Of a stretch of DNA of 64,000 nucleotides, positions 1 through 64,000 are shown piece by piece. The DNA lies in the NCBI RefSeq assembly GCF_900177615.1, contig NZ_FXAP01000004.1:310001-374000 (forward strand), read 5' to 3'. The position numbers and the translations under genes were made by a program. How positions within the stretch are numbered: position 1 is the stretch's first letter; every line of letters starts with the position of its first letter. This stretch comes from Plantibacter flavus. GTDB taxonomy: Bacteria; Actinomycetota; Actinomycetes; Actinomycetales; Microbacteriaceae. The notes beneath the pieces were generated by a model that saw nothing but the letters and a program-made list of their open reading frames with translations, was not told the origin of the DNA and ran no database searches.

Positions 1-2094
1 GTCCCGACCCCGACGACGCTCGGCGCCTTCGAGCGATTGCGTGACGCCGGGTTCCAGACCTTCCACGACGGCTCCGCCCCACTCGACACCGACGCCGGCG
101 TGGTCTTCGTCATGGCCGCGGGCGGCGGCCTCGTCGCGCTGGCGGTCGCCTGGCTCGTGCTCGGCCGGCACGCGCCGGTGCTCGCAGCCGTCCTGGTCTT
201 CGCCGTGTACGCCGGGCCGACGGTCGCCGTGTCGTTCCCCCTCGATCCGTGGGTGTTCGCGTTCGTCGCGCTCTCCTTCCTCTGGCTGCTCCGTGAGGAC
301 GTCCGACGCCGGGAGCTGCTGCGAGGCCTTGCCTCGGCCCGGGCTGCCGGCGATGGACGCGGCGTCGGCCCGTCGGCGATGACCGGTGCCGGTCGATTCG
401 GAGGCCTCGGCCCGGCCGTCCTGGTCAGTGCCGTGGCCGTGGTGGTCGCCCTCCTCACGCCGGCCGTGCTCCCCGACCTCGCCGTGCGGGACGTCACCGC
501 CGGCGCCCGCGGCAGCGGTCCGTTCGTGAACGGCATCAACCCGCTCATCTCGCTCGGCCAGAGCCTGCGGCGCCCCGCGAACACGACCGCCCTGGAGTAC
601 ACGACCACCGCCGACGAACCGCCGTACCTCAAGGTCACCGACCTCAACGAGTTCACCGGCACCGTCTGGGGACCGGACAACTCCGGCTACAACGACGGCA
701 ACACGCTGGACGCCTTCCCCGCGCCGGCGGGGCTCAGCGAAGCGATCCCGGTGGAGACCTTCGAGACGACGGTCACGGTGGACGCGCTGTCGAGCCCGTG
801 GCTGCCGCTGCCGTATCCGACGCAAAAGGTCGACGGGCTCCGCGGTGACTGGCGGTTCGAGGCCGCCGGGCTGACGGCGATGGCGGAGCGTGGATCCACC
901 CGCGGGCAGACGTACACGGCGACGAGCACGGCGATCCTGCCGACGGCGCAGCAGATGCGCGACGTCCCGCCGGTCGCCGACCCGGCGTCCGCCGCCCCGT
1001 ACCTCGAGCTACCCGACGACCTGCCGCAGATCATCCGGGACACGGCCGCCGACGTCACGGCGACCGCCTCGACCGACTACGACCGAGCGATCGCCCTGCA
1101 GCGCTACTTCCGCAGCACCTTCGAGTACTCGGAGTCGGCACCCGTCGAGGAGGGCTTCGACGGCAGCGGGGCGGAGGTCATCGCGACGTTCCTGGAGCGC
1201 AAGGCCGGCTACTGCATCCACTTCTCATCCGCGATGGCCGTGATGTCGCGCGTCCTCGGCATCCCCGCGCGCATCGCCATCGGGTACCTGCCGGGCACGA
1301 CGATCGACAACACCCCGGCGAACCGTGACACCTACATCGTCACCTCGGACCAGTTGCACGCCTGGCCGGAGCTGTACTTCGAGGGTGTGGGCTGGGTGCC
1401 GTTCGAGCCGACGGCCAGCCGTGGGGTCGTGACGCAGTTCAGTGATGCGAGCACGGCGACGCCTGGCAGCGGATCGGTGAGTCCCGACAGCCGTCCGGCT
1501 CCGACCGCGGCGTCGACGCCCACCCCCACCGCGGACGCGCTCGGCGGACCGACCTCGACCCAGTCCGGCGGGGCCTTCACCGCGGCCCTCGTCCCGCTCT
1601 CGATCCTGCTCGGTGTGCTGGTGCTGCTCGCCACCCCGTCGATCGCCCGAGGTCTCCGGCGTGCGGCCGGGCGGCGGCGTGCCCTCGCCGACGGGACGTC
1701 GTCGGGCTGGGCCTGGTCGGAGTTCCTCGACACCGCCCGCGACCTCGGCTTCCCCGTGACGTCGGCGGAGTCACCACGCGGGTTCGCGTCGAGGTTGCGT
1801 GGGCAGTTCCGGATCGAGTCCCCGGCCGTCGACCGGCTGGTGGCGGCGGTCGAACGGGAGAGCTATGCGCCGAGTGCCGGTGAGCGACCCGACGGCTGGG
1901 GCGATCCGCGGATCGGTTCCTCGGCTGGCGGTGCGGCGAGCGCCGGTTCGATCGACGCGGCGTTGGCTGAGGCGAAGGCGGCCCTGCGGTCGGCGAGCCA
2001 GCCGCTCGAACGTGTCCTCGCGGCAGTCCTCCCTCGATCGCTCGTGCTGCGGCGCGACCAACGGGTGGACTGGCGACCGCCTGCCGCGAGCTGA
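1..2094 (+). CDS. TgpA-like transglutaminase-core membrane protein (5' truncated)
   Basis: The reading frame is open from base 1, so the start lies upstream of the window. The visible order is several N-terminal membrane segments, an extracytoplasmic region, a transglutaminase-like core, a Ser/Thr/Pro-rich stretch, one more membrane segment and a cytoplasmic C-terminal domain of the DUF4129 type. The core carries the expected catalytic Cys in GYCIHF (codon 1213-1215) and His in QLHAWPE (codon 1357-1359). This layout matches TgpA/DUF3488 proteins, which in actinobacteria usually sit beside a MoxR ATPase and a DUF58 gene; those would lie upstream, outside the window. The substrate is unknown; a role in surface protein processing is inferred. 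Confidence 0.88.
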   Translation, partial: VPTPTTLGAFERLRDAGFQTFHDGSAPLDTDAGVVFVMAAGGGLVALAVAWLVLGRHAPVLAAVLVFAVYAGPTVAVSFPLDPWVFAFVALSFLWLLREDVRRRELLRGLASARAAGDGRGVGPSAMTGAGRFGGLGPAVLVSAVAVVVALLTPAVLPDLAVRDVTAGARGSGPFVNGINPLISLGQSLRRPANTTALEYTTTADEPPYLKVTDLNEFTGTVWGPDNSGYNDGNTLDAFPAPAGLSEAIPVETFETTVTVDALSSPWLPLPYPTQKVDGLRGDWRFEAAGLTAMAERGSTRGQTYTATSTAILPTAQQMRDVPPVADPASAAPYLELPDDLPQIIRDTAADVTATASTDYDRAIALQRYFRSTFEYSESAPVEEGFDGSGAEVIATFLERKAGYCIHFSSAMAVMSRVLGIPARIAIGYLPGTTIDNTPANRDTYIVTSDQLHAWPELYFEGVGWVPFEPTASRGVVTQFSDASTATPGSGSVSPDSRPAPTAASTPTPTADALGGPTSTQSGGAFTAALVPLSILLGVLVLLATPSIARGLRRAAGRRRALADGTSSGWAWSEFLDTARDLGFPVTSAESPRGFASRLRGQFRIESPAVDRLVAAVERESYAPSAGERPDGWGDPRIGSSAGGAASAGSIDAALAEAKAALRSASQPLERVLAAVLPRSLVLRRDQRVDWRPPAAS

Positions 2095-2237
2095 CTGGAG
2101 CGGCGGTCCGTGTCGGTGTCTCCGACCGTGGGTGTTCGTGCTCGGCCGGGCTCGGAGCGCGGCGGCGGGGCCGGGTGGCGCGCGGCGGTCCGGGAACCAG
2201 GTATGCTGCTATCTGGCCGTTTTTCACAAACAGCCAT

Positions 2238-2325
2238 GGAGAATTCGCCTAGTGGCCTATGGCGCACGCTTGGAAAGCGTGTTGGGTTAACGCCCTCGGG
2301 GGTTCGAATCCCCCATTCTCCGCCA
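2238..2325 (+). tRNA. tRNA-Ser (anticodon GGA)
   Basis: An 88-nt cloverleaf with a 7-bp acceptor stem (GGAGAAT/ATTCTCC), a long variable arm typical of tRNA-Ser, anticodon loop TTGGAAA giving anticodon GGA, and a T loop in GGGGGTTCGAATCCCCC. Discriminator G and CCA are encoded. A TATGCT hexamer at about 2202 is a possible -10 box. Confidence 0.96.
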
Positions 2326-2336
2326 GCTTCGCCGTG

Positions 2337-2361
2337 AACGCCCCGCCCACCGCGGGGCGTT
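2337..2361 (+). terminator. Terminator after tRNA-Ser
   Basis: Perfect 10-bp inverted repeat AACGCCCCGC / GCGGGGCGTT around a 5-nt loop, starting 11 nt after the tRNA CCA. There is no strong T run, as is usual in high-GC actinobacteria. Confidence 0.8.
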
Positions 2362-2402
2362 CTGCGTTTCCGGGGTCAACCCAAGTGACGTATTCCCGTG
2401 GT

Positions 2403-2568
2403 GCCAGCGCGGTGCGCTGACGTGAGCGCGGGTCACACGCGTGACCGCGGGTCTCCGGAGGGTCGCGCTCAGGGCTACGACCCGCGCCCACGCCGAATGC
2501 GCGACTCCCGGGTCAGCGCACCGCGCTGACGCCGAGTCCGCCCACCTCACGTCAGCGCACCGCGCTGA
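2403..2568 (+). repeat. Intergenic hairpin element, copy A
   Basis: Left arm CCAGCGCGGTGCGCTGACGT, then GAGCGCGGGTCACACGCG, a central CTCCGGAG palindrome and the CGCCGA core. It ends with two copies of the complementary right arm (TCAGCGCACCGCGCTGA), at about 2512 and 2550. Lies between tRNA-Ser and marR, both rightward. Six relatives occur in the window; see findings. Confidence 0.85.
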
Positions 2569-2588
2569 ATGAGTGGATCATTCGATGG

Positions 2589-2623
2589 TTGACAGTTAGA
2601 ACTCAAAGCGTTAGTGTTCTAAC
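2589..2623 (+). promoter_or_regulatory. marR promoter and operator (leaderless)
   Basis: TTGACA at 2589-2594, 17 bp spacer, TAGTGT at 2612-2617, then 7 nt to the ATG at 2625, so transcription should begin at the start codon. Perfect inverted repeat GTTAGAAC (2595-2602) / GTTCTAAC (2616-2623) brackets the spacer and -10 box, as expected for MarR autorepression. Confidence 0.8.
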
Positions 2624-2624
2624 C

Positions 2625-3068
2625 ATGGACGACGAGACACCCACTCTCAGCAGCGCACTCGAACTGGTCCGTTGGATCGGGTGGGCCCAGCGCAAAGCCG
2701 GCGAGGACTGGATCCGAGCCCGCGAGCTCAGTCACGAACAGGCCTTCGTCCTCGGCCACCTCGTCCGGCATCCAGGATCGAGCCAACGCGACATCGCCGA
2801 GGTGAGCCGGACGAGCGCCGCCAGCGTCTCGAGCCTCCTGCAGGGACTCGAACGTCGAGACCTCGTCGAACGCCGCACGGAAGACGGAAACGCACGCACC
2901 AAGCGCGTCTACGCCACCCCGCTCGGCACCGACCTCATCGCCGGGTTCGAGACCGCGATGGCCGAGGCCGACGACATCATCCTCACCCCGTTGGACCAGA
3001 GCGAACGCGACACCCTGCACGCTCTGCTCACGAAGCTGACGGCCCACCTGCCGCAGCCGACCCGCTGA
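2625..3068 (+). CDS. MarR-family transcriptional regulator
   Basis: 147 aa winged-helix repressor. Residues 50-82 form the helix-turn-helix (SQRDIAEVSRTSAASVSSLL) and 83-98 the wing (DGNARTKRVYATP). A TTG at 2589 also opens the frame, but that would place the -35 box and the operator inside the gene, so ATG 2625 is preferred; there is no Shine-Dalgarno site, which fits leaderless translation. The next gene on the same strand is a MATE exporter 233 bp downstream. MarR-MATE pairs usually form a drug- or phenolic-responsive efflux circuit; the inducer here is unknown. Confidence 0.9.
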   Translation: MDDETPTLSSALELVRWIGWAQRKAGEDWIRARELSHEQAFVLGHLVRHPGSSQRDIAEVSRTSAASVSSLLQGLERRDLVERRTEDGNARTKRVYATPLGTDLIAGFETAMAEADDIILTPLDQSERDTLHALLTKLTAHLPQPTR

Positions 3069-3301
3069 TCGACGCTCGGGGAACCCGAGCTCCCTGACCA
3101 CGCGCCGAGACCACTCGCCGCGTCATCCACCGACCGCCGCACACGATGGCGACCGCGAACGCCACGACGGCGCTGTCCGTCGCGCCCGGACGCCTGCTGA
3201 GCCCTTCCGCCCAGCCGCGCCGGACGACCACCCCATCATCGAACCCTCGCCGCGCCGGCGCTCATCGTCGCGCCCGGAACCCGCCCGAAACGGAGCCTGC
3301 C

Positions 3302-4855
3302 ATGCACCCCGACGACCACACCGATCCGACAACCGGAACACCCATCGACCGCAGCACCGCACCCTCGACGGACGCCGCATCCACGACCACTTCCGTCCCT
3401 GCCGCCGCACCCGACACCGCGACCGCCTCCGCTCCGGTCACCGGCGCCGCGAACGCGGTGGGTGGCAACCGCTGGTACCTCTCGACCGCCCCGATCATCA
3501 GGGCACTGATCCACCTGTGCGTCCCGATGGCAGCGGCCCTGGTCGTGAGCGCCGTCTACAACCTCATCAACGCGGGTGTCGTCGGCTCGCTGCACGACAC
3601 CACCCTGCTCGCCGCGATCACGCTCGGAGCCCCGATCCTCGGACTGATCATGGCCATCGGCGACCTGTTCGGCGTCGGTGGCGGCGCCCTCATCTCCAGA
3701 CTCCTGGGCGCCTCCGAACACGACCCGGCACAGGCCGGGGACATCAAACGGGCCGCCTCCTTCTCCGTCTGGGGCGCATTCCTGACGGGCGCCGTCCTGG
3801 GTGGGATCGGCCTCGTCTTCCTCGGTCCACTCGTGTCACTGCTCGGGGCGGACGCGGTCACCGCCCCGGCGACCTCGGCGTTCATCGGTGTCATGCTCGC
3901 GTTCATCCCCGTCATGGCGACCGCGTTCTGCCTGGAACAGCTCGTGCGGGCCGAGGGTGCCGCCCGTCAGGTGATGATCGCCCTCATCGCGTCGGCCGTG
4001 GCGAACCTCGTCCTCGATCTCGTCTTCATCCTCGGCTTCGGCTGGGGTGTCGCCGGTGCGGCGCTCGCGATGGGCGTGGCGAACCTCGGTGTCCTCGTCT
4101 ACTTCGTGGCGTGGTTGCAGCGCAACAGCGAGCACGTCAGCCTGGCACCGCGCTGGTTCACGCTGTCACCGACCATCCTCAAGCCGGTCCTCGGGGTCGG
4201 TGTCAGCACGCTCCTGCAGTCCGGGTTCCTCATCGTCACCGCGCTCGTGTTGAACACGCTGGCCGCGGCCTACGGAGACGCCCCACTCGCCGCCATGGGC
4301 GTCGCGGTCCGGATCGCCCAGGTACCCGAGTTCCTGGTGATGGGCGTCACCTTCGGCGTGCTCCCACTGCTCGCCTACGCGTTCGGCAAGGGCGACGGCG
4401 CGCGCCTCCGGTCCGCTCTCCGCGCCTCGGCACTCGCGGTCGGTGGGATCTCGGTCCTCTTCGCCGGCGTCGTCTTCGTCCTGCGTGAGCCGATCGTCTC
4501 CGCGTTCATCGCCGATCCCGCCGTCCTCGGCCTCGGCGTCACGATCCTCGTCGCCCAGCTCACCGCGATGATCGCCAACGGGTTCACCGGGCTCATCACC
4601 TCGCTCTTCCAAGCGACCGGGCGAGCACTTCCCGCGGCGGTCATGGCCGTCACCCAGGGCGTGCTGTTCGTCCCGATCGTCCTCCTCGGGAACCTGTGGT
4701 TCGGACTCGGTGGCATCGTCTGGTCGCTCACCGTGACGGAGGTCATCGTCTTCCTGGTGGGGGTCCTGCTCTGGCTCGGCTCGCGACGGGCCATCGATCG
4801 GGGGCTCGCAGCCGGTTCCCCGGAGCGCGCCGAGGCGCAACTCGCCGACGCCTGA
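3302..4855 (+). CDS. MATE-family multidrug efflux transporter
   Basis: 517 aa inner-membrane antiporter. About 50 Thr/Pro/Asp-rich, probably disordered, residues precede roughly 12 membrane helices in the usual two six-helix repeats, starting at about residue 60 (WYLSTAPIIRALIHLCVPMA). The frame is open from 3146, but ATG 3302 has a GGAG site at about 3292 and gives a normal MATE core, so it was chosen. MATE proteins export cationic or amphipathic compounds using a Na+ or H+ gradient. The marR gene upstream points to inducible expression. Hairpin element copy B begins 8 bp after the stop codon and may end the transcript. Confidence 0.9.
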   Translation: MHPDDHTDPTTGTPIDRSTAPSTDAASTTTSVPAAAPDTATASAPVTGAANAVGGNRWYLSTAPIIRALIHLCVPMAAALVVSAVYNLINAGVVGSLHDTTLLAAITLGAPILGLIMAIGDLFGVGGGALISRLLGASEHDPAQAGDIKRAASFSVWGAFLTGAVLGGIGLVFLGPLVSLLGADAVTAPATSAFIGVMLAFIPVMATAFCLEQLVRAEGAARQVMIALIASAVANLVLDLVFILGFGWGVAGAALAMGVANLGVLVYFVAWLQRNSEHVSLAPRWFTLSPTILKPVLGVGVSTLLQSGFLIVTALVLNTLAAAYGDAPLAAMGVAVRIAQVPEFLVMGVTFGVLPLLAYAFGKGDGARLRSALRASALAVGGISVLFAGVVFVLREPIVSAFIADPAVLGLGVTILVAQLTAMIANGFTGLITSLFQATGRALPAAVMAVTQGVLFVPIVLLGNLWFGLGGIVWSLTVTEVIVFLVGVLLWLGSRRAIDRGLAAGSPERAEAQLADA

Positions 4856-4862
4856 CGGACTG

Positions 4863-4990
4863 CCAGCGCGGTGCGCTGACGTGAGCGCGGGTCACACGCG
4901 CGGGCGCGGGCCTCCAGAGGGCCGCGCCCACGTCCATGACCCGCGCTCACGCCGATTGCAGCTATCTCACGTCAGCGCACCGCGCCGGCG
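4863..4990 (+). repeat. Intergenic hairpin element, copy B
   Basis: Left arm CCAGCGCGGTGCGCTGACGT at 4863, core CTCACGCCGATT at about 4946, right arm CTCACGTCAGCGCACCGCGC at about 4966. Lies between the convergent MATE and GNAT genes. About 70 bp of GC-rich sequence without other visible signals follows. Confidence 0.85.
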
Positions 4991-5064
4991 CCCACACCAC
5001 CGCGCTCGGGTCGGCGCTCCGCGCTGGCGACACCCCGCCGGGCGCGCGGACCGGCCCGGGCGCA

Positions 5065-5565
5065 TCACCCCGCCGAGGCGTCGAGGACCACCCGCATCAC
5101 CGCGTTCTCGATGAGCACCCCGCGGCGCTCGACGCGCTGCTCGCGGACCACGACGAAGCCGTGGCGCTCGAACACCGGCTGCGCCGTCCGACTCGCCTGC
5201 ACGGTCACCTCCCCGAGCCCCACCGCCCGGGCTTCGTCGAGCACCTGACGGATGAGCGCGGACCCGACACCGCGTCGTCCCGCGTCCGGATCGACGAACA
5301 GCATGTCGAGGTAGCCGGTCTCGACGTGCAGATCGGTGAATCCGACCACCGAACCGTCGAGCTCGGCCACCCACGTCGTCACCGCGGCACGCCGGGCGGC
5401 CCAATCGTCCAGCACGGCGCCTGCCGGGTCGTCCGGCACCCAGGCGGCGAGCTGCTCGGCCGTGTAGTGGGCGGCAGCCGTCACCCGCACCGCGCGCCGG
5501 AAGACCGACCTGGTCGCTCGCGCATCGGTGTCGCGGTAGCGGCGGATCCGGGCGTCATCGAGCAC
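5065..5565 (-). CDS. GNAT-family N-acetyltransferase
   Basis: 166 aa. The acetyl-CoA binding motif A is visible as DPDAGRRGVGSALIRQ, followed by a motif B region ending FERHGFVVVREQRV. The substrate cannot be predicted. The frame extends to 5613, but GTG 5565 starts where family similarity plausibly begins (LDDARIRRYRDTDA) and has a TAGGCT hexamer 7 nt upstream, which suggests a leaderless mRNA. The gene ends facing MATE with hairpin element copy B between them, and starts 54 bp from the stop of the next leftward gene. Confidence 0.85.
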   Translation of the reverse strand: MLDDARIRRYRDTDARATRSVFRRAVRVTAAAHYTAEQLAAWVPDDPAGAVLDDWAARRAAVTTWVAELDGSVVGFTDLHVETGYLDMLFVDPDAGRRGVGSALIRQVLDEARAVGLGEVTVQASRTAQPVFERHGFVVVREQRVERRGVLIENAVMRVVLDASAG

Positions 5566-5572
5566 GCGCGTC

Positions 5573-5578
5573 AGCCTA
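5573..5578 (-). promoter_or_regulatory. -10 box of leaderless GNAT gene
   Basis: TAGGCT on the minus strand, 7 nt before GTG 5565. Confidence 0.6.
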
Positions 5579-5619
5579 GCCGGAGCGCCGGGAGGCCGCG
5601 ACGCCGCGAGCAAGCGACC

Positions 5620-5979
5620 TCAGCCCTCGAACGCCGGGATCTCCGAGAGCTCGGTGTACACGGGGATTCCGCGCTGACGGGCGATCGCGACGTCGGTGTC
5701 GGCACCGGACGACTCCCCCGGCAACCGGAGTACGGCGTCGCAGTGCTGGAGCAACCGCCTCGCCGTCTCGTACATCACGTCACTGTCGCCCGCCGCGGTG
5801 TCGATCCCACGCAGGATCGGCAGCGCGACCCACTCCCCGATCATCGGGACGTGACCGAGCGCGTAGATGGGCGCCGCAGCGGCTTCGAGTCGTTCCAGGT
5901 TGCGGGCGATGGCGTCGGGATCACCGCCGGTCCCGGAGCGGTAAGGGCCGGCGATGAGAATGAGGAGTGGCGTTGTCAT
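5620..5979 (-). CDS. DUF4406-like nucleoside 2-deoxyribosyltransferase-fold protein
   Basis: 119 aa. The N-terminus LLILIAGPYR followed by a loop and DPDAIARNLERL, plus the GADTDVAIARQRGIPVYT segment, resembles DUF4406 and nucleoside 2-deoxyribosyltransferase-like proteins that bind nucleotides in a Rossmann-like fold. Biochemical function is unknown. The frame is open to 6060, but ATG 5979 lies 7 nt after a TACAGT box (leaderless), which keeps the operator outside the gene. Divergent from deoR with 56 bp between the starts, so the two probably share regulation. Confidence 0.75.
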   Translation of the reverse strand: MTTPLLILIAGPYRSGTGGDPDAIARNLERLEAAAAPIYALGHVPMIGEWVALPILRGIDTAAGDSDVMYETARRLLQHCDAVLRLPGESSGADTDVAIARQRGIPVYTELSEIPAFEG

Positions 5980-5986
5980 GTCCAGC

Positions 5987-6016
5987 ACTGTAGCGTTAAC
6001 CGTGCACGATCGTGCA
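5987..6016. promoter_or_regulatory. Divergent promoter with palindromic operator
   Basis: Perfect 14-bp palindrome TGCACGATCGTGCA at 6003-6016. On the minus strand TTGCAC (overlapping the palindrome), a 19-bp spacer and TACAGT (5987-5992) form the promoter of the 5979 gene. The palindrome also lies 20 bp upstream of the deoR ATG, so a dimeric repressor could control both genes. Confidence 0.7.
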
Positions 6017-6035
6017 ACATCACGAAGGAGCACGC

Positions 6036-6800
6036 ATGCTGAGCGCCCAACGACGGTCACACCTGCTCGACCTCCTCGATCGGGACGGCCGGATCGTCGC
6101 GAAGGACGCCGCTGCTGCGCTCGGACTCTCCGAGGACTCGATCCGCCGAGACCTCCGCGAGCTGGCCGAAGCCGGCCTCTGCGTCCGCGTCTACGGCGGG
6201 GCGCTCCCGGTCCCGGCGGCCGACCGCCCGTTCCGGGATCGACTGTCCCTCGGGACGGCGAGCAAGGAGCGCGTCGCCCGCATCGCCGCCGAGCGGATCC
6301 GACCCGGCAGCACCATCATCATCGACGCCGGCACCACCGCGCTCGCACTCGCGCGACTCCTCCCGGACGACCCGACCCTCACCGTCATCACCCCGAGCCC
6401 GGCGGTCGCACTCGCCGTGGCGGAGCACTCGCCGGCACGCGTCATCATGATCGGCGGCGAACTCGGACGTCACTCGATGGTCGCGGGCGGCGCTCTCGCC
6501 GCGGAAGCCATTCGCCACCTGAGCGCCGACGCCTGCTTCCTCGGCGTCACGGGCTTCCATCCCGAACACGGCCTCACCACCGGCGACCTCGACGACGCCG
6601 CGACGAAACGGGCCCTCGCCGAGCGCAGCACCGACGTCTACGTGCTCGCGAGCGAGGAGAAGGTCGGAGCCGTCTCCCGGTACCCGGTGCTCGATGTCGG
6701 CGAGGTCACCGAGGTCATCGTCGACCCGAAGACGGACGGACCTGATCCATCGACGCGAACCGAGGGTTCAGACGCGCGGGATCATCAGGATCGCGGGTAG
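6036..6800 (+). CDS. DeoR-family transcriptional regulator
   Basis: 254 aa. N-terminal DeoR helix-turn-helix (residues about 5-55, RIVAKDAAAALGLSEDSIRRDL), then a sugar-phosphate-isomerase-like DeoRC sensor domain with GTTALALA and VIMIGGEL motifs and a TTGDLDDAATKRAL segment. These proteins usually sense phosphorylated sugars or nucleosides. ATG 6036 has an AAGGAG site 5 nt upstream; a longer frame from 6012 would run towards the operator. The last 16 bp overlap the converging glycosyltransferase gene. The 14-bp palindrome upstream is the natural binding site and suggests control of itself and the divergent gene. Confidence 0.88.
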   Translation: MLSAQRRSHLLDLLDRDGRIVAKDAAAALGLSEDSIRRDLRELAEAGLCVRVYGGALPVPAADRPFRDRLSLGTASKERVARIAAERIRPGSTIIIDAGTTALALARLLPDDPTLTVITPSPAVALAVAEHSPARVIMIGGELGRHSMVAGGALAAEAIRHLSADACFLGVTGFHPEHGLTTGDLDDAATKRALAERSTDVYVLASEEKVGAVSRYPVLDVGEVTEVIVDPKTDGPDPSTRTEGSDARDHQDRG

Positions 6801-7528
6801 GTCTCGGCGAGGAACGCGGCGTAGCCACCCGGGGTCCGGCCGCGTCGCCGACCCGAGGTCTCGACGGGCGCATCCAGCGTCGGCACGACCTGGAGGCCCG
6901 ATGCCCGGGCACGCTCGACGAGATCGACGTCCTCATGCTCGGCCAGCTCACGGAAGCCGCCGAGTTCGTCGAGCCGATCGGCCCGGACACCCAGATTGGC
7001 CCCGTGTACGTTGCCCGGCAGATGTCCGGGCGGGTGGGTCAGCGACCACCGCTCCACGTCGTCCTCGGAGAAGTCCGTGAAGGCGGGACGGACGGTCCCG
7101 AGGAGGACGTCGACACCGTCGTCGAACGCATCGGCGTGCACGGAGAACCAGTCCTCCGGGACGCGCGAGTCGGCGTCGGTGTTGGCGATCCACCGCTCTG
7201 ACACGTCGGCAGCGGCCGATCCGACAGCACCTGATCCCCCAGCACCCGATCCCACAGCGGCCGCGACACCCGCCCGCCGGGCCGCCCCGACACTGCGCTC
7301 GTCGATGACGACGGTGACCGCCTCCTCGGGGCCGAAGCCCGCCAACCGCGCCCGGACGATCCGCGCCGTGTCGTCGCGGCAGTCGTCGAGCACCACGACG
7401 ATCCCCACCTGCAGCTCGGGACGGACACGCAGCACGGCGGAACGCGCGATGAGCAGCGCGTCGAGGCATGCCCCGATCAGCTCCTCCTCGTCGTGTGCGG
7501 GCACGACGGCATCGATCCGACGCAGCAT
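6785..7528 (-). CDS. Family 2 glycosyltransferase
   Basis: 247 aa GT-A fold enzyme. Begins with IDAVVPAHDEEELIGACLDAL (nucleotide-sugar binding) and has an acidic NTDADSRVP motif equivalent to the metal-binding DXD, followed by the acceptor region GGFRELAEHEDVDL. No membrane segments are seen, so it probably acts at the cytoplasmic face. Its ATG overlaps the stop codon of the upstream gene by one base (TGATG), implying translational coupling. Third gene of an operon with an acyl-CoA dehydrogenase and a deacetylase/methyltransferase, so it probably builds a modified glycoconjugate; donor and acceptor are unknown. Confidence 0.88.
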   Translation of the reverse strand: MLRRIDAVVPAHDEEELIGACLDALLIARSAVLRVRPELQVGIVVVLDDCRDDTARIVRARLAGFGPEEAVTVVIDERSVGAARRAGVAAAVGSGAGGSGAVGSAAADVSERWIANTDADSRVPEDWFSVHADAFDDGVDVLLGTVRPAFTDFSEDDVERWSLTHPPGHLPGNVHGANLGVRADRLDELGGFRELAEHEDVDLVERARASGLQVVPTLDAPVETSGRRRGRTPGGYAAFLAETYPRS

Positions 7529-8973
7529 CAGCCCGTCAGACCGTCCACCGCGGCGACGCTCGCCTCATCGGCAGGCACGAGGACGTCGAGCAGGAAGTCG
7601 TCCTCGACGTGCTGGATCGACCGACGGCCGGGCCAGCGTTCGAGCAACCGGCGATGGACGAACTCGGCCGAGGTCGTGGCGTGGTCGTCGGCGTGCCGCC
7701 AGTGACATGCGACGATGCTCCCGCCGGGAGCGAGCGAGCCGAGGAGGTGGTCGATGACCCGGTCGAGGTCGCTCGCCGACAGGTAGTAGCCGACCTCCGA
7801 CATCACCACGAGGTCGAACGCACCACTCGGCCAGTCGTCCGGGAGTGTGCCCCGTTCGAACCGGGCCGCGGGCACCCGTCGACGGGCGGTCTCGAGTGGC
7901 GCTTCGGCGATGTCGACCCCGAGCACGTCGTCGCTGCGGTCCGCGAGCCGCTCCGTGAGGACGCCCGTCGCGCAGCCGAGTTCGAGCACCGAGCCAAAGC
8001 GCTGACGCGGCAGGGCGGCGAGGAGGACCCGACGTTTGCGCTCCTCGTACCAGGACCCGAAGTCCCAGCCGTCGGGGTGGTCGCGGTAGTGGTCCTCGAA
8101 CGACTCCTTCGACCGCGAGGTCGTATCGGCCGTCGCTGCGTCGGTGGCGGTGTCGGTGTCGGAATCCGCCGCCGCACCTGCATCCGGGTCGCCGTCGGGC
8201 TCGAGGCCCAGCGCACGTCCGTTCGGGAACAGCACCTCGAACCGCCGTGCGTAGTGCTGCAGATGGTGGTGGTCGACGATCGCCTCGTCGCCCGGTGCGT
8301 CCGAGAGGGGCTCCGTCTGCGAGGGGTAGGCGTCCATCGCGGCGATCTTCGCTCCGTGCGCCGCCGCGTCGAGCGGCACGATCCGCGCCTCGGCCCACGG
8401 CAGGGTCGCGTCGTCGGTGTCGGCCCAGTGCCAGAGCCAGATGGGGAACTCCACGAGCGCGAGGTCGAGCTCGGTCGCGAGGGCCGTGGCGAGTTCGCTC
8501 GCGATCCGGTGGTCGCGGTGCCCGTCGCCGCGCCAGGGGGCGACGATGAGCGGTCGCGACCCGGCGGTGGCGACGGCTGCACGCAGTCGCTCCGCGATGC
8601 CCGCGCGTTCGGTGTCGAGGCCGCCGTCCGGGATGTGCAGGACGTCGTACCCGACCGTCGGGTGGAGACGACCGACCGCGTCGACGAACTCCGCCTCCCG
8701 GCGCGGGGCGAGTTCCTCGGGGGTGGTGGTCGGCGAGTCGGGGTGCGATCCCTCGCCGAGGGTCACGAGGAGGACCTCGACCGGGATCCCGGCGGCTGCG
8801 GCTGCCGCGATCAGCCCGCCGGCTCCGAGCGACTCGTCGTCGGGGTGCGGCGACAGGACGACGACATCGGTGGCGTGGCGCCAGCCGTCCCAGACGGGCA
8901 GGTCGAGCTCGTGCAAGCGGGTCGCCCAGGCGGCTGCCGACGTGCCGGGATCGCGGTGGTCGAAGGCGGGCAT
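7528..8973 (-). CDS. Bifunctional PIG-L deacetylase / SAM methyltransferase
   Basis: 481 aa two-domain protein. Residues 35-245 form a PIG-L/LmbE zinc hydrolase with the HPDDE motif (43-47) and a second metal site in GHRDHR (151-156); such enzymes remove N-acetyl groups from GlcNAc-type sugars. A disordered linker rich in Asp, Ala and Thr (about 260-288) joins a class I methyltransferase (about 290-481) with SAM motif I VLELGCATG and DVLGVDIA, of the NodS type. Likely role: deacetylate, then methylate, an amino sugar. TGATG overlaps join it to the genes on both sides. The fusion is known in actinobacteria; its product is not. Confidence 0.85.
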   Translation of the reverse strand: MPAFDHRDPGTSAAAWATRLHELDLPVWDGWRHATDVVVLSPHPDDESLGAGGLIAAAAAAGIPVEVLLVTLGEGSHPDSPTTTPEELAPRREAEFVDAVGRLHPTVGYDVLHIPDGGLDTERAGIAERLRAAVATAGSRPLIVAPWRGDGHRDHRIASELATALATELDLALVEFPIWLWHWADTDDATLPWAEARIVPLDAAAHGAKIAAMDAYPSQTEPLSDAPGDEAIVDHHHLQHYARRFEVLFPNGRALGLEPDGDPDAGAAADSDTDTATDAATADTTSRSKESFEDHYRDHPDGWDFGSWYEERKRRVLLAALPRQRFGSVLELGCATGVLTERLADRSDDVLGVDIAEAPLETARRRVPAARFERGTLPDDWPSGAFDLVVMSEVGYYLSASDLDRVIDHLLGSLAPGGSIVACHWRHADDHATTSAEFVHRRLLERWPGRRSIQHVEDDFLLDVLVPADEASVAAVDGLTG

Positions 8974-9995
8974 CAGTCGGCCTCCACCAGCATGCGGCCG
9001 TAGCGCGCGAGGTCGCGGTCGCCGTGGTCCTGCTGGACGTAGAGCTCGAGGTCGGACATCCGCGCGAGATACGCGGGTTCGGAGGTGAGCGGGCCGGGAC
9101 CGAGTGCTCCGAGCACCCCGGCGCGGATGGCGTCGACCCGACCGCGGACCGTCGACCGCACGCGCTGGGCGAGGCGCGGACCGGCCACGTCGTCGGCGTG
9201 GCCGTGCTCGATGGCCTGGGCCGCGTCGGCGATCGCCTGCTCGGCGATCGAGAGGTCGATGGCCGCGGCGCCGAGCGTGCGGAGGAGGAGGTCGGCGTCG
9301 GGTCGCGTGCGTGCAGCGGCGAGCAGGCGGTCGACGAGCGTGATCGCGCCGCCCCACCAGCAGGCGGCGACGCCGATCCCGCCCCAGGAGAAGCCGGGGC
9401 GTCGCAGGTACCACCCGTCGTCGCCGACCGGGGAGGCGGGGACCCCGTCGAAGCCGACCGGGCCACTCGGGACGAGCGGCAGTCCGCGGGCGAGCCACGC
9501 GCTGTCGTCGGTCGTGACCCCGGGGTCGGTGAGTGCGACGGCGAACAGCCGCCGCTCCCCCGGCGCGGTGTGGGCGGTGACGAGGGCGTCGCTCAGGTGG
9601 GACGCGAGGGAGCACCACGGCTTGGTGCCCGTCAGCTGCCAGGCGTCGTCGACCATGGTCGCGTCGAGACGCAGCCCTGGTGCCTCGGCCGCGAACACAC
9701 CCCAGGTGGAGACGGCCGGCGGTTCGAGGTCGGCCTGATGCAGGATGGCGAGCGCGTCGAGGTGCGGTTCGACGACGCGTGCGAGCGTGACGTCGACCGC
9801 CGCGATCGCGCCGAGTCCCGCGAAGACCCGCCCGGCGGTGTGCTGTTCGAGCGGGCCGACGAGTCGCACGGCCGTCGACGTGAAGGCCAGGCGCGACTCG
9901 ATGCTCGCCAACGCCCCTGTCGCCGCGTCGTGCAGGGCGCCGAGGTCGAGGGAGGTGCCGCTGGTGGGCCAGGCGGTCGGCTGCAGACGGATCAT
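8973..9995 (-). CDS. Acyl-CoA dehydrogenase-like protein
   Basis: 340 aa from ATG 9995 (the frame is open to 10079). The middle segment LTGTKPWCSLASHLSDALV resembles the substrate/FAD-binding beta domain of acyl-CoA dehydrogenases, and the C-terminal part is helical with conserved-looking arginines. It is shorter than typical enzymes (about 380 aa), and a catalytic glutamate could not be assigned by eye. First full gene of an operon with the deacetylase/methyltransferase and glycosyltransferase, coupled by TGATG at 8971-8975. ATG 9995 overlaps the stop of a 14-codon ORF that has a strong ribosome site (ATGA), which is why this start was chosen. Confidence 0.75.
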   Translation of the reverse strand: MIRLQPTAWPTSGTSLDLGALHDAATGALASIESRLAFTSTAVRLVGPLEQHTAGRVFAGLGAIAAVDVTLARVVEPHLDALAILHQADLEPPAVSTWGVFAAEAPGLRLDATMVDDAWQLTGTKPWCSLASHLSDALVTAHTAPGERRLFAVALTDPGVTTDDSAWLARGLPLVPSGPVGFDGVPASPVGDDGWYLRRPGFSWGGIGVAACWWGGAITLVDRLLAAARTRPDADLLLRTLGAAAIDLSIAEQAIADAAQAIEHGHADDVAGPRLAQRVRSTVRGRVDAIRAGVLGALGPGPLTSEPAYLARMSDLELYVQQDHGDRDLARYGRMLVEAD

Positions 9996-10036
9996 GCGTT
10001 CCGCGTCTGGTGTCGGGGTTCCATCGGTGCGCGCAT
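9992..10036 (-). CDS. Possible 14-aa leader peptide
   Basis: ATG 10036 follows GAGGAGG with a 4-nt gap, the strongest ribosome site in this area. It opens MRAPMEPRHQTRNA and stops at a TGA overlapping ATG 9995 of the acyl-CoA dehydrogenase (ATGA). It could couple or regulate translation of the operon. The alternative is that the dehydrogenase starts further upstream and the site is chance. Confidence 0.4.
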   Translation of the reverse strand: MRAPMEPRHQTRNA

Positions 10037-10125
10037 GCGACCTCCTCGCGTCGTGGAGGTCCAAGTCTCGCACCGCCACGCGACGCCGCCCGCCCCTGGA
10101 CCGCGACCATCGACCCTGGTAGTGG

Positions 10126-10357
10126 GTCAGCGCGGTGCGCTGACGCGAGCGCGGGTCAGCGACGTGGGCGCGGGTCTCCGGAGGGGTGCCAGCGCGGTGC
10201 GCTGACGCGAGCGCGGGTCATCGACGTGGGCGCGGGTCTCCGGAAGGGCGCGCTCGGTCGCCTGACCCGCGCTCACGCCGATTCCCTCGGGTTCACGTCA
10301 GCGCACCGCGCTGACGCCAGGTTTCGACACCTCAGCCCAGCGCACCGCGCCGGCACC
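10126..10357 (+). repeat. Intergenic hairpin element, copy C (left half duplicated)
   Basis: The left half (GCGCGGTGCGCTGACGCGAG and following) occurs twice with a period of about 61 bp, at about 10127 and 10188. Then come the CGCTCACGCCGATTC core at about 10269 and two right arms at about 10292 and 10335. Lies between two leftward genes. It fills most of the 306-bp gap between the dehydrogenase operon and acdS. Confidence 0.85.
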
Positions 10358-10385
10358 CCGCTCGGGCGAGGTGCCGGGCACCGGC

Positions 10386-11396
10386 TCAGTCGCGGAAGAG
10401 GGCGCTGTAGGCGTTGATCGCCGGCTGCCCACCGAGGTGCGCGTAGAGGACGTTGCTGGACGCCGGGATGTCACCGCTCGTCACGAGGTCGATGAGCCCC
10501 GCCATCGACTTCCCCTCGTACACCGGGTCGATGATCACGCCCTCGAGCCGACCGGTCAAGCGGATCGCCTCCATCGTCGACTCGACCGGGATCCCGTAGA
10601 GGTCGCCCGCCCACCCCTCCAACACCGTGATCTCGTCGTCGCGAAGCTCGCGCTCGAGGCCGATGAGCTCCGCCGTGTTGCGGGCGATGCGTGCGACCTG
10701 GTCGCGGGTCTCCTGGATCTTCGCCGACGCGTCGATGCCGATCACCCGGCGCGGTCGGTCCTGCCCGGCGAACCCGGCGATCATGCCGGCGTGCGTGGAC
10801 CCGGTGACGCTGCAGACGACGATCGTGTCGAAGAACACCCCGAGTTCACGCTCCTGCTGCTCGACCTCGGCGGCCCAGTTCGCGAATCCCAGACCACCGA
10901 GCCGGTGATCCGACGCCCCGGCCGGGATCGCGTACGGGGTGCCGCCGCGTTCGCGCACGTCGTCGAGGGCACGTTCCCAGCTCGACTTGAAGCCGATGCC
11001 GAAGCCCGCGGGATCGAGACGGACCTCGGCACCCATGATCCGCGACAGCATGATGTTGCCGACCCGGTCGTTCACCGAGTCGGGCCAGTCCACCCAGTTC
11101 TCCTGCACGAGCACGGCCTGCATCCCGAGCTTCGCCGCGACCGCAGCGACCTGACGCGTGTGGTTGGACTGGTAGCCACCGATCGACACGAGCGTGTCGG
11201 CACCCTGCGCGATCGCGTCGGGGATGAGGTACTCCAGCTTGCGGGTCTTGTTGCCGCCGTAGGCGAGACCGCTGTTGACGTCCTCGCGCTTGGCCCAGAT
11301 CGTCGCGCCACCGAGGTGGGCGGTGAGGCGGTTGAGTTCGTGGACGGGACTCGGTCCGAAGGTGAGCGGGTAGCGCGAGAAGTCGCTGAGGGACAT
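10386..11396 (-). CDS. acdS: 1-aminocyclopropane-1-carboxylate (ACC) deaminase
   Basis: 336 aa PLP enzyme converting ACC, the plant ethylene precursor, to 2-oxobutyrate and ammonia in the cytoplasm. From memory it aligns end to end with Pseudomonas Acd[10 protein letters not shown] near the N-terminus, the PLP lysine in GGNKTRK (Lys50), [34 protein letters not shown] containing the Tyr/Glu pair that separates ACC deaminases from D-cysteine desulfhydrases, and YAHLGG with the diagnostic Leu. ATG 11396 has an AGGAG site; the longer frame to 11501 has no family similarity. A GntR-family gene lies 119 bp upstream on the same strand and is the likely regulator. Confidence 0.92.
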
Positions 11397-11515
11397 GTGG
11401 TGGCTCCTGGGTCTCGGTGGTGCGGCTGAGTGGTGGCGATCGGTGCCGGCGGGCCCCTCGACGAGCTCGGGGAGCGGGTCGGGTGGTGGGGAACGGGTCA
11501 AGTGGTGGGCGCCGC

Positions 11516-12184
11516 TCAGTCCTCGTCGAGGTGGGCGAGGACGAGGTCGGCGAGGGTCGTCCAGTTGCCCCGGACGAGCGCGGCCGCCGCGTCGACGTCC
11601 CCCTCCGCACAGTGCTCGATGACGGCGTCGTGCTGCGCGATCGACCCGCGCGCGGCGACCGAGGAGAATCGCAACCGTTCGATCCGGCGCAGCAACGGGG
11701 TGACCGCCTCGAGCGCATCACGGATGAACGGATTCCCGGCCACGTCCACAGCCACGGCGTGGAAGGCGTCGTCCGCTGCGAGCGCCGCGTCGGCATCGTC
11801 ACGTTGGAGCGCGGTTGCGAAGTCACGGTTCGCCGCGCGCATGCGATCGAGGTCGGCCGCGCTCAGGTGCGGCACCGCCTCACGGACGGCGAGTTCGTGC
11901 ATGGCGGCGGCGACCGCCTGCGCCTGCAACGTCGCCCGGCTGTCGAGCGGGGCGACGACGGTCGACCGTCCGGGTTTCGCGATGACGAGCCCACTCCGGG
12001 CGAGGCGCAGGACGGCCTCACGGATGGGCGTGCGGCTCACGCCGAGCCAGCGTTCGAGTTCGGTGTCGACGAGCTTCTCGCCCGGAACAAATGTCCCGTC
12101 GACGATCGCGTTGCGGAGCGACTGATAGACGTCGTCGCGGAGGAGCGCTCGGCGATGCGGGTTGGCTTGAGCGGGAGCAGGCAT
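11516..12184 (-). CDS. GntR-family (FCD subfamily) transcriptional regulator
   Basis: 222 aa. Winged helix at residues 12-80 ([40 protein letters not shown]), then an all-helical FCD effector domain with His-containing metal/ligand positions ([28 protein letters not shown]). It lies upstream of acdS on the same strand and probably shares a transcript with it. FCD regulators typically respond to small carboxylates, so ACC or a breakdown product is a reasonable but unproven effector. A 14-bp palindrome overlaps its own start codon, suggesting autorepression. acdS genes in proteobacteria are usually controlled by an Lrp-type AcdR instead. Confidence 0.88.
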
Positions 12185-12197
12185 GCAATATATTGCA
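12184..12197. promoter_or_regulatory. GntR operator palindrome
   Basis: Perfect palindrome TGCAATATATTGCA abutting the ATG of the GntR gene (12182-12184). It is AT-rich in an otherwise GC-rich region and should also contain the -10 box. The remaining 120 bp to the divergent gene at 12319 show no other clear signal. Confidence 0.75.
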
Positions 12198-12318
12198 CAT
12201 CGCGAGACCGCGAAGTCAAGCGCATCAGCGCAATCGGGTGGACCGGCTCGAAGAATGGGGTATTCGTCCTACTTGTCCCCCAGATGGCGGATTGTCCACC
12301 CACTGAAAGCAGGCCACG

Positions 12319-12897
12319 ATGGTCGGCGGGGGTGAGCGCGTGGTGCGACGGGGTGACAAACCGGTGACGGTCAGACCGCATCCACGCGTGCTCTGGAGCG
12401 CGGTCCTGAGCGCCGCCATCGTCGTCCTCCCCGTCTGGGGTGTCTCGCTCTGGCTCGTCGGCCCCGCCCCGAGTGTCGAACGCGCGTGGGTCATCACGCT
12501 CGGCATCATCGGCATGGTCGTGCTGCTCGGCGTGGCCGTCCTGTCTCGACGCCAACGCATCGTCGTGTGTCGTGACGGGTTCCTCGAGCAGCCCATCGTC
12601 GGGCGGCAACGGTTCGTGCCGCGGGAGGCGATCGGCCGCAGCCTGCTCTTCGAGTTCCGAGGTCGGGGGCTGCAAGCGAGCTCGCAGTTCTTCGTCTGCG
12701 ACGCCGAGAACCGACCGCTCCTCCGCATGCGCAGCAACCGCTGGAGCACGGACAGCATCGCGGCTGTCGTCGCCGCCTACGACGGCCCGGTGGAGCGACC
12801 TCGCCAGCCGGTCTCGCTCGACGACCTGCGCGAAGACCACCCCGATCTGCTCACCCCCCTCGAGCGCCTGCGCTGGGCGCGCGCCGAACTGCTCTAA
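12319..12897 (+). CDS. PH-like membrane protein of unknown function
   Basis: 192 aa. Two membrane helices (about residues 25-48 and 57-77) are followed by a cytoplasmic region of beta-rich character with IVVCRDGFLEQ and VPREAIGRSLLFEF, resembling small bacterial PH-domain proteins. Role unknown. Divergent from the GntR gene across 134 bp; converges with a GNAT gene 88 bp away. No clear ribosome site precedes ATG 12319; GTG 12340 is an alternative start. Confidence 0.7.
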   Translation: MVGGGERVVRRGDKPVTVRPHPRVLWSAVLSAAIVVLPVWGVSLWLVGPAPSVERAWVITLGIIGMVVLLGVAVLSRRQRIVVCRDGFLEQPIVGRQRFVPREAIGRSLLFEFRGRGLQASSQFFVCDAENRPLLRMRSNRWSTDSIAAVVAAYDGPVERPRQPVSLDDLREDHPDLLTPLERLRWARAELL

Positions 12898-12985
12898 CCG
12901 ACACGTCTCGCACCGGCTACTGCGATGGAGCGCCAGAGCGCTGTCGCACCGCGCGGGATCCGGTCCGGGTCGGACACCGACCGGG

Positions 12986-13588
12986 TCAGAGCGCCTTCGC
13001 GTACCAGTGGGCCCCGGGATCGCCGTCCACCCGGATGAAGCCCGTCCGCTGGTAGAACTGCTGCGCCCCGGTGTTCGCGACGCCGACTCCGAGGTGCACG
13101 CCCGGGACGCCGCGCTCCGCGAGGAGCTCGCAGAACGTGTCGATGAGCCGTCTGCCGACACCCATCCCCTGTGTCTCCGGCAGCAGGTCGATGTGCAGGT
13201 GCGCCGGATACTGCGCGAGGAGTTCCGGGGCCAGACCCCCGCGGTCGGTCGCGGATCGGACGATGCCGCGTTCCCCCTCCGAGGCGGCACCGGAGGCCGC
13301 CGCGGCCTCGTACTTCCTCTCGACGGTCGGCCACCAGCGCTCGACGAACCAGCGGTCGAAGGAGGTCGTGTCCGCGGTGCCCAGGATGTAGCCGATCGGG
13401 CCGGCACCGGCGTCGACGAGCAGCGCCAACTCGGGCTCGTGCTCGACGTAGGGCAAGGCATAGATGTCGGGCAGGAGGTCGTCCGTGCTGAACTGCCCGG
13501 TCGCGTCCGCCCCCGAGTCGCCCGTTCGGGTGCAGATCGCCGCCACGGCGGCGCGGTCGGACGGTCGGTACGCGCGGATCTCGGTCAC
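12986..13588 (-). CDS. GNAT-family N-acetyltransferase
   Basis: 200 aa from GTG 13588. An N-terminal segment EIRAYRPSDRAAVAAICTRT and the acetyl-CoA motif LHIDLLPETQGMGVGRRLI place it in GNAT; the LHIDLLP pattern is seen in relatives of the acetyltransferase-like domain found with bacterial O-GlcNAcases, although substrate and activity are unknown. A TAGGCT box 6 nt upstream of the GTG and no ribosome site suggest leaderless expression. Upstream lies a repeat array. Confidence 0.82.
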   Translation of the reverse strand: MTEIRAYRPSDRAAVAAICTRTGDSGADATGQFSTDDLLPDIYALPYVEHEPELALLVDAGAGPIGYILGTADTTSFDRWFVERWWPTVERKYEAAAASGAASEGERGIVRSATDRGGLAPELLAQYPAHLHIDLLPETQGMGVGRRLIDTFCELLAERGVPGVHLGVGVANTGAQQFYQRTGFIRVDGDPGAHWYAKAL

Positions 13589-13594
13589 CGCGCC

Positions 13595-13600
13595 AGCCTA
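13595..13600 (-). promoter_or_regulatory. -10 box of leaderless GNAT gene
   Basis: TAGGCT on the minus strand, 6 nt before GTG 13588. Confidence 0.6.
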
Positions 13601-13644
13601 ACCGGCGGGGCACCCCGACGGACCGGTTCGCCGTCTTTCGGGTG

Positions 13645-13975
13645 CCTGCTCCCCCTCCCGGTACTTGAGCTCCCACCCTCCCGGTCCTTGAGCTCCCACC
13701 CTCCCGGTCCCTGAGCCCCCACCCTCCCGGTCCCTGAGCCCCCACCCTCCCGGTCCCTGAGCCCCAGCCTCCCCGGTCCCTGAGCCTGTCGAAGGGCGGC
13801 ATTCCTTCGTGAGCCCGTCCCCCACCCTCCGGTCCCTGAGCCCCAGCCTCCCCGGTCCCTGAGCCTGTCGAAGGGCGGCGTTCCTTCGTGAGCCCGCCCC
13901 CCACCCTCCGGTCCCTGAGCCCCAGCCTCCCCGGTCCCTGAGCCTGTCGAAGGGCGGCGTCCACCCGTGTGCCCT
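13645..13975. repeat. Tandem array built on GGTCCCTGAGCC
   Basis: First part: about five copies of a 20-22 bp unit CCTCCCGGTCCCTGAGCCCC. Second part: about three copies of a 75-80 bp unit containing CCCTGAGCCTGTCGAAGGGC plus TTCCTTCGTGAGCCCG. The longer unit contains the dispersed repeat found elsewhere in the window. No gene is supported here. Confidence 0.85.
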
Positions 13976-14135
13976 TCGGTAAGCTCAGGGACCGATCGAG
14001 GTGCGGCCCAGGGATCGAGGTGCGGCCCGAAATCCGACCGAGGGGGCGATCGAGGTGTGGCCCAAGGATCGAGGAGCGGCCCAGGGTCCGACCGAGGAGC
14101 GGCCCAGGGACCGACCGAGGGGGCGATCAAGGCGC
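13976..14135. repeat. Tandem array built on GATCGAGGTGCGGCCCAGGG
   Basis: Begins with an inverted dispersed repeat (CCTTCGGTAAGCTCAGGGAC) and continues as about six degenerate 20-21 bp units. The reading frames through it are low-complexity and not supported as genes. Confidence 0.75.
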
Positions 14136-14187
14136 GACCCACGGACCACCCGAGGCACGACCCACGCCCCGGTTCAACCGGGTTGCC

Positions 14188-14193
14188 TAGGCT
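14188..14193 (+). promoter_or_regulatory. -10 box of leaderless kinase gene
   Basis: TAGGCT, 7 nt before GTG 14201. Confidence 0.6.
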
Positions 14194-14200
14194 GAGACTC

Positions 14201-15076
14201 GTGACATGGCGACCAGGGAGCATCGACGCGGCCGTCGAGCAGTGGCGACTCGTGCCCGACGGCGAGCTCATCGTGACGCCGTCGAGCCGGCTGCTCCCCG
14301 TGACGCACCACGGACGACCGGCGATGCTCAAGGTGCCGCTCGTCCACGAGGAGGCGCTCGGCGGGCGGCTGCTCGCGGCGTGGAACGGCGCCGGGTGTGC
14401 GGCGGTGTTCGCGGGCGATGACCACGCGATCGTCCTGGAACGCGCGACGAGCGGCCGTGATCTCGCCTCGCTGACCCGCGCAGGTGGCGACCTCGGAGCC
14501 GTCGCGATCCTGTGCTCCGTGCTCGACACTCTGCACACGGCGATCGCAACCCCGGCGCAGACCGATGCCGGTGGCGTCATCGCCGAGCTCCCGACGCTCC
14601 GCCGGTGGTTCCGCGAGCTGCTCGCCGACGACGACTCAGCCCCCGGCACTCTCCTCGGTGATCCGGCGAGCGCCGCGTTCCTCGAGCGTGGGCGGGAGCT
14701 CGCCGATCGACTGCTCGACACCACGACCCCCGCCGACGTCGTCGTGCTCCACGGGGACCTCCACCACATGAACGTGCTCGAGTTCGCACCCGGCGACTGG
14801 CGGGCGATCGATCCCAAGGGCATCGTCGGCCACCGCGCCTTCGACGCCGCAGCACTGTTCAGCAACCCCGATCCAGCGACGGCGCGGAACCCGCAGCTGT
14901 TCGCCGACCGGATAGAGCTGGTGAGTCGATCGCTCGGCCTGTCGCGAACCGTCCTCCTCGAGTGGGGGGTCGCGCGCTCCGCACTGTCCGCCGTGTGGTC
15001 GCTGCAGGACGGGCTGCTCGACGACGCCCGGGCCACCGTCGAGCTCGGTCGCCTCGCCGAAGACGGCCTCCGGTAG
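14201..15076 (+). CDS. Aminoglycoside/hydroxyurea phosphotransferase-family kinase
   Basis: 291 aa from GTG 14201. The APH-type catalytic loop VLHGDLHHMNVL and the metal-binding IDPKGIVG segment with HRAFDAA after it match the APH(6)/hydroxyurea phosphotransferase family, which phosphorylates streptomycin-like drugs or related small molecules in the cytoplasm. Whether this copy gives resistance cannot be read from sequence; many such genes are cryptic. The longer frame from 13967 runs through tandem repeats and is rejected. The gene sits alone between two tandem arrays of opposite polarity, with a TAGGCT box 7 nt before the start. Confidence 0.85.
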   Translation: MTWRPGSIDAAVEQWRLVPDGELIVTPSSRLLPVTHHGRPAMLKVPLVHEEALGGRLLAAWNGAGCAAVFAGDDHAIVLERATSGRDLASLTRAGGDLGAVAILCSVLDTLHTAIATPAQTDAGGVIAELPTLRRWFRELLADDDSAPGTLLGDPASAAFLERGRELADRLLDTTTPADVVVLHGDLHHMNVLEFAPGDWRAIDPKGIVGHRAFDAAALFSNPDPATARNPQLFADRIELVSRSLGLSRTVLLEWGVARSALSAVWSLQDGLLDDARATVELGRLAEDGLR

Positions 15077-15083
15077 GTACGCG

Positions 15084-15298
15084 CCCTTCGACAAGCTCAG
15101 GGACCGGGGAACCACTCAGGGAACGGGGAACCACTCAGAGACCGCGAACCACTCAGGGACCGAGGAACCACTCAGAGACCGGGGAACCGCTCAGGGAACG
15201 GGGGAACCTTCTGGGACCGGGGGAACCTTCTGGATCGGGACTCCACTCAGGGAATGGGGAACCGCTCAGGGGAACGGGACACCGCTTGAGGAACGGGG
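15084..15298. repeat. Tandem array built on CTCAGGGACCGGGGAACCA
   Basis: Starts with the dispersed repeat CCTTCGACAAGCTCAGGGAC and then repeats its tail as about eleven 19-21 bp units (GGGACCGGGGAACCACTCA) with drift. Fills the 229-bp gap between the kinase and the converging HerA-type gene. Confidence 0.85.
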
Positions 15299-15305
15299 CA
15301 GCCGC

Positions 15306-17327
15306 TCAGCGGCGGCGACGCGTCCCGAAGATGCCCTCGACGACACCGGTGAGGATCGACCGCGTCGCCTTCGACCCGAGGATCTCCTCGAGCGGACTCT
15401 TCGTCGACGTCGACGACGACCTCGTCGACGTCCGGCGGGTCGTGCCGGCGGTCTTCCGGAGCAACCGTTCGTACTCGGCGTCGGCCTTCTTCTGCGCCGC
15501 GGCCTGCGCCTTGTCGGCGGCGGCCTGCTGCTTCGCGAGTTCCGCCGCGATGCGCTGCCGTTCGAGTTCGGCCTCGGCGGCGAGCGCAGCCTGGTTCGCC
15601 TCCTCGAGCTTCGCGGTCAGGATCTCCCTCGCCGACTCACGGTCGACGGGCGTCCCGTACCGCGCGAGCAACGGTGAGGCCGCGATCGCCGCGTCGATCG
15701 CCGTGTCGGCACTGGGCGACATGAGTCCCTGCGGCGCCCGCAGTCTCGTCCACGCGACCGGCGACGGCGCCCCCTTCTCGTTCATCACGGTGACGACCGC
15801 CTCACCGGTGCCGAGGGAGGTGAGGACCTCGCCGAGCGCGTAGCCGGAGGTCGGGTAGGTCGACACGGTCGCTTTGAGTGCCTTCGCGTCGTCCGGGGTG
15901 AAGGCCCGGAGGGCGTGCTGCACGCGCGAGCCGAGCTGCGCGAGCACCTCGCCCGGGACGTCCTTCGGCGTCTGGGTGACGAAGAAGATGCCGACACCCT
16001 TCGACCGGATGAGTCTGACCGTCTGCGTGATCTGGGCGAGGAAGTCCTTCGACGCGTCGCGGAACAGCAGGTGCGCCTCGTCGAAGAAGAACACGAGCTT
16101 CGGTTTCTCGGGGTCGCCCACCTCGGGGAGGGTGTTGAAGAGGTCGGCGAGCAACCACATGAGGAACGTCGAGTAGAGGGCCGGCTGGTTCTGGACGCCC
16201 GGCACCTCGAGCAGACTGACGATGCCCTTCCCGCTCGGGTCGAGGCGGATGAAGTCGGCGGTGTCGATCTCGGGTTCGCCGAAGAAGACGTCGGCGCCCT
16301 GGTCGGCGAAGGTGATGAGCTCGCGCAGGATCACCCCGACGGTGGCGCCCGACAGCCCACCGAGCTCCTGCAGCTCGCCCTTGCCGTCGTCGCTCGCGAG
16401 GTAGGTGAGGACCGCGCGCAGGTCGCTCAGGTCGAGGAGCGGCAGGCCCGCCTTGTCGGCGTAGTGGAAGACGAGGCCGAGGCTGGACTCCTGCGTGGCG
16501 TTGAGGCCGAGGACCTTGCTCAGCAGCAACGGGCCGAAGGCGGCGATGGTGGCTCGGATCGGGACGCCCTTGCCGACGCCGCCGAGCGCGAAGTACTCCG
16601 TCGGGGTGGCGGCCGGCGTCCAGTCCTGGCCGATGCCGCGGGTGCGGTCGAGGAGCTTCTCGTTCGACTCCCCCGGGGTCGCGATGCCCGAGAGGTCACC
16701 TTTGATGTCCGCGGCGAACACGGGGACACCGGCGGCCGAGAGCTGCTCGACGAGGCCCTGGAGCGTGCGGGTCTTCCCGGTTCCGGTGGCGCCGGCGACG
16801 AGCCCGTGCCGGTTCATGACGCTGAGCGGAATGCGGACCTGCACACCGGGCAGCGGTTCGCCGTTGACCAGGGCACCCATCTCGAGCGCCGGGCCGTGCA
16901 CGAGGTAGCCGTCGCGGATCTTCAGCACGTCGTCGAGGCCGAGCGGGCCCGGGCCGATGGTGTCGGCGCTGAGGTCATCGGTGCTGCTGGCGCCGTCGCC
17001 GCTGCTGCTGGGGGCCGTGCTGCTGGTGTCGCCACCGGCCGCGTCGTCGGTTGGGACGTCCGCCGGGACATCGGCTGGGGCCTCGGCGGCCGGCGCGTCA
17101 CTCTCGGATCCGGGGCCCGCCGGCTCGACCGGTGACGCCGCCGCCGAGGCACCGCCCGACGCGGTGATCCCGGCCCCGGCGAGCGCCGCTGCCGCCTCGG
17201 CCGCCTTCACCTTCGCTGCGGCGAGCGCCGCCTGCGCCTGGGCGGCTTCGAGCTCGGCCTGTGCGTGGGCGGCGGCAGCCTGGAGTGCGGCGATCTGTGG
17301 GTCGGATGCTGCATCACTGGGCGTCAT
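15306..17327 (-). CDS. HerA/YjgR-like (DUF853) ATPase
   Basis: 673 aa. An Ala/Glu-rich N-terminal coiled coil (about 1-55) and a low-complexity Ala/Pro/Ser/Asp stretch (55-125) precede a RecA-like ATPase with Walker A GATGTGKTRT and Walker B LVFFFDEAHLLF. The C-terminus has another Ala/Lys-rich coiled coil and ends in basic residues. DUF853 (YjgR) proteins are related to HerA translocases, but their cellular role is not settled. A TAGGCT box lies 6 nt before ATG 17327. No nurA partner is nearby, so a HerA-NurA end-processing role is not supported by context. Confidence 0.88.
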   Translation of the reverse strand: MTPSDAASDPQIAALQAAAAHAQAELEAAQAQAALAAAKVKAAEAAAALAGAGITASGGASAAASPVEPAGPGSESDAPAAEAPADVPADVPTDDAAGGDTSSTAPSSSGDGASSTDDLSADTIGPGPLGLDDVLKIRDGYLVHGPALEMGALVNGEPLPGVQVRIPLSVMNRHGLVAGATGTGKTRTLQGLVEQLSAAGVPVFAADIKGDLSGIATPGESNEKLLDRTRGIGQDWTPAATPTEYFALGGVGKGVPIRATIAAFGPLLLSKVLGLNATQESSLGLVFHYADKAGLPLLDLSDLRAVLTYLASDDGKGELQELGGLSGATVGVILRELITFADQGADVFFGEPEIDTADFIRLDPSGKGIVSLLEVPGVQNQPALYSTFLMWLLADLFNTLPEVGDPEKPKLVFFFDEAHLLFRDASKDFLAQITQTVRLIRSKGVGIFFVTQTPKDVPGEVLAQLGSRVQHALRAFTPDDAKALKATVSTYPTSGYALGEVLTSLGTGEAVVTVMNEKGAPSPVAWTRLRAPQGLMSPSADTAIDAAIAASPLLARYGTPVDRESAREILTAKLEEANQAALAAEAELERQRIAAELAKQQAAADKAQAAAQKKADAEYERLLRKTAGTTRRTSTRSSSTSTKSPLEEILGSKATRSILTGVVEGIFGTRRRR

Positions 17328-17333
17328 GTGCCG

Positions 17334-17339
17334 AGCCTA
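17334..17339 (-). promoter_or_regulatory. -10 box of leaderless HerA-type gene
   Basis: TAGGCT on the minus strand, 6 nt before ATG 17327. Confidence 0.6.
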
Positions 17340-17394
17340 GCGACGCGTTCCCCACGGGTCGAGGGGTCGCGCGAGGGCGAGGCGGCTGCTCCGA

Positions 17395-18906
17395 TCACCA
17401 CTGTTCGCGGATGCGCTCCTGGTCGACGACGGCACGCAGGTCGGACAGTCGCCGCATCCCGGCCAGCGGTTGCGCCATGCGGGTGTTCTGCCGGATGCGC
17501 GGTTCCACGCGGTCGAGGAAGGCCCAGTACCCGGCGGTGAAGGGGCAGGCGTCCTCGCCCAGCCGCACCTTGGGATTGAAGACGCACCCACCGCAGTAGT
17601 CGGACATCTTGTCGATGTACGCACCGCCCGAGGCGTAGGGCTTCGTCGCGACGATGCCGCCGTCCGCGTGCTGCGACATGCCGATGACGTTCGCGGGCAT
17701 CACCCAGGGGGTGCCGTCGACGAACATGTCGATGAACCAGTCGTTGAGTGCGACCGGGTCGTATCCGTGCTGCAGGGCCCAGTTGCCGAGCACCATGAGC
17801 CGCTGGATGTGGTGCGCCCAACCGTGGCGACGCATCCCGTCGATCGTCTCGCGGAGGCAGTTGGACTGGATGGCGGTGGCGTCGAGTTCGCGGAACTGAC
17901 GTGGGAGCGGCTCGTGTGCTCCGAGGGCGTTGTGACTCGTCCGGTACGGCTCGCCGAGGTGCCAGTAGAGATGCCAGACGTAGTCGCGCCAGCCGATGAT
18001 CTGGCGGGTGAAGCCCTCGACGCTCGACAGCGGTGCGCGACCGGCGTGGTACTCGGCGACCACGGTCTCGACGGCGTCGCGCGGGTCGAGCAGGCCGAGG
18101 TTGAGCGGCGCGCTCAGCAGGGAGTGCGCCATCGTCCAGTCGCCGCCGAGCATGGCGTCCTCGAACGGTCCGAAGTCACCCAGCCGCGTCTCGATGAAGT
18201 CCGCGAGCGCCGCCTCCGCCTCGGCCGCGGTGGCCGCGAAGCGCCGGGGCCCGTCGTCGCCGACCAGCTGGACCAGTCCGTCGCGCTGCCACCGGTCGAG
18301 GTCCTCCCGGACCTCCGCGTCGATGTCGTCCTCCTCGGGCCAGAGCGGCTCGGGCAGACCGAGCCGGGCGGCTCCCTTCGGCGGCGGGTTGCGGTTGTCG
18401 TGGTCGTAGTTCCAGCGGCCGCCCTCCGGCTGGTCGCCGCGCATGAGGATCCCGGTCCGCTCCCGCACCGTGCGGTAGAAGTCCTCCAGGAGGAGCCGCT
18501 TGCCGTCCCGCGTCGACGCCCAGGCCGCGAAGTCCGGCTCCGAGGTCACGAAGCCGCGGCTCGGGAGCACCCGGAGTCCGCGCTCACGGACGAAGCGCCG
18601 AGCCGTCCACGAGGGCGGGTCGATCACCTCGAGGTCGGCGCCGACCTCGACGACCTCCTCGTAGCGGTCGACCTGGTGGAACTCCGCCCGCTCGCCGAGT
18701 TCCGCCGCACGATGTCGGATGGCCGAGAGGAAGAGGTGCGCCTTCGCCCGGTGCATCGGTCGCTTGTTGAAGGTGGACTTCGATTCGATGAGCAGGGTCG
18801 GTCCGCCGTCGTCGAACGCCGGGCCGAGCTGGCCGGTGAGGATCCATCGCCGACGAGGGGTCGCTTCGTCGTCGCGCTCGGCGGCGCTCCGGCCAATGGT
18901 GTCCAT
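17395..18906 (-). CDS. Iron-sulfur bacterial cryptochrome/(6-4) photolyase
   Basis: 503 aa. Belongs to the FeS-BCP group (PhrB type), which uses FAD and light to repair (6-4) photoproducts. Four cysteines fit the 4Fe-4S ligands: one in QSNCLRETIDG, two in YCGGCVF and one in GEDACPFT. The FAD-binding region is recognisable by WAHHIQRLMVLGNWAL and GYDPVALNDWFIDMF. About 140 N-terminal residues form the DUF523-like Rossmann region characteristic of the group. ATG 18906 lies 6 nt after a TAGCCT box. Monocistronic; hairpin element copy D lies upstream. Confidence 0.9.
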   Translation of the reverse strand: MDTIGRSAAERDDEATPRRRWILTGQLGPAFDDGGPTLLIESKSTFNKRPMHRAKAHLFLSAIRHRAAELGERAEFHQVDRYEEVVEVGADLEVIDPPSWTARRFVRERGLRVLPSRGFVTSEPDFAAWASTRDGKRLLLEDFYRTVRERTGILMRGDQPEGGRWNYDHDNRNPPPKGAARLGLPEPLWPEEDDIDAEVREDLDRWQRDGLVQLVGDDGPRRFAATAAEAEAALADFIETRLGDFGPFEDAMLGGDWTMAHSLLSAPLNLGLLDPRDAVETVVAEYHAGRAPLSSVEGFTRQIIGWRDYVWHLYWHLGEPYRTSHNALGAHEPLPRQFRELDATAIQSNCLRETIDGMRRHGWAHHIQRLMVLGNWALQHGYDPVALNDWFIDMFVDGTPWVMPANVIGMSQHADGGIVATKPYASGGAYIDKMSDYCGGCVFNPKVRLGEDACPFTAGYWAFLDRVEPRIRQNTRMAQPLAGMRRLSDLRAVVDQERIREQW

Positions 18907-18912
18907 CGCCTC

Positions 18913-18918
18913 AGGCTA
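18913..18918 (-). promoter_or_regulatory. -10 box of leaderless photolyase gene
   Basis: TAGCCT on the minus strand, 6 nt before ATG 18906. Confidence 0.6.
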
Positions 18919-18950
18919 CGCGTGACGAGACACACCGCCGGGGGCTTGCT

Positions 18951-19078
18951 CAGCGCGGTGCGCTGACGTGAGCGCGCCGCGCGCGCGTGAGCGCGGGTCT
19001 CCGGAGACCTGCGCTCACGCAGCCGGGATGCGCTGGCGCCGACTCCCCGGCACTCACGTCAGCGCACCGCGCCGGCAC
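18951..19078 (+). repeat. Intergenic hairpin element, copy D
   Basis: Left arm CAGCGCGGTGCGCTGACGTG, central GGTCTCCGGAGACC palindrome, right arm CTCACGTCAGCGCACCGCGC. Shortened core without CGCCGATTC. Between two leftward genes. Confidence 0.85.
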
Positions 19079-19115
19079 CCACAGACCCGCGACCCGACCA
19101 GGCGCCGAGCGCGAA

Positions 19116-20624
19116 TCAGGCGCCGAGCGCGACCGCCGTCCACGACACGGGCGGGAGCGTGATCGTCAGGGAGCCGTCGGCGAGCGACGCGCTCTCGTTC
19201 GCGACGAGACCGACGCGCTCGCGGTCGTCGATCGTGTTCTTCGCGTAGACGTCCTCGTCGTGGATGCCGTTCGCCTCGACGATCGAACCGACGCCGAGCG
19301 CCGAGACGTCGACGGTCACCGTGATCGCCTCGTCCTGGTGGCGGTTCACGAGGAACACGGCCGCGGTCCCGGCCTCGGCGTCGTACGTCGCGACCGAGTC
19401 GACGAGTGGCGCGTCGCCGTGGACCTTCGTGGTGTAGGTAGCGACCTCGATGCGCGGCGCGAGCACGACACCCGACGCGAGCCGACTGGTGACCGAGAAC
19501 GGGAAGAACGTCGTCTGCCGCCAGGCGCCACCGCCCGGCTCGGTCATGATCGGGGCGATGACGTTCACGAGCTGCGCGAGGCTCGCGGAACCGACGCGGT
19601 CGCTGTGCTTGAGCAGCGTCATCAGCAGGTTGCCGAACACGACCGCGTCCGCGACCGAGTAGACGTCCTCGATGAGGCGGGGCGCGTAAGCCCACTCCTC
19701 GATCGTGCCTTCGATCGCGTTCCACTCGTCGAGGTACCAGACGTTCCACTCGTCGAACGAGAGCTGGATCTGCTTGTCGGAGTGACGCTTGTGCTGCACG
19801 TGGTCGGCGGCCGCGACGACCGTCCGGATGAAGTACTCCATGTTGAGGGACGACGCGAGGAACGACCCGAGGTCGCCGTCGCGCTCCTGGTAGTACGCGT
19901 GGCAGGAGATGTAGTCAACAGAGTCGAAGCTGTGCTCGAGGACGGTGCGCTCCCAGTCGCCGAAGGTCGGCATCGAGGAACTCGACGAACCGCAGACGAC
20001 GAGTTCGAGCTTCGGGTCGACCATCTTCATCGCGGACGCGGTCCGGGCGGCCAGCTTGCCGTAGTCGTCGGCCGACATCGCGCCGACCTGCCACGGCCCG
20101 TCCATCTCGTTACCGAGACACCACATGCTGATGCCGTAGGGCTCTGGTGCGCCGTTCGCGATCCGCTGGTCGGACAGCGCGGTGCCGCTCGGGTGGTTCG
20201 TGTACTCGAGGAGGTCGAGCGCTTCGAGCACCCCCCGCGTGCCGAGGTTGACGGCCATCATCATCTCGCTGCCGGTGAGCTTGCACCACTTGGCGAACTC
20301 GTCGACGCCGACCTGGTTGGTCTCGAGCGAGTGCCAGGCCAGGTCGCGGCGCACGGGGCGGTTCTCGCGCGGCCCGACGCCGTCCTCCCAGCGGTAGCCG
20401 GAGACGAAGTTGCCGCCGGGGTAGCGGATGGTGCTCGTGCCGAGCTCCGTGACGAGGTCGACGACGTCGCCGCGGAAACCGTCGGCGTCGGCGGTGGGGT
20501 GACCGGGCTCGTAGATGCCGTCGTAGACGCAGCGTCCCAGGTGCTCCACGAACGAGCCGAAGATCCGGCGGTTGACGGGGGCGACCGTGGCATTCGGGTC
20601 GATGGCGATGCGTGCGGTGGTCAT
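19116..20624 (-). CDS. abfA: Alpha-N-arabinofuranosidase (GH51)
   Basis: 502 aa cytoplasmic enzyme releasing L-arabinose from arabinan or arabinoxylan oligosaccharides. Starts IFGSFVEHLGRCVYDGIYEP; acid/base Glu173 in CLGNEMDG and nucleophile Glu292 in SFDEWNVWY, at nearly the same positions as Geobacillus AbfA. No signal peptide. ATG 20624 was chosen because the longer frame (to 20987) runs through the operator and the neighbouring lacI gene. An operator with 12-bp inverted arms lies 34 bp upstream, shared in sequence with the araB promoter, so the gene should be induced by arabinose. Confidence 0.93.
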   Translation of the reverse strand: MTTARIAIDPNATVAPVNRRIFGSFVEHLGRCVYDGIYEPGHPTADADGFRGDVVDLVTELGTSTIRYPGGNFVSGYRWEDGVGPRENRPVRRDLAWHSLETNQVGVDEFAKWCKLTGSEMMMAVNLGTRGVLEALDLLEYTNHPSGTALSDQRIANGAPEPYGISMWCLGNEMDGPWQVGAMSADDYGKLAARTASAMKMVDPKLELVVCGSSSSSMPTFGDWERTVLEHSFDSVDYISCHAYYQERDGDLGSFLASSLNMEYFIRTVVAAADHVQHKRHSDKQIQLSFDEWNVWYLDEWNAIEGTIEEWAYAPRLIEDVYSVADAVVFGNLLMTLLKHSDRVGSASLAQLVNVIAPIMTEPGGGAWRQTTFFPFSVTSRLASGVVLAPRIEVATYTTKVHGDAPLVDSVATYDAEAGTAAVFLVNRHQDEAITVTVDVSALGVGSIVEANGIHDEDVYAKNTIDDRERVGLVANESASLADGSLTITLPPVSWTAVALGA

Positions 20625-20657
20625 TGGGGTCCTCTCCGGGGACGACGTCGTCCAGAT

Positions 20658-20688
20658 TTCTACAACGTTGAAGGTAAACGTTGTAGAA
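20658..20688. promoter_or_regulatory. Arabinose-type LacI operator upstream of GH51
   Basis: Perfect inverted arms TTCTACAACGTT (20658-20669) and AACGTTGTAGAA (20677-20688) with a 7-bp centre. Each arm ends in the AACGTT core typical of LacI operators. Confidence 0.85.
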
Positions 20689-20715
20689 GCAGTCTCGTGC
20701 GCCGATCGGCAGCTG

Positions 20716-21768
20716 TCAAGACACGTCTGCAGCTGAGGAATCGGCACCGACCGGCGAGGTCGCGGTCGACTCGCGTCGCACCAGTTCGAAGTCGGCGTAG
20801 ACCCGACGGGGAGGCACGTCGTCGACTCCCCCGGCGATCCGCTCGATGAGCAGCGACACGGCGGTCCGGGCGATCTGCTCCCGCCCCGGTGCGATCGTCG
20901 ACAGCGACGGCAGGGAGTACCGACCCTCGTCGATGTCGTCGAAGCCGATGACCGCGACCTCGTCGGGCATGGCGACGCCTCGTTCACTCAGGACCCGCAT
21001 GGCTCCGAGCGCCAGGGCGTCGTTGAACGCGACGATGCCGTCGAACGCGACACCCTCATCGAGCATCGCGCGCATCGCGACCGCTCCATCGAAGCGGCCC
21101 CAGACCGGGACCTCTCGGACGAGCGCAGGATCGAACACCATGCCGGCAGCGTCCAGCGCGGCTCGGTAGCCGGCGAGACGCAGACTGGCCGAACTGACGA
21201 TGTCGGCGCGGTGCGCTCCGAAGGCGACGATCCGCGTCCGACCGAGCGCGATCAGGTGCTCCGTCGCGGCACGCGCTCCCTCGGTGTTGCGCATCGTCAC
21301 GTGGTCGTTCGGAGCGTTGAACATGCGTTCACCGAGGAGCACCATCGGGATGGTGACCTCCTCCACGACGGCGAGGTCCTCGTCGCCGAGGTGGAGCGCG
21401 CTGTAGAGGACGCCGTCGACCGCACGGAGTCGTGCGCCGCGCAACAACTCGGCCTCGCGCGCCCGGTCGCCGCCGCTCAGCTCGATCAGCACCGACAGGC
21501 CGAGCTGGTCGGCGGCGTGCATGACGGCGTCGGCGAGTTCGGCGAAGTAGGAGTTCCGGAGGTCGGGGATGATCAGGCTGATGACGCCGGACCGGCCGGA
21601 GCGGAGCCCCCGTGCGGAGAGGTTCGGGCGGTAGCCGAGCTCGGCGATCGCCGCGAGCACCCGCTCCTTCGTCGCCTGCTTGATGTGGGGGTAGTCGTTG
21701 ACGACGTTCGAGACGGTCTTGGCGGACACCCCGGCGAGCTTCGCCACGTCGTGCAGGGTGGTCGCCAT
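20716..21768 (-). CDS. LacI-family transcriptional regulator (first paralogue)
   Basis: 350 aa. Helix-turn-helix at residues 4-25 (TLHDVAKLAGVSAKTVSNVV), hinge with YRPNLSARGLRSGRSG, then a periplasmic-binding-protein-like sensor domain with VIGFDDIDEGRY near the end. ATG 21768 has GAGGAGG upstream. It lies 28 bp beyond the GH51 operator and directly downstream of a second, closely similar lacI gene. The likely effector is an arabinose-related sugar, inferred from the operator shared with GH51 and araB. Confidence 0.9.
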   Translation of the reverse strand: MATTLHDVAKLAGVSAKTVSNVVNDYPHIKQATKERVLAAIAELGYRPNLSARGLRSGRSGVISLIIPDLRNSYFAELADAVMHAADQLGLSVLIELSGGDRAREAELLRGARLRAVDGVLYSALHLGDEDLAVVEEVTIPMVLLGERMFNAPNDHVTMRNTEGARAATEHLIALGRTRIVAFGAHRADIVSSASLRLAGYRAALDAAGMVFDPALVREVPVWGRFDGAVAMRAMLDEGVAFDGIVAFNDALALGAMRVLSERGVAMPDEVAVIGFDDIDEGRYSLPSLSTIAPGREQIARTAVSLLIERIAGGVDDVPPRRVYADFELVRRESTATSPVGADSSAADVS

Positions 21769-21810
21769 GATCCTCCTCGGCGGCGGCATGCCCGGCCGCC
21801 CAGTACGCAC

Positions 21811-21824
21811 TCTACAACGTTGAA
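21811..21824. promoter_or_regulatory. Operator half-site overlapping a stop codon
   Basis: TCTACAACGTTGAAGG repeats exactly the left part of the GH51 operator. On the minus strand it covers the last three codons and TAG stop of the 21,812-22,864 lacI gene and lies 43 bp before the next lacI start. Confidence 0.7.
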
Positions 21825-22864
21825 GGAGCGGCCCCGGATCCGGGCGTGTGGGCGATCAAGGAACCGGTGGACTCCCTCGGGACGACGAGGAAGCCGCTGA
21901 CGATCGCGCGCGGAGCCTCCGGCTGCCCGGGTGCGGCGATCCGCTCGATCAGGAGCTCGACGGCGCGCTCGGCGATCTCCTCCCGGCCGATGTCGACCGT
22001 GGACAGGGTGGGGAGGGCGTAGCGCGTCTCGTCCAGGTCGTCGAAGCCGATGATCGCGACGTCGTCGGGGATCCGGAGCCCGGCGTCCTGCAGGACGCGC
22101 ATGGCGCCGAGGGCCATCGCATCGTTGAAGGCGACCACGCCGTCGAACGGCAGGCCTGCGGCGATGACCTCGCGCATCGCGTTCGCCCCGTCGCTGCGGT
22201 GCCAGCTGACGACGGTGCTGACGTAGGCCGGATCGGCGGGGATGCCGGCGGCTTCGAGCGCCTCCCGATACCCCTGGAGGCGGAGGGCGGCCGGGCCCAG
22301 GGTGTCGTGCGGGTCGGTGCCGAGCGCGACGATCCGGCGTCTGCCCTGCGCGAGCAGGTGTTCGGTCGCCGCGCGGGCTCCGTCGACGTTGGCCATCGTC
22401 ACGTGGTCGCGGTCGCCGTCGAACAGTTGCTCACCGAGGATCACCATGGGCCCGTCCGGGAGCAGCGCGCTGTCGTCGCGGTCGAGGCTGAGCGGGCTGT
22501 AGAGGATGCCGTCGACGAGCTGCATGCGCGGCCCGCGGAGGATCTCGAGCTCGACGTCACGTCCGCCGGCCACCTGCTCGATGAGCACCGAGAGCCCGCG
22601 CGCACGAGCCTGACGCATGACCGCGTCGGCGAGCTCCGCGAAGTAGGCGTTGCGGAGGTCGGGGATGATGAGGCTGATCACGCCGGACCGACCTGAGCGG
22701 AGACTCCGGGCCGAGAGGTTGGGGCGGTAGCCGAGTTCGGCGATCGCCCGCTCGACCTTGGAGCGGGTCGCGTCGCTCACGTGCGGGTAGTCGTTGACGA
22801 CGTTCGAGACGGTCTTGATCGAGACACCCGCGCGGGCGGCGACGTCGTGCATCGTGATCGACAC
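21812..22864 (-). CDS. LacI-family transcriptional regulator (second paralogue)
   Basis: 350 aa, same length and clearly the same subfamily as the gene downstream: both share SNVVNDYPH in the DNA-reading region, ELGYRPNLSAR, LRSGRSGVISLIIPDLRN and AFNDA-ALGAMRVL. The near-identical recognition helices suggest that both bind related operators, while the divergent sensor halves suggest different inducers. Start ATG 22864 lies after GGAGGAGACGCG. The 43-bp gap to the downstream copy, with an operator sequence in it, suggests a tandem duplication followed by separate control. Confidence 0.9.
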   Translation of the reverse strand: MSITMHDVAARAGVSIKTVSNVVNDYPHVSDATRSKVERAIAELGYRPNLSARSLRSGRSGVISLIIPDLRNAYFAELADAVMRQARARGLSVLIEQVAGGRDVELEILRGPRMQLVDGILYSPLSLDRDDSALLPDGPMVILGEQLFDGDRDHVTMANVDGARAATEHLLAQGRRRIVALGTDPHDTLGPAALRLQGYREALEAAGIPADPAYVSTVVSWHRSDGANAMREVIAAGLPFDGVVAFNDAMALGAMRVLQDAGLRIPDDVAIIGFDDLDETRYALPTLSTVDIGREEIAERAVELLIERIAAPGQPEAPRAIVSGFLVVPRESTGSLIAHTPGSGAAPSTL

Positions 22865-22935
22865 GCGTCTCCTCCCCCGGCCGGCTCACGGCTGTCAGCA
22901 GACTACCGCTCCGCCGGCACGGGGTGTCGTGGCCG

Positions 22936-23106
22936 CCAGCGCGGTGCGCCCACGCGAGCGCGGGTCAGTGGCCCCGGCCAGCGCGGTGCGCCCACGCGAG
23001 CGCGGGTCAGACGCGTGGGCGCCGGCCTCCGGAGGGGTGCGGTCACGCGCATGGCCCGCGCTCACACCGATTCGATCGATCTGGGGTCAGCGCACCGCGC
23101 TGGCGT
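22936..23106 (+). repeat. Intergenic hairpin element, copy E (left half duplicated)
   Basis: Two left arms (CCAGCGCGGTGCGCCCACGC) at about 22936 and 22978, CTCCGGAGG centre, core CGCTCACACCGATTCG, right arm GTCAGCGCACCGCGCTGGCG. The left arms carry CCCACG instead of TGACGT. Fills most of the 306-bp gap between two leftward genes. Confidence 0.8.
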
Positions 23107-23170
23107 CAGGGACCGAACACGAACGACGGGGGGGTAGACGACAGGCGTCGAGCGACGGGCGTCCTACCGG

Positions 23171-23956
23171 TCAGCCGCCGGTGAGCGGGACCCGTTTCTT
23201 CGGTTCGGTCGACATCCGGTGCAGCAACGGCACCGCGATGATGAGCGCGACACCGGCACCGAGCAGCAGCCCACCGATCGTGTCACTCACCCAGTGGGCA
23301 CCGAGATAGGTCCGCGACAGCATCATCAGCAGCGTGTAGGCGACACCGATCAGCCACACCCAGACCCGCGGGAAGATGATCCCGAACGCGACGGCGATGG
23401 TCGCCGCGTTCGCACTGTGCCCCGAGGGGAACGAACCGAAGTCCGCGTGGACGAGGATGTCCTCGGGCCGCGACCGACCGACGATGTTCTTGATGATCTG
23501 CACCGCTCCGGCACTCAGGGCGGAGACGAGCGCGAAGTACAGGGCGGCCCATGGACGGCGCAACAGCAGGAGGACGGCGATCCCGAGCAGCGGCACGACG
23601 AAGATCGCGACGACCCCGCCACCGAGCCAGTTCATGACGAGCGCAGCCTGGACGAGCCACGGCGAACGCTCCTCGAGGACCTCCTGCATCCACTCCTCGT
23701 CGAACCCGAACGGGGCGTTCGGGCCACGTTGGAAGAGCAGCACGCCGAGCAGGAGGACGAGGACCACGGCGATCGCGCCGCTGATCAACGGCCATCGCCG
23801 GGAGACCTTCGCCGCGAGCTTCGGATCGGGCCGGATCGACGCCGGGTCCGGATCCATCGCGAGTGCGCCCGACTCGTCGAGGGCTGGCGAGACCGCCTCG
23901 TGCACCTCGGGAGCCGGTGCGGCTGCTGGGTCGTCGTGGTCGTCGGGTGCCGTCAT
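23171..23956 (-). CDS. PAP2-family phosphatase
   Basis: 261 aa integral membrane phosphatase. A ~50-residue acidic cytoplasmic N-terminus precedes six membrane segments. The three PAP2 motifs are complete: KNIVGRSRP (C1), FPSGHS (C2) and SRTYLGAHWVSD (C3). Such enzymes dephosphorylate lipid phosphates, for example undecaprenyl pyrophosphate or phosphatidic acid, outside the membrane. The frame is open far upstream (to 24706), but ATG 23956 keeps it clear of the divergent gene. No operon partners. Confidence 0.88.
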   Translation of the reverse strand: MTAPDDHDDPAAAPAPEVHEAVSPALDESGALAMDPDPASIRPDPKLAAKVSRRWPLISGAIAVVLVLLLGVLLFQRGPNAPFGFDEEWMQEVLEERSPWLVQAALVMNWLGGGVVAIFVVPLLGIAVLLLLRRPWAALYFALVSALSAGAVQIIKNIVGRSRPEDILVHADFGSFPSGHSANAATIAVAFGIIFPRVWVWLIGVAYTLLMMLSRTYLGAHWVSDTIGGLLLGAGVALIIAVPLLHRMSTEPKKRVPLTGG

Positions 23957-24118
23957 CGTCCCATCATGCCGTGTCAGCCATGTCTCACGCGTGGGCTTGC
24001 ACCACGAGGATGAAGCCCTGATCACCGCGCCGATGCGCCGCCGGATACGCGCGGACGGGCAGTGGCGGCCGACGTCAGACGGGCACGACGGGCGCGCCTG
24101 ACGGGCGATACTGGAGCG

Positions 24119-24547
24119 GTGACGACCGACTCCCGAACCGCTGCCCTCGCCGACGACGCGCGGTGCCCCTGCCTGTCCGGTGAGACGTACGGCGCCTGCT
24201 GCGGGCGCCTGCACCGAGGCGAGTCGGTGGCGGCGACCGCGGAGGCGCTCATGCGGTCGCGGTTCTCGGCCTTCGCGGTCGGCGACGCGGAGTACCTGCT
24301 GCGCACGTGGCATCCGTCGACCAGGCCGGCGTCGCTCGAGTTGGACGGCTCGCTCCGCTGGTACCGGCTCGACATCGTCGCGACCTCCCGCGGTGGGCTG
24401 CTCGACACCGAGGGGATGGTCGAGTTCGTCGCGCACCACAAGGTTCCCGGCGTGCGGGGCTCGGCGGGGAGCCAGCACGAACGGAGTCGGTTCTCGAAGG
24501 ACACCGGCGCGTGGACGTACGTCGACGGCGTGGACCCCTCCGCCTGA
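24119..24547 (+). CDS. YchJ-like SEC-C motif protein (UPF0225)
   Basis: 142 aa from GTG 24119. N-terminal cysteines CPCLSGETYGACCG form the SEC-C-like zinc site; the rest (EALMRSRFSAFAVGDAEYL, DTEGMVEFVAHHK, HERSRFSKDTGAWTYVDG) matches the NTF2-like YchJ middle domain. Function is not established for the family. A GATACT hexamer 6 nt before the GTG is compatible with leaderless expression. Convergent with the MFS gene across hairpin element copy F. Confidence 0.88.
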   Translation: MTTDSRTAALADDARCPCLSGETYGACCGRLHRGESVAATAEALMRSRFSAFAVGDAEYLLRTWHPSTRPASLELDGSLRWYRLDIVATSRGGLLDTEGMVEFVAHHKVPGVRGSAGSQHERSRFSKDTGAWTYVDGVDPSA

Positions 24548-24578
24548 CCGGGACCCGCTCGCCCGATCCGGCCCCGAG

Positions 24579-24746
24579 CCGGCGCGGTGCGCTGGCCCGA
24601 ACCGCCCCGAACCGGCGTCAGCGCGGTGCGGCCATCCGAGTGACCGCGAACCGGCGTGACCGCGGGGCGCAGCCGTGAGCGCACCGCTCCGGAGACCCGC
24701 GCTCACGCCACAGGACCGCGCTCACGTCAGCGCACCGCGCTGGCGC
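24579..24746 (+). repeat. Intergenic hairpin element, copy F (diverged)
   Basis: Diverged left arm CCGGCGCGGTGCGCTGGC, a partial second left arm at about 24616, CTCCGGAGACC centre, and an intact right arm CTCACGTCAGCGCACCGCGC ending at about 24746, 12 bp before the stop of the converging MFS gene. Confidence 0.75.
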
Positions 24747-24757
24747 AACCCACCAGG

Positions 24758-25999
24758 TCAGCCGGCGAGGGCGGGGACCTTCTTCGGCTGCACGATGAAC
24801 CAGAGCGCACACACCGACACGACCGAGGTCGCGGCCATCACGGCACCCATGGGGATCGCGGTACCGATCCCGAGCACCCCGACGATGGGCGAGATGAGCC
24901 CCGCGAGGCCGAAGTTGAGGGCCCCGAGGAGCGACGCCGCCGTCCCGGCCTCGTGCCCGTGGTTCGCGAGTGCGAGCACCTGCACCGCCGGGAAGCCGAA
25001 GCCGCACGACAGGATGAAGAAGAACAGCGGCACCAGCACACCGAACAGCCCGACGTCGGCCATCGTCAGCGCGACGATCGTGACCGCCGAGATGAGCTGC
25101 ACGATGGTCGTGCACGCGAGGATCCACTGCGGCCCGTACCAGCGCATGAGGCGGGACGAGATCTGCACGCCGGCGACGATGCCGAGCGAGTTCACCGCGA
25201 ACAGGAGACCGTACTCCTGCGCGTCGAAGTCGTAGACCTCCTGGAAGAGGAACGACGAGCTCGAGAGGTAGGCGAACAGGCCCGAGAAGCTCATGCCACC
25301 GATGAGGGCGACACCGACGAACACGCGGTCGCTGAACACCGAGCGGTAGCGGTCGCGGACGGTGCTGTGTCCGGCGTCGCGACGCCGCGCCGGCGGCAGG
25401 GTCTCGACGATCCAGAGCGACACCGCGATGACCACGAACAGTCCGTAGGCGGCGAGGAACACGAAGAGTCCGCGCCAGTCGAGGACGAGGAGGAGCTGCG
25501 ACCCGATGACCGGGGCGGCGATCGGTGCGAGCCCGTTCACGAGCGCGAGTCGCGACAGCATCCGCACGAGCGGCTTGCCGCCGAAGAGGTCGCGGACCAT
25601 CGCCATCGCGACGACGCCACCGGCCGCCGCACCGGCACCCTGCAGCACGCGGAACACCATGAGCCACCCGATGTCGGGCGCGAACGCCGCGCCGACCGAG
25701 GCCAGGATGTGGATGCTCGTCGCGAGGATGAGCGGGAGACGCCGGCCGACCTTGTCGCTCCAGGGCCCCATGAAGAGCTGACCCACCGCGAAGCCGATCG
25801 TGGTCCCGGTGAGGGTGAGCTGGATGAGGCTGACCGGGACGTCGAGGTCCTGTTCGAGGATCGGGAACGCCGGCAGGTAGAGGTCGATGGTGAACGGCCC
25901 GAGCGCGGTGAGCGCGCCGAGCACGAGGATGTAGACGAGGCGCTGCCTGCCCGAGAGCGAGTCCCCGGGGTGGACGACGGTGATTCCTGCGGTGTGCAC
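24758..25999 (-). CDS. Bcr/CflA-type MFS drug exporter
   Basis: 413 aa with about 12 membrane helices. The N-terminal region LGPFTIDLYLPAFPIL and MGPWSDKVGRRLPL match the Bcr/CflA drug:H+ antiporter group (motif A after helix 2). GTG 25999 starts the protein. Substrates in the family include bicyclomycin, sulfonamides and chloramphenicol; the physiological substrate here is unknown. No regulator adjoins it. Divergent from the HSP90-like gene across 328 bp. Confidence 0.88.
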   Translation of the reverse strand: MHTAGITVVHPGDSLSGRQRLVYILVLGALTALGPFTIDLYLPAFPILEQDLDVPVSLIQLTLTGTTIGFAVGQLFMGPWSDKVGRRLPLILATSIHILASVGAAFAPDIGWLMVFRVLQGAGAAAGGVVAMAMVRDLFGGKPLVRMLSRLALVNGLAPIAAPVIGSQLLLVLDWRGLFVFLAAYGLFVVIAVSLWIVETLPPARRRDAGHSTVRDRYRSVFSDRVFVGVALIGGMSFSGLFAYLSSSSFLFQEVYDFDAQEYGLLFAVNSLGIVAGVQISSRLMRWYGPQWILACTTIVQLISAVTIVALTMADVGLFGVLVPLFFFILSCGFGFPAVQVLALANHGHEAGTAASLLGALNFGLAGLISPIVGVLGIGTAIPMGAVMAATSVVSVCALWFIVQPKKVPALAG

Positions 26000-26218
26000 T
26001 GGTGAACGGATTCCTAGCGAGGTGCGGGGGTGGGAGGGGTGGTCCGAACCGATGTCGAATCGATTCGAGAAGCGGCGTCAAGGCTAGCAGCCGGGGACGC
26101 GTTTTCGCGACACCCCCGGACGACCGATCGGCGCCGACCTCACTCCACAGCCCCTGGGGAGCGCGGTCGTCTCGACGACTCCCAGACGACCGCCCAGCAT
26201 CCGTTTCACGACGTTCGC

Positions 26219-26224
26219 TAGGCT
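26219..26224 (+). promoter_or_regulatory. Candidate -10 box in the 26,000-26,327 gap
   Basis: TAGGCT, the hexamer used by several genes here, about 104 bp before the HSP90-like ATG, implying a 5' leader of about 95 nt. The rest of the 328-bp divergent gap shows no clear operator or ORF. Confidence 0.4.
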
Positions 26225-26327
26225 GATCCGGCTGCAGACGAACCGGTCGCGGTCCGCCTGCCCGGAGCCCGATCCCCCCTGCATATACCCCCGATGCAGG
26301 CCCCGTAGCCGCCGACGGAAGAGAGCC

Positions 26328-28217
26328 ATGCCAGACCACTCCCGAGCCCCGCTGCCGTTCCAGGTCGACCTCCGCGGAGTCGTCGACCTGCTCAGCCGCC
26401 ACATCTACTCGGGACCGCGCGTCTACCTCCGCGAGCTCCTGCAGAACGGACGCGACGCCGTCGCCGCCCGTCGCGCCGAGGACCCGACGGCACCTCCCGG
26501 CAGACTCCTCATCACCCCGCACGTTCCACCGTCCGGCTCGGAGGCGGGTTCACCGTTCCGATTCCGCGACGACGGCGTCGGGCTCACCCGCGACGAAGCC
26601 GCCGAGCTGCTGGCGACGGTCGGCCGCAGCTCCAAGCGCGGCGACCTCGACGAACTCCAGCGCGGCGACTACCTCGGCCGGTTCGGCATCGGTCTGCTGA
26701 GCTGCTTCATGGTCGCCGACACCATCACCGTCCGCAGCCGCTCGGCTCGTGGCGGTCCGGCCATCGAGTGGATCGGCGACGCCGACGGCACGTTCACGAT
26801 CCGAGAACTCGACGACGCCACGACCGCCGCCATGCCGATCGGCTCGGAGGTCGTACTCGACCCACGCATCGACGGCCCGCTGCACGACGGCAGTCTGCTC
26901 GGTCACGGCACGGTGCTCGGCCTCGCCACGACCTTCGGACGGTTCCTCGACCTCGACGTCGAGGTGGTCGATCCCTCCGCACCCGACCACCCGGTGCGCA
27001 TCAACGTCGACCCGGTGTTCCGGACGGCTGAGGCCACCACTCGCGAGGCGCTCCTGGCGTTCGGGGAGGACCTCCTCGGGACGCGCCCGTTCGATGCCAT
27101 CGAGATCGTGGTGCCAGGCACCGGCACCCGCGGCACCGCCTTCGTCCTCCCCTCACCGCCTCCGCCGGGCGCCCGGCAGGCGAGCCGGGTCTACCTCGGC
27201 GGCATGCTGCTGAGCGAACAGATCGACGACCTGCTTCCCGAGTGGGCGTTCTTCGTGCGCTGCATCGTCGACACGACGGGGCTCCGCCCGACGGCGTCGC
27301 GCGAGCAGCTCGTGCAGGACGACGCGTTGGAGTTCACCCGCGAGGCCATCGGATCAGCCCTGCGACGGTGGATCCTCGACCTCGCCCGCCAGCGGCCGCA
27401 CCGGCTCCAGGAGTTCATCGGCGTCCACCAGCTCGGCATCAAGGCGATCGCCGCGCACGACGACGACCTCGCGAGCGCCGTCGTCCGATGGCTGCCGATC
27501 GAGACCTCCGCCGGCACGATGACCATCGACGAACATCTGTCGCAGACCGGCGTCATCCGGTACACGGCATCCCGCGACGAGTTCCGTCAGATCGCCGCGG
27601 TCGTCGATCCGGCCTCACCGATCGTCAACGGCGGGTACGTGTACGACCAGGAGATCCTGGAGCGACTGCCCCACCTGATCGACGGCGTTCGGGTCGAACG
27701 GGTGACGGTCGCCGACGAGCTCGACAACCTCGAGCCGCCGCACCTGGACGACCTCGCCGCGACGACGGCACTCGAGGACCGCGCCAGCCGCGTGCTCGCC
27801 GAGGTCGAGTGCCGGGTATCGGTGCGCCGGTACCGGCCGGACGACCTCGCCGCGCTGTACGTCGCCGACCCGTCCGTGCTCCGACGGCTCGAGCGGCACC
27901 GGGCCGCCTCGGTCGCGCCGGGTATCTGGTCGCAGGTGGTCGGGGCCGTCGACTCCTTCCTCGCCGAAGCCAGCCCAGGAGGCACTGAGGCCGACACCGC
28001 AGCCCGGCTCTGCCTCAACTGGAACGCGGCGCTCGTCCGCCGCTTGGCGACCCTCGACGACGACCTCGTGTTCGAGCGCAGCATCCAACTGCTCTACGTC
28101 CAGGCGCTCCTCGCCGGGCACCGCCCCCTCGAAGCACGCGACCGCCGCATGCTCGACGCAGCCATGACCGACCTGATCGGCCTCAGTGTCGGTCTCGACG
28201 ACAAGGAACTCCGATGA
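26328..28217 (+). CDS. HSP90-family (HtpG-like) ATPase/chaperone
   Basis: 629 aa. The GHKL nucleotide site is intact: N-box YLRELLQNGRDA (catalytic Glu36, Asn40), DDGVG at 81-85, and GRFGIGLLSCFMVAD at 117-131. A middle-domain loop GLRPTASREQL corresponds to the HtpG segment with the catalytic arginine. The N-box reads ELLQNGRDA where classic HtpG has ELISNASDA, and the C-terminal third is strongly diverged, so this is a separate HSP90 subfamily, not the housekeeping htpG. Its TGA overlaps the ATG of a large TPR protein (ATGA), so the pair is almost certainly translated together; the TPR protein is the likely partner or client. Confidence 0.88.
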   Translation: MPDHSRAPLPFQVDLRGVVDLLSRHIYSGPRVYLRELLQNGRDAVAARRAEDPTAPPGRLLITPHVPPSGSEAGSPFRFRDDGVGLTRDEAAELLATVGRSSKRGDLDELQRGDYLGRFGIGLLSCFMVADTITVRSRSARGGPAIEWIGDADGTFTIRELDDATTAAMPIGSEVVLDPRIDGPLHDGSLLGHGTVLGLATTFGRFLDLDVEVVDPSAPDHPVRINVDPVFRTAEATTREALLAFGEDLLGTRPFDAIEIVVPGTGTRGTAFVLPSPPPPGARQASRVYLGGMLLSEQIDDLLPEWAFFVRCIVDTTGLRPTASREQLVQDDALEFTREAIGSALRRWILDLARQRPHRLQEFIGVHQLGIKAIAAHDDDLASAVVRWLPIETSAGTMTIDEHLSQTGVIRYTASRDEFRQIAAVVDPASPIVNGGYVYDQEILERLPHLIDGVRVERVTVADELDNLEPPHLDDLAATTALEDRASRVLAEVECRVSVRRYRPDDLAALYVADPSVLRRLERHRAASVAPGIWSQVVGAVDSFLAEASPGGTEADTAARLCLNWNAALVRRLATLDDDLVFERSIQLLYVQALLAGHRPLEARDRRMLDAAMTDLIGLSVGLDDKELR

Positions 28218-31096
28218 CCGACACCACCGCCACCCCCGTGAACGACATCGACCCCGACGCGAGCGTCCAGGACCTCCTCGAGGAGGCCGACACCCTGCCG
28301 TGTGGTCCCGCCGAGCGCGCCCTGCTCGACGAGGCACTCCGGCGAGCTGAGGCCGCCGGCGACGAGGAGGCCGCCTACGCGACCCGCATGCGGTTGACCC
28401 AGTCGGCGCACATGACGGGCGACACCGACGCGATGTTCAGCTCCTTCGGCTGGTGCGTCGGCAAGCACGACGCAGACCCGGAGCGCTTCCCGATCACGGT
28501 CGACGGCTGCGACCTGCTGTTCCAGTACAAGTGGATGGCCGGCCGGCTGTCGACGAACCCGACCTTCTCGCTCGCGCAGATCGAGGCCATGCACGAGGAC
28601 ATGCGGGCGAGGTACGCGGCGGCGGGCGCCACGATGAGCGGCGTGGTGCAGTCGCAGTTCCACATCGCGACGGTGACCGGTCGCCTCGACGAGGCCGCCG
28701 CGTTCCTGGAACGCCGCTCGACCATCGAGGACGACCGCTACAGCCACTGCGAAGCGTGCGTGCGCAACGAGGACGCCTGGTTCCACCAGCTCCGCGGGCA
28801 CGACGACGACGCGATCCGGATCTATGACGAGATGTTCGAGAACCGCATGAGCTGTGGCGAGGAGCCGGAGACGAGCGAGGCACAGGCGCTCCTCCCCTAC
28901 CTCCGCGCCTGCCGGTTCGACGATGCCAAGGCGGCGCACCAGCGCAGCTACCGGGTCGCCCGTTCCAACGCCGACGGATTCGGCATCATCGCCGACCACC
29001 TCGTGTTCTGCGCCGTCACGGGCAACGAGGCGCGCGGCCTGGCGATGCTCGAACGCCACCTGCCGGCCCTCGTCAACGACCCCATTAACCTGTCCGGGCA
29101 CGCCGACGGGCTGATCGCGGTCGGGGTCCTGCTGGATGCCGTCGCCCGAGCCGGTCACGGTGATCTGCCCGTCCGCGGTGCCGACGCCCCGGAGCTCGCG
29201 CGGTACCTCGGCACCGAGTCGACCGACCCGGCCGAGTGGACCGTCACCGCGGTCGCGGCGCGCGCCTGGGCAGCCGCCGAGCACCTGGCCCGTGCCTTCG
29301 ACGAACGCAACGGCAACGGATTCCGCACCGAGCGGCTCGAGGCCGCGCGGGCACTCGCGACGGAACAGTGGGACCTCCCGCTGTCGGTCGAGGGTTTCGC
29401 AGCGCCTGTCGCTGAGCCTGAACCGGCGACCACGGCCGCCGAGTGGCGCGAACGGACCTCCGCGCTCCTGCAGAGCGCCGATCCACGCGGTGCGATCGTC
29501 GCCGCCGAGCAGGGCCTCGCGCTCCTCGCGGACGACGCGGATCCCGACGAGAACCTCCGCGCCGGACTCCTGGGCGCGATCGCGCAGGCAGCGGTCATCG
29601 AGGGTGACGACGACCGCGCGTGGGCGGCTTGGGCCGACCGCGACACCGCGCTGCGTGCAGCAGGACGTATCGCGGTCGCGGACGTCGAGGCCCGCTTCGG
29701 CGTGGCCCTCCTCGGCACGGCGACCGAGGACCGGCTCACCCTCCTGCTCGCCGAGCTCGACGACGCCCGTCTCGTCCCCGTCGACGCGGACCGGCTCATC
29801 CACACGCTCGTCGTCACCGCACGCCATGCGTTCGAGCTGGCGGGATCGCAGACCGAGCAGGAGTCCGCGGAACGGTTCATGGGGATCGCCGACCGGCTCG
29901 CGGGAGAGGCCGTGCTCGCCGCCGCGGTCGACGACCCGGGCGAAGCAGGCCCGCCGGCCCGCCTCCTGCACGCGCACCTCTTCGCCGTGACCGGCCGGAT
30001 CGAGGAGGCGGTGGAGCTCCTCGACCCACTCCTCGAGCCCGGGCAGCGGGCGTCCGTCCGCCTCCCGGCACTGACGCTCCGCACCCGCATGCTCGGCGGT
30101 GCCGGGGCCTTCGCCGAAGGGGTCGCGCTCGCCGACGAACTCGTCGCGCTCCAGACCGTCCTCGGCAACCGACTCGGGATCATCCAGGCGTGCTCCCTCT
30201 CGGCAGCCCTCCTGAGCGACGCCGACCGTGATCGCGAGGCCGCGGCCCGCATGCAGCTCGCGATCACCCACGCGAAGCGGGCGGAGTACGCCGACCTCGA
30301 CTCGCTCACGCTCCAACTCGCGCGGTACCTCCAGTTCGCGGGCGATGCCGCCACGGCGCTCGAGCACTACGACGAGGTCTACCAGGCGAAGCGCGAGCAC
30401 GCCGCGCCGGGTGAGCTCGCGGACCTGCTCGCCAACATGGGCGAGGCCGCGCGCATGATCGGCGAACACGGCATGGCGTACGGGGTGTGGCGCGCCGCGA
30501 TCGACGACGCCGCGTCCGTCGGGAACGACCAGGTGGTCATCCGCACCGGCTTCGGGTTGAGCACGCTCCTCGTCCAGTTCGAGGACGACGACGCGGTCGA
30601 GGTCATCGACCAGGCACTCACCGCCGCTCGCCGGCTGGGCGACCCGCAGCTCCTCGTCCAGGCACTCCAGCGTGCGGCGAGCGCACGGGCGGCCTTCGGC
30701 GACGACACCGGGCTGCCGCTCTACTCGGAGGCTCGTGACATCGCCTCGGCGCACGAGGCGGCGTGGCTCGTGGCCGACATCACCGATTCGGAGGCCCGCT
30801 CGCTCGGTGCGCTCGGTCGCGCGGACGACGCGACGGCGACCGCTCGGCTCGCCGCCGCGGGGTTCGTGGCCGCCGGTGACGAGAACGGCGCGGCGGTGGC
30901 CGAGGTGTTCGCGGCGAGGTCGCGGGTCGCCGTCGACGACCACACCGGCGCCGTCGAGCTGTTCCGTTCGGCTCGCGGACGCCTCCCTGCAGGCTCGCCC
31001 GACTGGACGACGGTCACGGCCGAGCTCGCGGACGCGTACGAGCGCTTGGAGGAGCACACCGATGCGGCACTGCTCCGGGCCGAGATCGAGGAGTGA
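28214..31096 (+). CDS. Large TPR-like protein coupled to the HSP90 gene
   Basis: 960 aa, wholly helical and soluble, with no signal peptide or membrane segment. Many degenerate tetratricopeptide-like helical pairs occur, for example AALEHYDEVYQAKREHA, HGMAYGVWRAAIDDA and RLGDPQLLVQALQRAASARA in the C-terminal third. The N-terminal 250 residues contain cysteines (SHCEACVRNEDAW, CGEEPET) that could bind a metal. No enzyme motif is seen. In eukaryotes TPR proteins dock on HSP90; here gene coupling suggests a similar physical pairing, but the short MEEVD-type tail is absent from the HSP90 partner. Function unknown. Confidence 0.85.
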   Translation: MTDTTATPVNDIDPDASVQDLLEEADTLPCGPAERALLDEALRRAEAAGDEEAAYATRMRLTQSAHMTGDTDAMFSSFGWCVGKHDADPERFPITVDGCDLLFQYKWMAGRLSTNPTFSLAQIEAMHEDMRARYAAAGATMSGVVQSQFHIATVTGRLDEAAAFLERRSTIEDDRYSHCEACVRNEDAWFHQLRGHDDDAIRIYDEMFENRMSCGEEPETSEAQALLPYLRACRFDDAKAAHQRSYRVARSNADGFGIIADHLVFCAVTGNEARGLAMLERHLPALVNDPINLSGHADGLIAVGVLLDAVARAGHGDLPVRGADAPELARYLGTESTDPAEWTVTAVAARAWAAAEHLARAFDERNGNGFRTERLEAARALATEQWDLPLSVEGFAAPVAEPEPATTAAEWRERTSALLQSADPRGAIVAAEQGLALLADDADPDENLRAGLLGAIAQAAVIEGDDDRAWAAWADRDTALRAAGRIAVADVEARFGVALLGTATEDRLTLLLAELDDARLVPVDADRLIHTLVVTARHAFELAGSQTEQESAERFMGIADRLAGEAVLAAAVDDPGEAGPPARLLHAHLFAVTGRIEEAVELLDPLLEPGQRASVRLPALTLRTRMLGGAGAFAEGVALADELVALQTVLGNRLGIIQACSLSAALLSDADRDREAAARMQLAITHAKRAEYADLDSLTLQLARYLQFAGDAATALEHYDEVYQAKREHAAPGELADLLANMGEAARMIGEHGMAYGVWRAAIDDAASVGNDQVVIRTGFGLSTLLVQFEDDDAVEVIDQALTAARRLGDPQLLVQALQRAASARAAFGDDTGLPLYSEARDIASAHEAAWLVADITDSEARSLGALGRADDATATARLAAAGFVAAGDENGAAVAEVFAARSRVAVDDHTGAVELFRSARGRLPAGSPDWTTVTAELADAYERLEEHTDAALLRAEIEE

Positions 31097-31151
31097 TCGG
31101 GATCGTCCTCAGCGGGCCGACGGCACCGCGAGGACGGTCTTCGGACCGCGC

Positions 31152-32132
31152 CTAGGGCAGTCGCGCGAAGGCGCGGACGGGGAAGGTCGCGAAGTCCTCG
31201 ACGAGTGGCGGCGTCGCCGTGAAGGCGGCGCCGCTCGCGGGGAGCTGCTCGAGGCCGGTGAGGTGCTCGACCACCTGGATCCCGGCCTCGAGGAGCAGCG
31301 AGTGGGCCGGACGCGCGCCACCGGACCCGGGCTCGGCGTCGTCGATGTTGATGGAGTCGATGCCGACCAGCACCACGCCTTGCTCGACGAGGTACCGCAC
31401 CCCGTCCTCGGCGAGGTAGGGAGCGTCCTTCGTGTAGGCCTCGGTCGCGAAGTGGCGGTCCCACCCGGTGTGCAGGAGCACGGCGGTCCCGCGCAGGTCG
31501 CGCTCGAGGAAGACGTTCGCGCCGATGCCGCGTTCCGTCGAGTCTTGGAGGTGGAACACCTCGGCCGGGAGGTCGACAAGCTGCTCGAGCGTCAGGCTCG
31601 CGAGGTCGCCGCCGCCGGCGTAGCGGTGGTACGGGCTGTCGAGGTAGGTGCCGGTGTTGCCGACCATCTCGATCATGTCCATCGCGAACTCGGTGCCCTC
31701 GGCGTACTTCGAGCGCGAGTCCTCACGCGTGAGGAACGGACGGATCACCGGCTCCGGCAGCCCCGGGTAGGTGCGGAGGCCGGCTCGGATCGGGTGGCTG
31801 AGTTCGACGAGCGCGCCCTCCGGACGGGGGCGCACGGCGTCCGCCTGGGCTGCGGTGTCCGGGATCTCGAGCCCGGCCGCCGCTGCCGCCGCCAGGATCC
31901 CGCGCGAGCCCTTGTGCTGCTCGCGCACGATCTCGAGCTTGGTGATGCGGATCTCGCCGACCATCGCGAGACCGAGGTGCGTGACGAGCAGCCGACCGAC
32001 CTCCTGCTGCTGCGCCTTCCCCTTCGTCTGTGCGATGGCGGGTGGCAGGTCGAGACGGAAGTCCTCGACGGCGAGACCGCCGCCGTTCAGGAAGCTGACG
32101 GTGGCATCGAGGACGGCGCGTTGTTCGGTCAT
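31152..32132 (-). CDS. Cyclase-family (kynurenine formamidase-like) protein with altered metal motif
   Basis: 326 aa. Residues 105-326 match the cyclase/KynB fold (VELSHPIRAGLRTYPGLPEP, HTGWDRHF, DSINIDD). The family signature HxGTHxDxPxH reads NTGTYLDSPYHRY at 159-171, so two of its metal-binding histidines are replaced by Asn and Tyr. An extra ~100 residues form the N-terminus. Activity as a metal-dependent hydrolase is therefore uncertain. Start ATG 32132 follows GAGGGC, or a CAGAAT box 6 nt upstream. Convergent with the TPR gene across 55 bp. Confidence 0.75.
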   Translation of the reverse strand: MTEQRAVLDATVSFLNGGGLAVEDFRLDLPPAIAQTKGKAQQQEVGRLLVTHLGLAMVGEIRITKLEIVREQHKGSRGILAAAAAAGLEIPDTAAQADAVRPRPEGALVELSHPIRAGLRTYPGLPEPVIRPFLTREDSRSKYAEGTEFAMDMIEMVGNTGTYLDSPYHRYAGGGDLASLTLEQLVDLPAEVFHLQDSTERGIGANVFLERDLRGTAVLLHTGWDRHFATEAYTKDAPYLAEDGVRYLVEQGVVLVGIDSINIDDAEPGSGGARPAHSLLLEAGIQVVEHLTGLEQLPASGAAFTATPPLVEDFATFPVRAFARLP

Positions 32133-32277
32133 GCCCTCATTCTGACGGGTGCCGCGAACCCTGCCGAGGGATTCTCGGCCATGGGCCACCGATATCCGGC
32201 CATGACCGTGGGGTCCCGTCGACTGGACGGCTGAGCGCACTCCACAAGCAGCCCTCGTGAGGCTTTTGTACACAGGG

Positions 32278-32318
32278 CTTGCATATCACATACCTCATGC
32301 TTATCCTCGATATGCAAG
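32278..32318. promoter_or_regulatory. Inverted repeat upstream of CUT1/GH29 operon
   Basis: Perfect 10-bp arms CTTGCATATC (32278-32287) and GATATGCAAG (32309-32318), 21 bp apart, in an AT-rich island 39 bp before the binding-protein ATG. Probably an operator with the promoter between the arms; no regulator gene adjoins. Confidence 0.65.
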
Positions 32319-32357
32319 GACGGCTGACGAACCCGTCCGCGGACGAGGAGAGCCACC

Positions 32358-33710
32358 ATGAAGCACCATCGAACCCTGTCGATCGCCGCTGCAGCCGCCA
32401 CACTGGCCGCGCTCTCCGCGTGCACGAGCGACGCCGGGGGCGAGCGGGTCGGTCGCTGCGCGATCGCAGACGAATTCGCCGCTGGCACGCCGGTCGACAC
32501 GACGCCGTCGGGCGAGATCACGTTCCAGACCACCGCGCTGAAGGCCTCGTTCTCCGAGTACTTCACCGAACTCATCGAGGAGTTCGAGGCCGCCTACCCC
32601 GGCACCACCGTCACCTGGGAGGACGACCCTGGCGACGGCAGCTTCGCCACCCGGCTCGTCGCGGACGCGCAGGCGTGCTCGCTGGCAGACGTCGTGAACA
32701 TGCCGCTCGCCACCGCCGGCGGGCTGCGCGAACAGGGCTTCCTCGCCGACCTCGACGCCGCGTCACCGGGCATCGGCGACGACTTCATCCCGAGCCTGTG
32801 GGACAGCCTGGTCCTCCCGGGCGACGACCACCACTACATGCTCCCCTGGTACTGGGGCCTCATCGGCCTCCAGACGTACAACACCGAGCTCATGCAGCGC
32901 GCCGGGCTCGACCCGGAGCAACCGCCGACCACCTTCGAGGAACTCTTCGATGCTGCCGATCAGGTCGCCGAACGGTCGAACGGCGAGTTCAGCGCCTTCT
33001 CCGCGAGTCTCGGTCTGCGACTCCCGCTCGAGTGGCAGCTGCAGGAGGCCGAGGTCATCGCCGACGACGGTTCGGCGTTCGTCTTCGCCGACGATCAGGC
33101 CGTGCAGGAGTGGACCGAGCGCATGACACGACTCGCGCTGGCCGGCGGCATCCCGAAGGACTCGATCGCGTCCGATGACGAGCCCACCGCCCTGTTCACC
33201 CAGGGCGCGGCCGTCTGGGGCTCACCGAACGCCTCGTCGCTCCGGTACGTGCAGGAGGGCAACCCGGGCGTCTACGAGCACGTGGGCGTCTCGTCCCTCC
33301 TCGACCGACGCGGCACGGCGATCGCCGAGGTGCAGACCATCGGTGTCCCGAGCACGAGCACCAACCCGGCCACCGCCATCGCGTTCGCGCGGTTCCTCCT
33401 CGCCGCCGAGCAGCAGAGCCGCTTCATCAGCGACCCACGCATCCAGAACTTCCCGAGCACCACCGAGTCGCTCGACATCCCGAAGCTCACCGACATCACC
33501 GGTACCGCACCCATCGACGAGGCGAACCGTCTCGCCGTCGACCTCGCCGACGAAGCGGAGATCGTGACCATCGTGCAGTGGAGCGACGCGGTCGCGAACG
33601 CGGTCAACGCCGAGCTCCAGCTGGCCCTCACCGGGAAGAAGCCGCCGCGTGAGGCACTCCAGGCCGCCCAGGACGCGGCGAACCGGGTCATCGGAGCCGA
33701 CGCCCGATGA
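32358..33710 (+). CDS. ABC transporter sugar-binding lipoprotein (CUT1)
   Basis: 450 aa. Signal peptide with lipobox ALSAC cleaving before the cysteine at about residue 22, so membrane-anchored on the outside. The body has the MalE-like pattern ITFQTTALKASFSEYFTELI, FEAAYPGTTVTWED and WYWGLIGLQTYNTELMQRAG. First gene of a four-gene operon with two permeases and a GH29 fucosidase, so a fucosylated oligosaccharide is the probable ligand. ATG 32358 has GGAGAG upstream. The next gene starts inside its last codon (ATGA). Confidence 0.9.
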   Translation: MKHHRTLSIAAAAATLAALSACTSDAGGERVGRCAIADEFAAGTPVDTTPSGEITFQTTALKASFSEYFTELIEEFEAAYPGTTVTWEDDPGDGSFATRLVADAQACSLADVVNMPLATAGGLREQGFLADLDAASPGIGDDFIPSLWDSLVLPGDDHHYMLPWYWGLIGLQTYNTELMQRAGLDPEQPPTTFEELFDAADQVAERSNGEFSAFSASLGLRLPLEWQLQEAEVIADDGSAFVFADDQAVQEWTERMTRLALAGGIPKDSIASDDEPTALFTQGAAVWGSPNASSLRYVQEGNPGVYEHVGVSSLLDRRGTAIAEVQTIGVPSTSTNPATAIAFARFLLAAEQQSRFISDPRIQNFPSTTESLDIPKLTDITGTAPIDEANRLAVDLADEAEIVTIVQWSDAVANAVNAELQLALTGKKPPREALQAAQDAANRVIGADAR

Positions 33711-34618
33711 CGACCGCCATCCACCTCAACGGGGCGGCGCGCTATCGACCGCCCTGGGTGCCCCTGCTGTGGTGCGCCCCCGCGCTGCTCATGATCACTG
33801 TCTGGAGCGTCGGGCCCTTCGTCGGGACCATCGCGCTGTCGTTCACCGACGCGTCCCCGCTCGGCATGGGTGGAGCGTTCGTCGGCCTCGACAACTACCG
33901 CTCGATCCTGCAGGACCCCGCGTTCTGGTCCGCGACGGGCAACAGCGTGCTGTATGCGATCATCGCCGTCCCGCTGCTGGTCGTCCTCCCGCTGCTGCTC
34001 GCACAGCTCGTCCACACCCGGCTGCCCGGGATGGGGTTCTTCCGCTCCGCCTACGCCGCTCCGATCGTGGCGTCCGTCGTCGCGGTCGGACTGGTCTGGC
34101 AGAACCTCCTCGGTGAACAGGGGCCCGTGAACACGATGCTCCAACGGGTCGGTCTCGTCCAGCAGGCGGTGCCGTTCCTCTCAGAGGGATCGCTCATCCT
34201 GCTCAGCGCCATCGCCCTCACGGTGTGGCGTGGGCTCGGGTGGTACCTGATCTTCTACCTGGCGGCGCTCTCCAACATCCCCCGTGAGCTGTACGAGGCG
34301 GCCGAGCTCGACGGCGCCGGCCCGACGCGACGGTTCCTCACCATCACGGTGCCGGGCACCCGCCTCACGATGCTCCTCGTCGGGCTCCTCGCCGGCATCG
34401 GGTCGCTCCGCGTGTTCAGCGAGGTCTACCTGCTCGGCGGCGCCACCGGCGGTCCGGGAGGCGAGGCACGGACACTCCCGTTCTTCATCCGCGACGCAGC
34501 GCTCGACCCCATCACCGGTAACGCGGGCTACGGTGCGGCCGCGAGCGTGGCGCTGTTCGCACTCACCGCCGTGTTCGCCGTGCTGGCTCAGCGCTTCGGC
34601 GGGGAGCGGGACGCATGA
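33707..34618 (+). CDS. CUT1 sugar ABC transporter permease 1
   Basis: 303 aa, six membrane helices, MalF type. The EAA loop that contacts the ATPase is visible as ELYEAAELDGAGPTRRFLTI. Overlaps the previous gene and the next gene by ATGA. No ATPase gene is in the operon; actinobacterial CUT1 importers normally borrow a shared MsiK-type ATPase encoded elsewhere, which is inferred here. Confidence 0.9.
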   Translation: MTTAIHLNGAARYRPPWVPLLWCAPALLMITVWSVGPFVGTIALSFTDASPLGMGGAFVGLDNYRSILQDPAFWSATGNSVLYAIIAVPLLVVLPLLLAQLVHTRLPGMGFFRSAYAAPIVASVVAVGLVWQNLLGEQGPVNTMLQRVGLVQQAVPFLSEGSLILLSAIALTVWRGLGWYLIFYLAALSNIPRELYEAAELDGAGPTRRFLTITVPGTRLTMLLVGLLAGIGSLRVFSEVYLLGGATGGPGGEARTLPFFIRDAALDPITGNAGYGAAASVALFALTAVFAVLAQRFGGERDA

Positions 34619-35493
34619 GCGCGCACATCGAGCAGCCGCCCGCACGACCACTCCTGCGGCGTCGGCGTCAGCGCTGGTCGAGGACGACACCGGTGCGGTA
34701 CGCGCTCCTGCTCCTCGTGCTCGTCATCTCCATCGGCCCATTGCTGTGGCAATTCCTGTCGTCGCTCAAGGGCTCCGGCGAAGCACTCTTCGGGCGCGAC
34801 GCAACCCTGTTCCCGCAGTCGCCGACCCTCGACGCCTACGTCACGATCTTCCGGCAGATCCCGATGGACGCCTACCTGACGAACAGCGCGATCGTCTGCG
34901 CGCTCACCATCGCCTCCCAGGTGGTGCTGCCGACCGCCGCCGGGTACATGCTCTCCCGACGCGGCTGGCGCGGGCGGCGGGTCACCTTCACCGTGCTGAT
35001 CGTGTCGATGGTCGTGCCGTTCGAGTCGATCATGGTGTCGCTCTTCCTCATGACCCAGGAGCTCGGCCTGCTCGACACCCTCGTCGGCGCGTGGCTCCCC
35101 GGCGCGGTCTCCGCGATGAACGTCCTCATCATGCGAGCCGCGTTCACGGCGGTGCCCGACGAGATCGAAGACGCCGCGTTCCTCGACGGAGCCTCGGAGT
35201 GGCAGCGGTTCACCGCCCTCTTCCTGCCGTCGTCGATCGGCGCCATGCTCGTCGTCGTCGTCAACTCGTTCATCACCGCGTGGGACGACTTCCTGTGGCC
35301 GCTCCTCGTCCTGCGGAGCGAGTCGTCGTTCACCGTCTCGCTCGGACTCGCACGACTCTCGGCGTCGTCGTTCGGGTTCGACCCCAGGGTCGTGATGGCC
35401 GGATCCATCATCGCCGTCGTCCCCGTCCTCGTGGTGTTCATCGTGCTGCAACGATGGTTCCATCGAGGCGTCGCAGCAGGAGGAGTCAAGTGA
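34615..35493 (+). CDS. CUT1 sugar ABC transporter permease 2
   Basis: 292 aa, MalG type, six membrane helices starting at about residue 28. EAA loop EIEDAAFLDGASEWQRFTAL. A basic/proline-rich cytoplasmic N-terminus. Coupled by ATGA to the first permease and by GTGA to the fucosidase. The AGGAGGAG at the end of this gene is the fucosidase ribosome site. Confidence 0.9.
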   Translation: MSAHIEQPPARPLLRRRRQRWSRTTPVRYALLLLVLVISIGPLLWQFLSSLKGSGEALFGRDATLFPQSPTLDAYVTIFRQIPMDAYLTNSAIVCALTIASQVVLPTAAGYMLSRRGWRGRRVTFTVLIVSMVVPFESIMVSLFLMTQELGLLDTLVGAWLPGAVSAMNVLIMRAAFTAVPDEIEDAAFLDGASEWQRFTALFLPSSIGAMLVVVVNSFITAWDDFLWPLLVLRSESSFTVSLGLARLSASSFGFDPRVVMAGSIIAVVPVLVVFIVLQRWFHRGVAAGGVK

Positions 35494-36806
35494 GTCAACA
35501 GCCGCACCACCACCAGCACCGTCCCGTCCCGACCGAGGGCCAGTTGCGCTGGCAACAGAACGGGTTCGGCGTGTTCTTCCACTTCGGCGTCAACACCTTC
35601 GCCGGCAAGGAATGGAGCGACGGCACACTCCCCGCCTCGAGCTTCGATCCGAGCGACCTCGATGTGCGGCAGTGGGTGCGCGTGGCGGCCTCGATCGGCG
35701 CCGGATACGTGATCCTCACCGCGAAGCATCACGACGGGTTCTGTCTCTGGCCGACCACGACGACCGACTACAGCGTCGCATCCTCACCGTGGCGGGACGG
35801 CCACGGCGACATCGTGGCCGAGCTCGCAGCAGCCTGTCGCGAAGCGGGTCTCGGACTGGGGCTGTACCTCTCGCCGTGGGATCGCCACGCTCCCGAGTAC
35901 GCCGACGAGGCGCGCTACGCCGAGGTGTACGCCCGCCAACTCACCGAACTGTGCACGAACTACGGCGAGCTCGTCGAGCTGTGGTTCGACGGCGCCGGGT
36001 CCGAGGGGTACAGCTACGACTGGCCCGGCATCTCCGCGATCATCGAACGGCTCCAGCCGCAGGCGATGGTGTTCAACATGGGCGCCCCGACGATCCGCTG
36101 GGTGGGCAACGAGAACGGTCTCGCCGAAGACCCGGTGCGGTACGTCGTCGACCACACCGACTTCAGCAACTACACCGTCGTCACCAGCCGGTTCGAGGAG
36201 GCCCTCTACCTCCCGCCCGAGTGCGACGTCTCGATCCGCCGCGGCTGGTTCTGGCACCCGGACGACGAGCCGAAGTCGGTCGAGCATCTGCTCGCGATCT
36301 TCTACCGGTCCGTCGGACTCGGCGCGAACCTGCTCCTCAACCTCCCACCAGACACCCGTGGGCTCCTCCCCGACGCCGATGTGGAACGCGTGACCGCCTG
36401 GGCCGCGGAGCGCGACCGACGCTTCGCGCGACCGATCCCGGGAACGCTGACCACCGACGGGTCGACGGTCACCGTCACGTTCGCGGAGCCGGTCACCATC
36501 GATCACCTCCGGCTGCACGAGGACCTCACCGCCGGGCAGCTCATCGACCGCCACGAGGTCCAGGCAGCAGACGGCCGCACGCTCGTCGAAGCCGGTTCCG
36601 TCGGCGTCTCGAGGGTGCACGTGTTCGAACCGATCACCACCGACCGGCTGACGATCGCGCTCGTCCCCGACGTCGCCGACGAGGCGGGCCGCTCTGCGGA
36701 AGCGCCGGTACCGGCGCTCCTCGCGGTCACCGCGTTCCGCGCCGGCACGAGCACCGTCCCCGAGCTGCCGGTCGGGTACGAGGCCCCGACGGACGCCCCC
36801 GACTGA
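35490..36806 (+). CDS. Alpha-L-fucosidase (GH29)
   Basis: 438 aa cytoplasmic enzyme. N-terminal catalytic barrel with FGVFFHFGVNTFAGKEW, YVILTAKHHDGFCLW and nucleophile Asp167 in LVELWFDGAG; a C-terminal beta domain of about 120 residues follows. GTG 35490 overlaps the permease stop (GTGA) and has AGGAGGAG just upstream, which decides the start; the frame is open far upstream, but that part is an out-of-frame shadow of the permeases. Acts after import, removing fucose from an oligosaccharide. No fucose catabolic genes are in the window. Confidence 0.92.
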   Translation: MSQQPHHHQHRPVPTEGQLRWQQNGFGVFFHFGVNTFAGKEWSDGTLPASSFDPSDLDVRQWVRVAASIGAGYVILTAKHHDGFCLWPTTTTDYSVASSPWRDGHGDIVAELAAACREAGLGLGLYLSPWDRHAPEYADEARYAEVYARQLTELCTNYGELVELWFDGAGSEGYSYDWPGISAIIERLQPQAMVFNMGAPTIRWVGNENGLAEDPVRYVVDHTDFSNYTVVTSRFEEALYLPPECDVSIRRGWFWHPDDEPKSVEHLLAIFYRSVGLGANLLLNLPPDTRGLLPDADVERVTAWAAERDRRFARPIPGTLTTDGSTVTVTFAEPVTIDHLRLHEDLTAGQLIDRHEVQAADGRTLVEAGSVGVSRVHVFEPITTDRLTIALVPDVADEAGRSAEAPVPALLAVTAFRAGTSTVPELPVGYEAPTDAPD

Positions 36807-36848
36807 GCGGCTCAAGGCGGCAGGAACGCGGGAGGGATCGCCTTCGGC

Positions 36849-37691
36849 ATGGGCACGCTCGTGGTGGTCATGATCCTCCTCGCCGTGATCCTCGTCCGCA
36901 TGACGATCCGCGTCTGGTCACGCAGGACCCTGCGGCGCACACACCTCCGCCTCGCCACCTTCGCCGAGGCCAACGGATTCGACTACCGCGTCGGTCCCAT
37001 CGCCCTCCAGCGCGACATGCCCTGGCGGAGCCGCGGGTCGGTGAACCTCCACCGAGTCCTCCGGAGCCGGGAGCCGCGCGGCATCGAGATCGCCGACGAC
37101 GAGGTCATCGGCAACCGCAAGAACCTCGCGGCCCCCTTCGGCGGCTACTGCGCGCTTCGGATGCCCGTCGCGCTCCCCCACATCCTGCTGCGCGCCCAGG
37201 ACGGCCGGCGCCGAGGGATGAGCGGTGCCGGCGCCCCTGCCGATACGCAACGGCTCAGCCTCGAGGGCGGGTTCGACCGCCACTTCCAGCTGTACTGCCC
37301 GGTCGGCTACGAGGCCGACGCCCTCCACCTGTTCACGCCCGACGTGATGGCGCGACTGCTCGACCACGTACGCGGCTTCGACGTGGAGATCGTCGACGAC
37401 TGGCTGCTGCTCGTCACCACCGACGACCTCGTCACGACCAAGGTCGACGATTGGCAGGACATCGCCGCCGCTGTCGACGCCGTGGACGACCGCGTCGAAC
37501 GCTGGGCACGGTGGCGGGAGACCCGAGGCGACCGGCGAAGCGCCAAGGCGGACGAGTCGGCCTCGACCGCGGCGGCCGGCCGCGTCAGCACCCGTGGTCG
37601 GCGCCTCACCGTCCGGATGAGCGTCGACGACATCCTCATGTGGAGCGCGCTCGGGCTGTTCGTCGTCGGCACGATCATCGGGCTCCGGTAG
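36849..37691 (+). CDS. Unknown protein with N- and C-terminal membrane segments
   Basis: 280 aa. One membrane helix at residues 3-20 and another at the extreme C-terminus (about 260-279), with a soluble domain between them (FAEANGFDYRVGPI, LEGGFDRHFQLYCPVGYEAD, LHLFTPDVMARLLDHV). Not recognised; such proteins are common in Microbacteriaceae. GTG/ATG choice is uncertain because only a weak GGGAGGG lies upstream. Follows the fucosidase by 42 bp and could be on its transcript, but the composition gives no functional link. Confidence 0.7.
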   Translation: MGTLVVVMILLAVILVRMTIRVWSRRTLRRTHLRLATFAEANGFDYRVGPIALQRDMPWRSRGSVNLHRVLRSREPRGIEIADDEVIGNRKNLAAPFGGYCALRMPVALPHILLRAQDGRRRGMSGAGAPADTQRLSLEGGFDRHFQLYCPVGYEADALHLFTPDVMARLLDHVRGFDVEIVDDWLLLVTTDDLVTTKVDDWQDIAAAVDAVDDRVERWARWRETRGDRRSAKADESASTAAAGRVSTRGRRLTVRMSVDDILMWSALGLFVVGTIIGLR

Positions 37692-37721
37692 CGCGCCCGA
37701 ACGCGCCCGAACCGACCCGGG

Positions 37722-38042
37722 TCAGTCGCCGTACTCGTCGAGGAACGTGTCCGACTCGGCATCGAGCGCACATCCCTCGGCGGCGGCCTCGGCCGGGGTG
37801 CGGTCGCCGGCGTCGATGATGGTGCTCGCCCGCTCCGCGATGCACCGTTCCATCGCCCGCTCGGCGGCCGCTGGGTCGGCTGCCGTGAACCCGCCCGTCG
37901 CTGCGACGATCGCGAGGACCGCTCCGACACCGGCGACGAGGACGGTCCCACCGATCGCGAGCTTCCATCCGAGCCTCGTCGGCTCGGCTGTCCCGTCGTC
38001 GCCCGGCTCGTGCTGCTCCGTCTGCGTGAACACATCCGTCAT
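37722..38042 (-). CDS. Small single-span membrane protein, unknown function
   Basis: 106 aa. An acidic N-terminus, one membrane helix (about 27-48) and an external Ala/Glu-rich tail with two cysteines (MERCIAERA, EGCALDAES) that could form a disulfide. Convergent with the gene at 36,849, 30 bp away. Not recognised. Confidence 0.65.
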   Translation of the reverse strand: MTDVFTQTEQHEPGDDGTAEPTRLGWKLAIGGTVLVAGVGAVLAIVAATGGFTAADPAAAERAMERCIAERASTIIDAGDRTPAEAAAEGCALDAESDTFLDEYGD

Positions 38043-38137
38043 CGGTCGACCCCCGTCGTTCAGCGCGCCACCCCCGGCGCGTCGCCCCAGGCTAGCAAGC
38101 GCCGTCGTCGCACCGCACGATCGAGGACACCACGACG

Positions 38138-38175
38138 CGAGACGGCCTCCCGCCGGTGGGCGGGAGGCCGTCTCG
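38138..38175 (-). terminator. Terminator after araA
   Basis: Perfect 17-bp stem CGAGACGGCCTCCCGCC / GGCGGGAGGCCGTCTCG with a GGTG loop, 17 bp past the araA stop. No T run; the strongest simple hairpin in the window. Confidence 0.85.
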
Positions 38176-38192
38176 GTCGTATCGTCCCGGGA

Positions 38193-39710
38193 CTAGAACC
38201 CCTGGGCGAGGCGGTAGTACGCGTTGTTCCAGCGGACCTCGCGCTGGAAGTCGCGCGTGGTGGTCGACTCGTCGATCACGAGGAGCTCGGTCTTGGCGAT
38301 CTCCGCGAAGTCGGCGAACACCTCGACCCCGACGGCGGTCGACATGACCGTGTGGTGCGCGGCACCGGCGGTGAGCCAGGCGGCGGCCGAGGTCGCGAAG
38401 TCCGGAGCCGGCTTCCACACGGCGCGCCCGACGGGCAGCTTCGGCAGGGCCTCGATGGGCTGGACGACCTCGACGACGTTCGCCGTCAGCCGGAAGCGGT
38501 CGCGCATGTCGCTCATCGCGACGACCACGGCGGGGCCGGAGTCGGCCGTGAAGACCAGGCGCACCGGGTCCTCCTTGCCGCCGATACCGAGCGGGTGCAC
38601 CTCGAGGGTGGCGCGCGCCGAGGAGAGCGTCGGGCTGACCTCGAGCATGTGCGCACCGAGGATGAGCTCGTTGCCGGGCTCCATGTGGTACGTGTAGTCC
38701 TCCATGAGCGAGGCGCCACCGGGGAGGCCGGCACCCATGACGGACGCGGCGCGCACGAGGACGGCGGTCTTCCAGTCGCCCTCCGCACCGAAGCCGTAGC
38801 CGTCGGCCATGAGACGCTGGACGGCGAGGCCCGGCAGCTGACGCAGCTCGCCGAGGTCCTCGAAGCTCGTCGTGAACGCGGCGAAGTCGCCGGCCTCGAG
38901 GAAGGAGCGCAGGCCCAGCTCGATCGCCGCACCGTAGCGGAGCGACTCGTGCCGCTCGCCACCCTTCCGCAGCTCGGGGACGACGTCGTACAGCTCCTCG
39001 TACTCGGCGACGAGGGCGTCGATGTCGGCGTCCGTCGATGCGTGCACGGCCTCGGCCAGCTCGTTGACGCTCCAGGTGTTGACCTGCACACCGAAGCGCA
39101 GCTCGGCCTCGGTCTTGTCGCCCTCGGTGACGGCGACGTACCGCATGTTGTCGCCGAAGCGTGCGAGCTTGAGCTCGTGCGTGGCCGCCCAACCGGCGGC
39201 AGCGCGCTGCCAGGTGCCGACCTCACGCTGGACGCGCGGGTCGGAGACGTGGCCGACGACCGTCTTGCGGGCGACGCCGAGACGCGTCTGGATGTACCCG
39301 AACTCGCGGTCGCCGTGCGCGGCCTGGTTGAGGTTCATGAAGTCGAAGTCGATCTCCGACCACGGCAGCTCGACGTTCGCCTGCGTGTGGAGGTGGAGCA
39401 GCGGCTTCTGCAGCGCGTCGAGGCCGGCGATCCACATCTTGGCCGGGCTGAAGGTGTGCATCCAGGTGACGAGACCGATGACGCTGTCGTCGGCGTTCGC
39501 GTCGAGCATGGCGCGACGGATCGACTCGGAGTCCTTGAGGACGGGCTTCCACTCGATCCGCACGGGGACGTCGGCGGCTGCGCCGAGCTCGGCGGCGATG
39601 GCCTGGGACTGCTCGGCGACCTGACGGAGGGTCTCCTCGCCGTAGAGGTTCTGGCTGCCGGTGAGGAACCAGACGGTGTAGTGGTCGAGCGTGGTGGTGG
39701 GCTTCGGCAT
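38193..39710 (-). CDS. araA: L-arabinose isomerase
   Basis: 505 aa, the usual length. Converts L-arabinose to L-ribulose in the cytoplasm, Mn-dependent. Family hallmarks: [56 protein letters not shown] and [20 protein letters not shown], which carries metal-binding histidine and glutamate. Last gene of araB-araD-araA; separated from araD by a 140-bp repeat gap and followed by a strong hairpin terminator. Regulated through the operator before araB, possibly modified by the intervening repeat. Confidence 0.97.
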
Positions 39711-39737
39711 TGGTGGGTTCTTTCTTGAGGTCGTTTC

Positions 39738-39838
39738 GGTCCCTGAGCCTGTCGAAGCGCGGGACCGTGGCGGGGTGGCCCATCGACAAGCTCAGGGACC
39801 GGGAGGGTGTCAGGGACCGGGAGGGTGTCAGGGACCGG
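39738..39838. repeat. Dispersed-repeat hairpin and tandem tail between araD and araA
   Basis: GGTCCCTGAGCCTGTCGA (39738-39755) pairs with TCGACAAGCTCAGGGACC (39783-39800), one wobble. The tail GGGAGGGTGTCAGGGACC then repeats twice. Same family as the arrays at 13.6-15.3 kb and the hairpin at 47.1 kb. Confidence 0.85.
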
Positions 39839-39850
39839 AGGTCGGTCGGG

Positions 39851-40558
39851 TTAGAGCGCGCCCTGCGGCGCCTGGCCGTAGACGTTCTGGTAGCGGTCGA
39901 ACAGGGCGTCGATCGCCTCGGTCGGCATGGGCTTCGGCTCGCCGAGCTGACGCGAGATGTGCACGGTGCGGGCGACGTCCTCGACCATGACCGCGGCCTT
40001 CACGGCGTCGCGGGCGTCCTTCCCGATCGTGAACGGCCCATGGTTCTGCATGAGCACCGCGCGCGACCGGTGACCGGTGAGCGTCTCGACGATGCCGCGT
40101 CCGATCGAGTCATCGCCGATGATCGAGAACGGACCGATCGGGACCTCCCCGCCGAACTCGTCCGCCATCGCCGTGATGACGCACGGGATGGGCTCGGCGC
40201 GTGCCGCCCAGGCCACCGCGTAGGTGGAGTGGGTGTGCACGACGCCGCCGACCTCGGGCATATGCCGGTAGACGTATGCGTGCGCCGCGGTGTCGCTCGA
40301 CGGCGACCGTTCAGCACCGGGCGTGCCCGGGATGACGTTGCCGTCGAGGTCGCAGAGGATCATGTTCTCGGGCGCGAGGTCGTCGTAGTCGACGCCGGAG
40401 GGCTTGATGACGAAGAGGTCGGCTCCCGGCACCCGACCGGAGACGTTGCCGCCGGTCCAGATGACGAGCCCGTACCGGACGAGCTCGCCGTGCAGCTTGG
40501 CGACGTCGGATCGGACGCGCGCGATCGCGACCTCGATCTCGGGTGAGTAGGTGTTCAC
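39851..40558 (-). CDS. araD: L-ribulose-5-phosphate 4-epimerase
   Basis: 235 aa class II aldolase-fold enzyme making D-xylulose 5-phosphate. Zn-binding histidines are in VVHTHSTYAVAW and MQNHGPF; the phosphate/substrate region WTGGNVSGRVPG and IKPSGVDYDD is present, with the AHAYVYRHMPEVGG segment. GTG 40558 overlaps the araB stop (GTGA), coupling the two genes. Normal length. Confidence 0.95.
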   Translation of the reverse strand: MNTYSPEIEVAIARVRSDVAKLHGELVRYGLVIWTGGNVSGRVPGADLFVIKPSGVDYDDLAPENMILCDLDGNVIPGTPGAERSPSSDTAAHAYVYRHMPEVGGVVHTHSTYAVAWAARAEPIPCVITAMADEFGGEVPIGPFSIIGDDSIGRGIVETLTGHRSRAVLMQNHGPFTIGKDARDAVKAAVMVEDVARTVHISRQLGEPKPMPTEAIDALFDRYQNVYGQAPQGAL

Positions 40559-42324
40559 GCGGTTGCTCCTTCGAGGGCGGTGGTCTCGGTGTCGGTCGGC
40601 AGGCTGTCGACGCCGCCACCGAGGGCGGCTCGGCGGATGCGCTTCAGGCGCTTCATGACGTCGTTGGCGCCACGACCGAAGTAGTCGTGGAGCGTCGCGT
40701 ACTCCGCGTAGAGCAGGTCGTACGCGTCGGCGGCTGCCTCGTTCGGCGTGTAGACGGCGCGGTTCACCTTGCCCATGGCGGCACTGGCGGCCGGGACGTC
40801 CGGGTAGGCCCCGGCGGCGACGGCGGCGTGGATGGCCGAGCCGAGCGCCGGCCCCTGGTCGCTCGCGGTGATCGAGATCGGCAGGCGCAGGATGTCGGAG
40901 TACGTCTGCATGAGGAAGGGGTTCCGCTGCAGACCGCCGGCGACGATGAACTCGGTGACGGGGACGCCCGAGGCGTTGAACGTCTCGACGATCTTCCTGG
41001 TGCCGAAGGCGGTCGCCTCGAACAGTGCGCGGTAGACCTCCTCGGTGCGGGTCGTGAGCGTCAGGCCGAGGACGGTGCCGGAGAGCTCGTGGTCGACGAG
41101 GACCGAGCGGTTGCCCGAGTGCCAGTCGAGGGCGACGAGCCCGTGCGCGCCGACGGGCTGGTCCTGGATGAGCGAGGTGAGGTGTTCGTGGATGCTGACA
41201 CCGCGCGCGGCGGCCTCCTCGGTGTATCGGGCGGGGACCTGGTTCGCGACGTACCAGGCGAAGATGTCGCCGACGCCGGACTGCCCGGCCTCGTAGCCGT
41301 AGAGGCCGGCGATGATGCCGCCGTCGACGACGCCGCACATGCCCGGGACCTCGCGGAGGACGTCGCCGTTCATGACGTGGCAGGTGGAGGTGCCCATGAT
41401 CGCGACCATCTGGCCGGGCGAGACGGCCTGCGCCGCGGGTGCCGCGACGTGCGCGTCGACGTTCCCGACCGCGACCGCGATGCCCTCGCGGAGACCGGTC
41501 CACCCAGCGGCTTCGGCCGACAGGGTGCCGGCGGCGGCGCCCAGTTCACCGATCTCGTGCGCGACCTTGTCGTCGGCGAACCGCTCGAACGCGGGGTTGA
41601 GGGCCGCGAGGAACTCGTGGCTCGGGTAGGCACCGTCCTGGTAGATGCCCTTGTAGCCGGCGGTGCAGGCGTTGCGCACGTAGGTGCCGGTGAGCTGCCA
41701 GATGATCCAGTCGGCCGCCTCGACCCAGTGGTCCATGCGCTCGTAGAGTTCGGGGTCCTCCTCGAGGAGCTGGAGGCCCTTGGCGAACTCCCATTCGCTC
41801 GAGATGAGGCCGCCGTAGCGCGGCAGCCAGGACTCGCCCCGCTCGGCGGCGAGCTCGTTGATGCGGTCGGCCTGCGGCTGCGCGGAGTGGTGCTTCCACA
41901 GCTTCACGTAGGCGTGCGGGCGGTCGGCGTACTCGGGGAGCTCGTTGAGCGGCGTCCCGTCGGCGATGACGGGGACCATCGTGCAGGCGGTGAAGTCGGT
42001 GCCGATGCCGATGACGGCGGCGGGGTCGATCCCGGCGGCCTCGACGGCGCGCGGCACGGCGGACTGCATGACGGCGACGTAGTCGGCCGGCACCTGCAGC
42101 GCCCAGTCGGGCGGCAGCGCGGCGCCGGTGGAGGCGAGCTCGCGATCCATGACGGCGTGCGGGTAGTCGAGCACCGCCGACCCGAGTTCGGCACCGTCGG
42201 ACACGCGCACGACGACGGCTCGGCCGGACAGTGTGCCGAAGTCGACACCGATCGTGTAGGTCTCGGCGTGCGTTGCTGTCGCCTGCTCGGGGGCGCTGGC
42301 GGCCGGGTTCTGCTCGGTGTTCAC
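40555..42324 (-). CDS. araB: L-ribulokinase
   Basis: 589 aa FGGY-family kinase phosphorylating L-ribulose. N-terminal ATPase motif IGVDFGTLSGRAVVVR, catalytic Asp in GIGTDFTACT, AIMGTSTCHVMNGD and GGLQRNPFLMQTYSDIL. A ~20-residue Ala/Thr-rich extension precedes the FGGY domain. First gene of araB-araD-araA; an AraR-like operator TACAACGTTGTA lies 112 bp upstream of the ATG. Directly downstream of a monosaccharide ABC importer on the same strand. Confidence 0.96.
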   Translation of the reverse strand: MNTEQNPAASAPEQATATHAETYTIGVDFGTLSGRAVVVRVSDGAELGSAVLDYPHAVMDRELASTGAALPPDWALQVPADYVAVMQSAVPRAVEAAGIDPAAVIGIGTDFTACTMVPVIADGTPLNELPEYADRPHAYVKLWKHHSAQPQADRINELAAERGESWLPRYGGLISSEWEFAKGLQLLEEDPELYERMDHWVEAADWIIWQLTGTYVRNACTAGYKGIYQDGAYPSHEFLAALNPAFERFADDKVAHEIGELGAAAGTLSAEAAGWTGLREGIAVAVGNVDAHVAAPAAQAVSPGQMVAIMGTSTCHVMNGDVLREVPGMCGVVDGGIIAGLYGYEAGQSGVGDIFAWYVANQVPARYTEEAAARGVSIHEHLTSLIQDQPVGAHGLVALDWHSGNRSVLVDHELSGTVLGLTLTTRTEEVYRALFEATAFGTRKIVETFNASGVPVTEFIVAGGLQRNPFLMQTYSDILRLPISITASDQGPALGSAIHAAVAAGAYPDVPAASAAMGKVNRAVYTPNEAAADAYDLLYAEYATLHDYFGRGANDVMKRLKRIRRAALGGGVDSLPTDTETTALEGATA

Positions 42325-42435
42325 CGGTGGGACTCCTTCGTCGATCTGGTGCTCGGTTGATTCGCGATGCGGTGGTGCAAGCGGGTGGGGGCGGTTGCTC
42401 GGTCGGGTGGATCAGGGCTGGGCCGCGCTCCAGTG

Positions 42436-42447
42436 TACAACGTTGTA
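42436..42447. promoter_or_regulatory. Arabinose-type LacI operator upstream of araB
   Basis: Perfect palindrome TACAACGTTGTA, identical in core to the GH51 operator at 20,658. On the minus strand it is followed by TACACT, a possible -10 box, so binding would block the promoter. Confidence 0.85.
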
Positions 42448-42485
42448 TATTGCCGTGGCCATGGACAGGACGATGCGATCTCGAC

Positions 42486-44222
42486 TCATGCGAGACCGCC
42501 CATCGCCTCGATGACGGCGCGTGCGTCGAGACGCTCGGCATCCGCGACGCCGATCGCGCCCACGGTCCCCACGATCCGGCCCGCGCGGACGGCGACGACC
42601 CGGTCGCAGACGGCTGCGAGTGCCGCCGGGTCCTCGCTCGAGACGACGACCGCCCGGCCGGAAGCCGCGAGCGAGCGGATGAGGGCGCACCGCTCAGCCC
42701 GCCGACGTGCTTTCTCGGAGCCGGGGGCGCCCGCCCGACCGAACGGTTCGGCGAGCAGCACGGCGCGCGCCCCCGTGTCCGCGATGATCCGGAGCGACTC
42801 GGTGAACTGGTCGGCGTCCGGTCCGCGGTGCACGCCGGGGAGCGCGGCGAGCAGGCCGCTCGGCACGGTGGTCGCCCGGTAGTCGCGGCGCGGGTCGGCC
42901 ACGCCGAGCCTGACCATCCTCGCGAGGGCGTCCGGGGAGACGCTCGACGGCACCCCGCCGAGGAACGAGAGGTCGAAGCGGATCGGGTGCTCCGTCGTGT
43001 ACAGGACCCCCGCGGCGCGCGCCAGGTCCGGCGTCGAGACGTCGACCACCGCACCGTCGAGCGCCACCGAACCACGGGTCCGTGCGCCGTACGACAGCCC
43101 GAAGACGCTCAGCAGCACCTCCCCGGCACCGGAGTCGGGCGGACCGAACAGCCCGAGCACCTCCCCCGGTGCACAGGCGAAGGACAGGTCGTCGACGACG
43201 GTCCGCTCGGGGTCCGCCGGGTGGCTCGCGGTCCAGTGTCCGACGGCGAGGCCGGTAGCCGTCACCGACGATGCGATGGACACAGCCGAGTCCGGCGTCG
43301 TGGACGCGTCCGAGGGAGGGTCGGGTGTGGCGCCCACGGCCGCCGCGTCCGTCAACGCCGCGAGCACCTCGCGTTCACCGCCCGCGGTGGACAGTCTGAT
43401 CGAGGGCGACGGGGCACCGTGTCCGTCGAGGACGGTCGCGGTCGTCGCGAAGCCGGCGAGTCCCGTCACGGCCCCGGTCGCGAGCAGGACCCCGGGTGCG
43501 GGGGCAGCGGTTCGAGGAGCTCGGGCCACCCCGGCCATCGCCTGTCGCCACCGTTCCAGGTCGTCCGCTCGAAGCGCGGGGCCACTGTCGTCGATCACGA
43601 TGAGCGACGCCTCCGCGGCGACCGCCCTGGCCAGCTCCACGAGCCGACGCTCCACGACGGACAGGGCACCGGCGGAGTCCGCGGGTGACCGGTCGAGCCC
43701 GACGACGCCCAGGGCACGGTGGATCCGCGCGGCATCGCTCTGTCCCACGGACGTCCGGTCGGCGGACGGTCCTCGGAGGAGCCGCATGACCGTCTCCCGC
43801 AGGCCCGCCGCACGCTCGGACCCGAGCAGCACGTTCTCACCGATGGTCTGCGACCAGCTGATGGCCTGCCCAGCCGTCACGACCGCCACCCCGGAGGCGC
43901 TCGATGCGGCCCGGGACGACAACCGCGCCGGCCTGCCGTCGACGAGCACCGTCTCGGAGCCGGAGGCCCTGGCCGCGCCGCGCGGGGCGGGAGACGTCCC
44001 GGACAACCGCGCGATCAGGTGCCGGAGCGTGGAGACCGGTCCGAGCACGGCGTGCACCGTACCGACGGGCACTTCGAGCAGCGGCGTGCCGTCCCGCAGG
44101 ATCGCGAGCGCCGCCGGCGGGACCGACGAGGACTCGCGCTCGGCGGTCGCCTCGCCACCACGCACGGAGGCGAGGGCACCGGCCAGGTCGCCGGTGCTCT
44201 CGCCTCCGTGGTGGATGTCCAT
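42486..44222 (-). CDS. Degenerate tandem ABC-ATPase paralogue (probable pseudo-ATPase)
   Basis: 578 aa with the two-domain layout of MmsA/XylG ATPases but broken catalytic motifs. The N-terminal domain has GPVSTLRHL where a Walker [10 protein letters not shown] should be; the C-terminal domain has GPPDSGAGEVLL where MmsA has [10 protein letters not shown]. The signature LSGGQ is unrecognisable in the first half (ALSVVERRLVELARAV) and absent in the second. Yet the frame is full length and shares VFGLSYGARTRGSVALDG with MmsA VFG-type sequence. It lies 41 bp downstream of the mmsB permease in the same operon. Possibly a structural or regulatory subunit; not obviously a decaying pseudogene, since there are no stops or frameshifts. 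Confidence 0.75.
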   Translation of the reverse strand: MDIHHGGESTGDLAGALASVRGGEATAERESSSVPPAALAILRDGTPLLEVPVGTVHAVLGPVSTLRHLIARLSGTSPAPRGAARASGSETVLVDGRPARLSSRAASSASGVAVVTAGQAISWSQTIGENVLLGSERAAGLRETVMRLLRGPSADRTSVGQSDAARIHRALGVVGLDRSPADSAGALSVVERRLVELARAVAAEASLIVIDDSGPALRADDLERWRQAMAGVARAPRTAAPAPGVLLATGAVTGLAGFATTATVLDGHGAPSPSIRLSTAGGEREVLAALTDAAAVGATPDPPSDASTTPDSAVSIASSVTATGLAVGHWTASHPADPERTVVDDLSFACAPGEVLGLFGPPDSGAGEVLLSVFGLSYGARTRGSVALDGAVVDVSTPDLARAAGVLYTTEHPIRFDLSFLGGVPSSVSPDALARMVRLGVADPRRDYRATTVPSGLLAALPGVHRGPDADQFTESLRIIADTGARAVLLAEPFGRAGAPGSEKARRRAERCALIRSLAASGRAVVVSSEDPAALAAVCDRVVAVRAGRIVGTVGAIGVADAERLDARAVIEAMGGLA

Positions 44223-44263
44223 GCGTCGGATCGATCCGGGTTCCGCGGTCGCGGACCTCGGGA

Positions 44264-45517
44264 TCAGCGTCCGCCGCTGCGGCGCTTGTTGTAGACGTCG
44301 AACGCGACGGCCAGCAGCAGCACGAGGCCCTTGACGGCCTGCTGCCACTCGATGCCGAGGCCGATGATCGACATACCGTTGTTCAGCACACCGATGATGA
44401 GACCACCGATGATCGCGCCGCCGATGGTACCGACGCCACCCTGCACCGCTGCGCCACCGATGAAGGCCGCGGAGATCGCCTCGAGCTCGAAGCCGTCACC
44501 GGCCTTCGGACCGGCGAGGTTCAGGCGGGCCGTGAAGATGAGGCCGGCGAGCGCCGCGAGGAAGCCCATGTTGACGAACAGGAAGAAGTCGACCTTGCGG
44601 GTCTTGATGCCGGACAGCTCCGCGGCGTGACGGTTGCCACCGATCGCGTAGATGTGGCGGCCGAAGACCGAGCGGTTCATGACGATGCCGTAGACGAGCA
44701 CGAGGACGGCCAGCACGATGAGCGTGACCGGGATGCCCTTGTACGCGGCGAGGGCGTACACGAAGAAGCCGATGCCCGCGATGATGAGGACGAGCTTGGC
44801 GACGAACCACGGGAACGGCTCGGTGTCCTGACCGTACTTCTGACGGCCGAGGCGCGTGCGGACCTGCTGCACGACGAGGCCGACGACGGCGATGACACCG
44901 ATCCCGAGCGTGAGCGGGTCGATCGGGAAGTCACCGAACACGTCGTTCAGGAAGCCGTTGCCGAGCGCGCGGTACTCCGCCGGGAAGGAACCGATGTTGG
45001 CGTTGCCGAGCACCACGAGCGCGAGGCCGCGGAAGATGAGCATGCCGGCCAGCGTCACGATGAACGCCGGGATCCCGACGTAGGCGATCCAGAAGCCCTG
45101 CCAGACACCGACGAGCGCGCCGATGGCGAGCGACAGGATGATCGCGATCCACCACGGCATCTGCATCTGCACGGCGAACACACCGGAGACCGCACCGACG
45201 AAGGCCGCGACGGAACCGACCGACAGGTCGATGTGGCCGGCGATGATGACCATCACCATGCCGATCGCGAGGACGAGGATGTACCCGTTCTGCACGATCA
45301 GGTTGGAGATGTTCTGCGGCCGCAGCAGGATGCCGTCGGTGATGACGGCGAAGAACACGACGACGAGCAGGAGGGCGATGAAGATGCCGTTCTTGCCGAG
45401 GTCGCTGAGGATGTGGGTCAGCCAGCTCGTGAAGCGGTTGGTGGCCGGGTTGACGAGGCCGCCTGCGGCGGTGCCGTCGCCTGCCGGGACGGTGGGTTTG
45501 GTGTCCAGATCGGACAT
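44264..45517 (-). CDS. mmsB: Monosaccharide ABC transporter permease (MmsB/GguB type)
   Basis: 417 aa with about ten membrane helices. Characteristic CUT2 segments: ISNLIVQNGYILVLAIGMVM, AGHIDLSVGSVAAF, VGIPAFIVTLAGMLIFRG and AAFIGGAAVQGGVGTIGGAI. Third gene of the importer operon, 31 bp after mmsA. In relatives it takes up arabinose, xylose, galactose or glucose; the position next to araBDA favours arabinose. Confidence 0.93.
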   Translation of the reverse strand: MSDLDTKPTVPAGDGTAAGGLVNPATNRFTSWLTHILSDLGKNGIFIALLLVVVFFAVITDGILLRPQNISNLIVQNGYILVLAIGMVMVIIAGHIDLSVGSVAAFVGAVSGVFAVQMQMPWWIAIILSLAIGALVGVWQGFWIAYVGIPAFIVTLAGMLIFRGLALVVLGNANIGSFPAEYRALGNGFLNDVFGDFPIDPLTLGIGVIAVVGLVVQQVRTRLGRQKYGQDTEPFPWFVAKLVLIIAGIGFFVYALAAYKGIPVTLIVLAVLVLVYGIVMNRSVFGRHIYAIGGNRHAAELSGIKTRKVDFFLFVNMGFLAALAGLIFTARLNLAGPKAGDGFELEAISAAFIGGAAVQGGVGTIGGAIIGGLIIGVLNNGMSIIGLGIEWQQAVKGLVLLLAVAFDVYNKRRSGGR

Positions 45518-45548
45518 TGCGGTTCTCCTTCGATCCGTCCGCGCCCGC

Positions 45549-47087
45549 CTAGCGGGGCTTCTCCATGGTCATGAGTTTGAGGAGCGCTTCGGGGTTCGCT
45601 TCCTCGATCGGCAGTTCGCCGGTGATGCGGCCCTCGCTGAGGGCGTAGATGCGGTCGCAGATGCCGATGAGCTCGGGGAGCTCGGAGGAGATGACGATGA
45701 CGCCCTTCCCCTCGGCGGCGAGGCGGTTGATGATCGTGTAGATCTCGTACTTCGCACCGACGTCGATGCCACGGGTGGGCTCATCGAGGATGAGGACGTC
45801 GGGGTCGGAGTAGATCCACTTCGAGAGGACGACCTTCTGCTGGTTTCCGCCCGAGAGCTTCCCGGTCTTCGCGAGCACGTTCGGAGCCTTGATGTTCATG
45901 CTCTTCCGGTACTCCTCGGCGACCTTGTACTCCTCGTTGTCGTTGACGAGTCCGCCGCGTTCGAGCTTCTTCAGCGAGGCCATCGAGATGTTCCGCTTGA
46001 TGTCCTCGATGAGGTTGAGGCCGTAGTACTTGCGGTCCTCGGTGGCGTACGCGAGTCCGTTGTCGATCGCCTCCGACACCGTGCGGGTGCGGATCTCGGT
46101 GCCGTTCTTGAAGACCTTGCCGCTGATGCGGCTGCCGTACGACTGGCCGAACAGGCTCATCGCGAACTCGGTGCGGCCGGCACCCATGAGGCCGGCGATG
46201 CCGACGATCTCACCGGCGCGGACGTTGAGGTTGACGGCGTCCACCATCACGCGGGTCGGGTCCTGCGGGTGGTGGGCGGTCCAGTCCTCGACACGCAGGA
46301 TCTCCTCGCCGATGTTCGGCGTGTGGTCCGGGTAGCGGTGCTCGAGGTCGCGGCCGACCATGTCCTTGATGATGCGCTCTTCGGTGACGTCGTTCTTCAC
46401 GATCGTCTCGATGGTCTTGCCGTCGCGGATGACGGTGACGGTGTCGGCGACCTTCTTGATCTCGTTGAGCTTGTGACTGATGATGATCGACGTGATCCCC
46501 TGCTCCTTGAGGTGCAGGATCAGGTCGAGCAGGTGGTCGGAGTCCTCGTCGTTCAGTGCGGCGGTCGGCTCGTCGAGGATGAGGAGCTTCACGCGCTTCG
46601 AGAGGGCCTTCGCGATCTCGACGAGCTGCTGCTTGCCGACGCCGATCTCGAGGATCTTGGTCGTCGGGTTCTCCCGCAGGCCGACCCGGGCGAGCAGTGC
46701 TGCCGCCTCCTGGTTGGTGCGGTTCCAGTCGATGAGGCCGAGCGGCCCCTTCAGCTCGTTGTTGAGGAAGATGTTCTCCGCGATGGAGAGGTAGGGGCTG
46801 AGGGCCAGCTCCTGGTGGATGATGACGATGCCCTTGGACTCCGAGTCGCGGATGTCCTTGAACTCCATCGTCTCGCCCTCGAAGACGATGTCGCCCTCGT
46901 AGGTGCCGAACGGGTAGACGCCGGACAACACCTTCATGAGCGTCGACTTGCCGGCGCCGTTCTCACCGCAGATGGCGTGCACGGTACCGCGCTGCACATC
47001 GAGCGTGACGTTCGAGAGGGCCTTGACGCCGGGGAAGGTCTTGATGATGTTGCGCATCTCGAGGATGCTCGTGGTCTCGCCTGACAC
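45549..47087 (-). CDS. mmsA: Monosaccharide ABC transporter ATPase (MmsA/GguA type)
   Basis: 512 aa, two ABC domains. First domain: Walker [29 protein letters not shown] and [11 protein letters not shown]. Second: [10 protein letters not shown] (the usual variant in this family), [13 protein letters not shown] and [13 protein letters not shown]. All catalytic motifs of the active site are intact, unlike its paralogue at 42,486. GTG 47087 has an AAGGAG site. Separated from the binding-protein gene by a 107-bp gap with a strong hairpin. Confidence 0.95.
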
Positions 47088-47127
47088 CGTGTCTCCTTAC
47101 AGGTGATCGTCGTTGAACCGGGCCCTC

Positions 47128-47173
47128 CGACAGGCTCAGGGATCGGAAGTGATTCCGTTCCCTGAGCCTGTCG
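47128..47173. repeat. Dispersed-repeat hairpin between binding protein and mmsA
   Basis: CGACAGGCTCAGGGA (47128-47142) and TCCCTGAGCCTGTCG (47159-47173), perfect 15-bp arms, extended inward by CGGAA/TTCCG around GTGA. Could limit read-through from the highly expressed binding-protein gene or protect its mRNA end. Confidence 0.85.
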
Positions 47174-47194
47174 AAAAGGGTGTTGCAGGACTGA

Positions 47195-48319
47195 CTAGCC
47201 CTTGATCTCGTCTTCGGTCCAGTAACCGGAGTCCACGAGGACCTCCTGGATGTTGTCCTTGACGACGATCTGCGACTCGAGGAGGAAGGACGGGACGACC
47301 TTCTTGCCGTTGTCGTAGTCCTCGGTGTTGTTGACCTCGGGCTTCTCACCGTTCAGCACGGCGACGGCCATCTTGACGGCTTCGCTCGCCAGCTGGCGGG
47401 TGTCCTTGAAGATGGTCGCGTACTGCTCGCCGGACTCGATGGCCTTGACCGAGTCGAGCTCGGCGTCCTGGCCGGAGATGACGGGCCAGCCGTCGCCCAC
47501 CGAGTAGCCGGCGTCGGTCAGCGCCGAGATGATGCCTCGCGAGATGCCGTCGTAGGGCGACAGGACCGCGTTGACCTTGCTGCCGTCGGAGTAGGTCGAC
47601 GTGAGGATGTTCTCCATACGCTTCTGCGCGGTCTCACCGTCCCAACGGAGCGTTGCAGCCTGCTCGAAGGACGTCTGGCCGCTGGCGACCTTGAGGGTGC
47701 CCGCGTCGATGAACGGCTTCAGGGTGTCCTGAGCGCCGTCCCAGAAGAACGTGGCGTTGTTGTCGTCGGGCGAGCCGGCGAACATCTCGATGTTGAACGG
47801 ACCGGCGGGTGCGCCCTCGGTGGGCTTGCCCTCGAGGTCGACGAGGCCGAGGCCGTTGAGGACCGAGTTGGCCTGCTGCACGCCGACCTTGTAGTTGTCG
47901 AACGACGCGTAGTAGTCGACGTTCTCGCTGTCGCGGATCAGGCGGTCGTAGGCGATGACGGGGATGTCGCCGTCCTTGGCCTCCTGCAGCACGCTCGTGA
48001 GCGTGGTGCCGTCGATCGAGGCGATGATCAGGACGGAGGCGCCCTTGGTGATCATGTTCTCGATCTGCGAGACCTGGGTCGGGATGTCGTCCTCGGCGTA
48101 CTGCAGGTCGACCTTGAAGCCCTCCTTCTCCAGCTGCTCCTTGACGGCGTTGCCGTCCTGGATCCAGCGCTCGGAGCTCTTGGTGGGCATCGCGACGCCG
48201 ACGAGCTTGCCGTCGCCTTCGCCGCCGCCCGATCCGCCGCTTGCGCCGCCGGAGCAACCGGCGAGCGACACGACCATCGTGCCTGCGGCCAGCGTGGCGA
48301 GGAGCATTCTCTTCTTCAC
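47195..48319 (-). CDS. chvE: Monosaccharide ABC transporter binding lipoprotein (ChvE type)
   Basis: 374 aa. Signal peptide with lipobox SLAGC; the mature part starts in a Gly/Ser-rich linker. Periplasmic-binding-protein-like fold with [59 protein letters not shown] and [20 protein letters not shown], characteristic of the ChvE/multiple-monosaccharide group (arabinose, glucose, galactose, xylose). ATG 48319 follows AGGGAAGGAACCACAC. First gene of the importer operon; a LacI-type operator lies 294 bp upstream, so the mRNA has a long leader or a second promoter. Confidence 0.92.
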
Positions 48320-48612
48320 TGTGTGGTTCCTTCCCTAGGGAGTTGCTTGGACGTCATTGTCATGCGCAGGTCTGTCGGCATCGATGTGTCCAGCTCATCG
48401 AGGCCGCTCGTCGGCTACGTGGCGTTCGCGGGTGCGGGTGCGGACGCCTCGTCGTGGTGCCGGCGAGGGTGCAGGGAGAGGTGGCCGGCGGAGAGCCGGG
48501 CCGAGAGGGAGTCGTGGTCGGATCGATCGGTGCCGTGGATCGGGAGGCGGCTCATCGCCGACCTGCTCGCTCCATTGCGCTTCGTTCCCACGTCGACTTC
48601 CTCGTCACTCCG
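48320..48612 (-). promoter_or_regulatory. Long leader region of the monosaccharide ABC operon
   Basis: The 501-bp gap 48,320-48,820 contains no supported gene. From the operator at 48,613 to the binding-protein start is 294 bp, GC-rich, without a recognisable riboswitch. The remaining 190 bp (48,631-48,820) have no visible signal other than GTGTGTCACAC next to the operator. Confidence 0.35.
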
Positions 48613-48630
48613 AATGTGACCGTTCACATT
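48613..48630. promoter_or_regulatory. LacI-type operator of the monosaccharide ABC operon
   Basis: Palindrome AATGTGA-CCGT-TCACATT (7-bp perfect arms). Its first 11 bases are repeated at 49,941 before the neighbouring lacI gene. Confidence 0.8.
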
Positions 48631-48820
48631 GTGTGTCACACGATAGCCCCAGACCTCCACCTGATGTCAAGTCGGGATGGGTCTCATTTTCATAACCGGC
48701 GACGGTCGGGGCATGGTCGCGCTCTCAGTGGGCCCGTGCGGACACGTACCCCGGCCACGGGCACGCCTTGCACGGCGTACCTGTAACCCGGGGACGTGCC
48801 CGGGCGATCCCAGTGGTCGC

Positions 48821-49840
48821 CTAGAGTTCGGCGTCGATGGCGCGGATGACGTCCCAGGCGCCGTCCTCGGAGTTCGACAGCACGACGACGTCGATGGCGT
48901 CCGCGGCGGTCGGGCCGAAGTAGGTGCGGACGATGCCGCTCGCGCCGGGGTTGACACCGTCGAGGTACATCGATCGCACCTGACCGTCCTCGTCGACGTC
49001 GAACTCGAAGCCGAAGCCGTAGGAGATCTCCTCGTCGACCTCGATCTGCGGGGAGGTGAACTCCTCCGTCAGCTCGGCGGTGAGGATCTTCGCGTCGCGG
49101 GCGGCGCGCAGGAAGGTGATGAGGTCGGCCGCGGTGGACTGTGCACCGGCGTCGGGGCCGCCGAGCGGCGGGAAGGCGTCGGCGTTCGAGTGCCAGACGC
49201 CGTCGTCGTCGACGTCGCCGCCCTCGGCTAGGCCGGGCTCGCCCGTCCGGCGGTCGACGAAGCCCGAGTGGTCCATGCCGAGCAGCGCGAACACCTGCTG
49301 CTCGATGAGCTGGCGGTAGGGCAGTCCCGTCACGCCCTCGAGCGCGAGCCCGAGCAGCACGTAGCCCGCGTTGACGTAGTTCGCCTCCTCGCCAGGGGCC
49401 GCGAGCGGCTCCTTGTCGGCGAAGAGCGGCAGGAGGTCGGCGGTCTCGCGGATCGACGAGGCCGGGCGCTCCGCCCAGAGGTCGTCGTAGCTCTCGCCGG
49501 CGGTCTCGTCGGCGTCGTCGGCGATGCCGGAGGTGTGGGTGAGCAGGTGGAGCAGCTGGACGTCGCGGCGGATGGTGGTGCCGTCGAGGTCGACGTACTC
49601 GTGGATCGACTCGTCGAGGTCGATGTGTCCGGCGTCGACCTGCTGGAGCACGGCGGCGGCGGTGAAGAGCTTCGTGATGGACGCCGTGTCGAAGCGGGTG
49701 TCGAGGGTGATGGGCTCGTCTCGCTCCCGGGAGGCGAGGCCGCGGGCGGCCTCGAAGAGCGTCTCGTCACCGCGCTTGACGAGCACGACGCCCGAGAAGT
49801 CGGTGGCTTCGATGACGCGGGCGACGCTTTCGGTATCCAT
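48821..49840 (-). CDS. Serine hydrolase, beta-lactamase class C/EstB family
   Basis: 339 aa. SxxK motif in TASITKLF (Ser/Lys), YxN motif in YVNAGYVLLG, plus HLLTHTSGIADD. No signal peptide, so it is cytoplasmic and more likely an esterase or peptidase than a drug-resistance beta-lactamase. ATG 49840 lies 6 nt after a TACCGT box; the longer frame (to 49957) runs through the lacI operator. Divergent from the LacI gene, 134 bp between starts. Substrate unknown. Confidence 0.85.
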   Translation of the reverse strand: MDTESVARVIEATDFSGVVLVKRGDETLFEAARGLASRERDEPITLDTRFDTASITKLFTAAAVLQQVDAGHIDLDESIHEYVDLDGTTIRRDVQLLHLLTHTSGIADDADETAGESYDDLWAERPASSIRETADLLPLFADKEPLAAPGEEANYVNAGYVLLGLALEGVTGLPYRQLIEQQVFALLGMDHSGFVDRRTGEPGLAEGGDVDDDGVWHSNADAFPPLGGPDAGAQSTAADLITFLRAARDAKILTAELTEEFTSPQIEVDEEISYGFGFEFDVDEDGQVRSMYLDGVNPGASGIVRTYFGPTAADAIDVVVLSNSEDGAWDVIRAIDAEL

Positions 49841-49846
49841 CCCCCA

Positions 49847-49852
49847 ACGGTA
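49847..49852 (-). promoter_or_regulatory. -10 box of leaderless hydrolase gene
   Basis: TACCGT on the minus strand, 6 nt before ATG 49840. Confidence 0.55.
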
Positions 49853-49940
49853 CCGTCGCGGACCCCTCCATGGCTCCACGCACCCTGGGGGACCCGATCC
49901 GTCAGGTGCCGGACGCGCGTGCATAATGGGTGCAGCACGA

Positions 49941-49958
49941 AATGTGACCGTGCACATC
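49941..49958. promoter_or_regulatory. LacI autoregulatory operator
   Basis: AATGTGACCGTGCACATC, matching the operator at 48,613 in 16 of 18 positions. A CATAAT at about 49,922 lies just upstream, so the repressor would block its own promoter. GTG 49975 follows 16 bp later. Confidence 0.8.
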
Positions 49959-49974
49959 GAGGTCCGAGGAATCC

Positions 49975-50994
49975 GTGAGCGACGACGCCGAACGGGGGCG
50001 AGCCCCCAATATCCGTGATGTCGCGCGCCTGGCCGGGGTCTCCCACCAGACGGTCTCGCGAGTGCTCAACAACCATCCGAGCATCCGCGACTCGACCCGC
50101 GACCGGGTCCTCGCCGTCATGGACGAGGTCAACTACCGTCCGAACCGGGCGGCCAGGGCGCTCGTGACGAGTCGGTCGCGCACCATCGGCGTGCTCGCGA
50201 GCCAGCGGTCGCAGTACGGTCCGGCGAGCATGATCCAGGCGATCGAGAACGCGAGCAAGGACGCCGGGTACCTCGTCAGCACGGCGAACCTGCCCGACGT
50301 CTCCGACGCGTCGATCGTCGCCGCCGTCGAGCATCTGCTCGCGCAGTCGGTCGACGGCATCGTGGTCATCGCGCCGCAGGTCCGGGTGTTCCGGGCGATC
50401 GAGGAGTTGCAGGTGCGGGTGCCGTTCATCGCGGTGCAGTCCGGCGGCGACCTCGACGACCACTCGATCGGCGTCGACCAGGTCGCCGGTGGACGTTTGG
50501 CGACGCGGCACCTCATCGAGCTCGGGCATCGGAACATCTACCACCTCGCCGGCCCGCAGGACTGGATCGAGGCCGAGGCGCGCATGCACGGGTTCCTCGC
50601 CGAGATGAGTGCGCAGGACGTGCCGACGACCGCGCCGATCCTCGGTGACTGGACGGCCGACTTCGGCTATCGCGCCGGGATCGAACTCATGCGGGTGCGC
50701 GACTTCACGGCGATCTTCTCGTCGAACGACCAGATGGCGCTCGGCCTCATCCACGCGATCCGCGACGAGGGGTACGACGTGCCGCGCGACGTGTCGATCG
50801 TGGGGTTCGACGACATCCCGGAGGCGCCCCATTTCTGGCCGCCGCTCACGACGGTGCGGCAGGACTTCGACGAGCTGGGGCGTCGCTGTGTCGCGCGGCT
50901 GCTCGGCAACCTCGAGGTCGACGCCGTCGGGTACCGCGGAACGATCGAGCCGGAGCTCATCGTGCGGAAGTCGACGGGTCGTCCGGCCTTCTGA
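49975..50994 (+). CDS. LacI-family regulator of the monosaccharide ABC operon
   Basis: 339 aa. Helix-turn-helix NIRDVARLAGVSHQTVSRVL and hinge YRPNRAARALVTSRSRTIGV, then a sugar-binding sensor domain ending FDDIPEAPHFWPPLTTVRQD. A recognition helix SHQTVSR differs from the SAKTVSN/SIKTVSN of the arabinose-type paralogues, consistent with a different operator. GTG 49975 is the start. Shared operators tie it to itself and the chvE-mmsA-mmsB operon 1.6 kb away; effector not known, perhaps arabinose or galactose. A hairpin element (copy G) ends the gene. Confidence 0.9.
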   Translation: MSDDAERGRAPNIRDVARLAGVSHQTVSRVLNNHPSIRDSTRDRVLAVMDEVNYRPNRAARALVTSRSRTIGVLASQRSQYGPASMIQAIENASKDAGYLVSTANLPDVSDASIVAAVEHLLAQSVDGIVVIAPQVRVFRAIEELQVRVPFIAVQSGGDLDDHSIGVDQVAGGRLATRHLIELGHRNIYHLAGPQDWIEAEARMHGFLAEMSAQDVPTTAPILGDWTADFGYRAGIELMRVRDFTAIFSSNDQMALGLIHAIRDEGYDVPRDVSIVGFDDIPEAPHFWPPLTTVRQDFDELGRRCVARLLGNLEVDAVGYRGTIEPELIVRKSTGRPAF

Positions 50995-51022
50995 CCCTGG
51001 TGGTCGTGTGTGGTGTGGTGGC

Positions 51023-51190
51023 GCCAGCGCGGTGCGCTGACGTGAGCGCGGGTCACACGCGTGAGCGCTACCCTCCGGAGGCCCGCGCTCGAGTCCACGC
51101 CCCGCGCCCACGCCGATTCGGGCGAGCTCACGTCAGCGCACCGCGCTGACACCGGGTGGGCACGTCTCGCGCCAGCGCACCGCGCTGACC
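51023..51190 (+). repeat. Intergenic hairpin element, copy G
   Basis: Left arm CCAGCGCGGTGCGCTGACGT at 51023, CTCCGGAGG centre, core CCCACGCCGATTC at about 51107, right arm CTCACGTCAGCGCACCGCGC at about 51127 and a second, weaker right arm at about 51172. Between convergent lacI and ROK genes. The most complete copy, together with A. Confidence 0.85.
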
Positions 51191-51218
51191 ACCAGGCCGA
51201 CAGTAACCGAGGCGACGG

Positions 51219-52421
51219 TCACCAGGCGGCGGGGTCCGCGATGAGGCGGTCGAAGGCGAGTTCCGCGGCACCGATGAGCAGGAGGTCCTGACCGAGTTCG
51301 GCACGCACGATCGTGACGTCCTCGAACGGCGGGACGAGCGCCCGCTCACGGACCGCGTCGTGCAACTCCTCCGACGCCAGTTCGAGCACGATCCCGAGAT
51401 GCCCACCGAGGACGACGAGTTCGGGGTCGAGGATGTTCACCGTCCCGGCGAGCGCCCGTCCGAGCGTCCGGGCCTGCCGGGCGACCTCCTCCCGCATCGC
51501 CCCCGCCGGATCGGCAGCGATGCCCTCGGCGAGCGCCGCTTCGAGGACCGCGTCGTCCCCTGCGGTGAGGCCGGCGACACGGAGGAGCTCACTGCGTCGG
51601 ACGGCGTCTTCGAGCGCGTTGCCGGCGGCCGTCGCCGAGGTGTGACCGAACTCCCCCGCGTATCCGCGCGCACCACCGACGGGTCGGCCACCGGCGATGA
51701 TGCCACCACCGATACCGCTCGCGCCGCCGTTCAGGTAGACGAGGTCGTCGATACCGCGGCCCGCGCCGAAGGTCCGCTCGGCCCGTGCGCCGAGGCTCGC
51801 ATCGTTGGCCGCGAACACCGCACGATCGGTCGCGGCACGCAGCCGTTCGACCAGGGGTTCGTCGACCCACCCCAAGTGCGGCGCGAGCCGGACGACCCCG
51901 TCGGCGTCCCGGACGAGACCGGGGATCGCCAGCCCGATCCCACCGCCGCCGCGCGCCTCGTCGGGCAGGCGGTCGGCGAGTTCCGCGACCAGCTCCGCGA
52001 TGATCGCCGTCGCCTGGGCCGCCGTCGGTGTCGTGTCGACCTCGCGACGCACGCGCTCGAGGACCTCGCCGCCGAGTCGCACGGCCGCCACCGTGATCGC
52101 GTCGAGTTCCGGGTTCGCCGCGAAGGCGACGGCTCGCTGGCCGGCCGAGACGAGCGGCGACGGCCGGCCGACTCCCTGCCCGCCGACCGGGACCGACTCC
52201 GTGACGATGCCGGTCGAGGCGAGTTCCGTGACGAGCGCGGCGACCGTGGACCGGTTGAGCCCGGTCGCCCTCGTGAGCGCCGACCGCGACTGCACCCCGC
52301 CCTGGTGCACGAGCTCGACGATCCGCCCGAGGTTGCGACGGCGCACCGAGTCGAGTCCGCTCCCCATGCCGGATCCGCCCGCCGGACCCGCCCCGACCGC
52401 TGTCGACTCGCTCACACGCAC
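51219..52421 (-). CDS. ROK-family transcriptional regulator without the zinc motif
   Basis: 400 aa. N-terminal winged helix (LVHQGGVQSRSALTRATGLN, STVAALVTELASTGIV) and a C-terminal sugar-kinase-like ROK domain with YLNGGASGIGGGIIAGG and ARGYAGEFGHTSA. Right after this the canonical CxCGxxGC zinc cluster should follow; here the text is GHTSATAAGNALEDAVRR, so all three cysteines are missing. In NagC and Mlc the zinc holds the sugar-sensing or DNA-competent state, so sensing may be altered. GTG 52421 or 52415 both fit. Target genes unknown. Confidence 0.85.
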   Translation of the reverse strand: MRVSESTAVGAGPAGGSGMGSGLDSVRRRNLGRIVELVHQGGVQSRSALTRATGLNRSTVAALVTELASTGIVTESVPVGGQGVGRPSPLVSAGQRAVAFAANPELDAITVAAVRLGGEVLERVRREVDTTPTAAQATAIIAELVAELADRLPDEARGGGGIGLAIPGLVRDADGVVRLAPHLGWVDEPLVERLRAATDRAVFAANDASLGARAERTFGAGRGIDDLVYLNGGASGIGGGIIAGGRPVGGARGYAGEFGHTSATAAGNALEDAVRRSELLRVAGLTAGDDAVLEAALAEGIAADPAGAMREEVARQARTLGRALAGTVNILDPELVVLGGHLGIVLELASEELHDAVRERALVPPFEDVTIVRAELGQDLLLIGAAELAFDRLIADPAAW

Positions 52422-52573
52422 ACCCTCTGCTCGATCCCTCCAGTGTTCCCTATCCGGGCACGCGCCGGTTCACCCGGCACTCGCACCCGCTCGGGGCACG
52501 TGTTCCACGGAGTGCCCCGAGTCCGGGCACGTGCCCGTTCATCCACGTCCGCCGCGGATGGTTGACTGGTCGG

Positions 52574-53011
52574 ATGCCCGCCGCCTGGACACTCCGCCCT
52601 GCAACCATCGACGACTCGACCTGGATGGCCGAGCTGCGCGCCGTCGTCATGCGGCCCGACCTCGAGCGCCTCGGTCGCTACGACGAGACCCGCGTGCGCC
52701 AGCGCTTCCTCGACGGATATCGACCGGAACACACCTCGGTGATCGAGGTCGACGGGGTCACAGCCGGGCTGGTCGCCCTTCGTCCGGAACCCGACGAGCG
52801 ATGGCTCGAGCACTTCTACCTCGCGCCCGAGCACCAGGGCGCGGGCCTCGGCACCGCGGTGCTCGCGCAGCTCCTGTCCGACGACGGTGACCCGCGCCCG
52901 TTCCGTCTCAACGTCCTCCAGGGCAGCCCGGCCCGCCGCCTCTACGAGCGCCACGGCTTCACGCTCGAACGCGAGGACGAGGTCGACGTCTGGATGGTCC
53001 GCCGGGGCTGA
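52574..53011 (+). CDS. GNAT-family N-acetyltransferase
   Basis: 145 aa. Compact GNAT with LEHFYLAPEHQGAGLGTAVL (acetyl-CoA motif) and NVLQGSPARRLYERHGF. The group is often annotated as an amino-acid or small-molecule acetyltransferase; substrate unknown. ATG 52574 rather than TTG 52562. Divergent from the ROK gene across 152 bp; convergent with the GH31 gene across a hairpin. Confidence 0.85.
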   Translation: MPAAWTLRPATIDDSTWMAELRAVVMRPDLERLGRYDETRVRQRFLDGYRPEHTSVIEVDGVTAGLVALRPEPDERWLEHFYLAPEHQGAGLGTAVLAQLLSDDGDPRPFRLNVLQGSPARRLYERHGFTLEREDEVDVWMVRRG

Positions 53012-53025
53012 ACACCCAGCGGCAC

Positions 53026-53100
53026 GGCAGCAGGAGATCGGCACCGCAGCAGGACGTCCGGCTAGGGAACGTCCTGTCACCGAGCGGATCTCCTCCTGCC
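53026..53100. repeat. Nested hairpin with AGGAGATC/CAGGACG core (copy 1)
   Basis: Outer arms GGCAGCAGGAGATC / GATCTCCTCCTGCC (one mismatch) and inner arms CAGGACGT / ACGTCCTG. The order AGGAGATC...CGCA.CAGGACG recurs at 62,028. Lies between convergent GNAT and GH31 genes; probably a bidirectional terminator. Confidence 0.8.
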
Positions 53101-53116
53101 ACGACGCCGGTTCCGG

Positions 53117-55465
53117 CTACCGGGTGAGCCGCGCGAGGCCCTCGACCGCCTCGACGACCCGTCCGCCAGCCAGCCGAGCGCTGAACGAAGCACCCGTCGG
53201 ACCGCTGACGGTCGCACCCTCGTCCGTGCGTGAGACCGCGAACGAGACCGCCTCCCCGCCGGTCGGATCGGACACACGCACCGATGAGACCCCGGGAGCC
53301 CCCGGGTACACCGTGATGAGCGGCGCGTCGGTGTAGTCGTAGTCGGGGCGGTCGTCGCGTACCCCGGTCACGAGCGCGGCGCCCTCGCGGACCCACAGCG
53401 GCAGCGACGAGAAGTCGTGCCGTTCGCTCCGCCACGTCCCACCTTGGACGACCTCGTCGGTCAGCAGGTTGGTCCAGGTCCCCGTCGGCAGGTAGTACTG
53501 CACGTCGCCGACCTCACTGAACACCGGCGCGACGAGCAGGTGCTCGCCGAGCAGGTACTGACGGTCGAGGTGGTCGACGGCGGGGTCGCCGGGGAACTCG
53601 AGCTGCATGGGACGCATGAACGGAATGCCCCGCGACGCCGCCTCGAGCCCGACCTCGTACAGGTACGGCATGAGTCGCAGCTTGAGGTTCGTGAAGCGAC
53701 GGGCGACGTCGACGGCGCTCTGGCCGGGCGCCTCGGTGCCGTCGTCGAAGGCCCACGGCACGCGGTAGCTCGAGGAGCCGTGCAGGCGCGAGTGGCTCGA
53801 CATGAGCCCGAACGCCAGCCACCGTTTGAACACGGCCGGGTCGGGGAAACCCTCGAACCCGCCGATGTCGTGACTCCAGTACCCGAACCCGCTCGCCGCG
53901 AGTGAGAGCCCGCCGCGCAGCGTCTCCGCCATCGACTCGTAGCTCGAGGAGTTGTCGCCACCCCAGTGCACCGGCTGCTGCTGACCGCCCACGGTCGCGG
54001 ACCGCGCGAAGAGGACGGCCTCGCCGACGCCGCTCGCCTCCTCGAGCGCCGTGAACACCGCGGCGTTGTACAACTGGGCGTACCAGTTGTGCATGATCTG
54101 CGGGTCGCTGCCGTCATGCCAGACGACGTCGGTCGGGATCCGCTCGCCGAAGTCCGTCTTGATGGCATCGACGCCCTGGCCGACGAGCGTGCGGATCTTG
54201 TCCTGGAACCAGGCGGTCGCCGCGGGGTTCGTGAAGTCGACGAGGCCCATGCCCGCCTGCCACATGTCCCATTGCCACACCGATCCGTCGGCGCGGCGCA
54301 CGAGGTAGCCTGCGTCCGCCGCCTCGGCGAACAGCTTCGACCGCTGCCCGATGTACGGGTTGATCCACGCACTCACCTTGAGGTCGCGGTCATGGAGCCG
54401 CGCGAGCATGCCCTCCGGGTCGGGGAAGACCCGGGCGTCCCACTCGAAGTCCGTCCAGTTGAACTCGCGCATCCAGAAGCAGTCGAAGTGGAAGACGCTG
54501 AGCGGCAGGCTCCGCTCGGCCATGCCGTCGATGAAGCTGTTGATGGTGCCCTCGTCGTACTGGGTGGTGAACGACGTCGACAACCACAGTCCGTACGACC
54601 ACGCGGGTACCCGGGCGGGCCGCCCGGTGAGCTCCGTGTACCGTTCGAGCACCTCCTTGGGCGTGGGGCCCGCGAACACCAGGTATTCGAGGGACTCCCC
54701 TGCGACGGAGAACTGCACGCGCTCGACGGCCTCGGTCCCGACCTCGAAGGAGACGTGCTCGGGGTGGTTCACGAGCACGCCGTACCCGCGGTTCGTGAGG
54801 TAGAACGGCACGTTCTTGTAGGACTGCTCGCTCGAGGTGCCGCCGTCCGCGTTCCAGACGTCGATCGTCTGACCGTTTTTGACGAACGGCCCGAACCGCT
54901 CGCCGAGTCCGTAGACGAGCTCGCCCACGCCGAGGGCGAGCTGTGCGTGCACGTAGGCGCCGGGTGCGGCGAGCCCGGTGGTCGTGACGCCGGCGACCCC
55001 GGCCGGTTCGGTCGTGACCGGCGCGCCGTCGTCGAGGTGCACGAGCGCGATGGACTTCGCTCCGCTCACCGTGATCCGCTCACCGTCGTCGAGGAATTCG
55101 AGCGACCACGGTGCGCCGGCGCTCACCCGTGCCGTCAGCCGACCACTGGTGAGCGAGCCGCCCTCCGCGTCGATCGTGACCTCGCCGACCCCGCCGGGTG
55201 TCGCACCGACGAGCTCGAAGCCCGGACTGCGCCGAGCCCCGCTGTGGTGGACGACGCGGACACTGATGACCCCCTCGAGCGGCGACGACAGCGTGACCGT
55301 CAGCACCGTGCGGTTGAGTGTGTCGCCGCGGGTTGCGAGGACCTTCGTCGGCGCGGTCACGACGAGCGAGCGGCCGTCCGGCGCGGCGTCGAGGTCGTAG
55401 GCCTCCTGCGCGTAGCGGGCGTCGACGCGTGGTCTCGTGTGCCAGAACCCGTCGGTGAACTTCAT
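53117..55465 (-). CDS. yicI: Alpha-xylosidase (GH31, YicI type)
   Basis: 782 aa, the YicI length, starting KFTDGFWHTRPRVDARYA like E. coli YicI. Nucleophile Asp438 in AIKTDFGERIP and acid/base Asp504 in HWGGDNSSSYESMAE; FDCFWMREFNWTDFEWD is the substrate-recognition segment. Releases alpha-xylose from xyloglucan-type oligosaccharides inside the cell. Start ATG 55465 lies in a GGAGGAGG context and overlaps the GH42 stop (ATGA). Last gene of the importer-GH42-GH31 operon, ended by the nested hairpin. Confidence 0.95.
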   Translation of the reverse strand: MKFTDGFWHTRPRVDARYAQEAYDLDAAPDGRSLVVTAPTKVLATRGDTLNRTVLTVTLSSPLEGVISVRVVHHSGARRSPGFELVGATPGGVGEVTIDAEGGSLTSGRLTARVSAGAPWSLEFLDDGERITVSGAKSIALVHLDDGAPVTTEPAGVAGVTTTGLAAPGAYVHAQLALGVGELVYGLGERFGPFVKNGQTIDVWNADGGTSSEQSYKNVPFYLTNRGYGVLVNHPEHVSFEVGTEAVERVQFSVAGESLEYLVFAGPTPKEVLERYTELTGRPARVPAWSYGLWLSTSFTTQYDEGTINSFIDGMAERSLPLSVFHFDCFWMREFNWTDFEWDARVFPDPEGMLARLHDRDLKVSAWINPYIGQRSKLFAEAADAGYLVRRADGSVWQWDMWQAGMGLVDFTNPAATAWFQDKIRTLVGQGVDAIKTDFGERIPTDVVWHDGSDPQIMHNWYAQLYNAAVFTALEEASGVGEAVLFARSATVGGQQQPVHWGGDNSSSYESMAETLRGGLSLAASGFGYWSHDIGGFEGFPDPAVFKRWLAFGLMSSHSRLHGSSSYRVPWAFDDGTEAPGQSAVDVARRFTNLKLRLMPYLYEVGLEAASRGIPFMRPMQLEFPGDPAVDHLDRQYLLGEHLLVAPVFSEVGDVQYYLPTGTWTNLLTDEVVQGGTWRSERHDFSSLPLWVREGAALVTGVRDDRPDYDYTDAPLITVYPGAPGVSSVRVSDPTGGEAVSFAVSRTDEGATVSGPTGASFSARLAGGRVVEAVEGLARLTR

Positions 55466-57501
55466 CGGGCCTCCTCCAGGACGACGACCGCGCCGGGCTC
55501 GACGGTCACCCGGCCGGTGTGTGTGACTCCGGTGAGCAGGTCGACCCCGCCGGCCTCCGCGGTGCACGGCCGGTCGCTCTGGTTGATCAGGAAGAGGTAC
55601 GAGGCACCGTCACCGACACGTCGGACCGCGTCGAGTCCGCGGTCGCGCACGACCACGGGGGCGACCCCGGCATCCGCGACGACCTCGGCGAGCAGCTGCG
55701 CCAACCCGGCGTCGTCGAGGCTCGTCGCGAGGTAGCGGGCGGACCCGGAACCGACGCGACGGACCGTCACGGCAGGCCAGCCGTGGAAGTCGCCGCCGTC
55801 GAAGCGCACGAGCACCTCCGCGTCGCGTGCCTCCACGCGCTCGACCCATCGGCCGGCGGTCGCCCCGGAGTCGAGGCGCAGCACGGTCTCCGCGAACTGC
55901 GGGAAGTGCTCGTCGGAACGGATCCCGAGCGTCTCCCGGAACGCGCCGGGGTAGCCGCCCGGGATCACCCGGTTGGTCTCGTCGACGATGCCGGAGCTGT
56001 AGCCGACGAGCAGGTGCCCGCCTCCGGCGACGAACGCGTCCAGTCGCTCGGCGAGGCCGTCCGGTGCCAGGAAGAGCGTCGGCACGAGGACGACGGCGTA
56101 GGCGTCGAGTGCGGCGTCGGACGGCAGGACGTCCACCGCGACACCGGCGTCGGTGAGGGCCCGGTGCATCGCGATGGGCTCGCGCGTCGAGGTGACGTCG
56201 TTGCTCGGGTTCCGTCCGCTCCGGAGCGCTGCGGCACTCAACTGGTCGTACAGGATCGCGACCTTCGCCCGTTCGACCCGGCTGCCCCGGACCCGCGCGA
56301 GGGACACGAGGTCCGAGCCGAGAGCGGCGGCATCTCGGAAGATCGTGGAGTCGGCTCCGGCGTGGGGGACGATCGACGAGTGGAACTGCTCCGAGCCGGC
56401 GGTCGAGGCGCGCCACTGGAAGAACATCGCGCCGTCGGCTCCTCGCGCGACGTGCGCGAGCGTGTCGCGACGCATCTCCCCGGGACCCTTCGCGCGGTTG
56501 ACGCCCTGCCAGTTGACGGCGGCGGTCGAGTGCTCGATGAGCAGCCACGATTCGCCCGCCGCGATCCCGCGGGTGCGGTCCGCGCTGAAGGCGAGCTCGC
56601 CCGCGCGGTGCGGGTCGGCACCGATCGTGTAATGGTCGTTCGCGACGACGTCGACAGCCTTCGCCCAGCGCGCGTAATCATGCACACCCGGCTCGTTCAT
56701 GACCATGAAGTTGGTCGTGATCGGGATGTCCGGGGTGACGTCTCGGAGCACGGCGCGCTCGGCCTCGTAGTACCCGAGTAGCGCGTCGCTCGTGAAGCGC
56801 TCGAAGTCGAGGAGCAGTCCGGGATTGTGTCCGGTCGAGGCGAACCGCGGCGGCTGCACCTGCTCGAACGCGGTGTAGTGGTGCCCCCAGAACGCGGATC
56901 CCCAGGCCTGGTTCAGCGCCTCCACGGAGCCGTGGCGTTCGGCGAGCCAGCGCTGGAACGCGGCGCCGGTCTCGTCGTCGTAGCTGCGGGCGTTCTCGTT
57001 ACCGAGCTCGTTGCTCACGTGCCACAGGCGCAGCGCCGGATGAGAGCCGTAGCGTTCGGCCATCGCCCGGACGACGCGCAGCGCATAGCGGCGGAACGTC
57101 GCGGAACTCGGCGACCACGCGAGTCGACCGCCCTGCGACACCCGGACGCCCATCGCGTCGACGGTCGTGATCTCGGGGTGCGCCTGCAGCAGCCAGATCG
57201 GCGGGGCCGCGGTCGGTGTCGCCAGGTTCACGCCGACACCACCCTCGTGAAGGAGATCCATGATGCGGTCGAGCCAGCCCCACTCGAAGACGCCGTCGGC
57301 GACCTCGAGGAGGCCCCACGAGAAGACGCCGAGGTTGACGGTGTTGACCCCCGCCTCGCGCATGAGCGCGACGTCCTCCGGCCACACCTCCTCCGGCCAT
57401 TGTTCGGGGCTGTAGTCGCCGCCGTAGGCCAGGCCGTCGGCGATCCAGGGGAACTCCCGGGGTGCGCCGAGGTCGTCGGCCGTCGATGTGAACGTGTTCA
57501 T
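55462..57501 (-). CDS. Beta-galactosidase (GH42)
   Basis: 679 aa cytoplasmic enzyme. GGDYSPEQWPEEVWPED at the N-terminus, acid/base Glu165 in WHVSNELGNEN and nucleophile Glu323 in LIEHSTAAVNWQ, then a trimerisation domain and small beta domain. Acts on galactosides such as galacto-oligosaccharides or arabinogalactan fragments; could also act in parallel with GH31. ATG 57501 overlaps the permease stop (ATGA) and is followed by GH31, so import and hydrolysis are coupled. Confidence 0.93.
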   Translation of the reverse strand: MNTFTSTADDLGAPREFPWIADGLAYGGDYSPEQWPEEVWPEDVALMREAGVNTVNLGVFSWGLLEVADGVFEWGWLDRIMDLLHEGGVGVNLATPTAAPPIWLLQAHPEITTVDAMGVRVSQGGRLAWSPSSATFRRYALRVVRAMAERYGSHPALRLWHVSNELGNENARSYDDETGAAFQRWLAERHGSVEALNQAWGSAFWGHHYTAFEQVQPPRFASTGHNPGLLLDFERFTSDALLGYYEAERAVLRDVTPDIPITTNFMVMNEPGVHDYARWAKAVDVVANDHYTIGADPHRAGELAFSADRTRGIAAGESWLLIEHSTAAVNWQGVNRAKGPGEMRRDTLAHVARGADGAMFFQWRASTAGSEQFHSSIVPHAGADSTIFRDAAALGSDLVSLARVRGSRVERAKVAILYDQLSAAALRSGRNPSNDVTSTREPIAMHRALTDAGVAVDVLPSDAALDAYAVVLVPTLFLAPDGLAERLDAFVAGGGHLLVGYSSGIVDETNRVIPGGYPGAFRETLGIRSDEHFPQFAETVLRLDSGATAGRWVERVEARDAEVLVRFDGGDFHGWPAVTVRRVGSGSARYLATSLDDAGLAQLLAEVVADAGVAPVVVRDRGLDAVRRVGDGASYLFLINQSDRPCTAEAGGVDLLTGVTHTGRVTVEPGAVVVLEEAR

Positions 57502-58394
57502 CCTTTGAGACTCCCGCTGATGAGATCGAGGCGCCAGAAGCGCTGGAGGAAGAGCATCAGGGCGACCAGCGGAATGATCGAGAGCAGGGCGCCCATGATG
57601 GCCAGGGTGTAGAGGACCGGGGTGCCGGTGCCTCGGTTGAGGAGGAGGTAGAGGCCCTGCGTGAGCGGGAACTTGGACTCGTCGCTCAGCATGATGAACG
57701 GCAGGAGGAAGTTGTTCCAGATGCCGATGAACTGCAGCATGAAGACCGTCACGAGCCCCGGCACCATCATCGGCAGGGCGATCGATCGGAAGATGCGGAA
57801 CTCGTTGCCGCCGTCGATCCGCGCGGCCTCGATCGTGTCGCCCGGCACCGAGGACTGCGCGTAGATGCAGGCCAGGTAGATGCCGAACGGGTTGATGATC
57901 GACGGGAGCAGGACCGACCAATAGGAGTTCGACAGGCCGATCTCCGAGACGAGCAGGTACTGCGGGATCGCGAGCGTGATCTGCGGGATGAGCACCCCGG
58001 CGAGCAGCACCGTGAAGACGAGGCTGCGCCCTCGGAAGTTGTAGCGGGCGAGGGCGTACCCGGCCGTCGCGCTGACGAAGGTGGACAGGATCGCACCGCC
58101 GCCCGCGTAGAGCAGACTGTTGCCCGCCCACTTCCAGAAGGCGCCGCCCGAGTAGGCGGAGAGCTGGGCGAGGTTGTCCCAGAAACCGGTGCCGAAGGTG
58201 AAGGAGCCGCTCGTGAACAGCTCGCCCGACGACTTCGTGGAGGCGGTGATGACCCAGATGATCGGGAGGAGCGTGTAGACGGCGCCGAGGAGCAGGATGA
58301 TCGTCGGGATGACCCGGACACCTGGTCGGGTGCGGCGGGTGGGCAGCGCGTGACCGAGACGAGGTCGCGCGACGGTGGCGGAGGTGGTGTTCAC
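57498..58394 (-). CDS. CUT1 sugar ABC transporter permease 2
   Basis: 298 aa MalG-type permease with six membrane helices; EAA loop DTIEAARIDGGNEFRIFRSI. GTG 58394 lies 8 bp after the first permease stop; ATGA overlap with GH42 downstream. The frame continues far upstream, but that part is an out-of-frame shadow of the first permease and binding protein. Confidence 0.9.
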   Translation of the reverse strand: MNTTSATVARPRLGHALPTRRTRPGVRVIPTIILLLGAVYTLLPIIWVITASTKSSGELFTSGSFTFGTGFWDNLAQLSAYSGGAFWKWAGNSLLYAGGGAILSTFVSATAGYALARYNFRGRSLVFTVLLAGVLIPQITLAIPQYLLVSEIGLSNSYWSVLLPSIINPFGIYLACIYAQSSVPGDTIEAARIDGGNEFRIFRSIALPMMVPGLVTVFMLQFIGIWNNFLLPFIMLSDESKFPLTQGLYLLLNRGTGTPVLYTLAIMGALLSIIPLVALMLFLQRFWRLDLISGSLKG

Positions 58395-58402
58395 GGAGTG
58401 TC

Positions 58403-59338
58403 CTAGCTGTCGAAGGTCCGGCGCTGCAGGCCGCGCAGCAGGAAGACCGAGATGAGGAGCGTCCCGAGTGCGAGGACGACGGAGGTCGCCGCGGCACCGG
58501 GGATGTTGTCGAGCGCGAACGCGTCGCGGTACACCTTCATCAGCGGGAAGAAGGAGTAGGAGATGGAGTTCGACAGGCTGCGGAGGGTCTGCGGTTCGCC
58601 GTAGGCCTGCAGGGTCGCGATGACCGAGAACAGGAACGTCAGGATGAGCGCCGGCGACAGCAGCGGGATCTTGATCCGCCAGGCGATGGTCCACTCGTTC
58701 GCGCCGTCGATCCGGGCCGCCTCGTAGAGCTCCGTGGGGATGGACCGCAGCGCGGTGTACATCACCACCATGTTGAAGCCGATGCCCGACCAGATCGCGA
58801 TGTTCGCGAGCGAGCCGAAGATCTCCGGGGCCGCGAGGAAGTCCGGGGCGGGGAGACCGAGGCTCGTGAACGCCGCGGTGAACGGGCTCGTCGAGGGCAG
58901 GTACATGAACCCCCACATGAGCGTCGCGATGACGCCGGGGACGGCGTACGGCAGGAAGATCGCGGTCCGGGAGAACCGCGTCGCCCGAACCCGGGGGATG
59001 TCGAGCAGGAGGGCGAAGACGAGCGCCAGTCCGAGGGTGAGTGGCACGGCGATGACGGCGAACATCCCGAGTCGGCCGAGCGAGGCGACGAACTCCGGGT
59101 CGGTGAGCGAGGCGACGTAGTTGTCGAATCCGACGAACACCTGCTGCTTCTTCCCGAAGGCTCCGCCGGCGACCTTGAGCTGCGTGAAGGACAGGTAGAG
59201 GGCGTAGCCGATGGGGATGATGAGGAAGAGGACGAAGAGGATGGCCGCGGGCGAGAGGAACGCCCACGGGGCGAGCGCCCCGCCGGCTGTCCTCCGCCGA
59301 CGGGTGCGGCCAACCCGAGTGGTCGGTGCGGTGGTCAT
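58403..59338 (-). CDS. CUT1 sugar ABC transporter permease 1
   Basis: 311 aa MalF-type permease; basic N-terminus (VGRTRRRRTAGG), six membrane helices, EAA loop ELYEAARIDGANEWTIAWRI. ATG 59338 has AAGGAGCATC upstream, which decides it against the frame opening at 59419. Second gene of the operon. No ATPase in the operon, so a shared MsiK-type ATPase is inferred. Confidence 0.9.
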   Translation of the reverse strand: MTTAPTTRVGRTRRRRTAGGALAPWAFLSPAAILFVLFLIIPIGYALYLSFTQLKVAGGAFGKKQQVFVGFDNYVASLTDPEFVASLGRLGMFAVIAVPLTLGLALVFALLLDIPRVRATRFSRTAIFLPYAVPGVIATLMWGFMYLPSTSPFTAAFTSLGLPAPDFLAAPEIFGSLANIAIWSGIGFNMVVMYTALRSIPTELYEAARIDGANEWTIAWRIKIPLLSPALILTFLFSVIATLQAYGEPQTLRSLSNSISYSFFPLMKVYRDAFALDNIPGAAATSVVLALGTLLISVFLLRGLQRRTFDS

Positions 59339-59425
59339 GATGCTCCTTCTCGGTGACGAGCTGGGTGGGGCTGCAGGTGCGGGTGGGCGTGGGCGGACGC
59401 CGGAGCGGCGCCCGCCCACCGTGAC

Positions 59426-60706
59426 CTACTCGGCGACGTCGTACCCGGACTTCTTCAGGTCGTCGACGACCGCCTGCTGGGTCTTCGTGAGGACGTCGGC
59501 GAAGGAGGTGCCGTTCGCGGTCGCGGCCTTGATGCCGTCCGTGTAGGTGTCGAACGCCACCTGCGTGTTCGGCCCCCAGGTCACGGGTGCCGTGTCCGCG
59601 GCGATGTCGGCGGCCACCGTCCAGAAGTCGGACTGCCCGGAGACGAGCTCGGGAAGTGGCAGCGACGACAGGCTCTCCTGCCCGGCGATGGACGCCGGGA
59701 ACAGACCGGCGATCGACGCGAGGGCCGAGGAGCCCTCCTGCGAACCGTTCAGCCACTCGAGGAACTTCGTGGCCTCCTTCGGGTGCTCACTCATCGTGGT
59801 GACCATGACGGAGGAGCCGCCCATGAGCCCGGCCGCGGTCTCGCCGTCCCACGACGGCATGGGCGCGATCTTCCAGAGCCCGGCCGTGTCGGGTGCGACG
59901 GAGGCGACGGCCCCTGGCGCCCAGACACCCGCCGTGAAGCTGAGGAGCGAGCCGTCGTTCATCTTCGTGTTCCACTCCGGCGTGAAGAAGTGCGTCGTGT
60001 CGGCGAGTCCGCCGCTCACGAGTCCCTGCCAGTAGTCCGCGACGCGCGTGGACTCGGGTGAGTCGACGTCGACGCCCCAGGCCTCACCGTCGATCGACCA
60101 CCAGTCGACGCCGAGCGGCTGACCGTAGGCGACGAAGGTGGACGCGTCGTCGGGGTACCCGCCCAGGTAGGCGTCCGGGGCCACCTGACGGACCTGCGCC
60201 GCCGTCGCCGCGTACTCGTCCCAGGTCGTCGGCACCTGCAGGCCGTACTGCTCGAACAGGTCGGCGCGGTACATGAACACCATGGGGCCGGTGTCCTGGG
60301 GCACGGCGTAGACGGCGTCGCCGAGGGAGGTGAGCGCCCAGGTGGCGTCGGTGAACTCGTCCTTGAACGACGCGACATCCTCGGTGATGTCGAGTGCCAC
60401 GTCGCTCGTGACGAGGTTCGGGATCTTCTGGTACTCGGCCTGGACGAGGTCCGGACCTTCGCCGGCGCGCTTGGCCGCGAGCGTCTTCGCGACGATGTCG
60501 TCCGCGCCAGCCGCCTGCACGAGCTTGACCTGGATGTCGGGGTTGTCCTCGTTCCAGACGTCGATGACGTCGGCGATGTTCGGAGCCCAGCCCCAGTACT
60601 CGAGCTGGACGGGGCCCGAGGACCCGCTGTCGGCGCTGCAGCCGGCGAGGGAGATGCCGACGGCCGCGACGACTGCCACGGACGCTGCTCTGCTGATGAT
60701 CTTCAT
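59426..60706 (-). CDS. CUT1 sugar-binding lipoprotein
   Basis: 426 aa. Signal peptide and lipobox SLAGC (cysteine at about 22). Mature body LEYWGWAPNIADVIDVWNED, GEGPDLVQAEYQKIPNLV and AVPQDTGPMVFMYRADLFEQ, typical of group 1 oligosaccharide binders. ATG 60706 has AAGGAAG upstream. First gene of the importer-GH42-GH31 operon; a 14-bp operator lies 135 bp upstream. Ligand probably a galactose- or xylose-containing plant oligosaccharide. Confidence 0.92.
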   Translation of the reverse strand: MKIISRAASVAVVAAVGISLAGCSADSGSSGPVQLEYWGWAPNIADVIDVWNEDNPDIQVKLVQAAGADDIVAKTLAAKRAGEGPDLVQAEYQKIPNLVTSDVALDITEDVASFKDEFTDATWALTSLGDAVYAVPQDTGPMVFMYRADLFEQYGLQVPTTWDEYAATAAQVRQVAPDAYLGGYPDDASTFVAYGQPLGVDWWSIDGEAWGVDVDSPESTRVADYWQGLVSGGLADTTHFFTPEWNTKMNDGSLLSFTAGVWAPGAVASVAPDTAGLWKIAPMPSWDGETAAGLMGGSSVMVTTMSEHPKEATKFLEWLNGSQEGSSALASIAGLFPASIAGQESLSSLPLPELVSGQSDFWTVAADIAADTAPVTWGPNTQVAFDTYTDGIKAATANGTSFADVLTKTQQAVVDDLKKSGYDVAE

Positions 60707-60841
60707 GGCGCTACTTCCTTGTAGGGCGGTCGGTCGACCGCGGGGTGGTGGTGTCGGGTGGTGCGGGAGGTGGTGCGTGGAGGACCCGGGTGGGCGCGGT
60801 CCGGACGGTCCGAGGTCGGGGTCGATGGGTCGGGTCGGTTG

Positions 60842-60855
60842 TCGAAACGTTTCGA
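60842..60855. promoter_or_regulatory. LacI operator of the GH42/GH31 operon
   Basis: Perfect 14-bp palindrome TCGAAACGTTTCGA with the AACGTT core, between the lacI gene and the operon it precedes. A near copy occurs at 61,929. Confidence 0.88.
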
Positions 60856-60897
60856 TGATGCAGGTGCGGCCACCATGGGCGACCGGGGCGGGCAGGA

Positions 60898-61926
60898 TCA
60901 GTCGGCGGGCGGAGCCGCGACGGAGCCGTACTCGACGAACCAGGGTTCGATGAGTTCGACGTGCGGCTCGACCGGGGTCTCGAGTTGCCGCATGGTGAGC
61001 GCGATGGCTCGCGCACAGGACTGTTCGGCCGGCAGGGGGATCACGTCGATCGCCGGCTCGAGGTGGGCGGTGTCGAAGCTGGAGCACGCCGAGATGACCG
61101 AGAGGTCCTCGGGGATGCGGACGCCACGGCGGGCGAGCACGTCCAGCGCCATCGCCTGGACGGGTTCGTTGCTCTGGAAGACGAGCCCGGTGGGCGCGGC
61201 TCCGAGCTGGGCCTCGATGTCGTCGAGGGCGCGGACGACGCTCCCCGCATCCTCGGCGCACGCCCGGAACACCGGCTCGACGCCGTTCGCCTCGCACGCG
61301 GCGATGAACGCGTCGCGGAACCGCGGCGGGAAGTTCGACCCGCGCTCGTAGATCGCGGGCGACTGGCCGATGCACGCGATCCGCCGATGGCCGAGTGCGA
61401 GGAGACGCTCGACCGCGAGCCAGGCCGAACGCTCGAAGTCGAGGTCGACGCAGACGAGTCCGTCGGTGTCGGCCGGGACACCGACGAGGGTCGCGGGAAC
61501 ACCCAGTTCGCGAACGAGGTCCGCGCGTTCGTCGGTGGTCGAGACGTCGAGCAGGACGATGCCGTCGACGAGGGAGGACTGCGAGACGCGACGGAGCCCG
61601 TCGGTCGCGTCGTCCTGGGTGAGGAGGACGACGTCGTAGTCGTACTCGCGCGCCGCGTTCACGACGGCGAGGACGAAGGTCATGTGCGCCGGGGCATGGG
61701 TGCCGGCGTGCAGCGGAGCGCTCAGGGCGAGCAGGTTGGTGCGGGCACCTTTGAGCATCCGGGCGCCGGCGTTGGCCCGGTAGCCGAGGGCGTTGGCCGC
61801 CTCCTCGACGCGGAGGCGCGTGCTCTCGGTGATCGAGCGCTTCCCCGTGAGGGAGTAGGAGACCGTGCTGATGGAGACACCTGCGGCCTGCGCCACATCG
61901 TGAATGCTCACCATCTCGGACTCCAT
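60898..61926 (-). CDS. LacI-family regulator of the GH42/GH31 operon
   Basis: 342 aa. Helix-turn-helix SIHDVAQAAGVSISTVSYSL with hinge YRANAGARMLKG, then a sugar-sensing domain. ATG 61926 or 61914. Upstream of its operon on the same strand; the two operators (60,842 before the operon and 61,929 before itself) differ at one position. The recognition motif SISTVSY differs from the other four regulators in the window. Confidence 0.9.
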   Translation of the reverse strand: MESEMVSIHDVAQAAGVSISTVSYSLTGKRSITESTRLRVEEAANALGYRANAGARMLKGARTNLLALSAPLHAGTHAPAHMTFVLAVVNAAREYDYDVVLLTQDDATDGLRRVSQSSLVDGIVLLDVSTTDERADLVRELGVPATLVGVPADTDGLVCVDLDFERSAWLAVERLLALGHRRIACIGQSPAIYERGSNFPPRFRDAFIAACEANGVEPVFRACAEDAGSVVRALDDIEAQLGAAPTGLVFQSNEPVQAMALDVLARRGVRIPEDLSVISACSSFDTAHLEPAIDVIPLPAEQSCARAIALTMRQLETPVEPHVELIEPWFVEYGSVAAPPAD

Positions 61927-61928
61927 CG

Positions 61929-61942
61929 TCGATACGTTTCGA
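61929..61942. promoter_or_regulatory. LacI autoregulatory operator
   Basis: TCGATACGTTTCGA, one mismatch from the palindrome at 60,842, two bases before the start codon of the lacI gene. Confidence 0.8.
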
Positions 61943-62018
61943 TTGCTTCGTGAGGGAGCCTAAGCGAGGTCGCGTCGGGACGCAAGTCTTTTGTGGCGAG
62001 CGCCAACAAATGGCCGCC

Positions 62019-62084
62019 GGCGCGAGGACAGGAGATCCGCGTCGCAACAGGACGATCCTGGTGGGAGTGTCCTGCCCTCGCGCC
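62019..62084. repeat. Hairpin with AGGAGATC/CAGGACG core (copy 2)
   Basis: Outer arms GGCGCGAGG / CCTCGCGCC; inner ACAGGAC / GTCCTG. Shares the ordered blocks CAGGAGATC, CGCA and CAGGACG with the element at 53,026. Lies just downstream of the gene at 62,111 and upstream of the lacI promoter region. Confidence 0.75.
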
Positions 62085-62110
62085 GATCGCCTGCCGAAGG
62101 TCGGCCGAGC

Positions 62111-62722
62111 TCACGCCGGCTGGCGGACCGTGGTGACGATGTCGACGAGGTGCGGGTCGGCCGGCGCGGAACCGAAGCCGAAGCGCACGGGTGGGTCCAG
62201 ACGGGCGAGGGTGCCGAGGTCCGCGCCGGACCAACTCGCGGTGGCGGCGGTGATGCGGCGAGCGCCGGTCACGCCGTAGTACTCGCGACGACCGTTGCCG
62301 GCGGAGCCCGCCGTGCGGGCGCCGGGCTGGAGCACCCGGGCGAGGGGGTCGATCGTCTGCAGCCAGACGGGGTTGACGGCCACCGGCTTGGGGACGACCC
62401 GGAGCGCACGACCGAGCGGAGAGCTCCCACCGATGCGGAGCGTCGTGTCGAGCGGACCGCCCACGAAGCGGAGCCCCGTCGGCAGGCGTGTCCAGCCGAC
62501 CGTGCCGATCTCGACGTCGTCGAAGGTGTACGTGGAGGAGATGAAGTCGGCGATCTCCTGCGTCGGCGCGAGCAGCAGGCGCTTGCCGCGGGAGTCCTCG
62601 ATCATCGCGTCGGCGAACGAGCCGAACGGCGAGGTGGACCAGAGTCCGAGGACGATGCGGACGCCGCCCGTGGTGCCGTAGCCGGCGATCCTCCCGGAGA
62701 AACGAAGGTCGGTTGCTGGCAT
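62111..62722 (-). CDS. Conserved protein of unknown function
   Basis: 203 aa, soluble, no signal peptide. Segments RIAGYGTTGGVRIVLGLWST, MIEDSRGKRLLLAPTQEIAD, RALRVVPKPVAVNPVWLQTI and FGFGSAPADPHLVDIVTTVR read as a conserved beta-rich protein common in actinobacteria; not recognised further. ATG 62722 lies 6 nt after a TAGGGT box (leaderless). Followed by the AGGAGATC hairpin. Confidence 0.75.
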   Translation of the reverse strand: MPATDLRFSGRIAGYGTTGGVRIVLGLWSTSPFGSFADAMIEDSRGKRLLLAPTQEIADFISSTYTFDDVEIGTVGWTRLPTGLRFVGGPLDTTLRIGGSSPLGRALRVVPKPVAVNPVWLQTIDPLARVLQPGARTAGSAGNGRREYYGVTGARRITAATASWSGADLGTLARLDPPVRFGFGSAPADPHLVDIVTTVRQPA

Positions 62723-62728
62723 GGGATC

Positions 62729-62734
62729 ACCCTA
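62729..62734 (-). promoter_or_regulatory. -10 box of leaderless gene
   Basis: TAGGGT on the minus strand, 6 nt before ATG 62722. Confidence 0.6.
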
Positions 62735-62778
62735 GTCGCCCATGCTGCGGGAGTATCCGTGAACGGGCGGGCCGCGGC

Positions 62779-62826
62779 CCGGTCCCTGAGCCGCGCCCGG
62801 TCCCTGTGCCTGTCGAACGGCACGGG
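62779..62826. repeat. Degenerate dispersed repeat
   Basis: GGTCCCTGAGCCGCGCC then GGTCCCTGTGCCTGTCGA, relatives of the CCCTGAGCCTGTCGAAGGGC repeat, in the 151-bp divergent gap. Confidence 0.7.
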
Positions 62827-62873
62827 AGCACCACCCGGTTGACGGCGTCGGCGCGATCCGCTTCCGTTGGAGC

Positions 62874-63392
62874 ATGCCGACCTCGCTGCTCCTGCTCGCC
62901 GACACCCACCTGCCGAAGCGGGCGAAGGTCCTGCCGGACGCGGTCTGGGCCGCCGTCGACACGGCGGACCTCGTCGTCCACGCGGGTGACTGGGTCGACG
63001 AGGCGACCCTCGACGCCCTCGAGGCCCGGGCCGCCCGCCTCGTCGGCGTCTTCGGCAACAACGACGGCCCCGGACTCCGCGCGCGTCTCCCCGAGGTCGC
63101 TCGCTTCGAGCTCGACGGGCTGCGGTTCGCCGTCGTCCACGAGACCGGGGCGGCGACCGGGCGCGAGCGACGGGCCGACGAGGCCTTCCCCGACACCGAC
63201 GTCCTGGTCTTCGGGCACAGCCACATCCCGTGGGACTCGGTCTCGCCCGCCGGTCTGCGCCTGCTGAACCCCGGGTCGCCGACGGACCGCCGTCGTCAAC
63301 CGGAGTGCACGATGATGACCGCGCGGGTCACCGACGCCACCCTCACTGACCTCCACCTGCTTCCGGTCCCGCGAACTGTCGCTCGGCGCTAG
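62874..63392 (+). CDS. YfcE-like metallophosphoesterase
   Basis: 172 aa. Phosphodiesterase metal motifs in order: LLLADTHLPK (DxH), VVHAGDWVDE (GDxx), VFGNNDGP (GNHD-type) and VFGHSHIPW (GHxH). No membrane segment. Members hydrolyse cyclic or linear phosphodiesters in vitro. ATG 62874 follows TTGGAGC. Its stop overlaps the converging Gfo/Idh/MocA gene by 4 bp. Confidence 0.88.
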   Translation: MPTSLLLLADTHLPKRAKVLPDAVWAAVDTADLVVHAGDWVDEATLDALEARAARLVGVFGNNDGPGLRARLPEVARFELDGLRFAVVHETGAATGRERRADEAFPDTDVLVFGHSHIPWDSVSPAGLRLLNPGSPTDRRRQPECTMMTARVTDATLTDLHLLPVPRTVARR

Positions 63393-64000
63393 TCCGAGCG
63401 GCTGTAACTGTGCCGGAGTGACAGTTCGCGGGCCACCGGTGCCGGACGGTCAACCGTGCTGGTCAGGTCCACGACGCGGTGCTCACGACCGGCGACGATG
63501 ATCGCCTCCATGATCTCCAACACGTGGAACGCGAGGTCGCCCGAGGCCCGATGCGGGCGGTCCTGTTCGATCGCCTCGGCCAGGTCGGACAGGCCCACCC
63601 CGCGCCCGGCGTCGACGAAGCCGGCGCTGTCGGGGACGGCACGCCAGGTGCGGTCGTCGGCCGTCGCGATCTCCACCGGGTCCGAGAACCGGTTCGGGTC
63701 GGGCACGGCGACCGTCCCACCCGTCCCGTAGACCTCGAAGAGCGGCACGCGGCTCGCCCACACCTCGAACGAGACCGTCACGGTCGAGACCACCCCGTTC
63801 GCGTGCTCGAGGATCGCGGTGACGTGCGTGTCGACCTCCTCGTGCACCGGGATCGGCGTCCCGGCAAGCGGTCCCGTCGCCACCGACCGCTCACGATCCG
63901 ACCGCGCGACCGCCCCCGACACCCGCACGACGGGACCGAAGAACGACACCAGGCTCGTCAGGTAGTACGGCCCCATGTCGAGGAGCGGTCCGCCACCCGG
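63389..64000 (-). CDS. Gfo/Idh/MocA-family oxidoreductase (5' truncated by window end)
   Basis: The frame is open to base 64000, so the N-terminal NAD(P)-binding half lies outside. The visible 203 aa are the C-terminal substrate domain: PGGGPLLDMGPYYLTSLVSF carries the Asp-x-Gly-pro-Tyr pattern of the family, and VTVSFEVWASRVPLFEVYGT and VEIATAD follow. The substrate is usually a sugar, inositol or cyclitol; not determinable here. Confidence 0.85.
   Translation of the reverse strand, partial: PGGGPLLDMGPYYLTSLVSFFGPVVRVSGAVARSDRERSVATGPLAGTPIPVHEEVDTHVTAILEHANGVVSTVTVSFEVWASRVPLFEVYGTGGTVAVPDPNRFSDPVEIATADDRTWRAVPDSAGFVDAGRGVGLSDLAEAIEQDRPHRASGDLAFHVLEIMEAIIVAGREHRVVDLTSTVDRPAPVARELSLRHSYSRSD

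Follow-up and report, generated by a model that had tools for sequence, protein, structure and literature searches.

It has long been asked whether the REP- and ERIC-like palindromes that lie between bacterial genes act as RNA hairpins, serve as sites for proteins or are simply junk. The question is raised here by a repeat that occurs seven times, each time in a gap between genes, in a 64,000-nucleotide stretch of Plantibacter flavus DNA (the window; positions 310001-374000 of contig C3 in the 4.3-Mb genome G000). The family is small and inherited largely in place over seven species, so that its paralogues and orthologues together help to separate these readings. We therefore compared the copies in the window with those elsewhere in G000 and in six Plantibacter relatives (G001-G006).

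Copies in the window and their modular anatomy

The first-pass annotation had placed copies at 2403, 4863, 10126, 18951, 22936, 24579 and 51023, and all seven were present as described. The repeat is real: with up to three mismatches allowed, the arm CAGCGCGGTGCGCTGACGT had 17 matches in the window where 0.18 were expected, a number that none of 100 shuffles reached. The parts of the copies were as follows.

2405..2528, plus strand: copy A, 124-bp core, downstream of a tRNA gene (2238-2322) and upstream of a MarR-family gene
2529..2567, plus strand: copy A, extra 39-bp right module
4864..4987, plus strand: copy B, 124-bp core, between convergent MatE-family and acetyltransferase-family genes
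4988..5026, plus strand: copy B, degenerate extra 39-bp right module
10128..10189, plus strand: copy C, extra 62-bp left module
10190..10313, plus strand: copy C, 124-bp core, in a co-directional gap
10314..10352, plus strand: copy C, extra 39-bp right module
18951..19074, plus strand: copy D, 124-bp core, in a co-directional gap
22937..22978, plus strand: copy E, extra 42-bp left module
22979..23102, plus strand: copy E, 124-bp core, in a co-directional gap
24580..24618, minus strand: copy F, extra 39-bp module
24619..24742, minus strand: copy F, 124-bp core in reverse orientation, in a convergent gap
51025..51148, plus strand: copy G, 124-bp core, between convergent LacI-family and ROK-family genes
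51149..51187, plus strand: copy G, extra 39-bp right module

The copies had been described as sharing arms, a centre and a core. The arms were common to them, but the copy at 24579 runs in reverse (core at 24619-24742 on the minus strand); the core GCTCACGCCGATTC was exact only in one copy (at 10271), with one mismatch in three, and two cores, those from 4864 and from 10190, had a changed centre CTCCGGAG. The proposal that copies rearrange in arm number was borne out by changes between orthologous copies and by the extra arms in the window: 39 bp on the right at 2529, 4988 (degenerate), 10314 and 51149, 62 and 42 bp on the left at 10128 and 22937, and likewise a 39-bp module in copy F at 24580. 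Separately, two neighbouring LacI-family regulator genes in the window (20716-21768 and 21812-22864; 89% identical over 134 nt and 75% over 108 nt) resemble a tandem duplication.

The usual core is 124 bp long with arm starts 105 bp apart. Thirty-four cores, chosen by this dominant arm spacing of 105, aligned over 124 columns without a gap. Each is composed of modules of 19-20 bp, three right-facing and four left-facing, that meet across CTCCGGAG. The majority modules are, from the left, U1 CAGCGCGGTGCGCTGACGt, U2 GAGCGCGGgtCnnnggCGT and U3 GAGCGCGggtCTCCGGAGg and, from the right, V1-V4; the innermost ones, U3 and V4, overlap at CTCCGGAG, and the word AGCGCG is present in six of the seven. Arm spacings were counted in 1.70 Mb of the seven genomes, where orthologous copies are included and the counts are hence not independent. 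Of the 184 listed spacings between a right-pointing arm and the left-pointing arm that follows it, 103 were 105, 27 were 144/145, 19 were 85/86, 6 were 125 and 29 had another value; arms of the same direction lay 39 bp apart in 50 cases. Such quantised spacings indicated that the element mostly lengthens or shortens in steps of 19-20 bp, one or two modules at a time. Orthologous copies sometimes differed by one whole 39-bp module (for example, 163 versus 124 bp) and others differed irregularly. As this module is gained or lost between some orthologs of G000 and its relatives, the repeat may be useful as a length marker in strain typing. An inversion of the centre between copies (GGGTC...GGGGC versus GCCCC...GACCC) was also considered. 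It was judged weak: all 77 ortholog pairs had the same orientation, and the apparent anti-covariation of the centre inside single genomes was inconsistent (0.02 to 0.56 of shuffles at or below the observed value).

Taxonomic range and comparison with known repeats

A search of the whole genome and of relatives, as proposed by the first-pass annotation, placed the repeat in all seven Plantibacter genomes and not convincingly outside the genus. With up to two mismatches, the arm had 87 matches in G000 and 35-91 per genome in the six Plantibacter relatives; 53 genomes from elsewhere in the family and order had 0 or 1 match each. These arm matches defined 43 loci in G000, and 39 and 41 loci were analysed in two complete relatives; at least one weaker G000 locus, C3:440921, turned up in a profile search and lies outside the 43, and the arm places of G004 are those listed, to which a few may be additional. 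All 13 stretches matched in a paired-arm pattern scan of named genomes were from Plantibacter. A sequence-only core profile, applied with strict filters to 150 family genomes, matched three Plantibacter genomes and, marginally, one other (profile searches scored 150 candidates per genome in one search and 23 in the family-wide one). The marginal match came from a different genus (genome G128) at E = 6e-4; it had no arms by eye, resembled coding sequence and looked like chance. Neither the arm counts in 53 genomes nor the profile in 150 family genomes thus gave a convincing copy outside Plantibacter.

Several known origins were rejected. One window copy, queried against plasmid and phage collections, gave no match at E <= 0.001, which argues against plasmid or phage carriage. 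A search of the window against Rfam at the gathering threshold returned a tRNA as the sole match, and a known RNA family was dismissed on this result. The Y1 (RAYT) transposase PF01797 was found at E <= 0.001 in 0/7 Plantibacter genomes and in 5/14 control genomes, so that RAYT-driven REPs were also discarded. Among the literature matches listed, we found no published account of Plantibacter or Microbacteriaceae repeats.

One close comparison is with CGTC-tagged REPs. As described in PMC3733652, these have a stem of 8-9 bp, a loop of 4-5, an unpaired CGTC tag at one end and a CCA-like tail, and occur mainly as dimers with the tags outside, the inward (TT) order being rare; five phyla are listed there for these REPs, and Actinobacteria is not among them. 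The Plantibacter repeat is similar to such dimers in its small palindromes beside a CGTC-like word, inverted around a conserved structured spacer, and similar to the REPs described there in lying near gene 3' ends and in having no known dedicated transposase (PMC3733652). Unlike those REPs, it has a stem of 6 bp and a loop of 3 (the next outward pair beyond the stem is C-A in 93/117 left arms), its word faces inward in the aligned cores, and it is built of 19-20-bp modules. With ERIC/IRU elements, as described in PMC2229807, it shares a length of about 125 bp, inverted symmetry, intergenic location, multiple copies and restriction to a taxon. It differs in its modular 19-20-bp build and its phylum, and the TA given there for ERIC/IRU termini was found just outside either end in 0/43 G000 loci. 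Two inverted REP-like arms with a spacer and long persistence in a lineage recall REPIN/RAYT and BIME systems (PMC8049555). Unlike REPIN/RAYT, the seven Plantibacter genomes yielded no RAYT-type (Y1) transposase, and the family has a few dozen loci, many of them in place across species. In contrast to intrinsic terminators, the hairpin is not followed by a T tract at any of the 43 G000 loci (on both sides, no 8-nt window in the 15 nt past the outer ends contained more than three T). The Plantibacter repeat is a new variant within the REP/ERIC-like repeats.

Gene context and base pairing

Gene context, which rests on a home-made gene caller, was determined for the loci of each genome. Our gene calls confirmed the arrangement given earlier for the window, namely three copies in convergent, four in co-directional and none in divergent gaps. 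The absence from divergent gaps did not extend to whole genomes. Convergent, co-directional and divergent gaps held 19, 19 and 5 of the 43 loci in G000 and 17, 18 and 4 of the 39 in G004, with none inside genes in either; G001 had 3/28 in divergent gaps, and in the sampled parts of G002, G003, G005 and G006 the numbers were 0/13, 0/19, 0/15 and 0/17. Three of the five divergent G000 loci were flanked on both sides by open frames of at least 230 aa; of the other two, one had on one of its sides a frame of 125 aa, and the left neighbour of the other lay at a distance of 938 bp. The suggested bias to gene 3' ends did hold genome-wide. Compared with element-free intergenic base pairs of the same regions, the distribution over gap classes was skewed in G000 (chi-square, p = 1.9e-9) and G004 (p = 3.6e-8), and none of 425 arms lay well inside a called gene in the DNA examined from the seven genomes. 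The count by flanking orientation therefore supported the earlier expectation in part: copies were about nine times denser per base in convergent than in divergent gaps (9.1 in G000, 9.7 in G004), but divergent gaps were not empty, and their deficit relative to co-directional gaps alone was not significant (p = 0.12 and 0.09, respectively). The median distance to the stop codon was 20 bp in convergent gaps. In co-directional gaps it was 33 bp to the stop versus 73 bp to the downstream start, and 15/19 loci were closer to the stop (p = 0.019).

These short distances (20 and 33 bp from the stop versus 73 bp to the start) are consistent with an RNA-level 3'-end element or a DNA cruciform, in which a very stable arm-arm hairpin in the transcript of either strand would terminate transcription or protect mRNA 3' ends. 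All seven window copies also folded far better than shuffles (z from -4.9 to -9.5). Strong folding is also expected because the conserved sequence is near-palindromic, and invariant pairs are uninformative on pairing either way. Changes at paired positions were compared across copies and between orthologs.

Across copies, positive covariation was absent, whether 117 copies, the 34 aligned ones or the copies inside single genomes were considered. In the 117 copies, the top 20 pairs by mutual information were all at most three positions apart, and 0/60 listed pairs fell on a proposed helix. The paired fraction was 0.84 in the centre versus 0.86 after shuffling of partners, with likewise no excess in the middle, and 0.936 versus 0.934 between the arms (89/500 shuffles as high); for the right arm hairpin, 35/500 shuffles were as high. 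The A1 covariation score was 0.079 versus 0.106 in shuffles, all 500 of which were as high, and partners slid by 1 to 3 columns gave 0.042 to 0.069. G-U pairs on the sense strand of co-directional copies were not in excess (137 G-U versus 124 A-C mismatches).

Between orthologs, one class of change differed. Among 11 double changes between the outer arms, 9 kept the pair versus 4.0 expected, a value reached by 3/500 shuffles. The nine rows are not independent, as they derive from six loci of which some recur in two or three species. They fall at column pairs 16-109, 19-106 and 2-123; over all 117 copies, neither of the first two pairs showed an association (534 and 790 of 2000 shuffles). The same pattern could also arise if the inverted arms undergo gene conversion with each other. 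Elsewhere, pair-keeping double changes were not in excess (centre, 3 vs 5.3 expected; middle, 9 vs 7.3; right hairpin, 1 vs 1.0), and single changes often broke pairs (61/119 in the centre). The predicted compensatory changes were thus hinted at in the outer arms of orthologs and absent across copies; pairing is kept at best between the outer arms. Gene-end position, strong folds and these arm-arm changes speak for the RNA or cruciform reading, and the lack of covariation, the broken centre pairs, the absence of a G-U excess and of a T tract, and the copies in divergent gaps speak against it. RNA structure as the selected feature, as first suggested, is accordingly mostly unsupported, and we consider this reading rather unlikely.

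Inheritance, sequence constraint and place on the chromosome

When loci were matched between species by their flanks, many proved to lie at corresponding places. Four of the window's seven loci were present in all seven genomes, one was missing from G004 only and one from both G005 and G002; for the locus at 18951, no match was obtained by flanks. Two absences outside the window retained an arm remnant, indicating deletions. In a check for target site duplications, eight loci with absences were aligned, and none gave a clean empty site open to polarisation. Some orthologous gene pairs, such as the convergent pair C8:39355 in G005, had no element, which suggests that it is dispensable at single loci. 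Most of the loci are old and have been inherited at fixed positions.

Constraint was examined in 77 ungapped 124-mer ortholog pairs found by profile (7 for G005 and 6 for G002); as intact 124-mers were required, the result applies to surviving copies. Conserved and variable columns were set from the G000 paralogues, which also form one side of each pair. The 51 paralogue-conserved columns form a comb over the left part (1-7, 9-14, 17-18, 21, 23-26, 30, 39, 42-44, 49-51 and 54-56) and the right part (62-63, 66, 80-81, 89-90, 104, 112-122 and 124). They were 98-99% identical between orthologs in all six relatives, and fourfold sites of the flanking genes were 66-89% identical. Identity at the 29 paralogue-variable columns was close to that of fourfold sites: 85.6% vs 88.5% in G001, 79.3% vs 84.5% in G003, 85.1% vs 87.8% in G004, 85.1% vs 86.1% in G006, 65.0% vs 65.9% in G005 and 56.9% vs 66.1% in G002. 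Variable columns therefore change as fast as fourfold sites or slightly faster, and comb columns do not. Selection preserves sequence at the comb positions more than it preserves base pairing.

This result bears on a second explanation, that the repeat is the relic of a non-autonomous mobile element (REP/ERIC/MITE-like) which spread before the genus radiated, with insertions away from gene ends purged. Inverted terminal repeats, dispersed copies, a gene-end bias that matches the published one for REPs and two deletion losses with arm remnants would fit such a relic. Old loci would be expected to decay under it, but the surviving ones have not (conserved columns 98-99% identical versus 66% at fourfold sites). 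Moreover, 0/7 genomes had a Y1 transposase, 0/50 locus groups, many with data from few species, gave a clean recent insertion, the queried window copy had no plasmid or phage match, and TA was outside the ends of 0/43 G000 loci. We regard a mobile relic as unlikely.

The kept comb, pairing that is at best confined to the outer arms, the age of the loci and the avoidance of promoters are best fitted by a modular DNA site that is bound by protein. We tentatively favour, at somewhat less than even confidence, a Plantibacter-specific, mostly vertically inherited modular site for a putative protein, acting as a boundary or roadblock at gene ends. The modular anatomy, the conservation pattern, the near-neutral drift elsewhere, the positional inheritance and the gene-end bias are observed, and from them we infer the binding protein and the boundary action. 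Every module would recruit a single unit of a dedicated protein, and the bound modules would form a dyad-symmetric array. Such an array might survive only where promoters are undisturbed, mostly a few tens of bases past stop codons, and could there limit or block transcription or supercoiling in both directions. Against a protein-bound site stand a module period that is a non-integer number of helical turns, 29/184 arm spacings off the main values, 5/43 divergent loci, the lack of the element in some orthologous gene pairs, the strong folds and the arm-arm double changes. The comb positions are named targets for mutation, and the element itself can be used as bait for finding a binding protein.

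The distribution along the chromosome was examined from dnaA (G006:391 and G004:772289). Loci per decile of half-chromosome distance from dnaA numbered 1, 4, 9, 9, 10, 4, 1, 3, 0 and 0 in G006 and 1, 6, 3, 9, 8, 5, 6, 1, 0 and 0 in G004, two genomes that have loci in common and are thus not independent. Copies were sparse near dnaA, and about 1.3 Mb around the inferred terminus had none. The largest gap (1.36 Mb in G006, 1.32 Mb in G004) was reached in 0/20,000 random placements; after clusters within 25 kb were merged, the two largest gaps gave p = 0.008 and 0.036. Samples of the G006 origin and terminus zones (400 kb, 59 convergent gaps) contained no element (best E = 2), nor did 19 G004 stretches (59 convergent gaps), a twentieth covering known copies. 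As convergent gaps are present in the element-free zones, a shortage of them does not explain the absence. The possibility that the terminus gap is no more than recent DNA was contradicted in the part that was compared: of the G006 stretches, three from the terminus matched G004 at 96% identity over 59-79% of their length, one from the origin at 95% over 83%, and three from the element zones at 92-96% over their full length. Five other G006 terminus stretches matched G004 over 1% or less, their counterparts being outside the sampled DNA or nonexistent.

This distribution would suit an operator array for a Plantibacter chromosome-organising protein, which would mark about 40 mid-replichore gene boundaries, be excluded from the terminus and mostly from the origin, and have its occupancy tuned by module number; we hold this putative role to be quite unlikely. 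Supercoil release, as in BIMEs, is a possible DNA-level function. A binding site for gyrase or a nucleoid protein with a part in supercoil release or in the organisation of chromosome arms, BIME-like in function without being a BIME, would agree with the enrichment in convergent gaps, the confinement to mid-replichore zones and constraint at the level of sequence. Avoidance of the terminus may be general, as an abundant repeat of another kind likewise seems thinly spread over part of the G004 terminus half; this weakens the candidate, and we consider it improbable.

That second, unrelated repeat, with the word CCTTCGACAAGCTCAGGGACCG, is far commoner in Plantibacter. At up to two mismatches, the word had 541 matches in G000, 180 to 454 in the six relatives and no more than one per genome in 33 genomes from elsewhere in the family and order. 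Among the copies listed for G004, it kept to one strand over a long stretch and had one copy between 2.06 and 2.72 Mb, in the terminus half. In the window, it occurs, in part as tandem copies, at 13630-14145, 15077-15264, 39737-39821, 47122-47181 and 62778-62823.
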